52,307 nucleotides of DNA from a virus. Below, one piece after another: positions 1 to 52,307 of this stretch (its first letter is position 1; each line of letters opens with the position of its first letter). The stretch is from positions 1 through 52,307 of IMG/VR virus record IMGVR_UViG_3300009508_002179, one strand, 5' to 3'. A program made the translations under genes and the position numbers. The notes under the pieces were generated by a model, which saw only the letters and a list, made by a program, of their open reading frames with translations, was not told where the DNA came from and made no database searches.

Positions 1-2418
1 AACATGAGATGTTGCAAAATTTTTCCCACCCACACTGGACTCAAAATATACTTGCTTAGGAGGTCCGTACTCACTTGGCCCATCATCTCTAACCTGGGTT
101 TTATATTTAGCTGGAATTCTTGCGCTTGCATAATTAGGAACATAACCCCCGCTGTAAGGCATTGGCAATTTCCTCGAAGACCTTCTAGCTCCGTTTAATG
201 ACTCCACCATTCCATAAACTAAATCTCCGCTACCTCCCCAAGACTTAGGAACATTTGCTCCGAAATTTCTAAGGGCAGCGTTAACATCATGCCTCATTTG
301 GTCTCCCTTTCCCACTATAAAATTTTTGTAAATTTTCTCCCTAATGGAATTCATTTCAGTGCCCGTTGCCATAGCTGGGCCATACGAGTGCCAAGTGTCC
401 TTTAATTGTTTGTTGGGAGCTACCTGAAGACCCATGGCTGTTTTTCCTCCATAAATCAATCCTCTTGCTATATTAGCGGCACTTTCTGGAGAGTACCTCA
501 TGGCGGCATAGTTAGGAATGTGTCCCTGATTTGCATACGGATTAAACCCATGAACTTTTTTAAATGCTTTTGTATAATTTTTTCCAGCATTACTTCTTTT
601 AGGAGGCATTATTGCTGGCTGCTTCATCCCAGGGAAAGCTCTTACCGATTCAGCTGTATTATAAACAACCCTACCCTGACCAGGCATGTTCATCGATTTC
701 ACAGCTCCAGGATTATAGCCAGCTGATTTAGCTCCTGCTCTTTCTGCGGAAGCCTCTTCTTTAGACGGATAACCCTTAACAAGATTAAAGTTAGGAATGT
801 GCCCTTCGCTCCTTGTTCTTTTTAAATTTTGATTAAACCCAGCTCTCATTACCGCTGGCCCTATAGCCGCAGCTGCAGCTGCAATTTTTTGCTGTTCCAT
901 TGATTGAGCTCTCAAAATCCCCAATATAGTTTTTTCTTGCGCGGCTCGATTTCCTTCTTGCGATAATATTTTTTGTTGAAGAGCTGAATTCTCAGAAAGT
1001 ACAGCAACAATTGTTTTTTGTATTTCTTTTTGTTTTTGAGCTACCGTTGTGATTCCCAAAAGCTCTTTCATACTACCCGCTAAAAATGAAAATGTTTTTC
1101 CAAAAAGTTTAACTAACACACCTAAGAAACTAAGCATGACTGGGCCAGCCAACACATTTCCGATACCCTTGATTAACCCTCTTCCTATATCAGCCCCGAA
1201 ACCTTCACCTGCTGATAAAAATTCTGCAGCGTTACCAAAACCATCTTTAATTATATTTAGAAAGAATCTTATGGGCTCATCAAAAGCTAGTTTACCCATT
1301 ACTGCACCCAATTGTTCTATAGAAGTAACTGTTTGAGAAGTTAAAGCCGCTATAGTCTGATTAAGAAGTGCATTTTTTCTATAAGCTTCATCTGTAGCTT
1401 GACTTGCTATTTTTGTAGCTCTAGCTAAAATACTATTCTCTTCAGATAAATCTTTGATTGCCGCTTTTAAAATATTGATTTGAAAAACTCCACCTACTTG
1501 CTCGGCAACAGCCGCTTTCGTTGTGTCTGCTAATGTGTCGTATGTTTTTGATAAATTTTCTAAGACTCTTATGGCTGGTAGCGTATTTCCAGCTATATCT
1601 CTAACTGCTATGCCAAGCTCTTCAAGCCTTTGGATGGTACTCGCTCTTTGCACCCTAGTAAATATAGTCTTAAAACTATTACCTATAACTTTACCTCCTC
1701 TAGCAGTTTGTTGTTGAGCTGCGGTAACGGCGCCTAACAGCTGATCGAAACTAACTCCAGCATCTTGAGCTACAGCACCAGCTCTTGCTATACCATCAAT
1801 TAAATCTTCTGTACTAACTGCAAATTGAACATCAACAGCAGCCATCTTACTTAATATTTTTGTCGAATCTAATCCAGCTTTATTAAATGTATTAATTGCC
1901 GCAGTTAAACCAGAAACCGCATTTGCTGCATCTAAACCAGTTAGCCTAGTTAAAATCAGGGCATCGTTAGTTCTTTTTAAGGTTTCTTCCATTGATAAAC
2001 CCTGCCTTGCCAATTCAGTAGCCGCAGTAGCTACAGTTGAAAAGCTTTGAGCTGTATTTTTAGCCACTTTGAACAAACCTCTGCTCATTTCGTCAAGTTC
2101 TTTATTGGTTACTCCCATAACCACATTAATTTCAGCTAATTTCCTCTCGACTTCTACTGTAGATTTTATCAAAGCGGAGAAAGCTCGTTGTACACCCTGT
2201 ATAATTCCAACAGATGCACCAAACGCTAAAACTCTGGCATTAGATGCATCTAGTGATTTATTAAATTCACTTACAGACCCCGTTATTTTACCAAGAGGCC
2301 TTGTAAACTGTTTGTCGTTTACAGACAGGTTTAACCCTCCCCTTCTATTTACGCTACTTACAGCTTTTCTAATAGAAGCTTCTAGGCCCGTTTGAACTGT
2401 TTGAACTTTTAATGGCAT
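1..2418 (-). CDS. Phage tail tape measure protein (3' end outside window)
   Basis: The frame is open from the ATG at 2418 to the window edge, giving 806 codons with no stop, so the C-terminus is missing. The first 250 residues match the TP901-type tape measure core: a segment VMGVTNKELDEMSRG, then an Ala/Thr/Leu-rich stretch with LARQGLSMEETLKRT. A hydrophobic segment follows around residues 390-440, then a coiled-coil-like Gln/Ala region. The distal part holds three copies of G(H/Y)(I/V)PN(F/Y) at 784-804, 505-525 and 127-147. Tape measures set tail length and often carry lytic or membrane-active domains. AAGGAT lies just upstream of the start. It follows the major tail protein and a terminator, as is usual for tail genes. 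Confidence 0.88.
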   Translation of the reverse strand, partial: MPLKVQTVQTGLEASIRKAVSSVNRRGGLNLSVNDKQFTRPLGKITGSVSEFNKSLDASNARVLAFGASVGIIQGVQRAFSALIKSTVEVERKLAEINVVMGVTNKELDEMSRGLFKVAKNTAQSFSTVATAATELARQGLSMEETLKRTNDALILTRLTGLDAANAVSGLTAAINTFNKAGLDSTKILSKMAAVDVQFAVSTEDLIDGIARAGAVAQDAGVSFDQLLGAVTAAQQQTARGGKVIGNSFKTIFTRVQRASTIQRLEELGIAVRDIAGNTLPAIRVLENLSKTYDTLADTTKAAVAEQVGGVFQINILKAAIKDLSEENSILARATKIASQATDEAYRKNALLNQTIAALTSQTVTSIEQLGAVMGKLAFDEPIRFFLNIIKDGFGNAAEFLSAGEGFGADIGRGLIKGIGNVLAGPVMLSFLGVLVKLFGKTFSFLAGSMKELLGITTVAQKQKEIQKTIVAVLSENSALQQKILSQEGNRAAQEKTILGILRAQSMEQQKIAAAAAAIGPAVMRAGFNQNLKRTRSEGHIPNFNLVKGYPSKEEASAERAGAKSAGYNPGAVKSMNMPGQGRVVYNTAESVRAFPGMKQPAIMPPKRSNAGKNYTKAFKKVHGFNPYANQGHIPNYAAMRYSPESAANIARGLIYGGKTAMGLQVAPNKQLKDTWHSYGPAMATGTEMNSIREKIYKNFIVGKGDQMRHDVNAALRNFGANVPKSWGGSGDLVYGMVESLNGARRSSRKLPMPYSGGYVPNYASARIPAKYKTQVRDDGPSEYGPPKQVYFESSVGGKNFATSHV

Positions 2419-2440
2419 TATCCTTAATCCTTAAAATGGA

Positions 2441-2446
2441 TTACAC
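2441..2446 (-). promoter_or_regulatory. GTGTAA motif, possible phage promoter element for the tape measure gene
   Basis: Just after the terminator of the upstream gene, the minus strand reads GGTGTAATCC, 22 bases before the tape measure start. The same GTGTA(A/T) core precedes several other genes in this window. A terminator followed by a fresh start signal is a sensible arrangement, but the promoter role is inferred only from recurrence. Confidence 0.35.
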
Positions 2447-2453
2447 CAAAAAA

Positions 2454-2485
2454 ACAAAAACCCGACTAATAAAAGTCGGGTTTTT
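2454..2485 (-). terminator. Rho-independent terminator after the major tail protein gene
   Basis: A perfect 7-bp stem (CCCGACT at 2461-2467 with AGTCGGG at 2474-2480) encloses a 6-base loop. A run of T follows on the minus strand (A-rich at 2454-2460 on plus) and TTTTT lies at 2481-2485, so it could work in both directions. It sits 22 bases past the stop of the minus-strand tail protein gene. Confidence 0.85.
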
Positions 2486-2507
2486 GAAGTAATGTGGCGG
2501 GAAAAAA

Positions 2508-4070
2508 CTATTTCCTTGGAATAGCGACGTGATCAGGAATGTCCACTCTATTGGCTCCTGAAATAAATACGCCGTGAAGTTTATCTTCTGGACCACCGAT
2601 TTGGGTGGTGAAAGATAAGTCTACAGATTTATTACTACCAATGTCAGAGCTGATAGATTCACTATCTATTCTCGCTCCTTTGAAATCAATAATCATTGAA
2701 TCTGTCGCATCTCCGACTCCGCAACTTTGATTAGCTTTCATTTTAACTTTGACATCATATTCGTCACAAGCATCAATGATTTTTGCCAAGTTAGCTTCGT
2801 TAACTTCAGAAACAAGAGCGGAAACACTCATTGTTGCAACAACTGGAAAGTCTACAACTCTAGAAAATGCGAACCTAGTTCCCAATCTGTCGATAGGACT
2901 TCTTGAGAGAGGTAATGAAAGACTAAAGTTTTGAATGTGAACGGATCCGTCTCCGCTTACATCAGTAAATATAGAAAGTCCTGTCGGAATTTGCAATTCA
3001 ATATCACCAGGCCTTAAAGCGGTAGCAGTAACATCTCCCGTAGAAGGAGCCGCTCCTTCACCATCACCCCTTAGGGTTGAGTGATGACCTACAGAGAAAT
3101 TAATTCCTGTAACTGGCTTTCCGTCATCAAGAGTAACAGCTGGAATTTCTTTTCCAGTCGTTCCAATATCTGACTTCGCATTAAAAAGTTCAACCGTACT
3201 AGAGACCGAAGGAATAGACCCTACAGAAGCGTCTAAAGAATAATCACTAAGGAAACCATTACCCAATGAAATAACACTTCTTTCTGAAACTGAGCGCGTT
3301 GTATTAAAAGCATCAGTTCCTTCAGGAGTAGTTAAAATAAAGAAATTTCTTCCAGCACCATCATCTTGAAGGTGTCCAGATGAAGCATTAAGAATTGCAG
3401 TTCCCATTCCAACTCCCTTATTAGCTGCTCCTTGAATGTAAAATCCAAGATTTCTTTCGTTAAATCCGTCTGTTGGATAATAAGTGAAATCAAGATTTAC
3501 TGTGGGTGGCTCAAGAGCGATAGCATCAATTCTAGCAAGCTGACCAAAAGTATTAACATCAGTTCTATTGATAGAGAAGCTATAATTCGCGCTTTGTACT
3601 CTATGAATTTGTTGAACTAAATTTTCGTAATCTCCACTTATTGCTGGTTGAAGCATTACGCCAGTTGTAGACGCTCCAGCCCCCGCTGTTACTGAAGTAT
3701 CAGCAAATGTCTCAAAGCTCGATTTTTTTGTGAACAGAGCTGCGTTTCCTTGGCCCGCTGCTGTTCCATTAATAGCTTGAATCAAATTGAAACCAGGCAT
3801 CGCAGCTTTTACCGCCCCACTTATATTAACTAAATCAAATTCTTCAGGGCTTGCGGTCAAACTAGTAGAAGGCGTAACGTCGAACTGCTTTGTTACTTGT
3901 GGGTCTTGAGTTAATCCAATAGGACTAACAGGCATAACTGCTGAATGCCACTCGTTCAAGCCTGGCCCACCCTTCCCAGTTAAGACTCCATTACATATGA
4001 AGTGCGCTCCTGTCGAATTAGGGCTAACGAATACCGCTTCACTTTGATATATTACTCTATTTCTTGCCAT
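2508..4070 (-). CDS. Putative major tail (tube) protein
   Basis: A 520-residue protein with no signal peptide or membrane segment, rich in Ser, Thr, Asn and Asp and in beta-type sequence, as expected for an abundant virion protein. It begins MARNRVIYQSEAVFVSPNST and contains SANYSFSINRTDVNTFGQLARID, a pattern typical of tail tube proteins that address a local coordinate frame. It lies directly before the tape measure gene and has its own strong terminator, which fits a highly expressed major tail component. The length is large for a tube protein, so extra domains are likely. I do not recognise a named family. A tail sheath is an alternative, but I see no sheath signature. Confidence 0.6.
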   Translation of the reverse strand: MARNRVIYQSEAVFVSPNSTGAHFICNGVLTGKGGPGLNEWHSAVMPVSPIGLTQDPQVTKQFDVTPSTSLTASPEEFDLVNISGAVKAAMPGFNLIQAINGTAAGQGNAALFTKKSSFETFADTSVTAGAGASTTGVMLQPAISGDYENLVQQIHRVQSANYSFSINRTDVNTFGQLARIDAIALEPPTVNLDFTYYPTDGFNERNLGFYIQGAANKGVGMGTAILNASSGHLQDDGAGRNFFILTTPEGTDAFNTTRSVSERSVISLGNGFLSDYSLDASVGSIPSVSSTVELFNAKSDIGTTGKEIPAVTLDDGKPVTGINFSVGHHSTLRGDGEGAAPSTGDVTATALRPGDIELQIPTGLSIFTDVSGDGSVHIQNFSLSLPLSRSPIDRLGTRFAFSRVVDFPVVATMSVSALVSEVNEANLAKIIDACDEYDVKVKMKANQSCGVGDATDSMIIDFKGARIDSESISSDIGSNKSVDLSFTTQIGGPEDKLHGVFISGANRVDIPDHVAIPRK

Positions 4071-4160
4071 GACTTATCTTTTGTTAAATTTAAATTTTTG
4101 GTGGGTTACTGTAAATTACAACCAACATCACTTAATGTGAAATATTTAATTGCTTTTTTA

Positions 4161-5021
4161 TTAGCATATTCTAGGATATCTTAGTTTAGTTACCTCGAAA
4201 TCTATAAAACCGACAAAGAGAGACGGAGATATTGTATTCCTTATTGTCTCACTTATCTTCGAAGTATTAACTCTTTCTATATTAAAAATATTTTGATTAT
4301 GTCTATTTTGTAAGTTTTCATACAAATATATCCCGCTCTTTAAATCCCCATATTCATTTATAGGATGTTCGGCAAATGAAACATGTGGATATGCGATATC
4401 TCTAGAGTCAGCGAATAATGATAATACTCCATCTAATTGGTATAAATTTTCAGCAAAAACAACAGATTTGAAATTTAATATAGTTTTATCTTCCCCTCCA
4501 AATGAAAAAGGTTTATTTTCTATATATTCATTATTTACGAAAATAGCAGGAGTTACGAAATCATAAGGTGGTATTCCAGTTTCGACTACTGTAAATCTAC
4601 TATTTGTATCGTATTTATTTTCTATAACTAAATTTTCTTCAGATTGATTAGTGTTATATATATTAAAATCTTTTACTGCGAATTGCCCGCTCCATTGCAT
4701 GTTTTCATCTGCAGCGGCTCCAGTGGCTACAATCCCGCCATTATCAAAATCGATGTAATACCCCATTCCTGGATCTCCTCTTCTGGTAGCTAAGCCAAAT
4801 CCAGAAAAATTGACAGGTACATGAGCTCCACCCACACCGCTTTCCGTACACCATTGTTTATAAGAACTACTATACCTGTAGAACCCCGCTGGCAGCCTAT
4901 CATCTTTGACATAATATAACTTACCCGTCTTGTTCGAATAAGCCTCAGCGTTTTTTATTAAAAAATCATCAAACCATAATGAAAAGCTGGTAGTTGCTTC
5001 GTGACCAAAATTTATTTTCAT
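4161..5021 (-). CDS. Phage virion-associated protein, tail/neck region
   Basis: A 286-residue protein in the tail operon, one base of overlap downstream of the neck-like gene at 5021-5686. The sequence is aromatic and rich in beta-strand-like patches (for example FSLWFDDFLIKNAEAYSNKTG), with no membrane segment, which suggests a structural protein. Residues near 100-115 contain ADENMQWSGQF. The DNA coding this (4681-4726) is almost identical to DNA in the GT90-like gene at 36201-36246. The specific function is not recognised; a tail completion or adhesin-like role is possible. Confidence 0.55.
   Translation of the reverse strand: MKINFGHEATTSFSLWFDDFLIKNAEAYSNKTGKLYYVKDDRLPAGFYRYSSSYKQWCTESGVGGAHVPVNFSGFGLATRRGDPGMGYYIDFDNGGIVATGAAADENMQWSGQFAVKDFNIYNTNQSEENLVIENKYDTNSRFTVVETGIPPYDFVTPAIFVNNEYIENKPFSFGGEDKTILNFKSVVFAENLYQLDGVLSLFADSRDIAYPHVSFAEHPINEYGDLKSGIYLYENLQNRHNQNIFNIERVNTSKISETIRNTISPSLFVGFIDFEVTKLRYPRIC
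4681..4726. repeat. 46-bp dispersed repeat, copy A (matches 36201-36246)
   Basis: Bases 4681-4711 are identical to 36201-36231 (31 of 31), and the next 15 bases match at 11 positions. Both copies lie in the same reading frame and code ENMQWSGQ on the minus strand. One copy is in a virion gene, the other in a glycosyltransferase-like gene 31.5 kb away. Confidence 0.9.
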
Positions 5022-5686
5022 TAAAGCATTCTCCCGTTTAAAGCGATAACCGACCTTCTAAAGTCTTTTAGTATAGATGAAATGTAAGAAGTTCTTGTGA
5101 ACCTAGTTCTTTGGTTAGCTATAGCCCCCCCAGTACTTCCTCCTCCAAAAGCTTTCTCGTCTTTTTTTCCTCCTTTTATTTGTATAGCTGGTCCAGATCT
5201 TGATTTATCTATATTTTTTCCTTGTAAATACAAATAGAAACCTAAGCCAGAAATACCCGTCTCGATACCATCTAGCCAGCTCCTTGAGCCCTCAAAATCG
5301 GACCTGAAGTTTGAAAATTTTGTCATTGAGAAAAGCTCATCTTTCGTCGGTTCTGTAGTTATGAAGTTAAATACTCCCCTGCTTATTTTTTGTTTAATAA
5401 TTCTTGTTTCTTCTAATCTCGATCTTATTGGCTCTATGGGATCGTGTCCAGAAGGAAACCCAATAAAAGTAAATAAATTACCATAACCACTTAAAGTCTT
5501 ACTTGAATTACTAGCATCTTCTCCATTTTCTATCTCTATAGTTACTGGATGATTATTGAAATCGCTAATCATTCTGCGTTTTATTATTTCAAATTCTTTT
5601 AATAAAATCTTTAAAACAGATGGAGCTAATTGTTTGCTGGCTTGAGATTCTATCGACCTTCTGACATCTGCAGGTAATCTATTCAT
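5021..5686 (-). CDS. Putative neck / head-tail joining protein
   Basis: A 221-residue protein between the presumed head-completion gene and a virion-associated gene, with abutting or 1-base overlapping ends. The N-terminus (NRLPADVRRSIESQASKQLA) looks helical. The C-terminus has a Gly-rich loop followed by ANQRTRFTRTSYISSILKDF. A helical start and a basic C-terminal tail are seen in neck and tail-terminator proteins, but I cannot assign a family. Position in the operon is the main evidence. Confidence 0.5.
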   Translation of the reverse strand: MNRLPADVRRSIESQASKQLAPSVLKILLKEFEIIKRRMISDFNNHPVTIEIENGEDASNSSKTLSGYGNLFTFIGFPSGHDPIEPIRSRLEETRIIKQKISRGVFNFITTEPTKDELFSMTKFSNFRSDFEGSRSWLDGIETGISGLGFYLYLQGKNIDKSRSGPAIQIKGGKKDEKAFGGGSTGGAIANQRTRFTRTSYISSILKDFRRSVIALNGRML

Positions 5687-6145
5687 TTAATTCTCTGTTG
5701 GAGTTAAAAAGAATGTATAATAATTAGGTTCAAATAAACCGTGAGGTCTCACATCGCTAGTTATTGAAAATCTTCTTCCATCAAAATCTACTCTTTTTGC
5801 TTGCCTGATATACTGATATCCTGTTTTATCTAATTTTATCCGTACTGTACCGTCTGGGATTTTTATTTTTAATTGAGAATCTATTTCTGGAGATGATATA
5901 TTTTGTTCAGCTCGATCAGTGTCGTAAGTTATTCGAGCCATAAAAGAGCCTGATTGAACTTGTTTTGTTTCTATTTTTGATTGAGCTGCATTCTGATGGT
6001 ATATAGCATTATAAGAAGGGTTTGTCGCTATAGATATCGACTTAGCCTCCTTATACACATATATTTCCCGAGCAAAAGTATCATGCAAATCATTAAATGC
6101 GCCTTGTAGCGCTGCCTTTTGAGCTGCTGTTAATAATGAAGCCAT
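5687..6145 (-). CDS. Putative head-tail connector / head completion protein
   Basis: I chose the ATG at 6145, giving a protein that starts MASLLTAAQKAALQGAFNDL; a GTG 15 bases upstream would add five residues. About 152 residues: a helical N-terminus, then a beta-rich half with KIPDGTVRIKLDKTGYQYIRQ. Small proteins of this layout between capsid and tail genes are usually stopper or connector proteins. The stop is immediately followed by the next gene's start. It is divergent from the plus-strand gene at 6214. No clear Shine-Dalgarno site is visible, but GTGTATATAT lies 9-15 bases upstream. Confidence 0.5.
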   Translation of the reverse strand: MASLLTAAQKAALQGAFNDLHDTFAREIYVYKEAKSISIATNPSYNAIYHQNAAQSKIETKQVQSGSFMARITYDTDRAEQNISSPEIDSQLKIKIPDGTVRIKLDKTGYQYIRQAKRVDFDGRRFSITSDVRPHGLFEPNYYTFFLTPTEN

Positions 6146-6166
6146 ATGTAATATATACACTTTTAT

Positions 6167-6194
6167 TTGAAAAAATATTTTTTTTGTGTAACAT
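6167..6194 (+). promoter_or_regulatory. Possible sigma70-like promoter for the tail chaperone operon
   Basis: TTGAAA (6167-6172), 16 bases, then TAACAT (6189-6194) lie upstream of the plus-strand genes starting at 6214. The region is the only divergent intergenic gap in the tail block, so a promoter is needed here, but the match is imperfect and the DNA is AT-rich. Confidence 0.35.
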
Positions 6195-6213
6195 AATATG
6201 GAAAAAGGTTTCT

Positions 6214-6495
6214 ATGGAGGATAAAAAATTATTACAGGAAAGGTATGAAAGACATGTTAAGGATTTATTTAAATCTTTTCTTTTTATCTTGGAGGATTTA
6301 GCGGATGATCACGCTATACATTTCGCAAAATTAAAAAGATCACTACCAGAACATTCGAGTCTAATTGATCAAGCTAATTATTTTGACAAAGAAAAACTTC
6401 AATTCTTAAGGAAAAGAGTTTTGGATTTAGGAAACGACTCATTAAGAAGCCACGGCGAAGATTTGGAAAAATTCACTGTAATTTTTAAATTTTAA
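6214..6495 (+). CDS. Small hypothetical protein ahead of the tail chaperone genes
   Basis: A 93-residue, charged, helical protein starting MEDKKLLQERYERHVKDLF. I chose the ATG at 6214 because GAAAAAGG lies six bases upstream; the open frame extends further 5' but only through unlikely sequence. It is the first gene of a three-gene plus-strand unit inside an otherwise minus-strand structural block. No cysteines pairs, membrane segment or known motif. Its co-transcription with tail-assembly genes suggests an assembly role, by position only. Confidence 0.55.
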   Translation: MEDKKLLQERYERHVKDLFKSFLFILEDLADDHAIHFAKLKRSLPEHSSLIDQANYFDKEKLQFLRKRVLDLGNDSLRSHGEDLEKFTVIFKF

Positions 6496-6509
6496 TTTTA
6501 TAATACAAT

Positions 6510-7271
6510 ATGAAAGAAATATATAGTTTTAATGTTGAGGTAGAGCGCACTGTAGAAGAAACTTCGACCAAGAAAAGAAAAAACAAAGACACGGGTAAAA
6601 TGGAAGAAGTGTCTGTCGCCCAAGAGGTTAAAAAAGAAGTCCCCGTAAAGATTATTTTAAGAGAGCCCAACAGAAGGCAGCTAGAGGAGGCCGACATGGA
6701 ATATAGCATTGAAATGAGTAAGTGCATCAAAAGAGGAATTCTTACCAAGGCAATGCTCGCAAAAAAGTATAGCGACTCAGGAGGGTTACTTAGTGAGGAA
6801 GATGCTCAATTTTTAACTAGAAAGTATTCTGAATTAGGCGATTTTCAAAATAAATATACTAGACTTTCTACAAAACCTAAAAAGACTAAATCTGACGAAG
6901 ACAAATTAAAGAATATGCTAGGAGAGATGGCTGAAAAAAGAAGGGAAATTGTTGACATGGAAACAAGCTATTCTTCTTTATTTAATCATACCGCTGACAC
7001 TAAAGCTCAAAATAGAGTGTTATTGTGGTATCTAGTAAACCTCTCTTTTTTCCAAGAAAACGAATCGGAAGAAATGAAACCATTTTTTACCGCAGAAAGC
7101 ATGGAGGATAAGATAGAGGAGTATTACGATCTAGATGAGGGAGGAAACGATATCTTCGATATTTCTAAGGATAAATTATCTACAATTTTAAGTTTTTGGT
7201 ATTTTAGCTCAAACGCAACTCAAGAAGACTTTGACAAATTGAATGAAGATATAGAATCGGGAAATGTCTAA
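6510..7271 (+). CDS. Putative tail assembly chaperone, first protein
   Basis: A 253-residue, acidic, helical protein. Near residues 45-80 it has VKIILREPNRRQLEEADM followed by a helix ending in RGILTKAML, a pattern I associate with tail assembly chaperones of large phages. Such proteins coat the tape measure during tail assembly. The 3' end overlaps the next gene by 8 bases, and the classic slippery heptamer GGGAAAT lies in frame at 7259-7265 just before the stop. Paired, overlapping chaperone genes joined by frameshifting are a hallmark of this family. The unit is on the opposite strand from the tape measure. Confidence 0.6.
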   Translation: MKEIYSFNVEVERTVEETSTKKRKNKDTGKMEEVSVAQEVKKEVPVKIILREPNRRQLEEADMEYSIEMSKCIKRGILTKAMLAKKYSDSGGLLSEEDAQFLTRKYSELGDFQNKYTRLSTKPKKTKSDEDKLKNMLGEMAEKRREIVDMETSYSSLFNHTADTKAQNRVLLWYLVNLSFFQENESEEMKPFFTAESMEDKIEEYYDLDEGGNDIFDISKDKLSTILSFWYFSSNATQEDFDKLNEDIESGNV

Positions 7272-8262
7272 GAGTGAAGCTACTTTATATAGAAAAATTT
7301 TTAGAGATGTAGTTCAAGGTTTTACCAAAGTCTTTCATGGTGAAGAGCTTATATTCATAAAGCACTTAACAACTCACGACCAAGTTAACCTGGAGGATAT
7401 AGAAGAGAACTTTTTTAATAAAGCTCAAGCAAGGGGCTTAAAGACGGAGCAAGAATCTCTTGATCAAATAATTAAAGATGAATTATGGACAAGAGAGGAC
7501 GAGCAGTTTCTCTCGACTCAAAAATCTTACGTAGAAAATTTATACAAAGGTAAGTCTCAATTAATTCTAAAATCTCAAATAGATAATCAAGAGAGGTTAA
7601 TAAACACTGAGCTTAAAAAGCTAGACGAAAAAATCAACGAAAAAAACGAATTGCTAGGCGAAACTTGCGAAAAATACTCCAAGAAAAGAGCTAATGATTA
7701 TTATATAATGACGAGCTTTTATAGCGACGAAAAATTAACCACAAAACTTTATGAAGAAAAAGAATTTGATGATGTTGGATATAGTAGATTAAGCGAATTA
7801 GTAAATATTCACAACGAGCACTTTTCTGTTTTTTCTGAGGATAACATACAAAAAACTATATTAGAAGATTTCTTTTTTCCCTTTATGTCGTTCAGCGAAG
7901 ACACAATGCAGTTTTTTGGCAAACCTGTCTGCGAATTAACGAACCATCAAGTTAAATTAATTATATTCGCTAGAATTTTTAAATCGATTTTTGATAATAA
8001 TGAAAATATACCTGAAAAGATCAGGAAAGATCCAAAGGCATTAATAGACTTCGCCTCAACCTCAAACAAAGGAAAAGAAGAACTGGACAGGCACGAGGAA
8101 AAAGGAGGGGCAACTACAGTGGTAGGAGCTACTAAAGAAGATTATGAATACATGGGAGTCAATCCTGTAAAGGCTGAAGGTGGAGTGTCCTTGCACGAGA
8201 AAGCGAAGAAGAAAGGCGGAACCTTAAATATGAATGACCTAATGGAAATGGCTGGGCAGTAA
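7264..8262 (+). CDS. Putative tail assembly chaperone, second protein
   Basis: A 332-residue protein beginning MSKSEATLYRKIFRDVVQGF, with its own ATG inside the 8-base overlap with the preceding gene, in the +1 (equivalent to -2) frame. The middle (residues 95-150) is a long charged coiled coil. The C-terminal third is Gly/Lys-rich and looks disordered, ending NMNDLMEMAGQ. In position it corresponds to the T part of the G/GT chaperone pair, though independent initiation looks possible. It ends one base before the convergent minus-strand gene's stop at 8264. Confidence 0.5.
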   Translation: MSKSEATLYRKIFRDVVQGFTKVFHGEELIFIKHLTTHDQVNLEDIEENFFNKAQARGLKTEQESLDQIIKDELWTREDEQFLSTQKSYVENLYKGKSQLILKSQIDNQERLINTELKKLDEKINEKNELLGETCEKYSKKRANDYYIMTSFYSDEKLTTKLYEEKEFDDVGYSRLSELVNIHNEHFSVFSEDNIQKTILEDFFFPFMSFSEDTMQFFGKPVCELTNHQVKLIIFARIFKSIFDNNENIPEKIRKDPKALIDFASTSNKGKEELDRHEEKGGATTVVGATKEDYEYMGVNPVKAEGGVSLHEKAKKKGGTLNMNDLMEMAGQ

Positions 8263-8263
8263 T

Positions 8264-8788
8264 TTATTCAGGAGAATCTTTCCCAGCGACTTGCCTGGGT
8301 CCGCCCCTGTAAGAGGTATATCTTTGCAACAAATCCCTTAATGTATAATCAGCGTCTTGAGCAAATGAAGAGAATGTTCTTGATGCGGTTACTTTTGTTG
8401 CTGGGCTTGCTAACATAGCTTGTCTTTTTATTACACTATCTCCATCTCTTAATTCAGTCCAATCAGAAGTAACTATTGACCCTGACCCGCTCGAGCTTGA
8501 ACTGCTTGAGCTGGTCGAAACTCCCATTAAAGCGCTTCTCCCTAGCTTTGTATAATAGTTTTTTAGAAAAACTTGCCTGTAAATAGCCTGCTCCTCAACT
8601 CTTAATCCTGGATTTTCTCCGCTGTAACAAGTATGAATTAATACATTTAATTCGCCCATGTTGTTTTGCAACCATCCTGATATATAGTCCATCGACACCG
8701 ATCCAGTATTTGAATCGAAATCATACTTAAATATTCCAGTAGCTAAATTACCTACTTCGTTTAAAGATGGTGAAAAATAATAGCTCAT
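8264..8788 (-). CDS. Putative head-tail connector or neck protein
   Basis: A 174-residue protein overlapping the upstream gene by 4 bases (ATGA type), so translation is probably coupled. A predicted alpha/beta N-terminal half is separated from the C-terminal region by a long serine run (about ten Ser at residues 92-103). The C-terminus has a basic, Tyr-rich stretch (LLQRYTSYRGG). Position just after the capsid and a SAP-like protein suggests an adaptor at the head-tail interface. The family is not recognised. Confidence 0.45.
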   Translation of the reverse strand: MSYYFSPSLNEVGNLATGIFKYDFDSNTGSVSMDYISGWLQNNMGELNVLIHTCYSGENPGLRVEEQAIYRQVFLKNYYTKLGRSALMGVSTSSSSSSSSGSGSIVTSDWTELRDGDSVIKRQAMLASPATKVTASRTFSSFAQDADYTLRDLLQRYTSYRGGPRQVAGKDSPE

Positions 8789-9198
8789 TTTCCATTAAGT
8801 ATATCTATTATATCTTTAGCGACCTCCGAATCTGGATCAACAATAGGTTTTTCCACTTGAGAGTTGTGTAACGGCCTGTTTAGACTGCCGAATTTTGTTT
8901 TGAATTCTTTTTTCAGTTTATTTTTTAGAGTGGTCTTATTTCCAGATGGAAAAACACTAGCGTTAACTGCCATTTCTTGCATCTCTCTAATATTCATAGA
9001 TGCTAACCTTTCCTCCAAATTTTCTAAAGATTCAACTCCAAATGGATTTCTGGGAGCGTTAAGAATATCTTCAATATCTTTAGCTAAGTTGTGGTCTTGT
9101 TCGATTTTTCCATTCGCTAAAAACACTTCGGTCTCTTGTTTTTTATTCACCTTACGAGTTGTTGCTTTTGTTTTTCTTGTAGTTGTCTTTTTTGTCAT
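8785..9198 (-). CDS. Small basic protein with a SAP-like fold
   Basis: A 137-residue protein. The first 22 residues are almost all Lys, Thr and Arg (nucleic-acid-binding tail). Residues about 60-95 (LEERLASMNIREMQEMAV, then a GNKTTLKNKLKKEF segment) have the helix-turn-helix-like spacing of a SAP motif, a small DNA-binding fold. AAAGGATT lies well placed before the ATG. It sits between the capsid terminator and the connector gene, so it may be an internal DNA-associated virion protein. Low-complexity tails could mislead this call. Confidence 0.5.
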   Translation of the reverse strand: MTKKTTTRKTKATTRKVNKKQETEVFLANGKIEQDHNLAKDIEDILNAPRNPFGVESLENLEERLASMNIREMQEMAVNASVFPSGNKTTLKNKLKKEFKTKFGSLNRPLHNSQVEKPIVDPDSEVAKDIIDILNGK

Positions 9199-9245
9199 AA
9201 TTTAATCCTTTATATTAGGGTACACATATATTATAATATCTAGAA

Positions 9246-9277
9246 ACAAAAAATCCACCATAAAGGTGGACTTTTTG
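9246..9277 (-). terminator. Rho-independent terminator after the major capsid gene
   Basis: A 6-bp stem (TCCACC at 9254-9259 with GGTGGA at 9265-9270) with a 5-base loop, followed on the minus strand by TTTTTTG. CTTTTTG on the plus side makes it potentially bidirectional. It lies 28 bases past the capsid stop codon. Confidence 0.85.
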
Positions 9278-9297
9278 CAAAAGAATGTGAAATACTC

Positions 9298-10392
9298 TTA
9301 AACCTGAATGGCTAAGATAGCACTATCATTGATGATTGTGCGACCTTCTTCAAGCTCGGAGTAAAATCCGATCTTCTTAGAGCGAGTCACATACTGATCA
9401 TCAGCAGAAACACTCATTGTTGTGCCAGATTCGGCATCAACAGCCACAGCTCTCAAAAGCGACTCTCTTGACCTGTCAAGACCAAGGCAAACGTCGGCTC
9501 TTGTCATTGTGCCTCCAAGAAGCTTTTTAGCAACCTTGGTGTACTTAGCGTTTAAACCAAGTTCATAAATTTCCATGATGGAAATTCCGTAGAACTCAGG
9601 AAGTCCAGCGCTATTGTAGATAGCTTGACGCATTTCGTCAGTAGCAGGAATTGCAGTTTCGGTTGTCTGGTTTGCGCCAGTACCAGCAGCAGTTTGAACT
9701 CCACCCTTGGTATTAATTGGATTGTAAGCCATTTCACGAAGGCTTTGAACGATCTCAGGAGAAACGATCAAATCAGTCATGCCACGAGTACGCTCAGGAG
9801 TACCACCGCTCCAAGAAGGATTATTCCTTTTCATCTTGGTAAGCATCTTGTTGAAATCATCAAGCAAGAAGCGGTTAGCAAAAGTGGAAGAAGTAAGCAG
9901 CTTGTTTGAATTATCTGCGATAGTTCCAAGAAGCAAAGATGCAGAAGCATTTTCTTGCTGAATAAGGATCTCTTGAGCCAAGCGAGTCATGCTTTTACTT
10001 ACTACATCAAGTCTGGAACGAGAAGCGTAGCGCTTGTCGAAGTCAACAGCACTCTCAAGTCTGTAAGTGGCAAGCTTCAACTCACTATGAGTTGGAGTTA
10101 CGTGGCTGGAAGGAAGTCCGCCTGCAGCATTTGTGCTATAAACCTTAATGTAGTCTTCGTCCGATACATCATAGTAGAGATCGAGCGGAATACTGGGGTT
10201 ATCATCAGCAGCAAACTGAAAGGGGTTAAACAAGTTACTGATCGTAGGAGCGTTGTCTACTACTTCAGCGACAACAGGTCCGATAAATGCAGCTAAAGCT
10301 TCTTGAGCTTCGTATGCAACATTTCTGTCGCGTGAAGCCATTGCCTTGACCAGTTCTACTTGCTCGTCGGTTCTTTTTAGTGTGATATTCAT
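9298..10392 (-). CDS. Major capsid protein, HK97-type fold
   Basis: A 364-residue protein with the usual size and layout for an HK97-fold capsid protein: a helical N-terminus, an extended arm (SAVDFDKRYASRSRLDVVSK) leading into a long spine helix (SMTRLAQEILIQQENASASLL), and an A-domain-like C-terminal half with LIVSPEIVQSLREM. It forms the icosahedral shell. AAAAGG precedes the ATG. It follows the protease-scaffold and decoration-like genes and has its own terminator. GC content and codon use look more optimised than in neighbours, as expected for the most abundant protein. Confidence 0.85.
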   Translation of the reverse strand: MNITLKRTDEQVELVKAMASRDRNVAYEAQEALAAFIGPVVAEVVDNAPTISNLFNPFQFAADDNPSIPLDLYYDVSDEDYIKVYSTNAAGGLPSSHVTPTHSELKLATYRLESAVDFDKRYASRSRLDVVSKSMTRLAQEILIQQENASASLLLGTIADNSNKLLTSSTFANRFLLDDFNKMLTKMKRNNPSWSGGTPERTRGMTDLIVSPEIVQSLREMAYNPINTKGGVQTAAGTGANQTTETAIPATDEMRQAIYNSAGLPEFYGISIMEIYELGLNAKYTKVAKKLLGGTMTRADVCLGLDRSRESLLRAVAVDAESGTTMSVSADDQYVTRSKKIGFYSELEEGRTIINDSAILAIQV

Positions 10393-10428
10393 TTTATATA
10401 AGCCTTTTCTATTTTTAAAAGTTAGTGA

Positions 10429-11094
10429 TTAGCAAGATAGCTTGATTACATAATAAATTCCACTCTGGAAATCATTATTAATTGCTCCATAAGAAGGACC
10501 AGTTTTGTTTGCTCCTCTGTGTCCAGTAGCAATAACAGATCCTAAAATGTCGTCCATATCCTTAGAAGCACTCGATAAGAACTTCTTGAACTTACCAGGG
10601 GATCCTACGGAAAGCTTGTCTCCTACTGCGGGAGATCCGTCAACGCCATTCGCATGAACTGTCACAACTCCTTTAGTAAGAACTGGTACAGTTTGACCAG
10701 AAAGAACTGCTTGAAGCTCGTCTTTCTTTACTGGGTTAAAAAGCAAGCTCTCTCCGTTTTCGTCAACGGCGAGCGTTTGATTAAGAGTTACTCCTAATAC
10801 GGCGTCTCCAGAAACTGCGGGGGCAACTTTAAGAGGGTTAGTCGGATAAGGGTTACGTCCAACAGGAGAATCGTAGCTAGCCATGAAGCGATTGTCCTCG
10901 CTAACATCGATAACTTCATTGTCATTCATGTTTCCGTTTGTTACTGAAACAAGAACTCCATCTGCATTAATGTCATCTACAGAAGGCTGGATGGCTTTAA
11001 GCCCTCCCGCAGCAACGCTATCTGCGTCAAGAGCGTATAGGTTAATGACGTCGTTTTCGTCGTATTGTCTGAAAGGTAATAGTCTGTGTGCCAT
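10429..11094 (-). CDS. Putative head decoration / capsid-associated protein
   Basis: A 221-residue protein between the protease-scaffold and the capsid genes, the usual place for a decoration or stabilising protein. It has repeated short beta-like elements with Gly and Val (for example AVSGDAVLGVTLNQTLAVD and VPVLTKGVVTVHANGVDGSP). This resembles a bead-like beta sandwich. No signal peptide or membrane segment. Codon use is similar to the capsid gene, suggesting high expression. The family is assigned from position and composition, not from a diagnostic motif. Confidence 0.55.
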   Translation of the reverse strand: MAHRLLPFRQYDENDVINLYALDADSVAAGGLKAIQPSVDDINADGVLVSVTNGNMNDNEVIDVSEDNRFMASYDSPVGRNPYPTNPLKVAPAVSGDAVLGVTLNQTLAVDENGESLLFNPVKKDELQAVLSGQTVPVLTKGVVTVHANGVDGSPAVGDKLSVGSPGKFKKFLSSASKDMDDILGSVIATGHRGANKTGPSYGAINNDFQSGIYYVIKLSC

Positions 11095-11100
11095 GATTTT

Positions 11101-12753
11101 TTAGTATTTAATTGTTATGGATTCTTTTGAAAATGCTTTTTCAAATTTTTCTTTAAGAGATAATTCTTTTTCAACGGATGCTCCGTTATTAGAAGGAAGT
11201 TGTTCGGAAGTAGCTTCAGTTTGATCAAGGGCAGTTTCAATTTCTTCTTCTTGATTTTCTTCTACAGCTTCTGTTTTAACTTCTTCTACTACAACTGTTG
11301 ATGCTTCGGATCTTTTTGCTATTTCAGCTTGTATTTTTTCTTCGAAAGATTTTTCTTGATTTTCAATGAATTGTTTGCTTTTGTGATTGAAAATTATTCC
11401 AATTCTTTTTTGATAACTAGCAAAACTCTCATCGGCCTGATCCACAGTCTTCAAGTCTTCCGCAATGATTTGCCTATCTTCGTCAGACAATTCATATTCA
11501 GAATCAAAAGAATCCATTCTTTTATTAAACAAGTCGAGAGCGGCGGCGGCTTTTTGTTCAGCTTGAACTTCGGCCAATTGATCTCTTGCGGAAGCTAACT
11601 CTTCCTCCATCTTGTGGAGTTTTTCGTCGGCATCCTGTTTTGCTTGAGCAACATCTTCTTTTTGTTTTTCGATTTCGGCTTTCTCTTTTACGTACTCTTC
11701 ACTTCTTTCGCGTATTGCGTCGGAAACTACCTTTACGATATTAGCTACAGCCTCTTCGGAAAACTTATCAGCAGATGAAGCTTCGATAGTTTCTTTGAGT
11801 TGTTCGATTATTTCTTTCATGTCCATTTTGTTTTTCAATGATAAAATTGCTTTGTCAGAAGTTACATGCGTTTTTTCAATATGTGAATGATTTTTTTTAT
11901 AATTTTTTATTTTTTTTAAAAAATCTTCTGTATTAATTTCAATTTTTTCGACTTCTGCACTTAGATCCTCTTCTACTTCAATCTCTTTTTCAAGACTTAC
12001 CTCTTCTTTTTTTTTACTCTCTAAAGAGATTAAACCCTTCACTTCTGCAGCAGGGTTGGCGGTAAAACCAATCCCTAAAGGAAATACAGATCCTGAAATT
12101 AATCTATATACTTCAGTTCCGTCCTTAGTCTTTCCTTGTCCTTCAAATGCTTTTAAATATTGTTTATACTCTTTAATATGTTTTTCATCAGTAAGAATCT
12201 CCGCTTCGTTTAAATTTTTACTGCCCAAAGCAATGACAAAATCATTAAAACCTATTTCCCAACTAGCTGAAACTATATTATATTTATCGCTAGATGGATC
12301 GCAGCTCTCCTCAACAAGATTCGCAAAATCTTTATTAGCTACTTTATATATAACAGAAGCCAAAGAGATATTAAAAGGATCAAGTCCACTAATGTCATCT
12401 TTTTTTATTATTTGATTATCTCCATAAGAAGAAAACCCTGAAGATACTATATGCCCAACGACCTTGTCTTTATTATGCTCGATGTTAGTGGGCTTATGTT
12501 TGAAATATTCAGAAACCGCAAGAGCAGTATCTGTTGACATGCCATCATGATTTTTGTTAAACTTATTCACCACAGCCGCATTAAATGCAACAGCCATGAT
12601 ATCAATGTTTTTCTCTAAATCTATACCCTCAGGTATTAGACTCACCAAGCTGTCTAAAGAAGCCTTGCTTATTCGATCAACTTCCTGTTCTCCTATTGAG
12701 GATGCTGAGATCAAGTTAGTGAATTCAGCTTTATACTTGTAAGGTTTACTCAT
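11101..12753 (-). CDS. Prohead protease fused to a scaffold domain
   Basis: A 550-residue protein. The N-terminal 230 residues look like a phage prohead protease: a start like a self-cleaving region (LISASSIGEQEVDRI), then NIEHNKDKVVGHIV (around residues 94-107), which holds the His expected in the active site. Residues 240-470 are highly charged and coiled-coil (repeats such as KAEIEKQKEDVAQAKQDAD), the typical look of a scaffold. In such fusions the scaffold fills the procapsid and the protease then removes it. The catalytic Ser is not certain. It is placed between portal and capsid genes. A GTGTAAT motif lies 11 bases upstream of the ATG. Confidence 0.65.
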   Translation of the reverse strand: MSKPYKYKAEFTNLISASSIGEQEVDRISKASLDSLVSLIPEGIDLEKNIDIMAVAFNAAVVNKFNKNHDGMSTDTALAVSEYFKHKPTNIEHNKDKVVGHIVSSGFSSYGDNQIIKKDDISGLDPFNISLASVIYKVANKDFANLVEESCDPSSDKYNIVSASWEIGFNDFVIALGSKNLNEAEILTDEKHIKEYKQYLKAFEGQGKTKDGTEVYRLISGSVFPLGIGFTANPAAEVKGLISLESKKKEEVSLEKEIEVEEDLSAEVEKIEINTEDFLKKIKNYKKNHSHIEKTHVTSDKAILSLKNKMDMKEIIEQLKETIEASSADKFSEEAVANIVKVVSDAIRERSEEYVKEKAEIEKQKEDVAQAKQDADEKLHKMEEELASARDQLAEVQAEQKAAAALDLFNKRMDSFDSEYELSDEDRQIIAEDLKTVDQADESFASYQKRIGIIFNHKSKQFIENQEKSFEEKIQAEIAKRSEASTVVVEEVKTEAVEENQEEEIETALDQTEATSEQLPSNNGASVEKELSLKEKFEKAFSKESITIKY

Positions 12754-12776
12754 ATAAAAATCTATTACACAAGCTT

Positions 12777-14801
12777 TTATTTACTTTTCACTTTTTTTTT
12801 GCTATGATACAATAAAGCGGCTGGAAAGCACTCCACTTCATGCTTGCTAGACTCTTCTAATATTTCAGGTAAAACAGATAGCTTTTCTATCTTGTCTAAA
12901 TTTTTCACGCATGAAGATACAGTTCTTGTCCATAAATTTTGACTTTTAGATAAAACCACAGATTCGCACAACTGTCTTGCTAGCTTTTCTTGATCAGGAG
13001 TTAATTCTTTCAACTTAAAATGCTCCTTCATCTTATTTGACGCATGACTTTCTAAATTCTCAATTTTATAGACAATGTTTTGTATATCTTTTCTTGAATA
13101 AAGATCAGAAGCGTTTACTTGTCTTGGTATTCCAGTTGTCCCCTTTGGTCTTCCTACTGGCCTTCCGCTTGATTTAGGGCCTGATGAACTTTTATCATCT
13201 CCAGTCGGTACGGTGTCAACTTCTCCATCTCCATCGACATCTATCATTGGAATACCTCCGACCAAAGGATTATACATACCTTCTTTTCTTTTTTCGATAT
13301 ATCTCTCCTGAGCGGGCTCTATTTCTTCTGAGTTTGGATATATGCCAGTTTTTATAGCATTAATTCCTTGCTCTGGAGTGAGTATTCCCATTTCAATTAA
13401 TCGAGTAACAACCCTTTGTAATTGAACCTCATCCTTAATGTCAATTTCCTCAAATCTAGCCGTAGGGTAAACTTTAAATCCCATTTCCTGGCAAACTAAT
13501 TTTATCTGAGGTTGAAGAAAATTATGCAAGAAAGCTTGTCTGGCTTCTTTTAATCTTTCTAAAAATATCTCAGCCTTTACTTGGGTGTTCTTATATTTCT
13601 CATCTCCCACAATTACATTCTGAAGTCCCTGTCTAATATCTTCATTAACTATTTGATATTTTTCTGGACCAATTACTTTACCTATATCAGGAAGGACAAA
13701 CTCAGCCTTAGTTGTATAATCTGCGACTAATACCCTTCCAACACTTTCATTCTGAAAAAGAGATTGCATTGCTTGCATATTGCTAGGATTAATTCCGCCC
13801 TTATCTGGATCGGTCCCCATTGTAATTAAAAGTATTACATTCTCTATAGTTCTACTAATCGCTTGATCAACTTTTTTCAACTCCATCTTCCAGTTAATGT
13901 CATCTAGAACTGGGAATCCAAAAGGAATAGCGAATGGTTCGTAATCTTGTTTTTTGTAAAAAGAAACGCAAAGCTTCGATGGATCTAAGTTCATTAAGAC
14001 TCCGTCGCTAGACCAACCCCCTTGCTTTATTCTTTTTTTCGTGTCCTCAGGCAAAGAGTTAAATATCTCTTCATCCTCCTGAGTTTTTGGGTTTTTAAGT
14101 CTTTCTAACTCATATTCAGATAATATTTTCTTGTAACAGTTTATATCAAAAGTAGTACTTCTGGAAGCAACTATGTCGTAAGGATTTAAAACTGTATATT
14201 TTATTGGAATCTCCCCTTTATCAAGAAAGCTTGATCCGTAAATTTTATGCAATTTTGAAAAATCTTCAGAATTAAATTTTCCATCCATTCTATACAAAAA
14301 TATATTTCCAGATCTATAATATTCTCTAAAAAATTGATCTTTTAATGACCAGAGATTTATTTTTGAGAACCATTTTTTTATAAAAGTCCTTGATTTTTCA
14401 TTTCCTTGTTCCACATAAATGGGTGAATTAGCTAATTCTGCCATAATATCTATAGCATTCCTAAATATAGGGACATTAGCATAGGCTTTCTGGCAAAGCT
14501 CTATAGACTCCTTAACATCAACCCCGTCAGAAGAAACGCTAAACGGAAGCATTCCTTGGGCTATATTCTCAAACCTATATTTTTTAGAAGAAATAGCTGT
14601 AGAGTTCCTTCTTCTCGATGTCGATGATCCGCCCCCATTCCTCGAATAGCCTCCAGTAGAAGCAGAAGAAACATAAAAACTTTCTCCAGCTGATGCAGGA
14701 GGAATACCTGGATTCACATCATTTCCTTGCATTAAGTCCGTTATAGGTTTATTAAATTTCTCCCAGTATTCGGATTTTTTTTGGTACTTTCTTTTGCTCA
14801 T
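12777..14801 (-). CDS. Portal protein
   Basis: A 674-residue protein next to TerL, somewhat long for a portal. It has the expected core: FFREYYRSGNIFLYRMDG near residues 155-172, a stem and crown region with IENVILLITMGTDPDKGG, then EKYQIVNEDIRQGLQNVI with the helix LKEARQAFLHNFLQPQIKL. The portal forms the 12-fold ring through which DNA is packaged. The Ser/Gly-rich N-terminus is probably disordered. The C-terminal region has SGRPVGRPKGTTG, an AT-hook-like motif, which is unusual. The spacing to TerL is 56 bases with a GTGTAT motif. Confidence 0.8.
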   Translation of the reverse strand: MSKRKYQKKSEYWEKFNKPITDLMQGNDVNPGIPPASAGESFYVSSASTGGYSRNGGGSSTSRRRNSTAISSKKYRFENIAQGMLPFSVSSDGVDVKESIELCQKAYANVPIFRNAIDIMAELANSPIYVEQGNEKSRTFIKKWFSKINLWSLKDQFFREYYRSGNIFLYRMDGKFNSEDFSKLHKIYGSSFLDKGEIPIKYTVLNPYDIVASRSTTFDINCYKKILSEYELERLKNPKTQEDEEIFNSLPEDTKKRIKQGGWSSDGVLMNLDPSKLCVSFYKKQDYEPFAIPFGFPVLDDINWKMELKKVDQAISRTIENVILLITMGTDPDKGGINPSNMQAMQSLFQNESVGRVLVADYTTKAEFVLPDIGKVIGPEKYQIVNEDIRQGLQNVIVGDEKYKNTQVKAEIFLERLKEARQAFLHNFLQPQIKLVCQEMGFKVYPTARFEEIDIKDEVQLQRVVTRLIEMGILTPEQGINAIKTGIYPNSEEIEPAQERYIEKRKEGMYNPLVGGIPMIDVDGDGEVDTVPTGDDKSSSGPKSSGRPVGRPKGTTGIPRQVNASDLYSRKDIQNIVYKIENLESHASNKMKEHFKLKELTPDQEKLARQLCESVVLSKSQNLWTRTVSSCVKNLDKIEKLSVLPEILEESSKHEVECFPAALLYHSKKKVKSK

Positions 14802-14857
14802 TGTATATATGATACACGAAAGTCGATCAAAAGTCTAAAAGTTAACTTTCTAACTTT

Positions 14858-16729
14858 CTATTTTATGAACATAGGGGTGAATCCTGCAACCACCTTTTTC
14901 TCGGTCGAAGACATTATATCATAGTATACTTTTATCATCCAGTTGCCTAACACCATAGCCGAATAAGCGTCCTTTCTCGCTTTATGCGGTCCCGTGGTCC
15001 TCTTTAGAGTATCAGGGAGGTCAAAGGTTTGATTTCCTTGTGGAGAGGTTTTAATTTGTATTAATGCACATTGAGTTTTTACCAACTCCATCATGTCTTG
15101 TTGATGTTCAACAAAATCTATCATTTTAGCTCCCGAACTTTGCTTCTCCTCTGCGTCAGCGAAAGTCGAAAATTTCAAATCTTTAATAGGTATTTTCTTT
15201 TTTATTTGTTCATGATAACTATTATTTATAGCTCTGCCCGCAAAGAATACTCTTTTATGATCGAAATTAGCCTGAAGGAGTTCGTTGGCTCTTCTGATCC
15301 ATTGACTGGTAGGCTTCCTCAATATACAATATTTTCTTTCTGATAAATTGTATTGTTTTTTAGCTTCAATTAAATCTTCGCTATAAGACTCAGGCTTTTC
15401 AAAATCCGATGTCAGCATGTCAATGAAAATTTTAGACTTCTTGAATAAACCGCTTTCATTGCATGCATTTATAAATTGAACCCCTCCATTGTAATCTCCA
15501 ACTATTGCGACTATATTAAAGTTAGTTAAGATATAATGAAAATATTTCATATGATGCTTCAAGCTGGTTCCTGGCAACGCGTAGCCATGAACTAATGTGC
15601 CAGTTTTTGTTTGATCATTTATTTTAAATACCTGAATCGCAAAGTCATCAGAACTTTCGGACTCTGCCCAACTAGGGTCAAACGAAATAATATACTTCGA
15701 TTCAGAATCTCCAGAAACCTCAATGCTGGGATCTTCCCCATCAGGGATAGTGCAATCGACCATGCGGGATGTCTTAAAGTATCCAGAGCTATCGTCTGTA
15801 AATACAGCACCAAATTCTCTGTCAAACTGAGACTGACTCATAGTAGATTTTGATTGTAAAATTAAATTTTCATCGTACAGTCTTTTGGGAGCGCAATCGT
15901 AGCTAAACTGCATAATACATCTATTCGCATCTCCTTGTTCCGCATCATAAGGATTCGCTATTAACCCTTCGAATTTTTCATAAAGCTTGTAGAGATATTC
16001 AAATTTATAACTTGCTGAAGATAGCATTATCAACTTATTGTTCGGCCACTTATACCTATCTTTTTCTTGCATTTTTCCTTGGGCGATTAAGTCGCTTTCC
16101 ACTTGATGCATTCTTTCTCTTTCCACAGGATTTTCTACAACAGATAAAAATGGCACTATAACCTCATTATATATTCTTTCTGGCATCAATAACATTTCGT
16201 CAATAATAATTCTATGAAACCTGAAGCCTCTCAACTTAGATCCATCACCCAGAGGTAAAGCTCTTATCCTAGAGCTGCCTATCTCAAGTAACCATTCATC
16301 ATTATTTTTGGATTTATGAGTTATACATTGGGCCAACATTCTCGCCTCAGGTTTTGCGGCAATGTCTTCTATTTTTTTAAAAATCATTTTAGACTGTCTA
16401 AATGATTTTGACAATATACCAATCTCAACGCCTGGATTAAGTATAGCATCCAAGAATGCATATATTCCTGTGGTAAAAGATTTAGACATACCTCTTGACC
16501 AAATACCTAAAGTGTAATCACTTTCAAACATAGCTTTAATCGCTAAGTGTTGAAAGGGAAAAAGCTCAACCCCCGAAACCAGATCTGTAAAGAAAGTGAC
16601 GTTTTCTCTTAGAAACTGATAAAGTAATATTTTAGCCTCGTCTTCATCTAGAAACCCTTCTATTTCCTTGAGCTTCTTGTTGAAATCTTCTTTTTTTAAT
16701 CGTTGTTGATCTCCTATTTCCCAACTCAT
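14858..16729 (-). CDS. terL: Terminase large subunit
   Basis: A 623-residue protein with both terminase domains. The ATPase half has a variant Walker A (WSRGMSKSFTTG, near residue 78) and Walker B (RIIIDEML, near residue 170). The nuclease half has the acidic residues expected for an RNase H-like fold: SFDPSWAES (near 350), VAIVGDYNG (near 410) and a late KDAYSAMVLG (near 590). It drives DNA into the procapsid and cuts concatemers. The start overlaps the upstream SpeD-like gene by 4 bases (ATGA), so translation is coupled. Length fits the family. Confidence 0.9.
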   Translation of the reverse strand: MSWEIGDQQRLKKEDFNKKLKEIEGFLDEDEAKILLYQFLRENVTFFTDLVSGVELFPFQHLAIKAMFESDYTLGIWSRGMSKSFTTGIYAFLDAILNPGVEIGILSKSFRQSKMIFKKIEDIAAKPEARMLAQCITHKSKNNDEWLLEIGSSRIRALPLGDGSKLRGFRFHRIIIDEMLLMPERIYNEVIVPFLSVVENPVERERMHQVESDLIAQGKMQEKDRYKWPNNKLIMLSSASYKFEYLYKLYEKFEGLIANPYDAEQGDANRCIMQFSYDCAPKRLYDENLILQSKSTMSQSQFDREFGAVFTDDSSGYFKTSRMVDCTIPDGEDPSIEVSGDSESKYIISFDPSWAESESSDDFAIQVFKINDQTKTGTLVHGYALPGTSLKHHMKYFHYILTNFNIVAIVGDYNGGVQFINACNESGLFKKSKIFIDMLTSDFEKPESYSEDLIEAKKQYNLSERKYCILRKPTSQWIRRANELLQANFDHKRVFFAGRAINNSYHEQIKKKIPIKDLKFSTFADAEEKQSSGAKMIDFVEHQQDMMELVKTQCALIQIKTSPQGNQTFDLPDTLKRTTGPHKARKDAYSAMVLGNWMIKVYYDIMSSTEKKVVAGFTPMFIK

Positions 16730-17088
16730 TCCCTAAATATTTTTTGACACTTATAGGAAGTTGGCCCCCAGAAATCTTCTGATATTTCTATGACTTCACT
16801 GGGCTTATAACCCGCGCAACTGTGAATATTGACAAATATGTCTTTTGATTTGTTTATTAAATGAGCTGTAATTAAGCAATTCGAAGTTTCATGTACTAAC
16901 CTGAATCCAGACATCTCTTCTTCGTGCTCCCCAAAGGGAGAAACCACGCCCATAATTTCAGCATCAGGATCGATAAATTCGCCCAATTTTTTAGCGAAAT
17001 CTTTTGCAGTTTCTTCGTTAATTTTTTTTGATTCGCACTTTTTTAAATCCAAGCATAAATCAAGAGACCATAGTGTTTTGTTTTTCAT
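16726..17088 (-). CDS. S-adenosylmethionine decarboxylase-like protein (SpeD-like)
   Basis: A 120-residue protein with the C-terminal pattern of bacterial AdoMet decarboxylase: GFRLVHETSNCLITAHL (residues 61-77) followed by IFVNIHSCAGYKPSEVIE. His76 and Cys91 are 15 residues apart, matching the processing His and catalytic Cys spacing in the family. The pyruvoyl-forming Ser expected five residues before the His is Cys71 here; Ser69 is nearby. SpeD makes decarboxylated AdoMet for spermidine, and is known as an auxiliary gene in some phages. With this substitution the protein could be inactive, slowly processed, or altered in substrate. Embedded between ERCC4-type nuclease and TerL with overlaps on both sides. 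Confidence 0.55.
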   Translation of the reverse strand: MKNKTLWSLDLCLDLKKCESKKINEETAKDFAKKLGEFIDPDAEIMGVVSPFGEHEEEMSGFRLVHETSNCLITAHLINKSKDIFVNIHSCAGYKPSEVIEISEDFWGPTSYKCQKIFRE

Positions 17089-18016
17089 CTATTTTTTTAT
17101 CTATATAATATTGTAAATCCACATTCCATAATTCCTTACCGTATAATAATAACTTTGGAATTATATTTTTCAACCCAGATCTATTATGCAAGAACAAAAC
17201 CTGACAAACATCTTTATAGCTTTGGCTCATTTCTTTTAAGTTGTGCCATATATATGGGAGTTTTGATTTGTGCGCTCCGAAATTATTATTTAACTTTATT
17301 TTTTCTATACTGCTTTCCACCCCTATGAATATAAAAGAATTCAACTCCCTTGCTCTATCCAATTCCCTCTTGAATCTTTCATAGTTTTTTCCGCTTAAAG
17401 TACTCTTGAAGTCCTGCTCGCTCTTTCTATCTACATATGTATAGTCGTAGTATTTGCCTCCGCATGTATAGTCTCCAAAATCTAATTTCATATCAATACT
17501 TTTTTTAAATTTTAAAGGTTTTTGTTCTCTAGTATCCACGAAAATTTCTAAATCCTGAGGCGAATCAACTTGAAAAAAGTTCTCTGGAATTCTATTTTTC
17601 AACAAATTTTTTACACCTAGAGGTTTAGATAACTTGCAATAGCTGCCAAATATTTTTCTATACGTGTCGATATCAGGCAAGTCACATAACTCAAGCTCCA
17701 CATGACTCAACAAGTATTTAATCCCCTTCTCTTCGATTCTTTTTTTTAAGAGAGTCCTGCAATACTCTAAAGTTTCACTTTTATTTTTATCATTGCACCA
17801 CTGTATCAATTCGGCTCTATTTAAAAAATCTCGGTTCTTATAATCCTTAATATTTTTAAAAGGAATTTTTTTTCCAAAAAGCAGACTCTTCTTGGGGCAA
17901 TATTCCTCGTAATATTTTGAAATTTCAAGCTTATGAGCTTTCGATATGTGTAAGTGAAGCCCTCTCTCTTTGTCGAATTTTTTACCGCATATTTCGCACT
18001 CAAATTCTTCCGACAT
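17060..18016 (-). CDS. ERCC4-type nuclease with N-terminal zinc finger
   Basis: A 318-residue protein. Residues 6-28 form a C2H2 zinc finger (CEICGKKFDKERGLHLHISKAH: Cys-x2-Cys-x12-His-x4-His). The C-terminal half has the ERCC4/XPF-type nuclease pattern: IFVDTREQKPLKF (near 160), LDFGDYTCGG (near 180) and VDRKSEQDFKSTL (near 197), matching the GDx(n)(E/D)RKxxxD signature. These enzymes cut branched or flapped DNA, suggesting a role in resolving replication or packaging intermediates. It lies in a run of overlapping genes ending in TerL, so a packaging-related role is plausible. Start overlaps the previous stop (TAATG). Confidence 0.75.
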   Translation of the reverse strand: MSEEFECEICGKKFDKERGLHLHISKAHKLEISKYYEEYCPKKSLLFGKKIPFKNIKDYKNRDFLNRAELIQWCNDKNKSETLEYCRTLLKKRIEEKGIKYLLSHVELELCDLPDIDTYRKIFGSYCKLSKPLGVKNLLKNRIPENFFQVDSPQDLEIFVDTREQKPLKFKKSIDMKLDFGDYTCGGKYYDYTYVDRKSEQDFKSTLSGKNYERFKRELDRARELNSFIFIGVESSIEKIKLNNNFGAHKSKLPYIWHNLKEMSQSYKDVCQVLFLHNRSGLKNIIPKLLLYGKELWNVDLQYYIDKKIDEKQNTMVS

Positions 18017-19065
18017 TACATTACATCCTCTTTCCTTAAACCCATGACCCTAGCCTTCCAGGAGTCCATTGATTCAAGCTTATCTATTTCTTCCTCGACC
18101 AGCATTTTTTGCTTTTCCGCTATTTCTATCATCCTGTTTCTTTCTTCTTGCTCTTGAAATGATTGCACCAAATTTAATATAGATGCATATTTATCTTGTT
18201 TGTTTTTCATCCTGACGGATCTATCTCCATTAAGTTTTTTTATCAACGACTCTTGTCTTTGTTCACACTGGTGATATTCCGCGCTTTTAGCCTTAAGTAT
18301 CTCCGCTAACTTTACTGACATTTCTGTTTGATCTTCAACCTCGTCAAACATTCTATTTAATTTTTCCATGTTTTTTTGAATAATTTTTAAATTAACATAA
18401 TCAACACATACATTTATATATAAATTAACTTCGTCTGTTGTTAAGTCGGGCTTATCCCATACAGCTCTAATGAATTCCCCTTCAAAGAGCTTTGCATCCT
18501 GGCAGTTATAAGTATTCATCAAATCAACAAACCTGGGCGACGATAAAAACTTTTCAAGAGCGTTTAAGTTTTCTTTATCTGATCTTTTTAATGTTTTTTC
18601 GTCTACTTCAACTTGAGCGAAACTTTTGATCTTTTTAGTCAATTTCGCTATTGTATTTGGTATTTCATACTGTTTTCTCTCGATAATTAATTCTTCAGGT
18701 TTTATGAAATCAATAGAATTAGTTTTTAGGAAATTCGCTACAGCTCTTTGTTCCATGCTTAGGTTTTTCACCTCTTTATCTTGAAATAATAATTGGGCTA
18801 TTTGCAGGCTGTTTAGCCTGTCTCTAGAATATTCCTTAATTAATTCTTCCTGACTTTCCGTTAATATTATTTTTTTTGCTTTTTTATGAACTTTCGTTTT
18901 GTATCCAAACCCCATTTCCAGCATGTAAGAAGCAACAGCTTTCCCCTCCTTGTTTCTTCCGTCTAGAGACTGATCGTTAAATAAAGTTCTGGTCAATTGA
19001 TCTATATCTGGTATATGCAAATAATTATTACCTATAAATTTCTTTTGATCATTATTAAGTTCCAT
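18016..19065 (-). CDS. Hypothetical protein with duplicated HTH-like segments and coiled coil
   Basis: A 349-residue protein. The first 120 residues contain two similar segments: DQLTRTLFNDQSLDGRN and LQIAQLLFQDKEVKNLS, each followed by a helix with the pattern AVASYML or AVANFLK. This looks like a tandem helical, HTH-type repeat. The C-terminal third is strongly charged and coiled-coil (EEVDKLE-type repeats). Its place two genes upstream of TerL makes a small terminase or packaging-recognition protein possible, though I cannot show this. Both ends overlap neighbours by one base (TAATG). Confidence 0.5.
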   Translation of the reverse strand: MELNNDQKKFIGNNYLHIPDIDQLTRTLFNDQSLDGRNKEGKAVASYMLEMGFGYKTKVHKKAKKIILTESQEELIKEYSRDRLNSLQIAQLLFQDKEVKNLSMEQRAVANFLKTNSIDFIKPEELIIERKQYEIPNTIAKLTKKIKSFAQVEVDEKTLKRSDKENLNALEKFLSSPRFVDLMNTYNCQDAKLFEGEFIRAVWDKPDLTTDEVNLYINVCVDYVNLKIIQKNMEKLNRMFDEVEDQTEMSVKLAEILKAKSAEYHQCEQRQESLIKKLNGDRSVRMKNKQDKYASILNLVQSFQEQEERNRMIEIAEKQKMLVEEEIDKLESMDSWKARVMGLRKEDVM

Positions 19066-19766
19066 TATAAAAATATATCCTTTCTTTTTATTAGGCTCAA
19101 GGCCTTCTCCTTAAACTTACTCTTTAAATTTTTTATTTGCTTGTAACCAGCCTTCCGACCTTTTTCTGAAGTTTTATAACCAAGCTTTAGGGCCACTTGC
19201 TCTTCGTCTATTTTATCAATGAAAAGCATTTTATAAATTCCAAATTGTTTTTCGCTAAGGTAGCTTTTCATTTCCTTATGGAATTTTTTAACATTTAAAT
19301 CTATATCTTCATTTAATATATTAAAAGACTTAAGGTCATATTGTAAGTTTTCCATTGAAACTGGAAGTTTTATATCGCAAGCATGTTTTTTGGCCTTCGA
19401 CCATTTTTTATAGAGCGGGCATGTGTTATCCTGCTTCCCGCTTTTCGTAAATCCGCAGGCATTCTCTTCTGCTGACCCAGACATATTAAGAGGGCAATTA
19501 GAGCATGGCTTAACGAAACTGTGGTAATTATTTCTTAAGATATTTTTAAATTGATTTGTTATGATTTTGTTAACCCAAGGTAACAAAGATCTCTCTTGAT
19601 CCCATTGGTCCCATTTTTTATATATATGAGCCCTTATTATCTGGGAAACATCATCAAAATCCATCCACGCTAAAGAAGTTAAACGCCACTTACCCCGACG
19701 TTTTTGTATTTCTTTATCTATATCGATGTATTTATCTTCGTAATTGAACTTACTTTTCTTCGCCAC
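19065..19766 (-). CDS. Phage sigma-70-like RNA polymerase sigma factor
   Basis: A 233-residue protein. Residues 30-80 resemble sigma region 2 (WMDFDDVSQIIRAHIYKKW, then LLPWVNKIITNQFKNIL). The C-terminal part (about 165-215) resembles region 4 with LSEKQFGIYKMLF and a helix-turn-helix around VALKLGYKTSEKGRK. Between them is a Cys-rich insert (CSNCPLNM, ACGF, CPLY), a likely zinc site. It would redirect host RNA polymerase to phage promoters, and so is a candidate reader of the recurrent GTGTA(A/T) motif here. It overlaps the zinc-ribbon gene upstream by 17 bases. Confidence 0.7.
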   Translation of the reverse strand: MAKKSKFNYEDKYIDIDKEIQKRRGKWRLTSLAWMDFDDVSQIIRAHIYKKWDQWDQERSLLPWVNKIITNQFKNILRNNYHSFVKPCSNCPLNMSGSAEENACGFTKSGKQDNTCPLYKKWSKAKKHACDIKLPVSMENLQYDLKSFNILNEDIDLNVKKFHKEMKSYLSEKQFGIYKMLFIDKIDEEQVALKLGYKTSEKGRKAGYKQIKNLKSKFKEKALSLIKRKDIFL

Positions 19767-20064
19767 TTTGTTTTAGTTCATTTATTTTCCCTATTATGTC
19801 TGATCCTTTAATAACCCTACCTGACCCTCCATAGTCTACGTCCACTTTCAATCCACCTCTAATTTCGGGGACATAATCTATATCCGAAAAATCATCGCCT
19901 TGATCAATTTCTCTTGCTTTGGAAGTTTTAAGAGCCCTTGTCTTCGGGGCATCTTTAATCGCCGCACTTAATCCCAGGGGCTTGCCGCATCCTCCGCAAA
20001 ACTTAGGTGGATGAATTGAATATTCGTTTTTATAACCACAATGAGTACAGTATGTATTAGCCAT
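19750..20064 (-). CDS. Small zinc-ribbon protein
   Basis: A 104-residue protein with two CxxC pairs in the first 30 residues (YCTHCGYKN and FCGGCGKPLG), the knuckles of a zinc ribbon. The rest is acidic and Gly-rich with no membrane segment. Short zinc-ribbon proteins of this sort bind nucleic acid or RNA polymerase. It overlaps the sigma factor gene by 17 bases, so a shared role in transcription is a reasonable guess. Confidence 0.6.
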   Translation of the reverse strand: MANTYCTHCGYKNEYSIHPPKFCGGCGKPLGLSAAIKDAPKTRALKTSKAREIDQGDDFSDIDYVPEIRGGLKVDVDYGGSGRVIKGSDIIGKINELKQSGEEK

Positions 20065-20379
20065 TTAAATCCTTCTTGATATTAGTTTGCAATATTTTTT
20101 TATAACCCTTTTTTCTTTTTCAGATAAATCATCACTAAGTTCGGACATTCGTATTTCAACCATATCTATCTCAACATTCGAAGAGATCGCTGCATCTGAA
20201 TTGTATCTCTCTTCCTTCTTTAATACTATTTGAGCTCGTTTAATCTTGCCTTGCGCTAGAATTTTTTTAATTTCTAGTTTTAAGTTAGACTCTTTTCTCT
20301 TTGACAAGAGCAGTTGTATTAACATAACGATGATCGCTACAGACCCACCTATAATTGCTGAAATTATTTCATTACTCAT
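20065..20379 (-). CDS. Small membrane-anchored protein
   Basis: 104 residues from the ATG at 20379 (a GTG two codons upstream is possible). Residues 6-25 form one hydrophobic helix (IISAIIGGSVAIIVMLIQLLL), followed by a basic, charged, helical cytoplasmic part. This is the topology of a single-pass N-terminal anchor. It abuts the zinc-ribbon gene (stop next to start). A GTGTTTATG sequence overlaps the start. The function is not recognised; some lysis and membrane-remodelling proteins look like this. Confidence 0.55.
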   Translation of the reverse strand: MSNEIISAIIGGSVAIIVMLIQLLLSKRKESNLKLEIKKILAQGKIKRAQIVLKKEERYNSDAAISSNVEIDMVEIRMSELSDDLSEKEKRVIKKYCKLISRRI

Positions 20380-20417
20380 AAACACTTTATGATAAAAAAA
20401 TTTTTAAAAATTTAAAT

Positions 20418-21131
20418 TTATTTTTCTAATTTCTTAATTATAAATTTTAAAATCTCACTTCTTACGATATCCTCTTGGTTGAAAGAAAAACAGTGAATTC
20501 CATTATCCGAACTCTCTTTATCCTTAAATACATTAAACATTTGAGAGAATCCAGACTTACCATTTATATCACTTTGCATAAAATCTCCGCATATAAAAAT
20601 TTTAGTATTTTTTCCTATTCTAGTTATTAATGTTGTCAATTCCTTGAATGTCGCATTCTGAGCTTCATCCATTATTACAATTTTGTTATTCCAGCTAGAA
20701 CCCCTTAAGAAATTTATAGGCATAGCATCTATCCTCCCCTTCTCCTCCAGGTCTCTTCTTGCTGTGGTATTCTTGGGTAATAGCTCGTATAATTTATCAT
20801 TTAACGGTAAGATGTAGGGGTTGAACTTTGTATCCAAGTCTCCAGGTAGTGCCCCAAGCCCCTTATCGGCGCTTTCTATTATAGTCCTAACATAGAGAAG
20901 GTCCAAGTCCTTATCGTCCGACAGCAGCCTTAGAGCGCAATAGACTGCCATGTATGTTTTTGAGCTTCCTGCGGGCCCAGATACAAAAGTAATTTTACTT
21001 TCTTTGTCTAGAGATAAATCCAGTAAAGCTTTTTGCTTTTTAGTTAGAGACAATCTATTGAGAGATATTTTATCAGAACCAATTGATATGTCTTGCTTTG
21101 TTAGTTTAGTTTTTGTTTTTTTTGTTGCCAT
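20418..21131 (-). CDS. phoH: PhoH-like ATPase
   Basis: A 237-residue P-loop protein. Walker A is FVSGPAGSSKTYMAV (near residue 50) and Walker B is KIVIMDEAQNAT (near 150). Between them YVRTIIESADKGLGALPGD is the characteristic PhoH block with its GxLPGD motif. Later FICGDFMQSDI matches the family. PhoH-like proteins are common in marine phages; their biochemical role, probably RNA- or helicase-related, is not settled. It overlaps the J-domain gene by 26 bases, so the two are likely co-translated. Confidence 0.9.
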   Translation of the reverse strand: MATKKTKTKLTKQDISIGSDKISLNRLSLTKKQKALLDLSLDKESKITFVSGPAGSSKTYMAVYCALRLLSDDKDLDLLYVRTIIESADKGLGALPGDLDTKFNPYILPLNDKLYELLPKNTTARRDLEEKGRIDAMPINFLRGSSWNNKIVIMDEAQNATFKELTTLITRIGKNTKIFICGDFMQSDINGKSGFSQMFNVFKDKESSDNGIHCFSFNQEDIVRSEILKFIIKKLEK

Positions 21132-21657
21132 GTTTAATGTTATTTAAAATATTATTAATTAATGCTCCTTTGTTTTTGTTAGTCTCATGATACCACTTCC
21201 AATGAATAGACTCTATTATATTTTTTATATCCAATTTTAAAGAATCGACCTCTCTTTCCATTTGCTCGATTTGTCTAAATGAAATACCATCTACATTCAC
21301 ATTTAACTTTATTGCATTGTCTATTAACTTAGATATTTCCCCTTCTTTTTTAGCTTTTGCGGATTCTATAAAAATGTCTTGATCATACTTTTCTATTTTG
21401 TCAGGATGGCTTTTTTTGGCTATCTCCCTAAATATCGACTTAATCTCCTCCTCGTTTACTGAAGTTTTATCTTGTTTTTCTTTTTTTTCTGGCTTGAATT
21501 CTAAATCGACATTTTCTTTCTTAGCTCGAAATGAAATCTCTTCATTAAATAATTGCAAAGCCTTTAATTCTACATCTCTTAAGCTCAAATATTCAGAAGT
21601 TAGATTTCTCCACTCAACCCTTATTCTTTTTAATATTTTCTTTTTTTCTTTCAACAT
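21106..21657 (-). CDS. J-domain-like (DnaJ-type) protein
   Basis: A 183-residue charged, helical protein. Around residues 72-90 it has EIKSIFREIAKKSHPDKIEKY, the helix II-HPD-helix III core of a J-domain. J-domains stimulate DnaK/Hsp70 ATPase activity. Most of the rest is coiled coil, and no zinc or C-terminal DnaJ domains are present, so it would be a specialised co-chaperone recruiting host DnaK. It overlaps the lipoprotein gene (44 bases) and PhoH gene (26 bases). The HPD motif is clear, but the domain is flanked by unusual helices, so the call is moderate. Confidence 0.6.
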   Translation of the reverse strand: MLKEKKKILKRIRVEWRNLTSEYLSLRDVELKALQLFNEEISFRAKKENVDLEFKPEKKEKQDKTSVNEEEIKSIFREIAKKSHPDKIEKYDQDIFIESAKAKKEGEISKLIDNAIKLNVNVDGISFRQIEQMEREVDSLKLDIKNIIESIHWKWYHETNKNKGALINNILNNIKHGNKKNKN

Positions 21658-21934
21658 ATTTTCTTATGCCATAAAATGTGCCCGAACAAATCAGTAGAAC
21701 TAATATGATTCCCAGTATTCCAAAAAACACAAATGCAGGCTTCTGCAAATCCACGCCTTGACCTTCTTGATTTTGAAATTCTTCCTGCGATATAAAATTA
21801 TCTTGATTTTTGTCTATTTTTCTAAATTTTTTTTGATCGTAGATTTCTGAACGATCAGCATCAGGATTATTTATCAAGCCCTTCATAGAGCAAGACGCCA
21901 GACTTAAAAGGGTTATAAAAAATAAGAATTTCAC
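21614..21934 (-). CDS. Lipoprotein with an EF-hand-like loop and a membrane helix
   Basis: A 106-residue protein starting at a GTG. The first 16 residues form a lipoprotein signal ending in the lipobox LASC (Cys15). Residues about 40-52 read DKNQDNFISQEEF, which fits the 12-residue EF-hand calcium loop (acidic at 1, 3, 5 and 12). A hydrophobic helix (VFFGILGIILVLLICSGTF) follows near 67-85, then a basic tail. A lipid anchor plus a transmembrane helix in one small protein is odd. A role in host-surface exclusion or lysis is possible. It is the first gene of the long minus-strand operon. Confidence 0.55.
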   Translation of the reverse strand: MKFLFFITLLSLASCSMKGLINNPDADRSEIYDQKKFRKIDKNQDNFISQEEFQNQEGQGVDLQKPAFVFFGILGIILVLLICSGTFYGIRKYVERKKENIKKNKG

Positions 21935-21999
21935 AATTTACCAAAATTAATAATGCTATAGAAATAATAGTTTTTAAATTTAATATAATTGTATTACAC

Positions 22000-22203
22000 A
22001 TGAATAAAAGAAAAGTTCTCAAAAACATATGCCTAGAGTATGTCGAAGCCAATGATGTTAAAGTTGAGGGCGAAGAATTATTCGTGCTAGTGCCTTCTAA
22101 ATATGCGGGCGATTTAATAATGAAACTGGAGCAAAAAGGATGCAAGCTCCAATTTAGCAAAAAGAAGCATTTCTTGCTGCTTATTTGCTTCTTAATACCC
22201 TAA
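22000..22203 (+). CDS. Small hypothetical protein at the head of the glycosyltransferase run
   Basis: 67 residues starting MNKRKVLKNICLEYVEAND. The first half is a plausible globular segment, and the C-terminus is hydrophobic (HFLLLICFLIP). It ends one base before the next gene's ATG, as in an operon. No Shine-Dalgarno site is evident and the reverse strand also has an open frame here, so it may not be translated. Confidence 0.4.
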   Translation: MNKRKVLKNICLEYVEANDVKVEGEELFVLVPSKYAGDLIMKLEQKGCKLQFSKKKHFLLLICFLIP

Positions 22204-22204
22204 A

Positions 22205-23737
22205 ATGAAGAAGAAATTGTATTGTTTCTTTACTCCGTCCCACGAGTCATTATTTAATGACTACTTAAAACCTAGTGCCGAAAAAGAATATGATATAAAT
22301 TATCTTTTTTACAAAAACCAAATTTGTGAATCTGGAGAATATAGTGAAAGCGGATGGAGGGAGACTCAATACAATAAAGTTTTATACTGGATAGATGCGG
22401 TGAAAAAAAACTACCAAGATGTAATTGTTTGCTGCGATGTGGATGTTCAGTTTTTGAAACCTAGCTTCGAGTTACTCGTTCAGGCCTTAGGCTCAGGCGA
22501 TATCGCTTTTCAATGCAATGATAGTTCTGGGAATATTTGTTCTGGATTTTTTATCTGCAAATGTAACGATAAGACCCTTTCATTCTTGAAGGAAACAGCC
22601 GCAATACTAAAAGGCAAGATGCGTCAAGATGGAGGGGGGGAGCAGTACGTAATGAGAGATATCCTTTTTAAAGATTCTTGCGATTTAAATTGGGCGGTCA
22701 TTCCGAGATCAATAGTTTGGTGCCCTTCTGAAAAATACAATGCACTTTCAGCTTTAAAAGTAAATAATAGCCTAGTTGCCCATCATGCAAACTGGACAAA
22801 TGGAGTTGATGAAAAAATAAAACAACTTGATTACATTAGAAATCGATTTAATCAAGGCTCATTGGCGGAAAAGCAATCCAGGATAGCTTTGTGCTCCTCA
22901 TCCCTTTTAAGGAACCTTGGTCAAACATATGAGAACTTAATAGAGAAAATAATAAAGCCGCTTCCAGAGGCCCCTGATTTTTTTGGGTTTTTTACCGACA
23001 AGTGCGAAACGGAAGAAAATAAGAGGTATTTAAATGAAATAAAAAAACATTGCAATTCAATGCATATTGAATTCAAGGAAGACATTATAGATGAGACACT
23101 TTGCGATCTTAGCGATGGCTTAAATAGATTCCAGAGACATGGATTAAGGGGCAATATACTTCAGTGGCAGTCTATGAAAAAGGTCAAGGAGTTAAAGTGC
23201 AATTTTGAGAATTTTCACGGAATGACTTACGAGTGCGTTATTTGGACTAGGCCAGATTTGTATTTTTTTAACTCCCTGGATAATATTTTAAATTTAAAAT
23301 TCCATGAAATATATAACTCAGCTCACGACAATCATCTTCACGGGATTTGCGACAGATTCTCATTAGGCTCTTCGGAGGCTATGGACTCAAGAATGACGAT
23401 AATTGACTCTTTTAGAGAATGGTTCTTCAACCACAAGAGAGAAGATACTTTTTTTTCAAAAAAAGAACAGAGGTTTATGTGGAACCCAGAGGTATTTTAT
23501 CGTGATTACCTGGAGATTTGCGAATTAAATCACGGGAAGTTGAATCTATGTTTCGGTAAATCAAGGGAGAACGGAGAGGTCAAGATTCCATTCTGGCATG
23601 AAATCTCTGGAAATTCAAACTCTGGACACTCTTGCTCTGAAGATATTATCAATCCTGAGGTTCTCAAAACCATTAAAGACAGTGAAGATCTAATCTTAGA
23701 TAAATATGGAAACTGGATGACAGTTAAAATGAAATGA
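22205..23737 (+). CDS. Large two-domain glycosyltransferase
   Basis: A 510-residue protein. The N-terminal half has a GT-A type nucleotide-sugar transferase pattern: VIVCCDVDVQFLKP (near residue 75, with a DxD-type motif), then DIAFQCNDSSGNICSGFFIC. The second half looks like a different glycosyltransferase-like domain (YECVIWTRPDLYFFNSLD near 345). Each half could add one sugar, as in bifunctional glycan synthases. No membrane segments, so it is soluble or peripheral. It overlaps the next gene by 4 bases. The exact family and the sugars are not known. Confidence 0.7.
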   Translation: MKKKLYCFFTPSHESLFNDYLKPSAEKEYDINYLFYKNQICESGEYSESGWRETQYNKVLYWIDAVKKNYQDVIVCCDVDVQFLKPSFELLVQALGSGDIAFQCNDSSGNICSGFFICKCNDKTLSFLKETAAILKGKMRQDGGGEQYVMRDILFKDSCDLNWAVIPRSIVWCPSEKYNALSALKVNNSLVAHHANWTNGVDEKIKQLDYIRNRFNQGSLAEKQSRIALCSSSLLRNLGQTYENLIEKIIKPLPEAPDFFGFFTDKCETEENKRYLNEIKKHCNSMHIEFKEDIIDETLCDLSDGLNRFQRHGLRGNILQWQSMKKVKELKCNFENFHGMTYECVIWTRPDLYFFNSLDNILNLKFHEIYNSAHDNHLHGICDRFSLGSSEAMDSRMTIIDSFREWFFNHKREDTFFSKKEQRFMWNPEVFYRDYLEICELNHGKLNLCFGKSRENGEVKIPFWHEISGNSNSGHSCSEDIINPEVLKTIKDSEDLILDKYGNWMTVKMK

Positions 23738-24579
23738 AGAAAACTCGGATTATAGCTGTCTACTTTGGAAGTTTTCCTTATTACTTCTCCCTCTTCAAGG
23801 AAAGTTGTTTTAAGAATAAAAACTTCGAGTGGTTGATATTTAATGATAGTGTGGGAGATAAGCGGGAAAAAAATATAAAATATGTAAGGACTTCCCTTAA
23901 GGAACTCAGCGAGCTCGCCTCGGAAGCCCTAAGCTGTAAGATCGACCTCAAGGAACCTTACAAGGTATGTGACTTAAGACCAATCTTTCCTATTGTTTTT
24001 TCCGATTACATTAAGGGTTACGAATTTTGGGGTCACTGCGATCTGGATGTAATTTGGGGAGATATGGGTAAGTTTTTGGATTACGAATTTCCCTGGGAAA
24101 ATGATATAATATCTGCCGATAGAAGAAGGGTTTGCGGTCCATTTTCATTATTTAAAATTTCAGACCAAATGAAATACCTATATAAAGATATCGATGATTA
24201 TATTGATATATTAAATTCAGAAGAATCTGGAATTATAGATGAGCTAGAATTTAACCAAGTTAACGAACCTAAAAGATGCACTCAGACAATAGATACGAAG
24301 AAATATAAAGTTTTTTGCGGCCACGATATTTCAGGCAAGTTTATATCACTACAAAGGTATAGCACGGACAGAGCTCCAGCTTACTGGAAGAGTGGGAAAT
24401 TATTCATTGAAAAATATTTTAAAAATCTAGTGGTCGATGGTAACAATTTTCATGGATTCGGGGCGGAAACAATGATGCTTCATGTAAGAAAATGGCATTA
24501 TGTGGATTGTAAAAAAAAGTCAATACATCACAAGGATGAAAGTGTTGATATTTACAAGCAATGGGCTAATACCCATTAA
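23734..24579 (+). CDS. Glycosyltransferase-like protein (DUF6625-like)
   Basis: A 281-residue protein. The start IIAVYFGSFPYYFSLFKESC, followed by FWGHCDLDVIWGDMGKFL near residue 100, matches a family of bacterial putative glycosyltransferases with a metal-binding DxD (here DLD). Later the HGFGAETMMLH segment has the histidines seen near the active site. It probably transfers a sugar from a nucleotide donor. It overlaps the upstream gene by 4 bases (ATGA), so the two are translated together. Family naming is from memory of the pattern. Confidence 0.65.
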   Translation: MKKTRIIAVYFGSFPYYFSLFKESCFKNKNFEWLIFNDSVGDKREKNIKYVRTSLKELSELASEALSCKIDLKEPYKVCDLRPIFPIVFSDYIKGYEFWGHCDLDVIWGDMGKFLDYEFPWENDIISADRRRVCGPFSLFKISDQMKYLYKDIDDYIDILNSEESGIIDELEFNQVNEPKRCTQTIDTKKYKVFCGHDISGKFISLQRYSTDRAPAYWKSGKLFIEKYFKNLVVDGNNFHGFGAETMMLHVRKWHYVDCKKKSIHHKDESVDIYKQWANTH

Positions 24580-24601
24580 GGTTTTAGTGTAATATATTTT
24601 T

Positions 24602-25498
24602 ATGCCTAATTTCAATTCGAGTCCGTATCTATCTACTTCCCTTGTTGATGTTAGGGAAAATCCAAGGCATTACTCCAAGAGCTTTTTGGAATTTGGGATA
24701 ATTGCCAATTTGGGCCGAGGAGGGTTCTGCAACCAAATAATACAAATCGTACATGCCGAAAGCATTTCTCAAATACTAAAGGAAGAGTTTTCTCGAAATG
24801 TTGATTATTACATAGGCAAATTCCCGAAACTGAAAAATAAAAATTTTAATAATGTTTTTTCTTACATAGATTCAGATAAAAGAATTGATTCAGGAGGCTC
24901 GTGCAACTTCTTCCTCCAAAGAGGTTGGGGCTTATTGGACGAGAAAGCGGCAAGTAGGGCTCACAGAGTTCTTCAAATAATGGGGGTAAAAATAAATAAA
25001 AAAGAATACATGAACAGGTATTCTGCAAATTTTAAAAAAATAAAATTTAAAAAAAATATACTAAAAGAAGCTGACGATTTTTCTTCGATAAATGATATCG
25101 ACTTCGAGTTAACTTTGGGAATTCATTTAAGAACTAACGATCACGATCCTAAAAAAGGTAAATTTTTTAAGCGTAATGACTTTGATAAATGCATTTCGAG
25201 CATAAACAAAACACTTAAGCTTAAAAATTTAAAATGCGTCTATATCTCAGGAACGGACAGGACGAATCGAAATTTCGACAATAAGGTGGGCCTACATAGC
25301 GAAGTTGTAAAATATTATAAAGATAAAAATATTAAAATTATTTCTGATAACGAAAGCTCCTACATAAGAGATTCGCCCGAATGGATAAGGGACTTAATAA
25401 TTTTATCAAAATGTAGATTTTCTACAGGACATCAGGCTTCTACTTTTAGTTTTCTTCCGTCCTTCCTTGGGGATTCTGAATTTATACCTATAAAATGA
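24602..25498 (+). CDS. Fucosyltransferase-like protein, GT-B type
   Basis: A 298-residue protein. Near residues 36-46 NLGRGGFCNQIIQI is the glycine-rich start of the fucosyltransferase fold. LGIHLRTNDHD near 177 has the HxRxxD pattern of bacterial and eukaryotic alpha-1,2/1,6 and protein O-fucosyltransferases. The C-terminus has a segment with GHQASTFSFLPSFLG, in the place of the donor-binding region. The donor is probably GDP-fucose. A second, shorter relative with the same core lies at 29532-30176. The gene begins after a small gap with GTGTAAT 13-15 bases upstream and overlaps the next gene by 4 bases. Confidence 0.65.
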   Translation: MPNFNSSPYLSTSLVDVRENPRHYSKSFLEFGIIANLGRGGFCNQIIQIVHAESISQILKEEFSRNVDYYIGKFPKLKNKNFNNVFSYIDSDKRIDSGGSCNFFLQRGWGLLDEKAASRAHRVLQIMGVKINKKEYMNRYSANFKKIKFKKNILKEADDFSSINDIDFELTLGIHLRTNDHDPKKGKFFKRNDFDKCISSINKTLKLKNLKCVYISGTDRTNRNFDNKVGLHSEVVKYYKDKNIKIISDNESSYIRDSPEWIRDLIILSKCRFSTGHQASTFSFLPSFLGDSEFIPIK

Positions 25499-26355
25499 AA
25501 CTGGGTTTATGCTTCTTAATTAGAGATTCAATTAATCTAGAAAAGGAATTGTGGGTGAATTTCTTAAAAAATGTTAACCGTGATTCTTTTGGAATCTATG
25601 TCCACCATAAGCATTTGGGAGAACATACAAATTTCGTGAGTGACCTGCCCAATGCAAAAGATTGTACCAATATAATTCCCACTGCTAGAGGGTACCCTAG
25701 TTTAGTCGATGCAACTAGAAATCTTTTTTTAGATGCGTTTAACGATGGCTGCGATTATGCATATCTTATATCAGGAGACATGATTCCTCTTTGTAGCTTT
25801 GGTCAGTTACAAGAAATATCAAAAGAAACCCTGTTCCAGTTCTTAGAGACAAAAGATATAAAAAGATATTGCAATCATTGTAAAAAATTACTGGCAGATG
25901 ACCATTTCGTAAGAAGAACTTTGTTTGTTTGGGAAAAAAGGTACGAAGAACACTACGAGAGGAATGCTAATTCTAGAATCAAAGAAATAGCCCCTTCTTT
26001 TCATGATTACAAAAAACAATTCATGTTTTTCGGAATGAATAAAGAGTCTTTTTTGAAAATAGAAAGTGATTATAATTTTCCAAAATATAAAAAATTAAAT
26101 GGTTGGCACTGGGGAATAGATGAATTTTACTGGATAAATATATGCAATTATTTAAATATTAAATATAAAAAAATTGATAACTTATTATTTTGCAACAGAG
26201 ATCCGATAGAAACTCAAGCCGAGCATATTGATTTTTGCAACTCATTTTCCAAAAACATCCGTAAGTTTTTCTTTGCTAGGAAGATAGCTTATATAGATAA
26301 AATTCAACAAGAAGAAATTATTAATATGTATAATAGTAAAAATATTAATTTATAA
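25495..26355 (+). CDS. Core-2/I-branching-type glycosyltransferase (GT14-like)
   Basis: A 286-residue protein. DYAYLISGDMIPLCSF near residues 87-102 is close to the conserved SGD motif of the GT14 branching beta-1,6-N-acetylglucosaminyltransferase family. Downstream NGWHWGIDEFYWINIC has the Trp-rich acceptor region with an acidic residue. The enzyme would add a branch sugar to a growing glycan. No signal or membrane segment. It overlaps the upstream gene by 4 bases and is followed by a small gap. Confidence 0.6.
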   Translation: MKLGLCFLIRDSINLEKELWVNFLKNVNRDSFGIYVHHKHLGEHTNFVSDLPNAKDCTNIIPTARGYPSLVDATRNLFLDAFNDGCDYAYLISGDMIPLCSFGQLQEISKETLFQFLETKDIKRYCNHCKKLLADDHFVRRTLFVWEKRYEEHYERNANSRIKEIAPSFHDYKKQFMFFGMNKESFLKIESDYNFPKYKKLNGWHWGIDEFYWINICNYLNIKYKKIDNLLFCNRDPIETQAEHIDFCNSFSKNIRKFFFARKIAYIDKIQQEEIINMYNSKNINL

Positions 26356-26373
26356 AGTGTATCTATATTATAT

Positions 26374-27240
26374 ATGCGAACTGTTTTTTGTTACTGGAAC
26401 AGAGGGGTCAATTGCATGCCCCCTCCAATTAGAATAATTTACGAAAGAAATTGTAGATTACTGAAATCATTTGGGTTGAAATTCAGACTTGTTTCTGATG
26501 AGAATGCTTCTGAGTTTGTAGGAATTCTTCCTGATTTTTTTGAAAATCTTTCGCCCAATCATAAGAGTGATTTTTTAAGGTGGGAAATTCTTTATAAGCA
26601 CGGAGGTGTTTGGCTGGATACCGATATTATTTTATACAAAGACATAACTCCTCTTTTTGAAAAACTTTATGATTTTGATTCTGTGGATGTTTTATTAAAT
26701 ATAGAATACAGATCAAAAATACATAATATATTGCAGGAAAACTGTGTGGAAGAATTGGTGGTATACGAAGATTTCTACATAAAGCCTGCTTGCTGTGTGG
26801 TTTTTGCGAAGCCAAAGTCAGATTTTATTAAATTCTGCAAAGAAAATACTTTAGAAAAAATAAGCTCCAGCCTTCACTTGGACTGGTGGGACATCGGACC
26901 GTGTATGATATCTAAAGCATATAGGAATAATAAATCTTTGGCATATATATTAAACAATTCAGAGATGGACGAGTTGGGCTTTAATGCTGTCACCTGGAAG
27001 GTGGACCTTAGCTTGCCTACTATTTTAAATAATTACCCTGGATATAATAAGTCTCAATGGTACGGCTCCCCACCAACAGTCGCCCAGAAAGCAAAAAGAA
27101 TGATCTTGAATGAAAATTTCTTTTATTTACCTATATGGTCTATACATAAAAGAAATAATGGAGACCAAAAGAATATTGAAAGTGTATTATTTCAAGAGGA
27201 GAGATCTCTTTTTTATCAACTTAACAAACTGTCTAAATAA
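26374..27240 (+). CDS. GT32-type glycosyltransferase (DXD sugar transferase)
   Basis: A 288-residue protein with the GT32 pattern: CYWNRGVNCMPPPIR at the start, KSDFLRWEILYKHGGVWLDTDIILYKDI near residues 63-90 (metal-binding DTD), and later WWDIGPCMI with an acceptor loop. Such enzymes transfer sugars in capsule and surface polysaccharide synthesis. A GTGTAT motif lies 17 bases before the ATG. The stop overlaps the next gene's start by one base (TAATG). Confidence 0.75.
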   Translation: MRTVFCYWNRGVNCMPPPIRIIYERNCRLLKSFGLKFRLVSDENASEFVGILPDFFENLSPNHKSDFLRWEILYKHGGVWLDTDIILYKDITPLFEKLYDFDSVDVLLNIEYRSKIHNILQENCVEELVVYEDFYIKPACCVVFAKPKSDFIKFCKENTLEKISSSLHLDWWDIGPCMISKAYRNNKSLAYILNNSEMDELGFNAVTWKVDLSLPTILNNYPGYNKSQWYGSPPTVAQKAKRMILNENFFYLPIWSIHKRNNGDQKNIESVLFQEERSLFYQLNKLSK

Positions 27241-29030
27241 TGAAATTAGGATTTTTAATATGGAAATTTCCAGCACAAGCCAACACTTTTATAGTTAATG
27301 AAATAAAAGAGTTTATTAAATCTGGAAGGCATGATTACCATATTTATTCTTTAGATAAACCAAGTTCTTATACATTTGATATATTTAAAGAAGATTTAGA
27401 TTTTATAGACCGTGATAAAATCACATATATAAAAAAGGAAGGGCTGATGATGGAAAAGATTATTCGCCTGTCAGAAGTTCCCTTTCACTCAAAACTAAAA
27501 GACTCAGATATCCATTCTGCTAAAGAGATTCATGACATTGAAGAAATCAAACATAAATCAATAGCCAATAAATTTGCATTCTCTAATTTAGCCAAAAGAA
27601 TACATGAGGATGGAGTAAAAGCTATTTACTCGCCTTTTGGTAATTATACTTCCGATATAGCTATGATGTTGAAAGTTCATTACGGAATACCTTATATGTT
27701 CTCTGTACATGCGTATGATTTATTCACCGAATTTAATTATCAGAAGCAAAAAGCTAAAACATGCCATAAAGCACTTCCTATATCAGAATATAATAAAAAA
27801 TATTTAAAAGATTTAGACTTCCCTTCTATAAAGACTACAGTTAAAAGGATAAATTTCAGAAGCGAGTCGAGCAGCATTGTTGAATATAAGTCGGAATATA
27901 AATATATTTTTTCCGCCAGCAGGCTTGACCCTATGAAAGGTTATGAATATTCTATAAAAGCTTTTTCTGAATTTTTGAAATCTAATCCTGACTACCGTTA
28001 TTACATAGCAGGAAGAGGCGATCAGGAATACGAATTGTTTTTAAAAAAAATTGTTAAGGATTTATCAATAGAGGATAAAGTTCATTTTTTAGGTTTCATA
28101 AGTAACGAGGAAGTTATTTCATATATAAAAGGAGCTCGATTTACAATTCTTTCCTCTGTTGAATTAAGTAATAGCGATAAAGAGGGTATACCCACATTTT
28201 TTATAGAAAGTTTGTCGAACGGAATTCCTGCCATTGGATCAAAATTATCAGGTATACCTGAGTTGCTAAACGATGATGTAGGGGGGTTATCCGAACAGGC
28301 TGATATTGATAGCATAGTGTATCAAATGGAAAGACTGGCTTCATTATTGAATAGGAAAATTGAAAAAAGAAAGATGAGAAGACAGTGCAGGATGAAGGTC
28401 TCTAGTATGTATGATAATCTTGCGAATATAAATATATTAAATGATACATTAGACTCATTGTCTGTAGAGGATTTTTTCTGTTATAATAATTTAGAGCTAG
28501 ACCCCTTTATTCCTATAGAAAATCCCGGTTTGGATAGTATCCTTTTAAATCAAAAACCTATTTCAAAAGATAAAACTTTTATCTATAATCCATACAATAT
28601 TAAGATTTGGAAAATTGATAATTTTCCATATAAAAATATACAAGATTGTAATATCAATAAATATAAAAAACTTATAAATGAGAAGTATTCATGGTTTAAT
28701 TATGAAGGAGGATGTGTTAAAGATTTAAAAACTTATTTTAATATTGTAAAAAATAGTAATAATATTATAATTAACAATGATCTTAGCTTTGTAATACTTA
28801 ATCATTTATTCCCCAATAGTAAATTTATATTATATGTACCTGAAAATCTGGAATGGGTAAGAGAGAAAATGATAAAGAATGGTTGGTGCCAGGGGGACTT
28901 AAAGGTTATAGATTCGACGGTTAAAGGCGGAGAAGCGGTTCTTGAATTAATGCAGAAATGCATGAAAAAAATAATAGACGAAGATTCTCTAGAAATAATA
29001 AAAATAAATGACAAAGAGCTCGAAAGATAA
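27240..29030 (+). CDS. GT4-family glycosyltransferase with C-terminal extension
   Basis: A 596-residue protein. Residues about 220-380 are a clear GT-B C-terminal domain of the GT4 type: IFSASRLDPMKGYEYSIKAF, HFLGFISNEEVISYIKGA, then EGIPTFFIESLSNGIPAIG with the E-x7-E donor-binding motif and a following LSGIPELL. The N-terminal half holds an acceptor domain. The last 170 residues are a separate, AT-rich, low-similarity domain that I cannot name. GT4 enzymes use nucleotide sugars (UDP or GDP). The extension and its Asn/Lys/Ile-rich composition set it apart from standard GT4 enzymes. It overlaps the nuclease gene by 23 bases. Confidence 0.75.
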   Translation: MKLGFLIWKFPAQANTFIVNEIKEFIKSGRHDYHIYSLDKPSSYTFDIFKEDLDFIDRDKITYIKKEGLMMEKIIRLSEVPFHSKLKDSDIHSAKEIHDIEEIKHKSIANKFAFSNLAKRIHEDGVKAIYSPFGNYTSDIAMMLKVHYGIPYMFSVHAYDLFTEFNYQKQKAKTCHKALPISEYNKKYLKDLDFPSIKTTVKRINFRSESSSIVEYKSEYKYIFSASRLDPMKGYEYSIKAFSEFLKSNPDYRYYIAGRGDQEYELFLKKIVKDLSIEDKVHFLGFISNEEVISYIKGARFTILSSVELSNSDKEGIPTFFIESLSNGIPAIGSKLSGIPELLNDDVGGLSEQADIDSIVYQMERLASLLNRKIEKRKMRRQCRMKVSSMYDNLANINILNDTLDSLSVEDFFCYNNLELDPFIPIENPGLDSILLNQKPISKDKTFIYNPYNIKIWKIDNFPYKNIQDCNINKYKKLINEKYSWFNYEGGCVKDLKTYFNIVKNSNNIIINNDLSFVILNHLFPNSKFILYVPENLEWVREKMIKNGWCQGDLKVIDSTVKGGEAVLELMQKCMKKIIDEDSLEIIKINDKELER

Positions 29031-29535
29031 AGGTAATGCTTGGGAGCTTGAATTAGCTAAAATATTAGAAGATAACTTTGAAGGAAAATTTAGTAGGACT
29101 CCTAGATCTGGCGCGATTTTTGGAGGGTCTAATGCAGAGAAAGCGGAAGGAGAAAGGGAAGATGTGGTTGAAATACTTTCTGGAGACTTAATAACCCCCA
29201 AAGACTTTCCCTTCTTGGTGGAAGCCAAACACTATGAAGATTTTAAGTTCTCGCAAGTAATAAATGGTCAAAACAAAGAGTTCGACGGATGGATAGATCA
29301 AGCTAGCACAGATGCGGAAAGATGCTCTAAACTTCCAATGATATTTTGTAAAATTAATTATATTGGAATATATTGTATATTTGAATATAAGATATTATCA
29401 TTAGATAGCGGTATTTGCCCTACTACATATTTCTCTAATCATTTAATATATAAAAGAAAATGGATAATGATATCTATGGAAACTTTTTTAAATTATAAAA
29501 ATATAATAGTTGATATGGCCAGACTTAAATCTTAA
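29008..29535 (+). CDS. Putative PD-(D/E)XK nuclease
   Basis: A 175-residue protein. The N-terminal KGNAWELELAKILEDNF helix, FSRTPRSGAIFGG, then ILSGDLITPKDFPFLVEAKHYEDF has the helix-strand-(G)D-x-E-x-K layout of restriction-type and Holliday-junction-type nucleases (Asp58, Glu70, Lys72 by estimate). It could take part in recombination, replication or superinfection defence. It overlaps the GT4 gene by 23 bases, and its stop overlaps the convergent minus-strand gene's stop by two bases. Confidence 0.6.
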   Translation: MTKSSKDKGNAWELELAKILEDNFEGKFSRTPRSGAIFGGSNAEKAEGEREDVVEILSGDLITPKDFPFLVEAKHYEDFKFSQVINGQNKEFDGWIDQASTDAERCSKLPMIFCKINYIGIYCIFEYKILSLDSGICPTTYFSNHLIYKRKWIMISMETFLNYKNIIVDMARLKS

Positions 29536-30176
29536 GCGTTATTCCTCATTTGCCTTATAAGCCCAGAAAAAGAAGACCAGCCTGTGCCTTTGAACCTTTT
29601 AGCCCCTATGCACAAATACAAGTCTATAACAGAATCTTCTAAAGATGTGTGTCTGAATCCAGATTTTTGTATAAATTTAATATATTTTATAAGAGGCGCG
29701 AATTTATCATAAAATATTTTCTGCGTTTCTAAATTATCTGTAGCTATATATAATGGCCTATCTTTATTATTATCTATAAAATTAAAAAACAATTCGTCTG
29801 GTTGATATATATTTCTCTGCTTTCTTATTAATACATGATCTGTTCTTCTTATATGAACTGCATTGTAATCTAGCGATAGTTTGCCCTGAACCTCTTTAAC
29901 TTTTTGCATAATTTCTTTCTTAACCTTTAGATCTTTATATAAAAACATTTTGTTAGCGTCGAAATTATGCCTACATATACCGTAAGTAGGGCTAGATGTC
30001 GTATTATTAAAGAAAACTCCTTCTGGGGGCTCGAATAACTCCAGAAAGTGACCAGGGCAATCTTCGTCTGGGGTCCAATTAACAAAAAGCTCTTCTTTTT
30101 TCTGTTTACAATATTCCAGATGAGAAAAAAGGCTTCTTAGTCTGTTAGACAAACCTAAGTTTACGGTAATCTGCAT
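29532..30176 (-). CDS. Short fucosyltransferase-like protein
   Basis: A 214-residue protein. It starts MQITVNLGLSNRLRSLFS, with a glycine/Asn-rich donor loop, and has NAVHIRRTDHVLI near residues 104-116, matching HxRxxD fucosyltransferases. Near the end GAKRFKGTGWSSFSGLI matches the second donor loop. It is shorter than the 24602 protein, consisting only of the core. It probably uses GDP-fucose or a related donor. It runs convergently into the nuclease gene with no space for a terminator. Confidence 0.6.
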   Translation of the reverse strand: MQITVNLGLSNRLRSLFSHLEYCKQKKEELFVNWTPDEDCPGHFLELFEPPEGVFFNNTTSSPTYGICRHNFDANKMFLYKDLKVKKEIMQKVKEVQGKLSLDYNAVHIRRTDHVLIRKQRNIYQPDELFFNFIDNNKDRPLYIATDNLETQKIFYDKFAPLIKYIKFIQKSGFRHTSLEDSVIDLYLCIGAKRFKGTGWSSFSGLIRQMRNNA

Positions 30177-30178
30177 TT

Positions 30179-30757
30179 TTAAAAATCATAAGGGAATAAA
30201 TTTAAGTCTTGTTCAAATCTTTTTTCTATAATTTTTATTGTTTCTGAATTGTAATACTCTTTATAATTCCCTCTATTTGAAGAATTTATTTTTTTAATAG
30301 GTTGGCTGTATTCTATATTGTTCTTTTCACATATATATTTCATATCTTCATTTATAGTTTCTAATCTTCCTACGTAATTCAAAGATATATTTTCCTTATT
30401 TAATAAAAAGCCTAATATCGATAAGGGGTCTTGAGTTGACCACTTTTCACCATCAACCGTTTTATTCTCCCAGTGATTAGGCAGCCCTTTTCTTACCCAG
30501 TGATCAAAACCCTGTTTGTTTTTAGGTTCGTATGGGTCGCCATGATGATGAAAATACCAAGAAACCATCCTGTCCCAAGGATTTCTTATAAAGGTGAACT
30601 TAAAGAACTTCTCTAGTTCGTCATAAGACAGGTCTGACGAATACTTTCTTAGTGTCTCGTGCCTAAGTCCATTCCACCCAAAAAACCTCTCTATAGAGAC
30701 TCCAGCGCATTTAGGAATATGTATAAAAATTAAGTTGGGATCTTTTTTTATCACCAC
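30179..30757 (-). CDS. Sulfotransferase, P-loop type (Sulfotransfer_2-like) 1
   Basis: A 192-residue protein with a GTG start (two adjacent GTGs at 30757 and 30754). The 5'-phosphosulfate loop is FIHIPKCAGVSIERFFGW (residues 11-28). The 3'-phosphate-binding region is FTFIRNPWDRMVSWYF (54-69). These residues bind PAPS; the enzyme would move sulfate to a hydroxyl on a glycan. The C-terminus FEQDLNLFPYDF is related to, but diverged from, the common 3' module of the other sulfotransferases. Confidence 0.85.
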   Translation of the reverse strand: MVIKKDPNLIFIHIPKCAGVSIERFFGWNGLRHETLRKYSSDLSYDELEKFFKFTFIRNPWDRMVSWYFHHHGDPYEPKNKQGFDHWVRKGLPNHWENKTVDGEKWSTQDPLSILGFLLNKENISLNYVGRLETINEDMKYICEKNNIEYSQPIKKINSSNRGNYKEYYNSETIKIIEKRFEQDLNLFPYDF

Positions 30758-30772
30758 TTATTATAAAATAAA

Positions 30773-32101
30773 TTAGTGATATTTAAATAATTTCCTAATA
30801 TCTCTTACGACATAACTTCCGAACCTATTATCATACCTATTGTCAAAAAGATAATTAGAAGGGTGTAGGGCTATACATGTTCCATTTATAAAATTTTTAA
30901 AATTCATTCCTGGATCTTCTAGTAGTTGGTGCCATGTTAATCGATTTCCGCCAGTCCTGTAAGGAATCCTTAAGCTTAATTTAGGATTAAGTTGTATTGC
31001 TGAATTTTTCTTAACATATCTAATTTCTGAATTATGTATATGTATGCAATTTACAAAACCATGAAATCCTATATTATACAATTCAAGCCCTTCTAACTTC
31101 AATGCACTTAAAAATTGCTGCTCGCAATGAAGTGTTCCTAGGGGAAGTTCTGAGAAATTAGTAGTAATTAAATCTGCGGTTTTTTTTGTAAAAGCCCATG
31201 CATCGGAACTGTAAGGAGGCATTCTGGAAGATTGTTCGCTATGTTCTCTTACTATTAATTTTCCCACTTTCTTCGTGCCATTTAATCTGCTGGATGGAAC
31301 TATACTACCATCAGCCATCTCGTCTTGCCTAGTCATTGATAATAAAAACTTATCTGTGTAATTTATTTTTTTTAAAATACCCACCGTCTTATCAAAATAG
31401 CAATCTGAATTGCACAGTAAATAAACCGAATCGCCATTCCCATGATTTCTCGCGTATTTTAATGCAGCCTCATAATTAAGTCTTACTGGAGACACTATTA
31501 TGTCAACCTTTTTCTTCAAGGAACTCGGAATCCCTAGCTTTTTCAATAAAGAAATCGTACTATCCGAAATGACTGAATTGTACCTCCTGCTAGGTTGATC
31601 CACAAAAATAACAATTTTATCAATCAGCTCATTTTTAACATTTAATAAAATGCTTTTTTTTAACTCATTAAATCTTTCCTTGCTTTTTTCCGAGTATATA
31701 GAAGTTATTAATGTTATTTCTTGTTTAGAGTCTCTCGTTGGTACTTCCTGGTGATTAATTTTTTTAATTTTTACCAAAGATTCTTTCTCAGTTAAATCAA
31801 CTAAGCATTTTATGGTATTTTTCTCGACGTAATCTGCGTAAATTTTCCTAATTATTTTTTCGCAGGGTTCAGAAAATTTTTCTCCGTGAATATGACTTTC
31901 TATTAGAGGCCAAAGATATTCATTCTTCCATTTGATCGTAAAGTCGTTAGATAATATTTCTTCTACAGAATCCTTCGATAGTGCTTCTGGGTTGTTTTGA
32001 GCTATGGAAATAAGCACAGGTCTTATCTCGTGCAGCATGCTTATGAAATTATAACTTTCAGTTATGCTCCCGCAACATTCACATACATTAATCTTCCTCA
32101 T
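30773..32101 (-). CDS. GT-A-like glycosyltransferase with a Cys-rich N-terminus
   Basis: A 442-residue protein. The first 15 residues hold three cysteines in CxCCGS. Residues about 130-310 look like a GT-A catalytic domain: ITLITSIYSEKSKERFNELK, then YLLCNSDCYFDKTVG (a DxD-like motif SDCYF) and the DAWAFTKKTADLI and LHCEQQF segments. The pattern resembles enzymes that transfer glucose- or rhamnose-like sugars. The C-terminus has LALHPSNYLFDNRYDNR with an unknown role. It lies between two sulfotransferase genes, fitting a sugar-then-sulfate pathway. Confidence 0.55.
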   Translation of the reverse strand: MRKINVCECCGSITESYNFISMLHEIRPVLISIAQNNPEALSKDSVEEILSNDFTIKWKNEYLWPLIESHIHGEKFSEPCEKIIRKIYADYVEKNTIKCLVDLTEKESLVKIKKINHQEVPTRDSKQEITLITSIYSEKSKERFNELKKSILLNVKNELIDKIVIFVDQPSRRYNSVISDSTISLLKKLGIPSSLKKKVDIIVSPVRLNYEAALKYARNHGNGDSVYLLCNSDCYFDKTVGILKKINYTDKFLLSMTRQDEMADGSIVPSSRLNGTKKVGKLIVREHSEQSSRMPPYSSDAWAFTKKTADLITTNFSELPLGTLHCEQQFLSALKLEGLELYNIGFHGFVNCIHIHNSEIRYVKKNSAIQLNPKLSLRIPYRTGGNRLTWHQLLEDPGMNFKNFINGTCIALHPSNYLFDNRYDNRFGSYVVRDIRKLFKYH

Positions 32102-32102
32102 T

Positions 32103-32714
32103 TTAAAAATTATAATTAAATCTCTTAATGTCTTCTTTGTATAATTTAGCTACTTCCTGCTGCGATTCTTTATTGTAACAATCTTTGTAATTTATTTTTG
32201 GAGCTTTATGATTGTATTTCTTATGGTCAAACGGATTTTTTCTCTCCAAAGGTATATTCTTACCTATTTTTTGACAAATCGTTTCCCAGCTGCCCTTGAG
32301 ATCCTCAAATCTTCCTATAAAATCTAAAGGTTCATCTAAAATATTTAAATATATCGAGTTTTTAATTGGATTGTCTTTTGAGGTGCTTATCGATCTATGA
32401 TCAAATTCAAATCCATACCTATTAATTCTTTTTTTAAATCCACTTAAGTCAATTTTCCCATCTTCAATTTTTACTTTGTAAAAATTAGGGAATCTAGCTA
32501 AAGATTTTGTCCTATCCCAGGGATTTCTAATTATAGTGAATTTAAAATAATCATCCCAATATTTTGAGTAAGCCTTTTTCGCGTCGCTTGCAAATATATG
32601 CTTTGTTTTTTTATCAATCAACCACCAGTCTTTTTTTACAAGACTTAGCTCTATACTGCTTCCTGCGCAACCAGGAATATGTATAAATATGCATTTATTC
32701 TTATGATCAATCAT
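32103..32714 (-). CDS. Sulfotransferase, P-loop type 2
   Basis: From the ATG at 32714 this is a 203-residue protein; ATGs slightly upstream (32717 or 32729) are also possible. The phosphate loop CIFIHIPGCAGSSIELSL (near residues 9-26) is followed by KFTIIRNPWDRTKSL (near 65-79). The Gly-Cys pair replaces the usual Lys-x-Gly in the loop, so PAPS binding may be altered. Downstream DFIGRFEDLKGSWETIC matches family members. GTGTATATA lies nine bases before the start. A PAPS-dependent role on glycans is inferred from family. Confidence 0.8.
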   Translation of the reverse strand: MIDHKNKCIFIHIPGCAGSSIELSLVKKDWWLIDKKTKHIFASDAKKAYSKYWDDYFKFTIIRNPWDRTKSLARFPNFYKVKIEDGKIDLSGFKKRINRYGFEFDHRSISTSKDNPIKNSIYLNILDEPLDFIGRFEDLKGSWETICQKIGKNIPLERKNPFDHKKYNHKAPKINYKDCYNKESQQEVAKLYKEDIKRFNYNF

Positions 32715-32735
32715 CATAAGTATATACACTCTTAA

Positions 32736-32963
32736 TTAAATAACTTTAAATGAAATTTTATGTTTTTGGGATTTTGGCGGATTAGAATATATAATGCAAT
32801 CATTTTCCCAATGTAAATTTACGAAATCTTGCTCAAATAATCCGACATTGTGCATGAAATTGCAAATGCAATATAATCTTATTTCGTCAAAAATGTTCTC
32901 ACTATTAGTTATTTTAAATTCATTTACGCAAATGTCCTCAAAGAGGACTTCTATTTTTCTCAT
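32736..32963 (-). CDS. Small hypothetical protein
   Basis: A 75-residue protein starting MRKIEVLFEDICVNEFKITN. It contains three cysteines (LYCIC and ENDCII), no signal or membrane helix, and no motif I recognise. It lies between the sulfotransferase at 32714 and the broken gene at 32976, and may be cargo of the recombining island. Function unknown. Confidence 0.45.
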   Translation of the reverse strand: MRKIEVLFEDICVNEFKITNSENIFDEIRLYCICNFMHNVGLFEQDFVNLHWENDCIIYSNPPKSQKHKISFKVI

Positions 32964-32975
32964 CTTAACTACTCT

Positions 32976-33362
32976 TTAAACTTTTAACATTTCATTAAAT
33001 TCTTTAAGGTCAACTCCCCCTCCATCTGTTAAAGAGGGGTATAGAACTTTGAACCATTCTTTTTTAAATTCCCGTTTTCTTCCTTTAAGCAATACCTTGC
33101 ATTCTTTTATTTGACTTGATGTAATGCCGTTTAGAACAAGATCCCAAGCATGCTCTGCTGCAAAATGAAAATATGCATTTTCACCTCTTGTGAGAATCGG
33201 TATGCCATTTCTTACTTTGGGTAAAGTCAATGAAGTAGACTTACCTTGATGAAATCCATTTCCAGCATCCCTCAATACGAATTTTCCGTCTGTCAATCCG
33301 ACTTCAACTTCGAATTTTATATTTGAGTTATCCTCTCCCAGAAAACTGCCGTTCCATTCGAT
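32976..33362 (-). pseudogene. 5'-truncated or frameshifted gene of unknown function
   Basis: The frame is open from 33362 down to the stop at 32976, but there is no ATG or GTG at the 5' side: the first codons read IEWNGSFLGEDNSN, and a stop lies at 33366-33368. The only nearby start is a TTG at 33296. An ATG at 33382 lies in the -1 frame. Just upstream, the broken frame codes for LQYKHEFGE, similar to a sulfotransferase C-terminus, followed by the stop. The C-terminal 106 residues contain GENAYFHFAAEHAWDLVL, with no family that I recognise. WxGxF in its first residues recalls the ENMQWSGQ motif of other genes. Confidence 0.5.
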
Positions 33363-33397
33363 TTTTTATTCTCCAAACTCATGTTTATATTGCAATG

Positions 33398-34036
33398 TTA
33401 TTCCCCAAATTTATATCCGAAATACTCGATGTCCTTTGCGTATTTTTGGGCAACGATTTGACGAGTTTCGTCATCGTAGTATTCGGTATAGTGTTTATGT
33501 TTACTTTTGTTATTATGCGGAAGTTGTTGCCGTGGAATTCCAATTTTGTCGCAGACGGTATTAAAGTCTTCTTGGAGGTTTTCTGTTTTTCCGATGAAAT
33601 CTAATAAATTATTTTGGTTTTTATCTTCGTAATATCTACTATACCCAAGGTAGCAAGAATTTCTTTTTTTATACTCAGACCGTATGAATGTATTAAAATC
33701 AATTAAAGAAAATTCTTTATATTTATTATACTGTTTTGCTGTAAAATCATATTTTGGGGATTCAGTTTTATGCACCTGCTTACACATGAACTCGTACCAG
33801 GATACTATTCTATCCCAGGGATTTCTGACAAATGAGAATTTAAAATACGAATTGAATTTTTTTGTGTCATTTACAAATAGTTCCTTTTTAACTTCCGACG
33901 CAGTAGTGTGTGGATTTTTTTCGTTAAAATTGCCGTATCTTATATCGGAATACTGATTCAATCTGTTTCTTATTGATACCGACCCAGTCTTTTCCATTGC
34001 AATATATACAAACTTATTTTTATGTGATATTATCAT
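33398..34036 (-). CDS. Sulfotransferase, P-loop type 3 (shared C-terminal module)
   Basis: A 212-residue protein. The phosphate loop is FVYIAMEKTGSVSIRNRL (near residues 9-26), and the 3'-phosphate region FSFVRNPWDRIVSWYEF is near 67-83. Residues from about 150 to the end carry the module DFNTVCDKIGIP then HKHYTEYYDDETRQIVA and IEYFGYKFGE, which recurs in other sulfotransferases of the island. The middle part is unlike them. Expected role is transfer of sulfate from PAPS. It follows the alpha/beta hydrolase gene with three bases of spacing. Confidence 0.85.
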   Translation of the reverse strand: MIISHKNKFVYIAMEKTGSVSIRNRLNQYSDIRYGNFNEKNPHTTASEVKKELFVNDTKKFNSYFKFSFVRNPWDRIVSWYEFMCKQVHKTESPKYDFTAKQYNKYKEFSLIDFNTFIRSEYKKRNSCYLGYSRYYEDKNQNNLLDFIGKTENLQEDFNTVCDKIGIPRQQLPHNNKSKHKHYTEYYDDETRQIVAQKYAKDIEYFGYKFGE

Positions 34037-34039
34037 TTC

Positions 34040-34768
34040 TTATTCATGTTCGAGGAATTTTTGGATTGGTAGAGCAAAAAAACCATCGAATTTACTTACG
34101 GCTGGAAAGCTCCTAATTTGGTCGTAATGATAATCTCCGTGCAAGATAAGGTCTAGCAGACCATCCTCGCAGTTTTCATCTCCTTTGAAAGCCACATCAT
34201 AGATAACATTTTCATTTAATACTTTAACAATTTTATTGTATTTGCTCCAAGTAGCGGGACATTCTTTTGCTCGTTTGATTAGATTTTTTTTTCCTTGACT
34301 GTTTTTTGGCAAATTATCAACGAGGTATTGCAAATCTGTTTGAGTATTGAGTGCAATTACATTATTTACTTTTAACAAACTTCCGAATAATAAACTTGCA
34401 TAACCTCCCGCACTGCTCCCCATACATAACACTTTATCGTATTTAGCGAATTCTTTTCTCAGAAATGCAATAGTATGATTAATATTCTTTCCAATTCCAT
34501 TAAGACTACCAAGATACCATTTACTTTGATTTCTTAAATACAATACATCAAAGTCGTTGCGTTTATATTTTAGTTCCATTAAACTTCTTTTTCTTTGAAA
34601 AAAGTCTTTTTCAGGTGCTCCATTGCTTGAAAAACTTACAATAAGTTTTTTGTTATTATCACCCACTTTAACATACGATATTTCAGTTGCTTCTTGTTTG
34701 TTAATATACTGCATCGCATCTTCATAATTGTTCATTTCCACCCTCTTGTATTTTGGTGATGTTATCAT
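34040..34768 (-). CDS. Alpha/beta hydrolase-like protein with sulfotransferase-like 5' end
   Basis: A 242-residue protein. CMGSSAGGYASLLFGSLL near residues 117-134 holds the nucleophile elbow GxSxG (here GSSAGG), and HGDYHYDQI near 211 could supply the late His. This fits an alpha/beta hydrolase that removes acyl groups, such as a glycan esterase or deacetylase. The first seven codons (MITSPKYK) match the start of the sulfotransferase gene at 37227 in 20 of 23 bases, although the rest is unrelated. That suggests a recombination join at the 5' end. It is embedded in the sulfotransferase island. Confidence 0.55.
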   Translation of the reverse strand: MITSPKYKRVEMNNYEDAMQYINKQEATEISYVKVGDNNKKLIVSFSSNGAPEKDFFQRKRSLMELKYKRNDFDVLYLRNQSKWYLGSLNGIGKNINHTIAFLRKEFAKYDKVLCMGSSAGGYASLLFGSLLKVNNVIALNTQTDLQYLVDNLPKNSQGKKNLIKRAKECPATWSKYNKIVKVLNENVIYDVAFKGDENCEDGLLDLILHGDYHYDQIRSFPAVSKFDGFFALPIQKFLEHE

Positions 34769-34769
34769 T

Positions 34770-34914
34770 TTAAATTTCCTTGATATAATATTTTTTAATA
34801 TATTCTTCGTCCATAATTTCTGCTTCGTTTATTATGTCCACACATTCCATTTAATTTGTTGTCTAAAAAAGTAGATCCACTTCTTGGGGTCGATAATAAT
34901 ATTGTTGAATTCAT
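34770..34914 (-). pseudogene. Remnant of a PRSGST-type sulfotransferase
   Basis: Two bases after a sulfotransferase stop, an ATG at 34914 opens a frame reading MNSTILLSTPRSGSTFLDNK, an excellent phosphate-binding loop of a sulfotransferase. It then runs out at a stop near 34795. A different frame continues coding-like sequence (VDIINEAEIMDEEYIKK) to a stop at 34770. This looks like a gene with most of its middle deleted and the frame lost. The loop type (PRSGST) differs from its neighbours (PKTGGT-like), so it is the scar of another sulfotransferase. Confidence 0.65.
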
Positions 34915-34916
34915 AT

Positions 34917-35552
34917 TTACTCTCCAAATTTGTATCCAAAATACTCGATGTCCTTTGCATATTTTTTTGCAACAATTTCACGTGTTTCTTCATCGTAGTA
35001 TTCGGTATAATGCTTGTGTTTTGTTTTGTTTTTGTGTGGAAGTTCTCGTTTTGGAATGCCAACTTTGTCGCAGACGGTGTTGAAGTCTTCTTGATACGTT
35101 TCGAGATTGCCTATAAAACTTAATAATTTTTTGCCATCGGAATTAAATAATTTCATACGAGGGTCGGTGTATGGCATTACATGACTCCATTTAAAAAAAG
35201 TCCAGTCTGATTCCTTCAAAACATGGTCTCTTATAAAATCAGTAAAATCATTAAATGGAACTTCCCATTTATTATTTATCTTCTTACTCGTTACCCAAGG
35301 GCATTTCCATGCAGAAACCAATCTCTCAAAGGGATTTCGCACAAAAGAAAAAGAAAATTCTATATCCGATACATCTTCAATATTCGTATAAACATCGGTA
35401 TCGTGTTCTTCATTAAGTTTATTTGCATTACCATTCACAGTATCAATTAATATATCATTATCACGACACACACTTTCCATACTCAATCCACCGCACTTTG
35501 GGACATGAATAAAAATAAATTTTCGTTCGTTATCAATCATTTTCGTTTCCAT
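34917..35552 (-). CDS. Sulfotransferase, P-loop type 4 (shared C-terminal module)
   Basis: A 211-residue protein. The phosphate loop FIFIHVPKCGGLSMESVC is near residues 12-29, and FSFVRNPFERLVSAWKCP is near 69-86. The C-terminal 60 residues match the shared module (DFNTVCDKVGIP, KHKHYTEYYDEETREIVA, IEYFGYKFGE). It is predicted to use PAPS. The middle (residues 85-140) is not similar to its siblings, so the acceptor is probably different. It overlaps the GT90-like gene by 16 bases and is followed by a broken sulfotransferase remnant. Confidence 0.85.
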   Translation of the reverse strand: METKMIDNERKFIFIHVPKCGGLSMESVCRDNDILIDTVNGNANKLNEEHDTDVYTNIEDVSDIEFSFSFVRNPFERLVSAWKCPWVTSKKINNKWEVPFNDFTDFIRDHVLKESDWTFFKWSHVMPYTDPRMKLFNSDGKKLLSFIGNLETYQEDFNTVCDKVGIPKRELPHKNKTKHKHYTEYYDEETREIVAKKYAKDIEYFGYKFGE

Positions 35553-36604
35553 TTGTTGTTTTTTGTTAAATTTTTAAAAATGAGCTTTTCAATATGCTCC
35601 TCTGAGCTTGGTGTAAATTGAGAGATATATTCCGATGCTCTCATGGAAATATTCTTGCATTCTAGGTCGTTATTCCTGCACCATTCTAACTTTTCATCAA
35701 AATCGGAAACATCATCTTTTAAAGGGACATAATGAACCCAAGGTTTTAGTTTGAAATGTACTATATTATGCCATTTGGGAGTAGGCGCGAGAGTAACGCT
35801 ATTTGAAAACAATGAAGGTATTAAGCTACTGGGCCAGTCATGCCCCTCTAGGTTCAAAATATATTTATATTCACAAATTCGGTAAAACCAATCTATTCTG
35901 CTTCCGAATGAATTTTCATTTTCTTTTCTAAAGAATTCATTGTAATATGATAAGTTTTTTAAATTTCTTTTTAACATTGATTGATATGTAGCGTCTGGAA
36001 AATCTATAAATTTTATATTATTTTTACTCGATAGCTTTTCAACAAACCTAATTCTTTGAATATCGTTAGCATAACTTTCAATATTTTCGGATTTGAAGAA
36101 GTTTTTTCCGTCACGATCTCTTCCTGTCAATGTTCCCCTCCAAACCACTTCGTCAATTTTTTCATTAAACGGGTAGAGGTCTTTATGCTCAAAATTCGTT
36201 AATTGCCCGCTCCATTGCATGTTTTCATCTGGGGTGGCTTCAGTGGAGAGTTGTTTGGTCGTACATGGTAGAGCAAATAAAATTGAATTATTTTTATTGT
36301 ATTCTCTATTGTGCGATATGTACGGAATATTTTTCGCATCAAATCCGAATTGAAGTTTTAGCTTTTTAAGTCTTATGTCTAGTTCTTTTTCCGATAAGTA
36401 ATCTTCGGAATCTACGATAACTCCTGGATTTTTATCAATTCCGTATTTTATCCATTTTTCAATCCAGTCGAGACGTCTTAGGTTATCAGGCATAGGGGTA
36501 GTTTTCTCACAATCCCAATCAAATTGGCGGCAAGAGTATTCTTTGTTGTGCCATTTGCCCATTCTGTACTTAACCGAATCTTCTATGTAGTTTTTTTCAA
36601 TCAT
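35537..36604 (-). CDS. GT90-like (CAP10/KDELC-type) glycosyltransferase
   Basis: A 355-residue protein. The core EVVWRGTLTGRDRDG (near 148-162), then IRFVEKLSS and FIDFPD, and the donor region YKYILNLEGHDWPSSLIPSLFSNSV (near 246-270) with VHYVPLKDDVSDFDEK afterwards match the GT90/CAP10 family, which transfers xylose or glucose in capsule and protein glycosylation. The family is mostly eukaryotic, so its presence here suggests transfer. Residues near 123-133 hold DENMQWSGQL, coded by the repeat shared with a virion gene (4681-4726). It overlaps sulfotransferase genes at both ends. Confidence 0.7.
   Translation of the reverse strand: MIEKNYIEDSVKYRMGKWHNKEYSCRQFDWDCEKTTPMPDNLRRLDWIEKWIKYGIDKNPGVIVDSEDYLSEKELDIRLKKLKLQFGFDAKNIPYISHNREYNKNNSILFALPCTTKQLSTEATPDENMQWSGQLTNFEHKDLYPFNEKIDEVVWRGTLTGRDRDGKNFFKSENIESYANDIQRIRFVEKLSSKNNIKFIDFPDATYQSMLKRNLKNLSYYNEFFRKENENSFGSRIDWFYRICEYKYILNLEGHDWPSSLIPSLFSNSVTLAPTPKWHNIVHFKLKPWVHYVPLKDDVSDFDEKLEWCRNNDLECKNISMRASEYISQFTPSSEEHIEKLIFKNLTKNNKWKRK
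36201..36246. repeat. 46-bp dispersed repeat, copy B (matches 4681-4726)
   Basis: The first 31 bases are identical to 4681-4711 and the whole 46 bases match at 42 positions. The frame is the same as in copy A, so the encoded ENMQWSGQ is kept in two otherwise unrelated proteins. Confidence 0.9.
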
Positions 36605-37227
36605 ACTATTTTATTCCCATATTCAAATTTAAAATGCTCAATATCTTTTGAGAAGACTTCCGCAACGATTGAACGAGTTTCATCATCGTAGTATTCGGTG
36701 TAGTGTTTGTGTTTTGTTTTGTTATTGTGTGGAAGTTGTTGTTGTGGAATTCCAATTTTGTCGCAGATTACGTTGAAGTCTTGTTGGAGGTTTTCAAATT
36801 TGCCTATAAAGTCACAACATTTTGTAGATTCGTATTGAAACCCATGAGCCCATATATTCTCGTAGTTTTGAATATATTGTTTAAAGTTGATGTCCGTTAA
36901 ATCTCTTTTTTTATTTGTAAATTTTTTTTTCTCAAAACAATACCAAGACACAACTCTGTCCCAAGGATTTCTTACAAATGCAAATTTAAAATAATTGCTA
37001 TATGAATTGAGGAAGTTTCCAGAACGTTTACAATCACTGTGTTTGTATTTGTGTGGTTCAGTCGCATCAACTCCACTTTTGCAATTTAAGTTTGTGCTAT
37101 CATCACCAACTAATTTTCCAACAATTAAATTATCATCTTCAATCTTTTCAAGTACACCGTGGATTGAAGTTGTACCCGTTTTCTCTGGTGCAATAAATAC
37201 GAATTTATATTTTGGTGATATAATCAT
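36601..37227 (-). CDS. Sulfotransferase, P-loop type 5 (shared C-terminal module)
   Basis: A 208-residue protein. FVFIAPEKTGTTSIHGVL is near residues 9-26, and KFAFVRNPWDRVVSWYCF is near 80-97. The C-terminal 60 residues carry the module (DFNVICDKIGIP, KHKHYTEYYDDETRSIVA), then diverge in the last 15 (FSKDIEHFKFEYGNKIV), so it is a slightly different version of the module. The N-terminal MIISPKYK is also found at the start of the alpha/beta hydrolase. It overlaps the GT90-like gene by 4 bases. PAPS-dependent sulfation of a glycan is predicted. Confidence 0.85.
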   Translation of the reverse strand: MIISPKYKFVFIAPEKTGTTSIHGVLEKIEDDNLIVGKLVGDDSTNLNCKSGVDATEPHKYKHSDCKRSGNFLNSYSNYFKFAFVRNPWDRVVSWYCFEKKKFTNKKRDLTDINFKQYIQNYENIWAHGFQYESTKCCDFIGKFENLQQDFNVICDKIGIPQQQLPHNNKTKHKHYTEYYDDETRSIVAEVFSKDIEHFKFEYGNKIV

Positions 37228-37233
37228 TGTAAA

Positions 37234-38094
37234 TTATCCTTTAAATTTTAAAATTTCTGTTAAACTATCTGCGCTTGCAGGTAAATTGTGAGTTTTGCAT
37301 AATTTAATCGCAGTGTTAAATCCACTTGATTTCCAGTTTTCCCCAGACAAATTATTAATTTTAAATAAGTTTCTTGTTTTCTTATTCTCAGTTTCATAAT
37401 TTGCATTTTGGATTGTATCTTGCATAAAATTCTCAAGTTTTTTATTTAAAGTATTTTCCCAGTAGTCTTCATCTAAACAATCTTCGTAAAAAATAGTCAA
37501 ACAATTTTTATGATACTTTTTCAGTGTGTTATAGTAAACTTCTTTTTCCCAATCGCATCTGATTGCATCTGCTACAATTAAATTGTAGTTTAAATCTAAG
37601 GCTTTATCGGTATTATTAATTTGATTCTTATAGTGTTTATTGTTATGATACACTCCTGTTGTTTTAGCAATTTGATTGCTTGTTGCTTGTGCAATTGAAT
37701 CTTTACGAACAAAGTGAATTGCTGGATATTTTAAAATTGAATTTATGCTACATTGATCGTACATTATATTTACAAATTCATTGTCATTCAGTGAGTCGTG
37801 TGCATCATCGTAAAATTGTTCAGTTTTTTGAATAATTTTATTTGTGTCAAATACTTCAAATGCTTCGAGAGTAGATAACTTTCTCAAATAACCTTTTTCT
37901 GTAATAAATCTTGGTTTAGGTAAATAATAAGAATTCAGTTTTTTTCTTTCAATGAATGTTTTGCTTGAAATTTCTTCCCACCAATTCACATTATTTTCTT
38001 TAGATACGCGCCAACGACCAAACATTCCTGCCAGCTTTTCACAAAACCAAGTTGTTCCACTTCTTTGTGACGATACTATAAAGAATTTTCTCAT
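37234..38094 (-). CDS. Stf0-like sulfotransferase
   Basis: A 286-residue protein. The phosphate loop FFIVSSQRSGTTWFCEKL (residues 4-21) and the block IHFVRKDSIAQATSNQIAKTTG (near 125-146) match the Stf0 trehalose/glycolipid sulfotransferase family. The block starts with the RxD-type motif that binds the 3'-phosphate of PAPS. It would sulfate a sugar. Unlike the other sulfotransferases here, it lacks the shared C-terminal module. It lies in the run of sulfotransferases, six bases from the next stop. Confidence 0.75.
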   Translation of the reverse strand: MRKFFIVSSQRSGTTWFCEKLAGMFGRWRVSKENNVNWWEEISSKTFIERKKLNSYYLPKPRFITEKGYLRKLSTLEAFEVFDTNKIIQKTEQFYDDAHDSLNDNEFVNIMYDQCSINSILKYPAIHFVRKDSIAQATSNQIAKTTGVYHNNKHYKNQINNTDKALDLNYNLIVADAIRCDWEKEVYYNTLKKYHKNCLTIFYEDCLDEDYWENTLNKKLENFMQDTIQNANYETENKKTRNLFKINNLSGENWKSSGFNTAIKLCKTHNLPASADSLTEILKFKG

Positions 38095-38099
38095 TTTAT

Positions 38100-38720
38100 T
38101 TACTCTCCAAATTTATACCCAAAATATTCAATGTCTCGTGCATATTTTTCCGCAACAATTTGTTTTGTTTCTTCATCATAGTATTCGGTGTAGTGTTTAT
38201 GTTTTGTTTTGTTTTTATGTGGAAGTTTTTGTCGTGGAATTCCTATTTTGTCGCATACGGTGTTGAAGTCTTCTTGGAAGTTTTCAAATCTTCCGATGAA
38301 ATCAACAAGTAGCTTTCCATTATCATCGTAAAGAAACTTGTACTGATGATCCCATTGTACATGGAGTTTTGCCACGATCAAGAGGTTTATATAATCATTA
38401 AATGATGCAGATTCAGTAATACCAATGTGATCCATTAAATCAGGTCGTTTAGTTATATTGTAATTGTACTGAGAAACCATTTTTTCCCAAGGGTTTCTTA
38501 CAAACGAAAATGTAAAATACTCGGAAAATATATCTCCACCAACCTCTTCTATAATGTGTGATGACATTAAATGTTGAAGTCCTCCTGTTTGATATTTATT
38601 TGGAGACATCCAAAGGTCTTTTGTAGTACGTTTTTTCGGTTTAAATAATAAATCTTCTACACTTGTTCCACCTGTTTTCGGAATATGAATAAAAATAAAT
38701 TTATGTTTGTGATTTATCAT
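38100..38720 (-). CDS. Sulfotransferase, P-loop type 6 (shared C-terminal module)
   Basis: A 206-residue protein. FIFIHIPKTGGTSVEDLL is near residues 8-25, and FSFVRNPWEKMVSQYNY near 71-87, both classic PAPS-binding elements. The C-terminal 60 residues are the full module (DFNTVCDKIGIPRQKL, KHKHYTEYYDEETKQIVA, RDIEYFGYKFGE). The last 30 residues are almost identical to the neighbour at 38724-39296, while the middle is unrelated. The Lys-Thr-Gly-Gly loop is the textbook version of the motif. Spacing to the upstream sulfotransferase is three bases. Confidence 0.88.
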   Translation of the reverse strand: MINHKHKFIFIHIPKTGGTSVEDLLFKPKKRTTKDLWMSPNKYQTGGLQHLMSSHIIEEVGGDIFSEYFTFSFVRNPWEKMVSQYNYNITKRPDLMDHIGITESASFNDYINLLIVAKLHVQWDHQYKFLYDDNGKLLVDFIGRFENFQEDFNTVCDKIGIPRQKLPHKNKTKHKHYTEYYDEETKQIVAEKYARDIEYFGYKFGE

Positions 38721-38723
38721 TGC

Positions 38724-39296
38724 TTATACTCCAAATTTATACCCAAAATATTCAATGTCTCGTGCATATTTTTCCGCAACGATTTGCTTTGTTTCTTCAT
38801 CGTAGTATTCGGTGTAATGCGGGCCTTTAATTTGATGTTCATGCTTTAATTTACACTTAGGCATTCCAGTTGAATGACATATTTTGCGAAAATCCTCCTC
38901 AATACTCTCAAATCTCCCAATAAAATCAAAGCTCTTAAAATCACCAATCATTTGTGAATATGAAAATGCATGAGGCGCATCATCAGGGTCGAACTTTTTC
39001 AAGAACTCCTTAAAAGTCATTTTTCTATAAAATTTCTTTTCACGCTTTCTGGGCCAACGAAATTTTTTATTGGTATACCATTTATACTCGGAAACATATT
39101 TATCCCAGGGATTTCTAACAAAAGTAAACTTAAAGTATTGATTGAATTTTTCAGGCCCCAACCTTTTCTCCATTCTTTTGGCTGGTAAATGGTGATGCCC
39201 AACCCTGAAACAGTAAGGTTTTATGCATTTCTCAATAGACGTGCCTCCTGTTTTAGGAATGTGTAAAAAAATAAATTTATAAATATCGCTGATCAT
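38724..39296 (-). CDS. Sulfotransferase, P-loop type 7 (chimeric 3' end)
   Basis: A 190-residue protein. FIFLHIPKTGGTSIEKCI is near residues 8-25 and FTFVRNPWDKYVSEYKW near 58-74. The body up to residue about 158 has its own sequence (FRKICHSTGMPKCKLKHEH), but the last 31 residues HYTEYYDEETKQIVAEKYAR and following match the neighbour at 38100-38720 almost exactly. The DNA is about 95% identical over the last 95 bases and then unrelated, so the gene is likely a chimera. PAPS-dependent role predicted. Confidence 0.87.
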   Translation of the reverse strand: MISDIYKFIFLHIPKTGGTSIEKCIKPYCFRVGHHHLPAKRMEKRLGPEKFNQYFKFTFVRNPWDKYVSEYKWYTNKKFRWPRKREKKFYRKMTFKEFLKKFDPDDAPHAFSYSQMIGDFKSFDFIGRFESIEEDFRKICHSTGMPKCKLKHEHQIKGPHYTEYYDEETKQIVAEKYARDIEYFGYKFGV

Positions 39297-39298
39297 TT

Positions 39299-39952
39299 TT
39301 ACTTAATTGAAAATAATTCTGAATGCTTTTCGTTCATAAAACTTAAAACCAACTCTTCGTCATATATATTAAAAACTCGATCAACCTCTTTGAGGCATTC
39401 GATATATTTTTCTTCAAATTCCTTAATGATTTCAACGGGTAGCCTTAGCGCCCCTGCTTTTAATTTTATTTTGGGAAACTTAGCTTCCAATAACCCTCCA
39501 TATGGATTTCCTGGTATTGAATGATATTTCTTTATTACCATTTTTTTTTCTAGTCCACCGTTTAGAATTTCTCCGAAACCTCTATTAAAAACACAATCTC
39601 TCCACACTATATCTTTAACTAAAGAAAGATCACTAACCCTTTTGAAAAGAAGAATCTTGCTTGTCCATATAGTAGCTAGTTTAAGATACGAAGAACTCTT
39701 TATACGCAACCCGTATTTAGTATATACATAATCCATAGATTCGCAGTATTTTGTTAAATTTTTTAAATAAGGTTTGCTTGGCAAATCTTTAAAATTTAAT
39801 TTAATATTATTACTAAAATCTATTTTTTCTTCTGAGAAAAAATTATCTATATTCAACTTCTTTGCGCCTCGAAGGTGCCTGCCATTAGTTGGCTTGACGT
39901 TACCTTCTACCTTCCAGTATCCAGAGAACGTGGCTCTATTTAATATACTCAT
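39299..39952 (-). CDS. Putative glycan-processing protein, family unknown
   Basis: A 217-residue soluble protein. Around residues 92-120 it has ATIWTSKILLFKRVSD followed by DIVWRDCVFNRGFG, a pattern reminiscent of some glycosyltransferase acceptor domains (W-x-SK then VWRD). No clear metal-binding motif. It overlaps the GT92-like gene by 17 bases and lies next to sulfotransferases. A transferase in the same pathway is a plausible guess, not shown. The N-terminus has a basic LRGAKK segment. Confidence 0.4.
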   Translation of the reverse strand: MSILNRATFSGYWKVEGNVKPTNGRHLRGAKKLNIDNFFSEEKIDFSNNIKLNFKDLPSKPYLKNLTKYCESMDYVYTKYGLRIKSSSYLKLATIWTSKILLFKRVSDLSLVKDIVWRDCVFNRGFGEILNGGLEKKMVIKKYHSIPGNPYGGLLEAKFPKIKLKAGALRLPVEIIKEFEEKYIECLKEVDRVFNIYDEELVLSFMNEKHSELFSIK

Positions 39953-40760
39953 TAATTATGTAGTTTTTTTTATTCAGTTGCAGATTCTTTAATATTTTCG
40001 GATTGATGTTAAAAGTTTCGTAGTCTCGTGTGCCGTGCCCTGTATCGTTCTGCCTGTAATGGTTCAGACCTAACTCTTCTATTTTAGGATTGAACCATTT
40101 TCCGTAAGGAGCAGTTTGCGCCTTATGAGGCTGTAGTTTTGTGGTTATTGATGGCTTGTAAATATATTTTCTAAATTTATCACCTTTTGAATGAAGCATT
40201 GATTTTGATATTTCTGTAATTAATTTATCAGGGTTTAGATCTCTAGACTCAAATCTAATCTGCCTCATCCTGACCAGTCCTACTGTATCACTCAATCCAG
40301 ACAAGTATTCCTTGATATCATTTTTTCGCCCTTGATCTATTACTAGAAATTCATCCATATCTAGACTCGCACACCAATCGACGCCTTTTCCTCTTAATCT
40401 TGCTGCACAATGTCCGTGAGCTCGAGCTTGAGCATATTCGACTTTACCGTGTCGGTCTAATGGAGACCATTCCACAAAATGAACTCCTGGATATTTGTCT
40501 GAAATATCTTTTAAAATTGAATCAATCTGTTTTTCATTTAAAGGAACCTCCTGTTTAAAATCCCACCCGTGCTTATTTACTCTTCCAGGCTTAATATATT
40601 CATTCTTCATCCTTATCTCCCAGAAGGGTTTCGTTTGTACTTTTGAATTATCATACAGATAAAATTCATCAAAACCTAATTGCGAATGATAATCTATCCA
40701 TTCTTCCAGCCATAAGATATTCTCTTTGGCGATAAAAACATTATGCATTGCCGTTTTCAT
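39936..40760 (-). CDS. GT92/GT2-like glycosyltransferase
   Basis: A 274-residue protein. The start FIAKENILWLEEWIDYHSQLG and then FDEFYLYDNS is the standard GT92-like front (an enzyme-type K-E-N..EW..H pattern). WCASLDMDEFLVI near residues 128-140 gives the DxD metal-binding motif, and GLNHYRQNDTGHG is near 232. These enzymes add galactose or related sugars in glycan and glycoprotein synthesis. It overlaps the previous gene and starts at the last base of the TagD-like gene. Confidence 0.75.
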   Translation of the reverse strand: MKTAMHNVFIAKENILWLEEWIDYHSQLGFDEFYLYDNSKVQTKPFWEIRMKNEYIKPGRVNKHGWDFKQEVPLNEKQIDSILKDISDKYPGVHFVEWSPLDRHGKVEYAQARAHGHCAARLRGKGVDWCASLDMDEFLVIDQGRKNDIKEYLSGLSDTVGLVRMRQIRFESRDLNPDKLITEISKSMLHSKGDKFRKYIYKPSITTKLQPHKAQTAPYGKWFNPKIEELGLNHYRQNDTGHGTRDYETFNINPKILKNLQLNKKNYIINEYIK

Positions 40761-41236
40761 TAATCTTCCTCCTGATTTACGGAAAGGGAAAATTGTTCTT
40801 CCTCTTCCTTAGATACTTTTTTCTTACTTTCAACTTTATGTATTCTCTTTCTAAGCCCAGTACTTGAAAAGTCGTGGTCTCTTGAATTATAATATATTTC
40901 TATGCTCTTTTTCAAACATATATCTTTTCCAGAAAAATCTACATCTTTGTAATCAGATCCTATAATTCTAATGTTCACGTCGTAACACAATAAAATATCA
41001 TGCAAATCTTTTTCTAAATTATATGGTATAATTTCGTCTACATATTTAACAGCAGAAAGCTGTATATAGCGCTCAACAATACTTTGAACTGGAGCATTTT
41101 TTTGAGGTCTTTCCACTTGCGGGTCAACATGCAGACCGCATACTAAATAGTCGCATTTACTTTTAGCTTCTTTTAGCATTGAAATGTGCCCAGAATGCAA
41201 AAGGTCAAAGGTTGAAAATGTTATTCCTGTTTTCAT
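40760..41236 (-). CDS. Glycerol-3-phosphate cytidylyltransferase-like (TagD-type)
   Basis: A 158-residue protein. ITFSTFDLLHSGHISML (residues 5-21) has the HxGH nucleotide-binding signature of cytidylyltransferases, with IRIIGSDYKD (near 91) and the late SSTGLRKRI (near 124) also fitting the family. The enzyme would make a CDP-linked donor such as CDP-glycerol or CDP-sugar for teichoic-type or glycan assembly. A charged C-terminal tail (about 25 residues) is extra. It shares its start-stop base with the GT92-like gene. Confidence 0.75.
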   Translation of the reverse strand: MKTGITFSTFDLLHSGHISMLKEAKSKCDYLVCGLHVDPQVERPQKNAPVQSIVERYIQLSAVKYVDEIIPYNLEKDLHDILLCYDVNIRIIGSDYKDVDFSGKDICLKKSIEIYYNSRDHDFSSTGLRKRIHKVESKKKVSKEEEEQFSLSVNQEED

Positions 41237-41237
41237 G

Positions 41238-41471
41238 TTATACTATATTTTCTCCTAGGTTATTTTTAAATAATTCCGAATCGTTCCATTTAGATTTCAT
41301 CCTCATTTCGCTAATAATTTCGCAAATTATAAGTTTTTTTTCTTCGTCTAAAGTCTTAAATTTTTTCTTTGCAATTATGTATGCAGCAGAAACCTTTGAG
41401 TTGGTCGAGTCCTCTAAGTTTAACATCGCCTGAACTGTTAAAAAATCAATAATCTCGTTATCTGTACACAT
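41238..41471 (-). CDS. Small helical hypothetical protein
   Basis: A 77-residue, mostly helical, charged protein (VSAAYIIAKKKFKTLDEEKK region). No cysteine pairs, membrane segment or known motif. The ends are tight against the neighbours (two bases on each side), so it is translated in the same operon as the HAD phosphatase and the cytidylyltransferase. Confidence 0.5.
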   Translation of the reverse strand: MCTDNEIIDFLTVQAMLNLEDSTNSKVSAAYIIAKKKFKTLDEEKKLIICEIISEMRMKSKWNDSELFKNNLGENIV

Positions 41472-41473
41472 TT

Positions 41474-41851
41474 TTAATACCCCATGTCTTCGTAATCATC
41501 CCAGTAAACAGAGCCCAATCCACAATCTCTTAACAAATTAACTCCAATGGCTCTATCTCCCCTTTTGCCTGGATCCATATCGTTAATTAAAACTCTAGGT
41601 CCTCTTTCGATTTCCATGATTAATCTGCTATAAGGAAGGTCGTACATAGACAATTCTTTCTCGGTGTGCTCTCTTAAATACTCAGGCCTTGCTGTTGTCA
41701 GTATTACCATATGACCGTTACTTGACCAGCAGTCTAATTTTTCTTTTACTCCGTCCAGAAGTTCTGGTGTTGAAGTCTCATAAGTTTCGAACTTTCTATA
41801 TTTAAATAAAGTTCCATCTATATCGCAAAATATTGTATTTTTCTTTTCCAT
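41474..41851 (-). CDS. HAD-superfamily phosphatase
   Basis: A 125-residue protein with IFCDIDGTLFKYR (residues 7-19; DxDGT motif I), VILTTARPEYLRE (near 49; motif II), and late INDMDPGKRGDRAIG (motif IV-like, near 90). HAD phosphatases remove phosphate from sugars and nucleotides. Beside a cytidylyltransferase and glycosyltransferases it may act on a sugar phosphate. The size is small, like a minimal core HAD. It has a 2-base gap to the next gene. Confidence 0.75.
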   Translation of the reverse strand: MEKKNTIFCDIDGTLFKYRKFETYETSTPELLDGVKEKLDCWSSNGHMVILTTARPEYLREHTEKELSMYDLPYSRLIMEIERGPRVLINDMDPGKRGDRAIGVNLLRDCGLGSVYWDDYEDMGY

Positions 41852-41900
41852 TTTAATTATTGGGTTGTTAGTGTTTGTCTCATTATTCCTTCTGTTATGC

Positions 41901-43109
41901 TCATTTTAATTTCATCTGTTCTTGAAATCTGGAATCCCAGTCTATTTCTTCTGGCGAGCTAAAATCTAAGAGAGAAAATACATAAAGTGCTAAAGCTGAA
42001 ACAACGAAAACCCCTAAAACTACCCATGCTACATTTTTCCTTAGCCAACTCTCTGGCTTTTCTGGTTTAGGCTCTTCTGGTTTAGGCTCTTCTGGCAAGG
42101 GTTCTTCTGGTGTGGGCTCTTCGGGCTCAGGGTCTGGATAGGGATGTGGTATATCGGGCTCAGGTTTTTTTTCTTCTGGAAATTCTTCTTTCAGGAGTTT
42201 CTCTATATCTACAACTCCATGACCCCAGTTTTTATCTTTCCCCTTTTCCCCTTTGTCCGATGTATATCTTAACAAATGACCTCTTATTTCTTCTACTGTC
42301 TTGCAATCATTAAGGCCTGTTTCTTTTTCTTTTTGTTTGTGCTTTGAAAGCATTAAAGCTATGATTCCAACTAAATACGGGCAAGCCATTGAAGTTCCGC
42401 TTAAAGATGCATATGCATTGTTTAAGAAGGTACTGAATATTCTATGTCCAGGAGCGGCCCAATCAACCTCTTTACCTCTAGATGAAAAATCTGCAATTTC
42501 CCCGTTCTTATCAAAAGCCGCCACCGATATTGTTTCTGGGTACGCAGCTGGATAACTAACTCCAGCGTGTCCAGAATTACCAGCCGAACAAACTATGGGT
42601 ATGTTTTTCTCATAAGCTTTTATGACTGCTTCCTCTATATCTTTACTGGGCCTACTTGCCCCCAAAGACATCGAAATTATGTCTGGCTTAAAATCTATAG
42701 CCATTAATATGGCTTTAGCTACATTAGAGGAGCTACCAGAGCCGTTTCTATTAAGTGCTTTTATACAAATGCACCTCGACTCTGGAGCTACCCCAACATA
42801 TCCCTGATTATTGTCTTTTGCGCAAATAATGCCCACGCAATGAGTTTGGTGCCCGTTTAAATCTTCAATACCTTCTCCTGACACGAGATTGACTCCAGCA
42901 ATCGCGTTATCTCCGATATCGTTATGATTGGGCTTACCTGTATCAATTACAACTATACTTATTCCCTTGCCTTTCGATATTTTCCAAGATTCTGGAATAT
43001 TGCAATATTTCATCCCCCAGTCTAAAGACTGAGAGAGGGTCGCTGTCATTTCGTTAACTTGATAATTTGGTATTGATACTTCTTCTTTTTCGCTTTTTTG
43101 TTTTGGCAT
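41901..43109 (-). CDS. Membrane-anchored subtilisin-like serine protease
   Basis: A 402-residue protein of the S8 family. The catalytic residues are visible in order: Asp in SIVVIDTGKPN (near residue 57), His in GHQTHCVGI (near 86), Ser in LSGTSMACPYLVG (near 238), with an Asn-bearing CSAGNSGHAG (near 175). The last 100 residues are a Pro/Glu-rich repeat (PEEPKPEEPKPE near 330-350) and then one hydrophobic helix (WVVLGVFVVSALALYVFSLL, near 362-381). No signal peptide is obvious at the N-terminus, so the catalytic domain may stay in the cytoplasm or be exported by another route. A role in virion maturation, host protein cleavage or exclusion is possible. Confidence 0.8.
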   Translation of the reverse strand: MPKQKSEKEEVSIPNYQVNEMTATLSQSLDWGMKYCNIPESWKISKGKGISIVVIDTGKPNHNDIGDNAIAGVNLVSGEGIEDLNGHQTHCVGIICAKDNNQGYVGVAPESRCICIKALNRNGSGSSSNVAKAILMAIDFKPDIISMSLGASRPSKDIEEAVIKAYEKNIPIVCSAGNSGHAGVSYPAAYPETISVAAFDKNGEIADFSSRGKEVDWAAPGHRIFSTFLNNAYASLSGTSMACPYLVGIIALMLSKHKQKEKETGLNDCKTVEEIRGHLLRYTSDKGEKGKDKNWGHGVVDIEKLLKEEFPEEKKPEPDIPHPYPDPEPEEPTPEEPLPEEPKPEEPKPEKPESWLRKNVAWVVLGVFVVSALALYVFSLLDFSSPEEIDWDSRFQEQMKLK

Positions 43110-43129
43110 TTTATTTTCGCAATTTTTTT

Positions 43130-43957
43130 TTACTCAGGCCTCTTCCCTAAAGGTTTTCCATCCTGACCTATTTCGCCCGCTCGTATTTTAGTAGCTGATA
43201 CAGCTTGCAATTCCTTACTTAGCTCAAGTTGTTCGATATTATATCCAACTCCTCTGCCATAAAAAACGTCCATTATGTTTGGAACTTCTATGATTTTCAC
43301 TTTATCTCCGAAATCAACGCATGCAGCCATAATTTCAGCCTTGACTTTCTCAAAGCTGTAAGGGTTGCTGTCGTCCATTCCTCCTACATCTCTAAGAGCT
43401 ATGCAGCACTGACCAGTTCTTTTAATTGCTTCTGCAACTAAAGTTTTATGGCCAACATGAAAAGGTTGATATCTGCCTATTAGTAATGCGGTTGGAGCTT
43501 GGTTGTCCCATTTTTCCGTGGCATAAATATTCTCTAATGCAGTTTCGCACCATTCTTGAGGAGTGCCTTCGTTTAATATCAAATCCCTATCGTCCCACCT
43601 TTCATCTTTGGTCGGATCCTCAAAAATAGCATTCGTATCAGCATATCTACCTTCTTCGATTCTATTGACCCAAATTACATAATCGGGATTAAAAAGCTTT
43701 CTAGCATCTTCCGTGGGGCAACAAAAATCAGATACAACATATCCACCTCCTAGTGCGGACCAATCAGCCAGCTTGCCCATTCTCCTGGAATGCTCGTTTC
43801 TATCTTCTTCGGTAAACCCTAAGTCTTTATGAATTTCCTGTCTAACAGCATCAGCGTTAAACCAGACAGCGTTCAATTTAGGAACTAATAGTTCTGCCAG
43901 AGTAGTTTTACCAGACCCTGGAAGCCCCATTATTAATATTTTCCTTTTAGTTTTCAT
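43130..43957 (-). CDS. APS kinase-like domain fused to nucleotidyltransferase
   Basis: A 275-residue two-domain protein. Residues 1-125 resemble APS kinase (CysC): MGLPGSGKTTLAELL (P-loop, near 10-24), FNADAVRQ (near 33), then DLGFTEEDRNEHSRRMG (45-61), the diagnostic Asp-Leu-Gly-Phe..Glu-Asp-Arg motif. Residues 155-275 are a nucleotidyltransferase: ALLIGRYQPFHVGHKTL (HxGH motif, near 157-173) and VSATKIRAG (near 263). CysC makes PAPS, the sulfate donor for sulfotransferases. The second half may make a sugar nucleotide, NAD-like product or APS; its substrate is not evident. It is the first gene of the minus island. Confidence 0.65.
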   Translation of the reverse strand: MKTKRKILIMGLPGSGKTTLAELLVPKLNAVWFNADAVRQEIHKDLGFTEEDRNEHSRRMGKLADWSALGGGYVVSDFCCPTEDARKLFNPDYVIWVNRIEEGRYADTNAIFEDPTKDERWDDRDLILNEGTPQEWCETALENIYATEKWDNQAPTALLIGRYQPFHVGHKTLVAEAIKRTGQCCIALRDVGGMDDSNPYSFEKVKAEIMAACVDFGDKVKIIEVPNIMDVFYGRGVGYNIEQLELSKELQAVSATKIRAGEIGQDGKPLGKRPE

Positions 43958-44069
43958 TTGTTTTTTTTATTTCCCTTTTTATTTTGTTATATTTTATCGG
44001 TTTATAATAGTATTCAATTACACCATAATATAGTGCAGCGAGAATGCCTATTATAATCAATCCGTCCAC
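43947..44069 (-). CDS. Very small membrane protein, tentative
   Basis: A short frame, too small for most annotation: GTG at 44069, 40 residues, with a hydrophobic helix (GLIIIGILAALYYGVIEYYY) and a basic C-terminal tail. The stop (TAA at 43947-43949) overlaps the ATG of the kinase gene (43957) by a few bases, which suggests coupled translation. A weak start is the main reason for doubt. Confidence 0.35.
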   Translation of the reverse strand: MDGLIIIGILAALYYGVIEYYYKPIKYNKIKREIKKTNEN

Positions 44070-44156
44070 ACTTACTATTACACTTTTTTTGAGTTTGTGA
44101 AAAAAAAATTTCCCATTTTATTTTTTTTCCTGTAGGGCCCCTGTATGAAATTTTTT

Positions 44157-44184
44157 TTGACTTTTAATCGCCATGCGTTATAAT
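44157..44184 (+). promoter_or_regulatory. Strong sigma70-type promoter of the tRNA operon
   Basis: TTGACT (44157-44162), 16 bases, then a consensus TATAAT (44179-44184), ending seven bases before the tRNA-Thr. It would start transcription right at the tRNA 5' region and run into the small genes after it. Host RNA polymerase should recognise it early in infection. Confidence 0.8.
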
Positions 44185-44191
44185 TACATAA

Positions 44192-44267
44192 GCCACCTTA
44201 GCTCAGTAGGTAGAGCACCTCACTTGTAATGAGGATGTCGTCGGTTCGACCCCGACAGGTGGCTCCA
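44192..44267 (+). tRNA. tRNA-Thr (anticodon TGT)
   Basis: A 76-base cloverleaf. The acceptor stem pairs GCCACCT (44192-44198) with AGGTGGC. The D arm has GCTCAGTAGGTAGAGC. The anticodon stem CCTCA/TGAGG encloses loop CTTGTAA, so the anticodon is TGT (44225-44227) and reads ACA. The T arm has GGTTCGACC. CCA is encoded at 44265-44267. ACA is a common threonine codon in this AT-rich genome. Confidence 0.95.
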
Positions 44268-44272
44268 TTTAT

Positions 44273-44464
44273 ATGAAAAAACTTTATTTAATTTGGGCAA
44301 GGACTTTAGATCATCGAGTTGGTAAAAATGACGAAGATCAACCTGACGTGCCTATACTAACATTAAAAGAAGCGAGGTATAGCCTGCTAATAAGAAGTGC
44401 AATAGTAGTTCTTAATGTGGTCACATGCTTATTTATAATAGCTAATGCAATAAGACATTGGTAA
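44273..44464 (+). CDS. Small inner membrane protein
   Basis: 63 residues starting MKKLYLIWARTLDHRVGKND. The C-terminal third is one hydrophobic helix (IVVLNVVTCLFIIANAI), so the topology is a single C-terminal anchor with a charged front. It lies six bases from the end of tRNA-Thr and is transcribed from the strong promoter in front of it. Function unknown; small phage membrane proteins often act in lysis or superinfection exclusion. Confidence 0.55.
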   Translation: MKKLYLIWARTLDHRVGKNDEDQPDVPILTLKEARYSLLIRSAIVVLNVVTCLFIIANAIRHW

Positions 44465-44491
44465 TGGCTGAAAACAAGAAAAAAATAATAC

Positions 44492-44520
44492 TTGACTTGA
44501 TAACTTGAAAATGTTATAAT
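44492..44520 (+). promoter_or_regulatory. Near-consensus promoter giving a leaderless lipoprotein mRNA
   Basis: TTGACT (44492-44497), 17 bases, then TGTTATAAT: an extended -10 with perfect TATAAT at 44515-44520. The expected transcription start, about seven bases downstream, falls at the ATG at 44527, so the mRNA would have almost no 5' leader. The position is unambiguous, and the leaderless reading is an inference. Confidence 0.8.
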
Positions 44521-44526
44521 GCATAA

Positions 44527-44667
44527 ATGATTATAAAATTAAAAATTATAATTTGCCTCGTGTTTCTCGGAGGATGCGCATATTCTTCAAATTCAACTTG
44601 TATTAAGGATCATTCCTGTCCCGTCTCTAAGGATCATGGCCCCTGCCCTTTTTGTGAAACAAAATGA
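44527..44667 (+). CDS. Small cysteine-rich lipoprotein
   Basis: A 46-residue protein that is easily missed: MIIKLKIIICLVFLGGCAYS is a short lipoprotein signal with the lipobox LGGC. The mature peptide holds five further cysteines (CIKDHSC, CPFC) and would sit in the outer membrane. It could serve as an outer-membrane exclusion factor or o-spanin-like protein, but nothing shows this. A near-consensus promoter ends seven bases upstream. Its stop overlaps the ATG of the next gene (ATGA, 4 bases). Confidence 0.6.
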   Translation: MIIKLKIIICLVFLGGCAYSSNSTCIKDHSCPVSKDHGPCPFCETK

Positions 44668-45224
44668 AGAAGAAAAGAGAGTTGCAGATAGGTGATTATG
44701 TCAAGGAGACTTCTTTTGTTAGAGCGGGGCGAAGAAGAGTTGGTGAAATAGTTTCTATACGGACTGACAGCAAGTCGGACCCCATTATAGAATGTATAGA
44801 ATTGTGTCCAAAAGAGCTTATCCCCTTAGAGATGGGTTTTGGTCAAATGAAGAATTTTACAAGTAAAAGAAGTAAGCTAAAACACTATATACCAAGAAAA
44901 AGTATTTTCATTAAAGAAACTTTTGAAATAGGAAAGTATGTTTCTTGCAAATCAGGAACTAATCTTAAATATGGTAGAATATCAGCTTATAGAAATCAAG
45001 AAGAAGGGCTTTATCCTAACTCTTATAACAAAGGGGAGTATAACGGACATGACCTACTTGAGTGCATCGAAATAAACCCGAAGGCAGGGTTGCACAGAGT
45101 TGTAAGTGATGACGGATCTCCTAAAATTTTTATTGGATATCCTGAAAGGTGCAAATTAGTAAAAGTTATAGATACGGATCAGAACGGCAAGCCAAACTTA
45201 TCACCTAAATTAGATATATCATAA
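44664..45224 (+). CDS. Hypothetical protein with two SH3-like repeats
   Basis: A 186-residue protein. Two tandem parts are similar: LQIGDYVKETSFVRAGRRRVG followed by IECIELCPKE, and FEIGKYVSCKSGTNLKYGRIS followed by LECIEINPKA. Each looks like a KOW/SH3-type barrel. No membrane segment or enzyme motif. The start is coupled to the lipoprotein gene (4-base overlap) and the stop is one base before a sulfotransferase. Function unknown. Confidence 0.5.
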   Translation: MKKKRELQIGDYVKETSFVRAGRRRVGEIVSIRTDSKSDPIIECIELCPKELIPLEMGFGQMKNFTSKRSKLKHYIPRKSIFIKETFEIGKYVSCKSGTNLKYGRISAYRNQEEGLYPNSYNKGEYNGHDLLECIEINPKAGLHRVVSDDGSPKIFIGYPERCKLVKVIDTDQNGKPNLSPKLDIS

Positions 45225-45225
45225 A

Positions 45226-45795
45226 ATGATATCTCATTCTCATAAATTTATATTTATTCATATAAATCGCACGGGAGGAACTAGTGTCGAGCATGCCTTA
45301 TCCGCATTTGGGGGAGTTAATAAATGGGAGGATTTTAATAGGCATGATGGAGCGGGAAAAATTTCAGAAAAACCTGAGTGGAATGATTATTTTAAATTTT
45401 CTATAGTTCGCAATCCGTGGGATAAAGAATTTTCAGACTATAAATGGCACAAAAAATTAAAACACAAAAAAGTCTCAGAATATTCAACATTTAAAGATTA
45501 TCTTCTGCTCCCCGAACAAACAAAGGGCAAGGGTTTATTTAGGTGGCATTCTAATCAATATGACTGGCTTATTTCTAAAAACGGAAAATTAGAAGTTGAT
45601 TTTGTGGCTAGATTCGAAAATTTACAAGAAGATTTTTATAAAATTTGCCAAAATATAAATATAGATCCAATAAGTTTACCTCATAAAAATAAAACTAAAA
45701 AGTTAGATTATAGACAGTTCTATACAGATGAAACTTATAGTTGGGTAAAAGCAAACTACAAAAAAGACATCGATCACTTCAATTATAAATTTTAG
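45226..45795 (+). CDS. Sulfotransferase, P-loop type 8 (plus-strand copy)
   Basis: A 189-residue protein. FIFIHINRTGGTSVEHAL (near residues 8-25) and KFSIVRNPWDKEFSDYKW (near 62-79) are the PAPS-binding elements; Asn-Arg replaces Pro-Lys in the loop. The C-terminal part LQEDFYKICQNINIDP and FYTDETYSWVKANY is related to the shared module but diverged. The stop TAG ends at 45795, and its last G is the first base of tRNA-Arg. It lies apart from the others but in the same direction as the tRNAs. Confidence 0.82.
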   Translation: MISHSHKFIFIHINRTGGTSVEHALSAFGGVNKWEDFNRHDGAGKISEKPEWNDYFKFSIVRNPWDKEFSDYKWHKKLKHKKVSEYSTFKDYLLLPEQTKGKGLFRWHSNQYDWLISKNGKLEVDFVARFENLQEDFYKICQNINIDPISLPHKNKTKKLDYRQFYTDETYSWVKANYKKDIDHFNYKF

Positions 45796-45871
45796 CGAGA
45801 GTAGCTCAGTTGGATAGAGCATCTGCCTTCTAAGCAGAATGTCGTGAGTTCGAGTCTCACCTCTCGTGCCA
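45795..45871 (+). tRNA. tRNA-Arg (anticodon TCT)
   Basis: A 77-base cloverleaf with acceptor stem GCGAGAG and CTCTCGT (one G-U pair at the end), D arm GCTCAGTTGGATAGAGC, anticodon stem TCTGC/GCAGA, loop CTTCTAA with anticodon TCT (reads AGA), and T arm GAGTTCGAGTCTC. CCA is encoded at 45869-45871. AGA is the main arginine codon of this genome. The first base overlaps the sulfotransferase stop codon. Confidence 0.95.
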
Positions 45872-45877
45872 TATATC

Positions 45878-47920
45878 ATGAAAAGAAAAAGTAAATTACA
45901 AACAAATAAACCAAAAGGGTTCTTTAAGTTTCGAGACCCTCATCCTAATCTTGAGGGTTATGAGTTCAGCTCTTATACAAATAACCCCCCTTACTTTACT
46001 GAAAATTGGGTGAAGACCAGTTCTCTTCCTTGTAAAAAGAAAGTTAATTTACAAACTGGTAGCGAGCGAGGTTTTTATAAGTATAGGGACCCTCACCCAA
46101 AAATCGAAGGCAGATTGTTTTATGGCTATCAACCTAAGAAAAATAAAAAAGGCACATATGGTGAAATTTGGCAACCCAAGGATAAATTTGGTAAAGTACA
46201 AATAGTTTCTCAAACTGGCCTACCTATAGGCACTTTTAGTCGTGGCGATCCGCACCCTTCGATGGATGGCCTTTTCTTTTTTAATTACGACAAGCGCAAA
46301 CATTTACCCAGAGGTAAAGGGCGCGAAACATGGAGGCCTTATCCCCCCAAAAGACCTTTCCCAAAGAAATACCCTAAATGGACGAAAGAAACGGTATTAG
46401 AGCATTACTCACAATTATGTAAGGAAAATGGAGATGTTGCGTTTTCACTCTCGAACCATAAATATTTAAATAAACCATTGAGAGAGTTTTTTGGAAGCAA
46501 GGAAAATCTAGATAAAGAGCTCGGATATAAACCCTTAGTGGTTAATTGGACAAAGGAAAGCTTTGCAAAAGCCTATCTTGATAAATGTAAAGAAAATGGA
46601 GATAAACCATGGAAAATTCCAAGGGGGCATGCGTGGAAAGGTATGGTTCGAAAACACTTTGGAAGTATACACGACTTAGAAAAACATGTCGGTTATGAAC
46701 CAACTCAATTACGCTTAAGCAGGGAAGAGTGGATAGAGGAATATAGTAAAGTCTGCAAGGCTAATGGAGATCAAGCCCTTGGAAACTTAATGCTAAAATC
46801 TCTGGGCAGAGGTGAAATTTTAGGTGCATTCTCTAGATTTAATATCAGCAAAACGAAAGTAGATAAAGATTTAGGTTATAAGAATTTCCATACCTATCGA
46901 ACGCCCGAAGAGACTTTTGAGGAATATAAAAATCTTTGCTTGAAGCATGGTGACAAGTCGTTAACAGTCACAGAAATGGAAATCTTAGGAAAATCAGATC
47001 TAAAAGGTGCGATCACGAGGCATTTTGGCAAAAAAACAAAATTAGACATAGAACTTGGATATTGCCCATGTAATCTCTATAAACTATCTGATGGCTCTAT
47101 TGTTAGCAGTGTTCTTGAAGTTATATTTGGAAATTTTTGTTTACATAATAATGTACCTTTTAAAACAAATGAAATAATTGACGAAAAAGCGAGTCGAAAA
47201 TTTGAATATGACTTTTTAGTTCAGGATACCCATGGACAAGATTGTTATGTAGAGATATGGGGCTATGATCTAAAGAGGGACAACCCTCCTTCTGTTCAGC
47301 AAGCTTATCGAGAAAAAAGGTTAATTAAAACTGAATTTTATAAAGAAAGAGGATTGAAACTAATTGACATAGATCCTGATATATTTCACGCAGTAAATTC
47401 AAAAAGAATACAGAATTCTCTTAAAGAGATGTTTATAAACCATTCTATAAAAATAAATAATTTTAAAAAAATAGAGTCGGAAGATTTGATTAAATCAAAA
47501 AATAACAAGGTGTGGGATAAAAATAAAGTTAAAGAAAAATATCATTCAATTTGCTTGAAAAATGGTGATAAATCAGTAAGCACGATTAAACTTAACGAGA
47601 TGGGGGAAAAAGGTTTGGTTACTGCTATATTTCTCCACTTTGGAAAAAAGGGGAAAACCAAGCTAGATGCAGAATTAGGTTATGAAAATATTCTTACATA
47701 CTGGACAAAAGAATCTTCTGCAAAAGAATTTTTAAAACTTTGCCACTTAAACGGCAATAAGCCTGTGTCAAAAAGAAAGCTGGAAAAAATGGGCAAAGGT
47801 GCATTATCTGGTGCAATTGATAAGCATTGGAGGTACAGGGGTGATTTGTATGCCTATTTAGGATACACTCGTGACTGCCTTAGGCTTCGCTCAAGAAAAA
47901 AATATAATAGAAAAAATTAA
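45878..47920 (+). CDS. Repeat-rich homing-type endonuclease
   Basis: I placed the start at ATG 45878, 6 bases past the tRNA-Arg. About 680 residues. The first 150 hold three repeats of FR/YRDPHPxxEGxxF with a downstream ENW/EIW/ETW. The middle has four repeats of about 55 residues (for example WTKESFAKAYLDKCKENGD ending in LGYKP). A nuclease-like core near 410-500 shows FEYDFLVQDTHGQDCYVEIWGYD and YKERGLKLIDIDPDIF, similar to EDxHD/Vsr-type nucleases. Two more 55-residue repeats follow. The repeats would bind DNA and the core cuts. Such enzymes spread themselves; the neighbouring tRNA is a plausible target. Confidence 0.6.
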   Translation: MKRKSKLQTNKPKGFFKFRDPHPNLEGYEFSSYTNNPPYFTENWVKTSSLPCKKKVNLQTGSERGFYKYRDPHPKIEGRLFYGYQPKKNKKGTYGEIWQPKDKFGKVQIVSQTGLPIGTFSRGDPHPSMDGLFFFNYDKRKHLPRGKGRETWRPYPPKRPFPKKYPKWTKETVLEHYSQLCKENGDVAFSLSNHKYLNKPLREFFGSKENLDKELGYKPLVVNWTKESFAKAYLDKCKENGDKPWKIPRGHAWKGMVRKHFGSIHDLEKHVGYEPTQLRLSREEWIEEYSKVCKANGDQALGNLMLKSLGRGEILGAFSRFNISKTKVDKDLGYKNFHTYRTPEETFEEYKNLCLKHGDKSLTVTEMEILGKSDLKGAITRHFGKKTKLDIELGYCPCNLYKLSDGSIVSSVLEVIFGNFCLHNNVPFKTNEIIDEKASRKFEYDFLVQDTHGQDCYVEIWGYDLKRDNPPSVQQAYREKRLIKTEFYKERGLKLIDIDPDIFHAVNSKRIQNSLKEMFINHSIKINNFKKIESEDLIKSKNNKVWDKNKVKEKYHSICLKNGDKSVSTIKLNEMGEKGLVTAIFLHFGKKGKTKLDAELGYENILTYWTKESSAKEFLKLCHLNGNKPVSKRKLEKMGKGALSGAIDKHWRYRGDLYAYLGYTRDCLRLRSRKKYNRKN

Positions 47921-48861
47921 TCAATATAATTCTCTTTAAAATAATCGGCATGGTATAATTTTCGTACTTTATTCCAATCTACATTTTTAAAATTTTCTTC
48001 GTATTTTTTTTCTAATAAATCCTGGGTTACATCTTGCCATTTATCCACAATTAAGAATGGCAAGCCATAGGAAGATAAATCATGATATACTGGATGATTA
48101 GTTACCACGGGAATAATTCCCATTAAATGTGATTCTTGCAGTTTTGGAGTTTGTATCCCCGCTCCTAAAGGGCACAGAAAATATTTATAGTTAGATATTG
48201 TATTGTAATATTCTGTTGGTTTACAGTTTATTAAATCAACCACGTTTTGTTTTTTTAAAAAATTTAATAAATCGCGCCTATCTTTTATAGATTTACTTAA
48301 TTTTGGCCATTTACTGCCAAAGCCACTTACTGCTAATTTTTCTTTTGGGTTGTTTGGTTCATTTATATGTTTCAGTGTATTTTGCGCTCCATTTCTTATT
48401 AAATATGCATGTATGCATCCCATTGGTAAAGCTTTAACATAACTACAATTTATATCCTTAGCTTCGTAATATATTTCCTCAAAATTTTCTTTTAGTTTTT
48501 CGATCCATTTAATTTTTCCTGTTAAATTGAAATCGTCCCCAAAAACAAAAAGTTTTTTATATTTTTTTGTGATTTTTTCTAGCAATAGCTCTAGACAATC
48601 AGGATTACATAAAACATTTCCTTTTAAATTTTTATTAAATTTAATTCCTGTTTTGTCAATTATTATTTCAAATAAATTGTAGAATTGCGGGCGAGTTTCT
48701 AAAAGCTGGGATTTTTCTGATACGGCGCCTTCGGCTGTTATAAAATCTTGCCCCCATGCACTAGATTTTTTGTATTTTTTGGGATTGTACCTGTATCCAA
48801 TTACATCATGGATCTTATCGAACTGAATGTAATTTTTTAATATTTCTTTTTCTTCTTCCAT
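47917..48861 (-). CDS. Exostosin-like glycosyltransferase
   Basis: I chose the ATG at 48861 (the open frame also extends upstream to 48918 with little support). About 314 residues. Near 225-290 it reads YFLCPLGAGIQTPKLQESHLM and GIIPVVTNHPVYHDL, the E-containing donor region of GT47/exostosin-like and related GT-B enzymes, with FLIVDKWQDVTQDLL after it. It would transfer a sugar to a growing glycan. It overlaps the upstream gene by 25 bases and its stop overlaps the endonuclease gene's stop by four bases (convergent). Confidence 0.6.
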   Translation of the reverse strand: MEEEKEILKNYIQFDKIHDVIGYRYNPKKYKKSSAWGQDFITAEGAVSEKSQLLETRPQFYNLFEIIIDKTGIKFNKNLKGNVLCNPDCLELLLEKITKKYKKLFVFGDDFNLTGKIKWIEKLKENFEEIYYEAKDINCSYVKALPMGCIHAYLIRNGAQNTLKHINEPNNPKEKLAVSGFGSKWPKLSKSIKDRRDLLNFLKKQNVVDLINCKPTEYYNTISNYKYFLCPLGAGIQTPKLQESHLMGIIPVVTNHPVYHDLSSYGLPFLIVDKWQDVTQDLLEKKYEENFKNVDWNKVRKLYHADYFKENYID

Positions 48862-49526
48862 GAGGATTCTGCGACTGGCACACATTTCCCATCCTTTTCT
48901 TCGTATCCTTTTTTGCAATTTGGCGGATAACCTGCGTCTTCTTCAGCTTCAGCTTTCTTCTTGGGTTTTTGAGCTTGCTTTATTTGTTTTTGTGTCGGAG
49001 CTCCCTTGTCTCCCTTTTTTCTCATTTTTTCGCCAGAGCCATTTTTTATTCTCTTCCTTTTTTTGTGGATATTATCCCAAAGCCCTTGCCTAGCGGCGGT
49101 TTCATCTATTTCATCTAAAATGATTTCTTCTATTTCTTTATCGTTTAATTCAATTTCCGAACCTTGTACTTTAGTTCCAGCTCGCCATTGCTTGCAAGAC
49201 CAGTATCTAGCTTTATATTTTGGACCTGGATTATCGCAATTATGTCTAGCTCTAAATGATTTTCTTCTTGCTGGATCGTCTCTTTTAATTTCCATGTTTG
49301 GATCTCCGAAGTTTACTTTCACAACATTGCCTTTATCGTTTTTTACATAAACTGAAAATTTCTTCGGTCCTCCCGAAGTCCTAAAAGGTTTGTTGAGTTT
49401 TTTTCCTTCGTTTTTTTCTTTTGCCCAAATTCTTGTGGGAATAAATTCTTCGACTCCTTCTTCGCAGTCACAAAGAACCTTGCTTGCTTTGATTTTATCA
49501 CTAAAGTCAATTTCTATTTTCTTCAT
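48837..49526 (-). CDS. Conserved basic phage protein (FRARHNC-type)
   Basis: A 229-residue protein. Residues 58-105 hold FSVYVKNDKGNVVKVNFGDP, a later RDDPARRKSFRARHNC and KYKARYWSCKQW, a block I associate with conserved phage proteins of unknown function. The 130-200 stretch is Lys/Arg/Gln-rich and probably disordered. It ends in a Lys run. Cysteines in the block and the CDC near the start could bind zinc. GTGTAAAATC lies just before the ATG. Possibly a DNA-associated or head-related protein. Confidence 0.55.
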   Translation of the reverse strand: MKKIEIDFSDKIKASKVLCDCEEGVEEFIPTRIWAKEKNEGKKLNKPFRTSGGPKKFSVYVKNDKGNVVKVNFGDPNMEIKRDDPARRKSFRARHNCDNPGPKYKARYWSCKQWRAGTKVQGSEIELNDKEIEEIILDEIDETAARQGLWDNIHKKRKRIKNGSGEKMRKKGDKGAPTQKQIKQAQKPKKKAEAEEDAGYPPNCKKGYEEKDGKCVPVAESSWKKKKKY

Positions 49527-49540
49527 GTATGATTTTACAC

Positions 49541-49860
49541 ATAATTAAATTTTTTTCCACTATAAATCGCGCGTTCTAATCTTTTCTCTTTTTTTCTTTT
49601 TTTGCACACACACACAACTAATATTATTTTTTATTATTTTTTATTATTTTTTTTAATTTCCTTTTTTGGAAAATAGTGTCGGGTATTTTTTTACTTTTTA
49701 TTATAGCTTTTTTCTTTCTTTTTTTGTCTCGTTTTCAAAAACCCCGTACCCCCCCGTATTTATTTTATTATATTATAATTAATAATTTTGTTTCAATATT
49801 GAAGAAAGGGCCCTACGGGCAATCTGAGAAAGTTGGATCGGTCAATTTTTCTAGTTAATG
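49541..49860. other. Non-coding AT-rich intergenic region
   Basis: About 320 bases with no convincing gene. It contains a short CA run (CACACACACA near 49603), tandem runs of the TTATTTTTTAT type near 49625-49660, and a G/C-rich patch GGGCCCTACGGGC near 49808. An open frame on the plus strand (near 49676-49858) is low-complexity and unlikely to be translated. The compositional change to the less AT-rich right end begins just after this region. Confidence 0.6.
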
Positions 49861-49880
49861 GGGTAGGGTTATGTCTAGGC

Positions 49881-49915
49881 ATAAAAAAAGCCACGGATCC
49901 TAGGATCCGTGACTA
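49881..49915 (-). terminator. Rho-independent terminator with a perfect 20-bp palindrome
   Basis: CACGGATCCTAGGATCCGTG (49892-49911) is a perfect palindrome, followed on the minus strand by GCTTTTTTTAT. It lies 22 bases past the stop of the 49937-50494 gene. The palindrome contains two GGATCC sequences, so it may also be bound by a factor that recognises the GATC-rich sites nearby. Confidence 0.85.
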
Positions 49916-49936
49916 TGTTATTCTTTAGCCTACTAC

Positions 49937-50494
49937 TTAGCTAGAAAGCATTTCATCAACTGCCTTATGGCAAAGGTTAATTGCCATGTTGGAACAGGCG
50001 AGAGCCGCGCTCCTCTCGGATCCGTTATGCCTCAGGCAATACTCCTCAAGAGCTTGGAAACTCTCAGGAGTTGCGAACAGATTGTTTGGAAGTAAAGGGT
50101 TGGAGGGAACAGGTCTGCCTGTGAAGAAATCGAGCTCTGTGGCAGAAGGGTTGAGCTTGCGAGCTTGGCGCTTTCCTCTCAGTATTGTGATCGCCTCCTG
50201 TAGGCTAAGAATAAGCTGTTCATTGTCTCGGATCTCTTGAGCTCTCTCTGTGGCTTTCTGAGCTTTCCTGTGCATCTCTAAGACAGATGCGCCAAGTAGT
50301 GAAAGTTCTGCATACTGCTCAGGATATCCTGTGTTATCTGAGCTATCTGTATAGGTTTCGATCAGTTTAGCATCTAGGCAGTACTGAAAACATTTTCCGT
50401 TCTGTGTATCCATGTTCTGAAAGTCATTTGTCCAAATGCCTCCATCCTGTTCGGATACCATGTTGAGAAAGATAACGAGTGTTTTTATGTTCAT
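49937..50494 (-). CDS. Hypothetical protein of the GC-richer right end
   Basis: A 185-residue protein starting MNIKTLVIFLNMVSEQDG. Soluble and helical, with a basic patch LRGKRQARKLNP (near 107-118) and several cysteines near the end. Codon use is closer to balanced than in the rest of the window, so it may have come from another source. No family recognised. A GATC-palindrome -35 (TTGACACGG) lies 60-70 bases upstream, and a terminator follows. Confidence 0.55.
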   Translation of the reverse strand: MNIKTLVIFLNMVSEQDGGIWTNDFQNMDTQNGKCFQYCLDAKLIETYTDSSDNTGYPEQYAELSLLGASVLEMHRKAQKATERAQEIRDNEQLILSLQEAITILRGKRQARKLNPSATELDFFTGRPVPSNPLLPNNLFATPESFQALEEYCLRHNGSERSAALACSNMAINLCHKAVDEMLSS

Positions 50495-50538
50495 AGTAGT
50501 AATGTAGTAGTAGGTTAATAATGTTCAGACTCAATCTC

Positions 50539-50685
50539 TCACAGATCTAGATCCGTGTCAAACTCTTTTTGCATTTTGTAGATACAGAGAGCAGAAGCAA
50601 TCCAAGGCAGTAGTAAACTAAGCCCATTAGTAAGACCTGCCAAGAGGAACGAGGCGGGAACGATAGAGATGATAATAAGTTTCAT
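50539..50685 (-). CDS. Very small membrane protein
   Basis: 48 residues from the ATG at 50685: MKLIIISIVPASFLLAGLTN then GLSLLLPWIASALCIYKMQ, which is two hydrophobic stretches with a short acidic tail. It lies directly behind the best promoter of this region (TTGACA at 50722-50717 and TATAGT at 50698-50693). The end of the frame overlaps the second copy of the GATC palindrome. Small proteins like this can be holins or toxin-like; neither is shown. Confidence 0.5.
   Translation of the reverse strand: MKLIIISIVPASFLLAGLTNGLSLLLPWIASALCIYKMQKEFDTDLDL
50543..50562. repeat. GATC palindrome with TTGACA, copy 1
   Basis: AGATCTAGATCCGTGTCAAA holds a 10-bp palindrome (GATCTAGATC) and, on the minus strand, TTGACA followed by CGGATC. 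The same 19 bases recur at 50703-50721. Here no good -10 follows at the usual distance. Confidence 0.7.
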
Positions 50686-50692
50686 GCTACTA

Positions 50693-50722
50693 CTATAGAC
50701 ATAGATCTAGATCCGTGTCAAC
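50693..50722 (-). promoter_or_regulatory. Promoter with an embedded GATC palindrome (operator-like)
   Basis: On the minus strand TTGACA is followed 18 bases later by TATAGT, and the spacer contains the palindrome GATCTAGATC. A repressor bound there would block RNA polymerase. It drives the 48-residue gene. The same -35 plus palindrome occurs at 50543-50562. Confidence 0.65.
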
Positions 50723-50770
50723 ACTTCTTTCGTTTAGTTTGTTCTGTTCGGATCTGCACGGACAAAGACA

Positions 50771-50800
50771 CTTCCAACCCTCTTGGAAGTTTACTTTTTA
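50771..50800 (+). other. Small hairpin, role unclear
   Basis: CTTCCAA (50771-50777) pairs with TTGGAAG (50783-50789) across a 5-base loop, followed by TTTACTTTTT on the plus strand. It resembles a terminator for plus transcription, but no plus gene ends here. Confidence 0.35.
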
Positions 50801-50810
50801 ACTTCCATCC

Positions 50811-50918
50811 GTAGATCTGCCTCAGATCCGTAGATCCGTAGATCTGCCTCAGATCCGTAGATCCGTAGATCTGCCTCAGATCCGTAGATCCGTAGATCTG
50901 CCTCAGATCCGTAGATCC
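50811..50918. repeat. Four perfect tandem 27-bp repeats rich in GATC
   Basis: Units start at 50811, 50838, 50865 and 50892 and are identical. Each holds three GATC sites (two AGATCC-type, one AGATCT), so 12 GATC sites lie in 108 bp. The unit is a multiple of three and the minus strand is open (a repeated IYGSTDLRQ), but I think a DNA role is more likely: iterons of a replication origin, a methylation-dependent site, or an operator array. The flanks also carry GATC palindromes. Confidence 0.9.
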
Positions 50919-50930
50919 GTAGATGCTCAC

Positions 50931-51052
50931 GTAGATCTGTTTAGTTTGTTTAGTCTCTCTCTTGTCTCTTGTCTCTCTTGTTATTTTTACCTATTTACTT
51001 TCTTTCCTATTTTGTTCTATTTAGGTTCTATTTCGTTTCTTTCTATTTAGCC
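50931..51052. other. Pyrimidine-rich non-coding tract
   Basis: After the repeat array there is a run of C/T-rich sequence with near-repeats (GTCTCTCTTGTCTCTTGTCTCTCTTG), then TTTCTATTT-type stretches. No gene is visible. A tract like this beside iterons may be an unwinding element or a binding site, but this is a guess. Confidence 0.45.
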
Positions 51053-51078
51053 CAAAAAAAAGCCCCCTTTCGGGGGCT
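51053..51078 (-). terminator. Rho-independent terminator after the DUF932 gene
   Basis: A 7-bp stem (AGCCCCC at 51061-51067 with GGGGGCT at 51072-51078), loop of four bases, followed by eight T on the minus strand (A at 51053-51060). It lies about 60 bases downstream of the DUF932 gene stop. Confidence 0.9.
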
Positions 51079-51136
51079 TAGTCTTATGGCATTTGGCAAC
51101 TCATAAAGATTGCCAAGGCTAGTATTCCAAGCAAGA

Positions 51137-52078
51137 TCATATCGCTAATACTTGAGTTATAGCATTGCGAACCTTAGTAGGAAAGGCGCTATCAGCTAAT
51201 GAGCGAAAGCGATTTTCTTCTCTAGAGGTTTGCTTGGTTTCTCTAGTGATTCGATCATGAGTTTGATAAGCGGTGAAAGCATTGAATGCGTCCCATGCGG
51301 TTTCACCAAATGCACCAAGGCGCTCGTTAGAGAATTGAGCCTTAGTCGCTTCCCTTGCGGTTTCAGCTTGCTTGCTTTCGCCCTTGAAAACGATTTCATT
51401 GATAAGATCGAATTCGCTTGGAGTCACTTCCCTAAGTGACAAGTCAGTGACGTCAGCGGTTAGATTGTGAATGATTTGCCTAACTCCCGTTGCCTGCTCT
51501 AGAGCGGTTGCCATGATCGCCCTTTGATTGCGAGTATGCTTCACCTTAGCGATGCGAGTGCCCTTGTCCCATGCCGCCATGCCATTGTCGCACCATACTC
51601 TAAGGATTTCGATTTGAATGATAGTAGCAAGCGAGCCGTCAAAGCTTGTTCTTGCGGTGACTCTAATCTCTAGAATATCGCCCTTTTTCCTATCGCCCTT
51701 GCTAGGCACTTCGATAGTCATATCCATTTTACCGCTGATATAAAGCTGACGCCCTTGGTGAGTAAAGCCCGCTGTATCATATTCGAAACCTAACTCTTCT
51801 TTTAAAGCATCTAAGAATGCGAATGCTTCAGTAGGTTGGAGCAAGTCATAAGTAGATGAAACGATAGTTAAAGGCTCGCCACGATCATCTTTGATTAGTT
51901 TAAAACCATTGCAAACGTGGTTAAGTGATTCAGTTGAATAATCGCCAACGTCTAACTTAGTCAATACGTCATTAACGTTCTCGCTATCGCTTACGTCTTC
52001 AATGTTGAATGATCTTGGTGACAGGCGATTGATGCATTCAGCTATGCTTGGCGGTGTTGAATTTAAGAAGTAACTCAT
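51137..52078 (-). CDS. DUF932 family phage/plasmid protein
   Basis: A 313-residue protein of the usual size for the family, containing FKLIKDDRGEPLTIVSSTYDLLQP, then a beta-rich middle (GRQLYISGKMDMTIEV, TSFDGSLATIIQIEILRVWC) and CDNGMAAWDKGTRIAKVKHT. DUF932 proteins occur in plasmids and phages and are thought to act in mobile element maintenance; the biochemistry is unclear. AAGGAT lies seven bases before the ATG. The composition is less AT-rich than the rest of the window, as in the neighbouring right-end genes. Confidence 0.85.
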   Translation of the reverse strand: MSYFLNSTPPSIAECINRLSPRSFNIEDVSDSENVNDVLTKLDVGDYSTESLNHVCNGFKLIKDDRGEPLTIVSSTYDLLQPTEAFAFLDALKEELGFEYDTAGFTHQGRQLYISGKMDMTIEVPSKGDRKKGDILEIRVTARTSFDGSLATIIQIEILRVWCDNGMAAWDKGTRIAKVKHTRNQRAIMATALEQATGVRQIIHNLTADVTDLSLREVTPSEFDLINEIVFKGESKQAETAREATKAQFSNERLGAFGETAWDAFNAFTAYQTHDRITRETKQTSREENRFRSLADSAFPTKVRNAITQVLAI

Positions 52079-52121
52079 TTTTATATCCTTATGTTTAGAT
52101 TAATAATTAATTGTGAAACCA

Positions 52122-52151
52122 TAGATTCGCATAAGTAGATAGTAACGTCAA
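52122..52151 (-). promoter_or_regulatory. Weak promoter candidate for the DUF932 gene
   Basis: On the minus strand TTGACG (52151-52146) is followed 18 bases later by AATCTA (52127-52122). The -35 is good and the -10 poor. It lies about 45-70 bases before the ATG and is the best match in the AT-rich upstream region. Confidence 0.35.
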
Positions 52152-52307
52152 ATCTTTTTTTAATTAGTTTAAAATTGTTTTAAATAGATAGTTTTACCTT
52201 TGTTCTAATTAGTTTGTTTTTACCTAGTAAAATGCTCTAATCAAATAAGGCTCTAGAAAGGGCTTGCTTAGTCGATACGATACAAGGCTCACGTCTTACC
52301 TTGAAAA
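52152..52307. other. AT-rich region at the right edge
   Basis: No gene is supported. AATTAGTTT occurs twice (near 52171 and 52208) in AT-rich DNA. It probably contains the control region of the DUF932 gene and possibly the start of other features that lie outside the window. Confidence 0.45.

Follow-up and report, generated by a model that had tools for sequence, protein, structure and literature searches.

A sulfotransferase and glycosyltransferase island headed by a candidate PAPS synthetase in an uncultured marine phage

Gene content and layout of the island

The window (the whole stretch of DNA analysed) is a 52 kb piece of the genome of a large uncultured marine tailed phage, whose TerL shows at most about 25% identity over about 60% to those of cultured phages and whose capsid protein has no match among cultured phages. 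The island occupies a variable site, with the conserved head-gene block (PhoH-TerL-portal-capsid) on one side of it and the early genes on the other. It encodes eight Sulfotransfer_2 proteins, one Stf0-like protein, and the remnant of a further sulfotransferase. Of its glycosyltransferases, six are firm and about five weak. It also encodes a nucleotidylyltransferase resembling TagD/HldE, a HAD protein, and a fusion with an APS-kinase-like domain. Two tight operons run through the window, at 22205-29535 on the plus strand and at 43957-29532 on the minus strand. The intergenic gaps of the minus-strand operon are mostly below 20 bp, and its first gene encodes the fusion (43130-43957). Promoter-motif matches in the window showed no clear excess over shuffled sequence.

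The initial annotation listed nine intact sulfotransferases and one remnant, a count that is confirmed here. Eight proteins scored 42-79 bits against PF03567 (Sulfotransfer_2; cut-off, 22 bits), and chance matching can be excluded, because their E values range from 1e-10 to 6e-22 and none of 14 control genomes gave a match. Seven of these are encoded on the minus strand: ST1 (30179-30757; 71.3 bits; motifs IPKCAG..S and RNPWDRMVS), ST2 (32103-32729; 42 bits; IPGCAG), ST3 (33398-34036; 69.2 bits; EKTGSVS and RNPWDRIVS), ST4 (34917-35552; 79.4 bits), ST5 (36601-37227; 62.4 bits), ST6 (38100-38720; 68.9 bits), and ST7 (38724-39296; 62.6 bits). ST8 (45226-45795; 49.4 bits; INRTGG) lies on the plus strand. 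The ninth, the Stf0-like protein (37234-38094, minus strand), is marginal (PF09037, 22.6 bits against a cut-off of 22) and has no match among cultured phages. The remnant is genuine: conceptual translation of the gap at 34795-34914 on the minus strand gives MNSTILLSTPRSGSTFLDNKL... up to a stop codon, which resembles the N-terminus of a PRSGST-type sulfotransferase. Its frame differs from those of the 106-, 75-, and 76-aa ORFs near 32.7-35.1 kb, none of which had a Pfam match.

The 3' phosphate site, Arg...Ser (RNPxxxxxS), is retained in all eight Sulfotransfer_2 proteins, and the 5' phosphosulfate-binding (5'-PSB) lysine is present in ST1, ST3, ST4, ST5, ST6, and ST7 (6/8). In an alignment of 45 relatives, R74, N75, and S82 are invariant and K14 is at least 90% conserved. 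The PAPS-binding motifs of the island are largely intact. The exceptions, which the initial annotation did not mention, are the lysine in ST2, where Gly replaces it and the enzyme may be inactive, and in ST8, where Arg does. The ST6 model (pLDDT 88), the one sulfotransferase structure that was modelled, matches PAPS sulfotransferases of the SULT and heparan 6-O-sulfotransferase (HS6ST) types, several of which were solved with PAP (probability up to 1.00, TMq up to 0.56).

About eleven glycosyltransferases had also been annotated. Six of them exceed Pfam cut-offs: a Nucleotid_trans (PF03407) and DUF7796 protein (22205-23737, plus strand; 41.8 bits against 22), with a homologue at the equivalent position in the relative G016; a Core-2/I-branching-type enzyme (25495-26355, plus; PF02485, 35.8 against 23.4 bits); a DXD enzyme of the Caps_synth/Gly_transf_sug type (26374-27240, plus; PF05704, 42.2 bits, and PF04488, 38.4 bits, both above cut-off); a GT4-type enzyme with a C-terminal extension (27240-29030, plus; PF00534, 96.7 bits); a GT90 enzyme (35537-36604, minus; PF05686, 66.3 against 24 bits); and a GT92/GT2-like enzyme (39936-40760, minus; PF01697, 60.6 against 23 bits). 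The other five are weak or unplaced. The DUF6625 protein (23734-24579, plus; E 1e-48) is a candidate by its context. The remaining four are a protein with a sub-threshold GT61 match (24602-25498, plus; E 0.011), an O-fucosyltransferase-like protein (29532-30176, minus; PF10250, E 3.6e-5, under cut-off), a 442-aa protein (30773-32101, minus) that reads by eye as GT2-like, has no Pfam match, and has a distant homologue in the relative G018, and an exostosin/GT47-like protein (47917-48918, minus; PF03016, 18.4 bits, under the cut-off of 33.4).

The other island genes all lie on the minus strand. The annotated TagD-like cytidylyltransferase is present as a TagD/HldE-C-like nucleotidylyltransferase (40760-41236; PF01467, 48.6 bits; phrog_7878) whose TIGR01518 and TIGR02199 scores are under cut-off, and the HAD phosphatase as a small HAD-family protein with a weak match (41474-41851; Hydrolase_3, 23.1 against 20.9 bits). 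The sulfotransferase operon also encodes a subtilase of family S8 (41901-43109; PF00082, 156.9 bits; phrog_3677), an alpha/beta-hydrolase-like, XcbB/CpsF-like protein with sub-threshold matches (34040-34768), and a 217-aa protein with no family match (39299-39952).

The kinase-nucleotidylyltransferase fusion

The fusion (KINFUS), which we regard as a candidate PAPS synthetase on the basis of profile searches, fold searches, and gene context, is 275 aa long. An APS-kinase-like domain spans residues ~1-120 and a NadM-like HxGH nucleotidylyltransferase domain residues ~150-262; the initial annotation recognized the former and missed the latter. The APS-kinase Pfam match extends over no more than the initial ~90 residues (profile positions 5-90 of 152), the kinase half is without the usual C-terminal half and lid of a full-length domain, and the score of the fusion against the APS kinase equivalog TIGR00455 is 43.8 bits, below the cut-off of 138.7. 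Against PDB profiles, the kinase half matched APS kinases at 4.9e-16, non-APS kinases at best at 5e-8, and small metabolite kinases at 3e-5 or weaker. Of the 50 best PDB matches by structure (TMt up to 0.77), 49 were APS kinases, PAPS synthetases, or ATP sulfurylases that carry an APS-kinase-type domain; human PAPSS1 ranked first. By fold, the kinase half belongs with the APS kinases. Alignment with 1d6j and 2yvu placed in it a Walker A motif and the APS-contact Arg/Phe/Arg (R39, F48, and R53), which are invariant across 66 relatives; at the site that corresponds to the APS-kinase Asn, nearly all relatives carry His or Gln.

The second half carries the motifs H167xGH170 and SAT..R259, and HxGH and SATxxR are nearly or fully invariant in the 66 relatives. 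It is closest in sequence to NMN adenylyltransferases, not to ATP sulfurylases, and neither ATP sulfurylase (PF01747) nor CysD/CysN is among its Pfam and NCBIfam matches. It shares with NadM/NadR-type enzymes the GR(F/Y)QP(F/W)HxGH and SxTxxR motifs, but it is short, its kinase partner is of the APS-kinase type, its bacterial neighbours are APS reductase genes, and it scores far under the curated NadM equivalog cut-offs (TIGR01527, 21.3 against 181.2 bits; PRK01153, 23.3 against 127 bits). Like PAPSS1/2 and CysNC, the fusion joins an APS-kinase domain to a nucleotidylyltransferase or ATP-sulfurylase domain in a single polypeptide, but it has 275 residues instead of about 600, a NadM-like second half, and a shortened kinase lid. 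Since the nucleotidylyltransferase half is fused to the kinase, a full sulfate-to-PAPS route is plausible.

Occurrence in phages and SAR11 bacteria

All seven nearest relatives of the window carry two to eight sulfotransferases beside equivalent head genes, with sets that differ, together with glycosyltransferase and nucleotide-sugar families. The fusion and sulfotransferases occur together in 17 of the first 19 fusion records, 15 of which had been selected for the kinase. In a second set of nearly all distant relatives, a PF03567 protein above cut-off was found in only 5 of 50 records; no PF03567 protein accompanies the fusion in Bhz60, a complete phage, and several sulfotransferase-rich records of more than 100 kb have no fusion. 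Co-occurrence is thus good near the window and poor far from it, and therefore does not by itself settle the function of the fusion. The sulfation pathway annotated initially is supported by the PAPS-binding motifs, the PAPS-enzyme fold, the APS-kinase fold, and the position of the kinase in the operon, whereas strict co-occurrence of kinase and sulfotransferases did not hold up.

In distant phages, DUF2061 is the commonest direct neighbour of the fusion (29 loci by clustering, with 26 copies at +1). It was found in 13 of 122 ORFs adjoining the fusion, and the families listed for 125 distant ORFs do not include it. In Mesorhizobium, a DUF2061 gene lies between a sulfotransferase gene and cysD-cysNC, and in Gemmatirosa and Microvirga plasmids it lies amid cysD/cysN genes.

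SAR11 are the most abundant bacteria of the ocean, and in some of them the second half exists as a stand-alone gene adjoining aprBA, which encodes APS reductase. The genomes with only the second half seemed at first to speak against a role in sulfate activation, because a PAPS-making enzyme needs the kinase. Their gene neighbourhood explains them: in 8 of 10 loci inspected, the gene stands directly ahead of a membrane-protein gene, aprB, and aprA (aprA, E 1e-299; aprB, E 7e-56), and a fused copy also adjoins the same three genes. Among 22 SAR11 genomes chosen for carrying the kinase, both known types of ATP sulfurylase are absent from 20 (CysD in 0/22, ATP sulfurylase in 2/22), and PF13469 sulfotransferases are present in 16. 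Across 148 SAR11-family genomes, strong sulfotransferases occur in 26 of 60 with the kinase and in 7 of 88 without it (odds ratio 8.8, Fisher p 6e-7, phylogeny and genome size being ignored). In SAR11, the two-part enzyme may provide the sulfate-activating step that is missing, filling the APS-handling position beside APS reductase in genomes that carry APS reductase and sulfotransferases.

Proposed function and comparison with known systems

From the gene content, the PAPS-binding motifs, the sulfotransferase and APS-kinase folds, the operon layout, and the recurrence in relatives, we suggest, with a probability of roughly 0.55, that the island is a phage module for building and sulfating a glycan, with an operon headed by a bifunctional PAPS-making fusion. 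The nucleotidylyltransferase half would form APS from sulfate and ATP in place of ATP sulfurylase, and the kinase half would phosphorylate APS to PAPS. PAPS would then serve the eight Sulfotransfer_2 enzymes and the Stf0-like enzyme as sulfate donor. Their acceptors would most likely be sugars attached by the island's glycosyltransferases, of which there are six or more, and the product would be a surface glycan on the virion or the host envelope. The enzyme heading the island is possibly a new sulfate-activating enzyme. More tentatively, at somewhat below even odds, the fusion and the two-gene SAR11 form would together represent an unrecognized enzyme of this kind, in which a NadM-like half stands in for ATP sulfurylase beside a shortened APS kinase.

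As to the site of the glycan, there is a substantial chance that the transferases remodel the host surface (O-chain or capsule) against superinfection and do not act on the virion, which is compatible with PAPS synthesis by the fusion. The same reading has been proposed for the glycosyltransferase-rich variable regions of pelagimyophages (PMC7029224). It fits the surface-polysaccharide character of the families found (GT90, GT92, Caps_synth, Branch, WcbI, Glyco_transf_25, and FkbM), and the NeuB and GDP-mannose dehydratase genes of the relative G017 suit such chemistry. However, the Pfam matches of the island include no recognized flippase, polymerase, or priming transferase, and in the seven nearest relatives the islands, each of different gene content, adjoin the head-gene block or fall within it, a position that decoration of the virion fits equally well.

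It is unlikely that the fusion is instead an NAD salvage enzyme, combining a nicotinamide riboside kinase with an NMN adenylyltransferase, and that the sulfotransferases draw on host PAPS. In favour of this are the similarity of the second half to NadM-type NMN adenylyltransferases, the position of the Bhz60 fusion gene between a NADAR gene and a DNA methyltransferase gene, and the many phages that carry the fusion without a detected PF03567 protein. Against it, the kinase half is closest to APS kinase by both profile and fold, and the second half, aligned by eye, is missing the NadM stretch between the ENPF/P-x-I region and ISATxxR. The aprBA neighbours in bacteria, the tracking of sulfotransferases by the SAR11 kinase, and the presence of DUF2061 beside the fusion also argue for sulfate activation. 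A pure NAD-salvage function had been the leading rival until the aprBA context in SAR11 emerged.

We consider it improbable that the sulfotransferase array is mostly decaying cargo, driven by recombination at a hotspot, and that few of its enzymes are active. The C-terminal tails of ST3-ST7 are related (47-87% identity) while their bodies have diverged (34-49%), one gene is a remnant, ST2 has lost its lysine, and gene content varies in every relative; yet eight full-length frames with intact 3'-PSB residues are separated by gaps of a few bases, and comparable intact sets recur in many records. Hypermodification of phage DNA bases by the glycosyl- and sulfotransferases is more improbable still: phage glycosyltransferases are capable of it, according to the text of PMC12619734 that cites Pyle et al. 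2024, and one paper asserts nucleotide-acting phage glycosyl- and sulfotransferase systems (PMC10829341), but the Pfam matches of the island include no DNA-modification gene, its GT-A and GT-B families are varied and of protein or polysaccharide type, a relative carries nonulosonate and deoxy-sugar genes, and Tet/JBP dioxygenase was found in 0 of 31 records, a weak point as that search had no working control.

If the fusion does make PAPS and the island sulfates glycans, the phage would build them with a sulfate donor of its own, and the fusion would be the phages' own PAPS supply for sulfotransferase islands. The set had been annotated as without known precedent. Glycosyltransferase-rich islands have, however, been described in T4-like marine phages and were suggested to change the glycans on the host surface (PMC7029224), in a paper whose text contains no word beginning with "sulf". 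The hypervariable regions of pelagimyophages and cyanomyophages resemble the island in being large variable blocks that lie close to structural genes and combine many glycosyltransferases with an rfaE-type nucleotidylyltransferase; the island differs in phage lineage and in its nine sulfotransferases and candidate PAPS synthetase. Mycobacteriophage virions bear glycans on capsid and tail, made by phage-encoded glycosyltransferases (Freeman 2023, cited in PMC12619734); there, gene families and hosts differ, and sulfation goes unmentioned in the citing text. A search of mainly open literature that preceded the SAR11 result yielded no paper dealing with PAPS synthesis by phages.

The rhizobial Nod-factor operon (nodH-nodPQ) likewise combines a sulfotransferase with its own sulfate-activation enzymes, and Mesorhizobium also has DUF2061, but that system is bacterial, with canonical CysD/CysNC and one sulfotransferase. 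Among phages, single sulfotransferase genes, of a function said to be unclear, occur in OM43 phages (PMC10580990). Those phages and Stenotrophomonas phage DLP_6 have a PAPS sulfotransferase gene, as the window does, but one each; the genes of the window form an array that shares its operon with a candidate PAPS synthetase. The fusion is also present in DLP_6, 90 kb from the sulfotransferase gene.

Composition of the island

The enzyme set of the initial annotation was borne out by Pfam, which recognized eight Sulfotransfer_2 proteins (PF03567; ST1-ST8), one marginal Stf0-like protein (37234-38094, minus strand), and six glycosyltransferases over the cut-off, together with weaker candidates. 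The tenth sulfotransferase of the set is a remnant that retains the N-terminal part only (34795-34914). The genes form a plus-strand glycosyltransferase operon (22205 to 29030), followed by a PDDEXK nuclease gene, and a minus-strand operon that begins with the fusion gene at 43957, ends at 29532, and has gaps mostly below 20 bp. The island is real and unusual. All eight Sulfotransfer_2 proteins keep the Arg...Ser of the 3' phosphate site and six of them keep the 5' lysine, and the model of ST6 (pLDDT 88) matched PAPS sulfotransferases in structure. Judged by their sequence families, the glycosyltransferases and sulfotransferases would fit surface glycans, of the virion or the host; DNA is a less likely acceptor. 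Glycosyltransferase-rich variable regions of marine phages have been interpreted as serving O-chain modification (PMC7029224), and single sulfotransferases of unclear function have also been reported in marine phages (PMC10580990).

The sulfotransferase operon also contains a subtilase gene (41901-43109), whose product has a linker rich in Pro and Glu and, by eye, a membrane segment at its C terminus; in relatives the gene adjoins PhoH instead. The 684-aa protein at 45866-47920 contains repeated units of about 55 residues, with a centre that appears endonuclease-like by eye, and its start is overlapped by a tRNA-Arg gene (45795-45871).

The fusion protein and its possible role in sulfate activation

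The protein encoded at 43130-43957 (minus strand) is a fusion of two domains. The Pfam APS kinase match is limited to the first ~90 residues. With a profile built from 66 relatives, APS kinases were by far the closest matches of the kinase half, and the top PDB match of the model was human PAPS synthetase 1. The Arg, Phe, and Arg aligned with the substrate contacts of APS kinase, which in that family touch APS, are invariant among the 66 relatives. The half of the kinase that bears the lid is shortened, and nearly all relatives have His or Gln in place of the Asn expected from APS kinase. The second half carries GRYQPFHVGH and SATKIR and is nearest to NadM-type adenylyltransferases. Because the kinase half was not recognized as a canonical full-length APS kinase, nor the second half as a member of the ATP-sulfurylase family, we suggest that the fusion may work like a PAPS synthetase and do not claim family membership.

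A genome scan found both halves in SAR11 bacteria, mostly as neighbouring separate genes. Among 22 SAR11 genomes selected for the kinase, CysD was found in none (control, 10/14), ATP sulfurylase in 2, and PF13469 sulfotransferases in 16. Across 148 family genomes, with phylogeny and genome size ignored, strong sulfotransferases occurred in 26/60 genomes with the kinase vs 7/88 without it (p = 6e-7), and the kinase occurred in none of the seven genomes with a CysNC-like frame (p = 0.04). In one genome (G122), the kinase gene lies 8 bp ahead of a sulfotransferase gene.

Where SAR11 genomes have the second half alone, its gene adjoins those of a membrane protein, AprB, and AprA in 8/10 loci examined, and the fused form of L388 and the split pair of L310 occupy the same position; AprA and AprB were verified in L377 and L388, and in the other loci the assignment followed gene order and length. 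For an enzyme that works next to APS reductase without a kinase, the expected reaction would be the interconversion of APS and sulfate plus ATP. Since the kinase-free gene adjoins APS reductase, we prefer replacement of ATP sulfurylase to NAD salvage as the proposed role of the second half, and the short SAR11 protein may be the ATP sulfurylase that was not found in most of the genomes examined. The fusion may catalyse the whole two-step route from sulfate to PAPS.

In loci L377-L384, L388, and L310, the short NadM-like nucleotidylyltransferase gene directly precedes that of the membrane protein, which is QmoC-like, and then AprB and AprA. In SAR11 loci L305-L311, the kinase and nucleotidylyltransferase pair lies near genes for a DmdA-like aminomethyltransferase, a MetF-like protein, and a Rieske protein, in some cases also near a methanethiol-oxidase-like gene; this is a sulfur-metabolism neighbourhood.

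Partners of the fusion in phages

The coherent pathway for building and sulfating a glycan that had been proposed is partly supported. It is stronger in one respect than first stated, because the fusion adds a possible route from sulfate to PAPS. Co-occurrence of the fusion with sulfotransferases weakens with distance. Both were present in 17/19 records near the window (15 of the 19 selected for the fusion), whereas PF03567 exceeded the cut-off in only 5/50 mostly distant phage records with the fusion. The complete genome of Stenotrophomonas phage Bhz60 has the fusion and gave no PF03567 match; there the fusion gene is flanked by NADAR and DNA methyltransferase genes, with cysteine dioxygenase nearby.

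DUF2061 was the commonest neighbour of the fusion in distant phages, mostly at +1; it was not among the families listed for a control set of distant ORFs. In Mesorhizobium, DUF2061 is flanked by a sulfotransferase gene and cysD-cysNC, and in Microvirga and Gemmatirosa it accompanies cysD/cysN genes; in Bradyrhizobium it was not found with sulfate-activation genes. We speculate that DUF2061 takes part in the handling of sulfate or PAPS. The sulfate-activation operons of loci L293, L295, and L296 (that of Mesorhizobium serves Nod-factor sulfation) contain an embedded DUF2061 gene.

Relatives and sulfotransferase variation

The record is a linear IMG/VR virus record of 52,307 bases and therefore a genome fragment; since related records of 163-222 kb exist, the complete genome is probably about as large. 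PHROGs matches to tape measure, terminase, and PhoH lie in the minus-strand block, and portal, capsid, and other head labels were assigned solely from position and conservation. IMG/VR contains at least 583 TerL relatives. Among cultured phages, TerL has only remote matches (about 25% identity), and no match to the putative capsid protein was found.

ST3-ST7, within 30179-39296, share a related C-terminal tail of 52 residues (47-87% identity), compared with 34-49% for the remainder. A tail carrying the H(Y/C)TEYY motif was present in 99 entries of the pooled sequence set, some proteins being counted more than once. The conserved tail on diverged bodies suggests that the sulfotransferases diversified by recombination, with swapping around the common tail. 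All seven nearest relatives (TerL 76-79%) have their sulfotransferases next to or within the head block, and the set differs in each. PF03567 was found in 9 of the 27 records retrieved through TerL alone; the other 18 are less closely related and mostly 38-60 kb in size. Among the families represented in the islands of the relatives are GT61, GT11, Fringe, Glyco_transf_7, Glyco_transf_25, FkbM, and WcbI. The 163-kb relative G017 carries a 60-kb one-strand gene array (83-143 kb of the record; L182-L185) with several members of the GDP-mannose-dehydratase and epimerase families, DegT, NeuB, and a copy of the fusion gene. Ribonucleotide reductase and DNA polymerase III are also encoded in this array.
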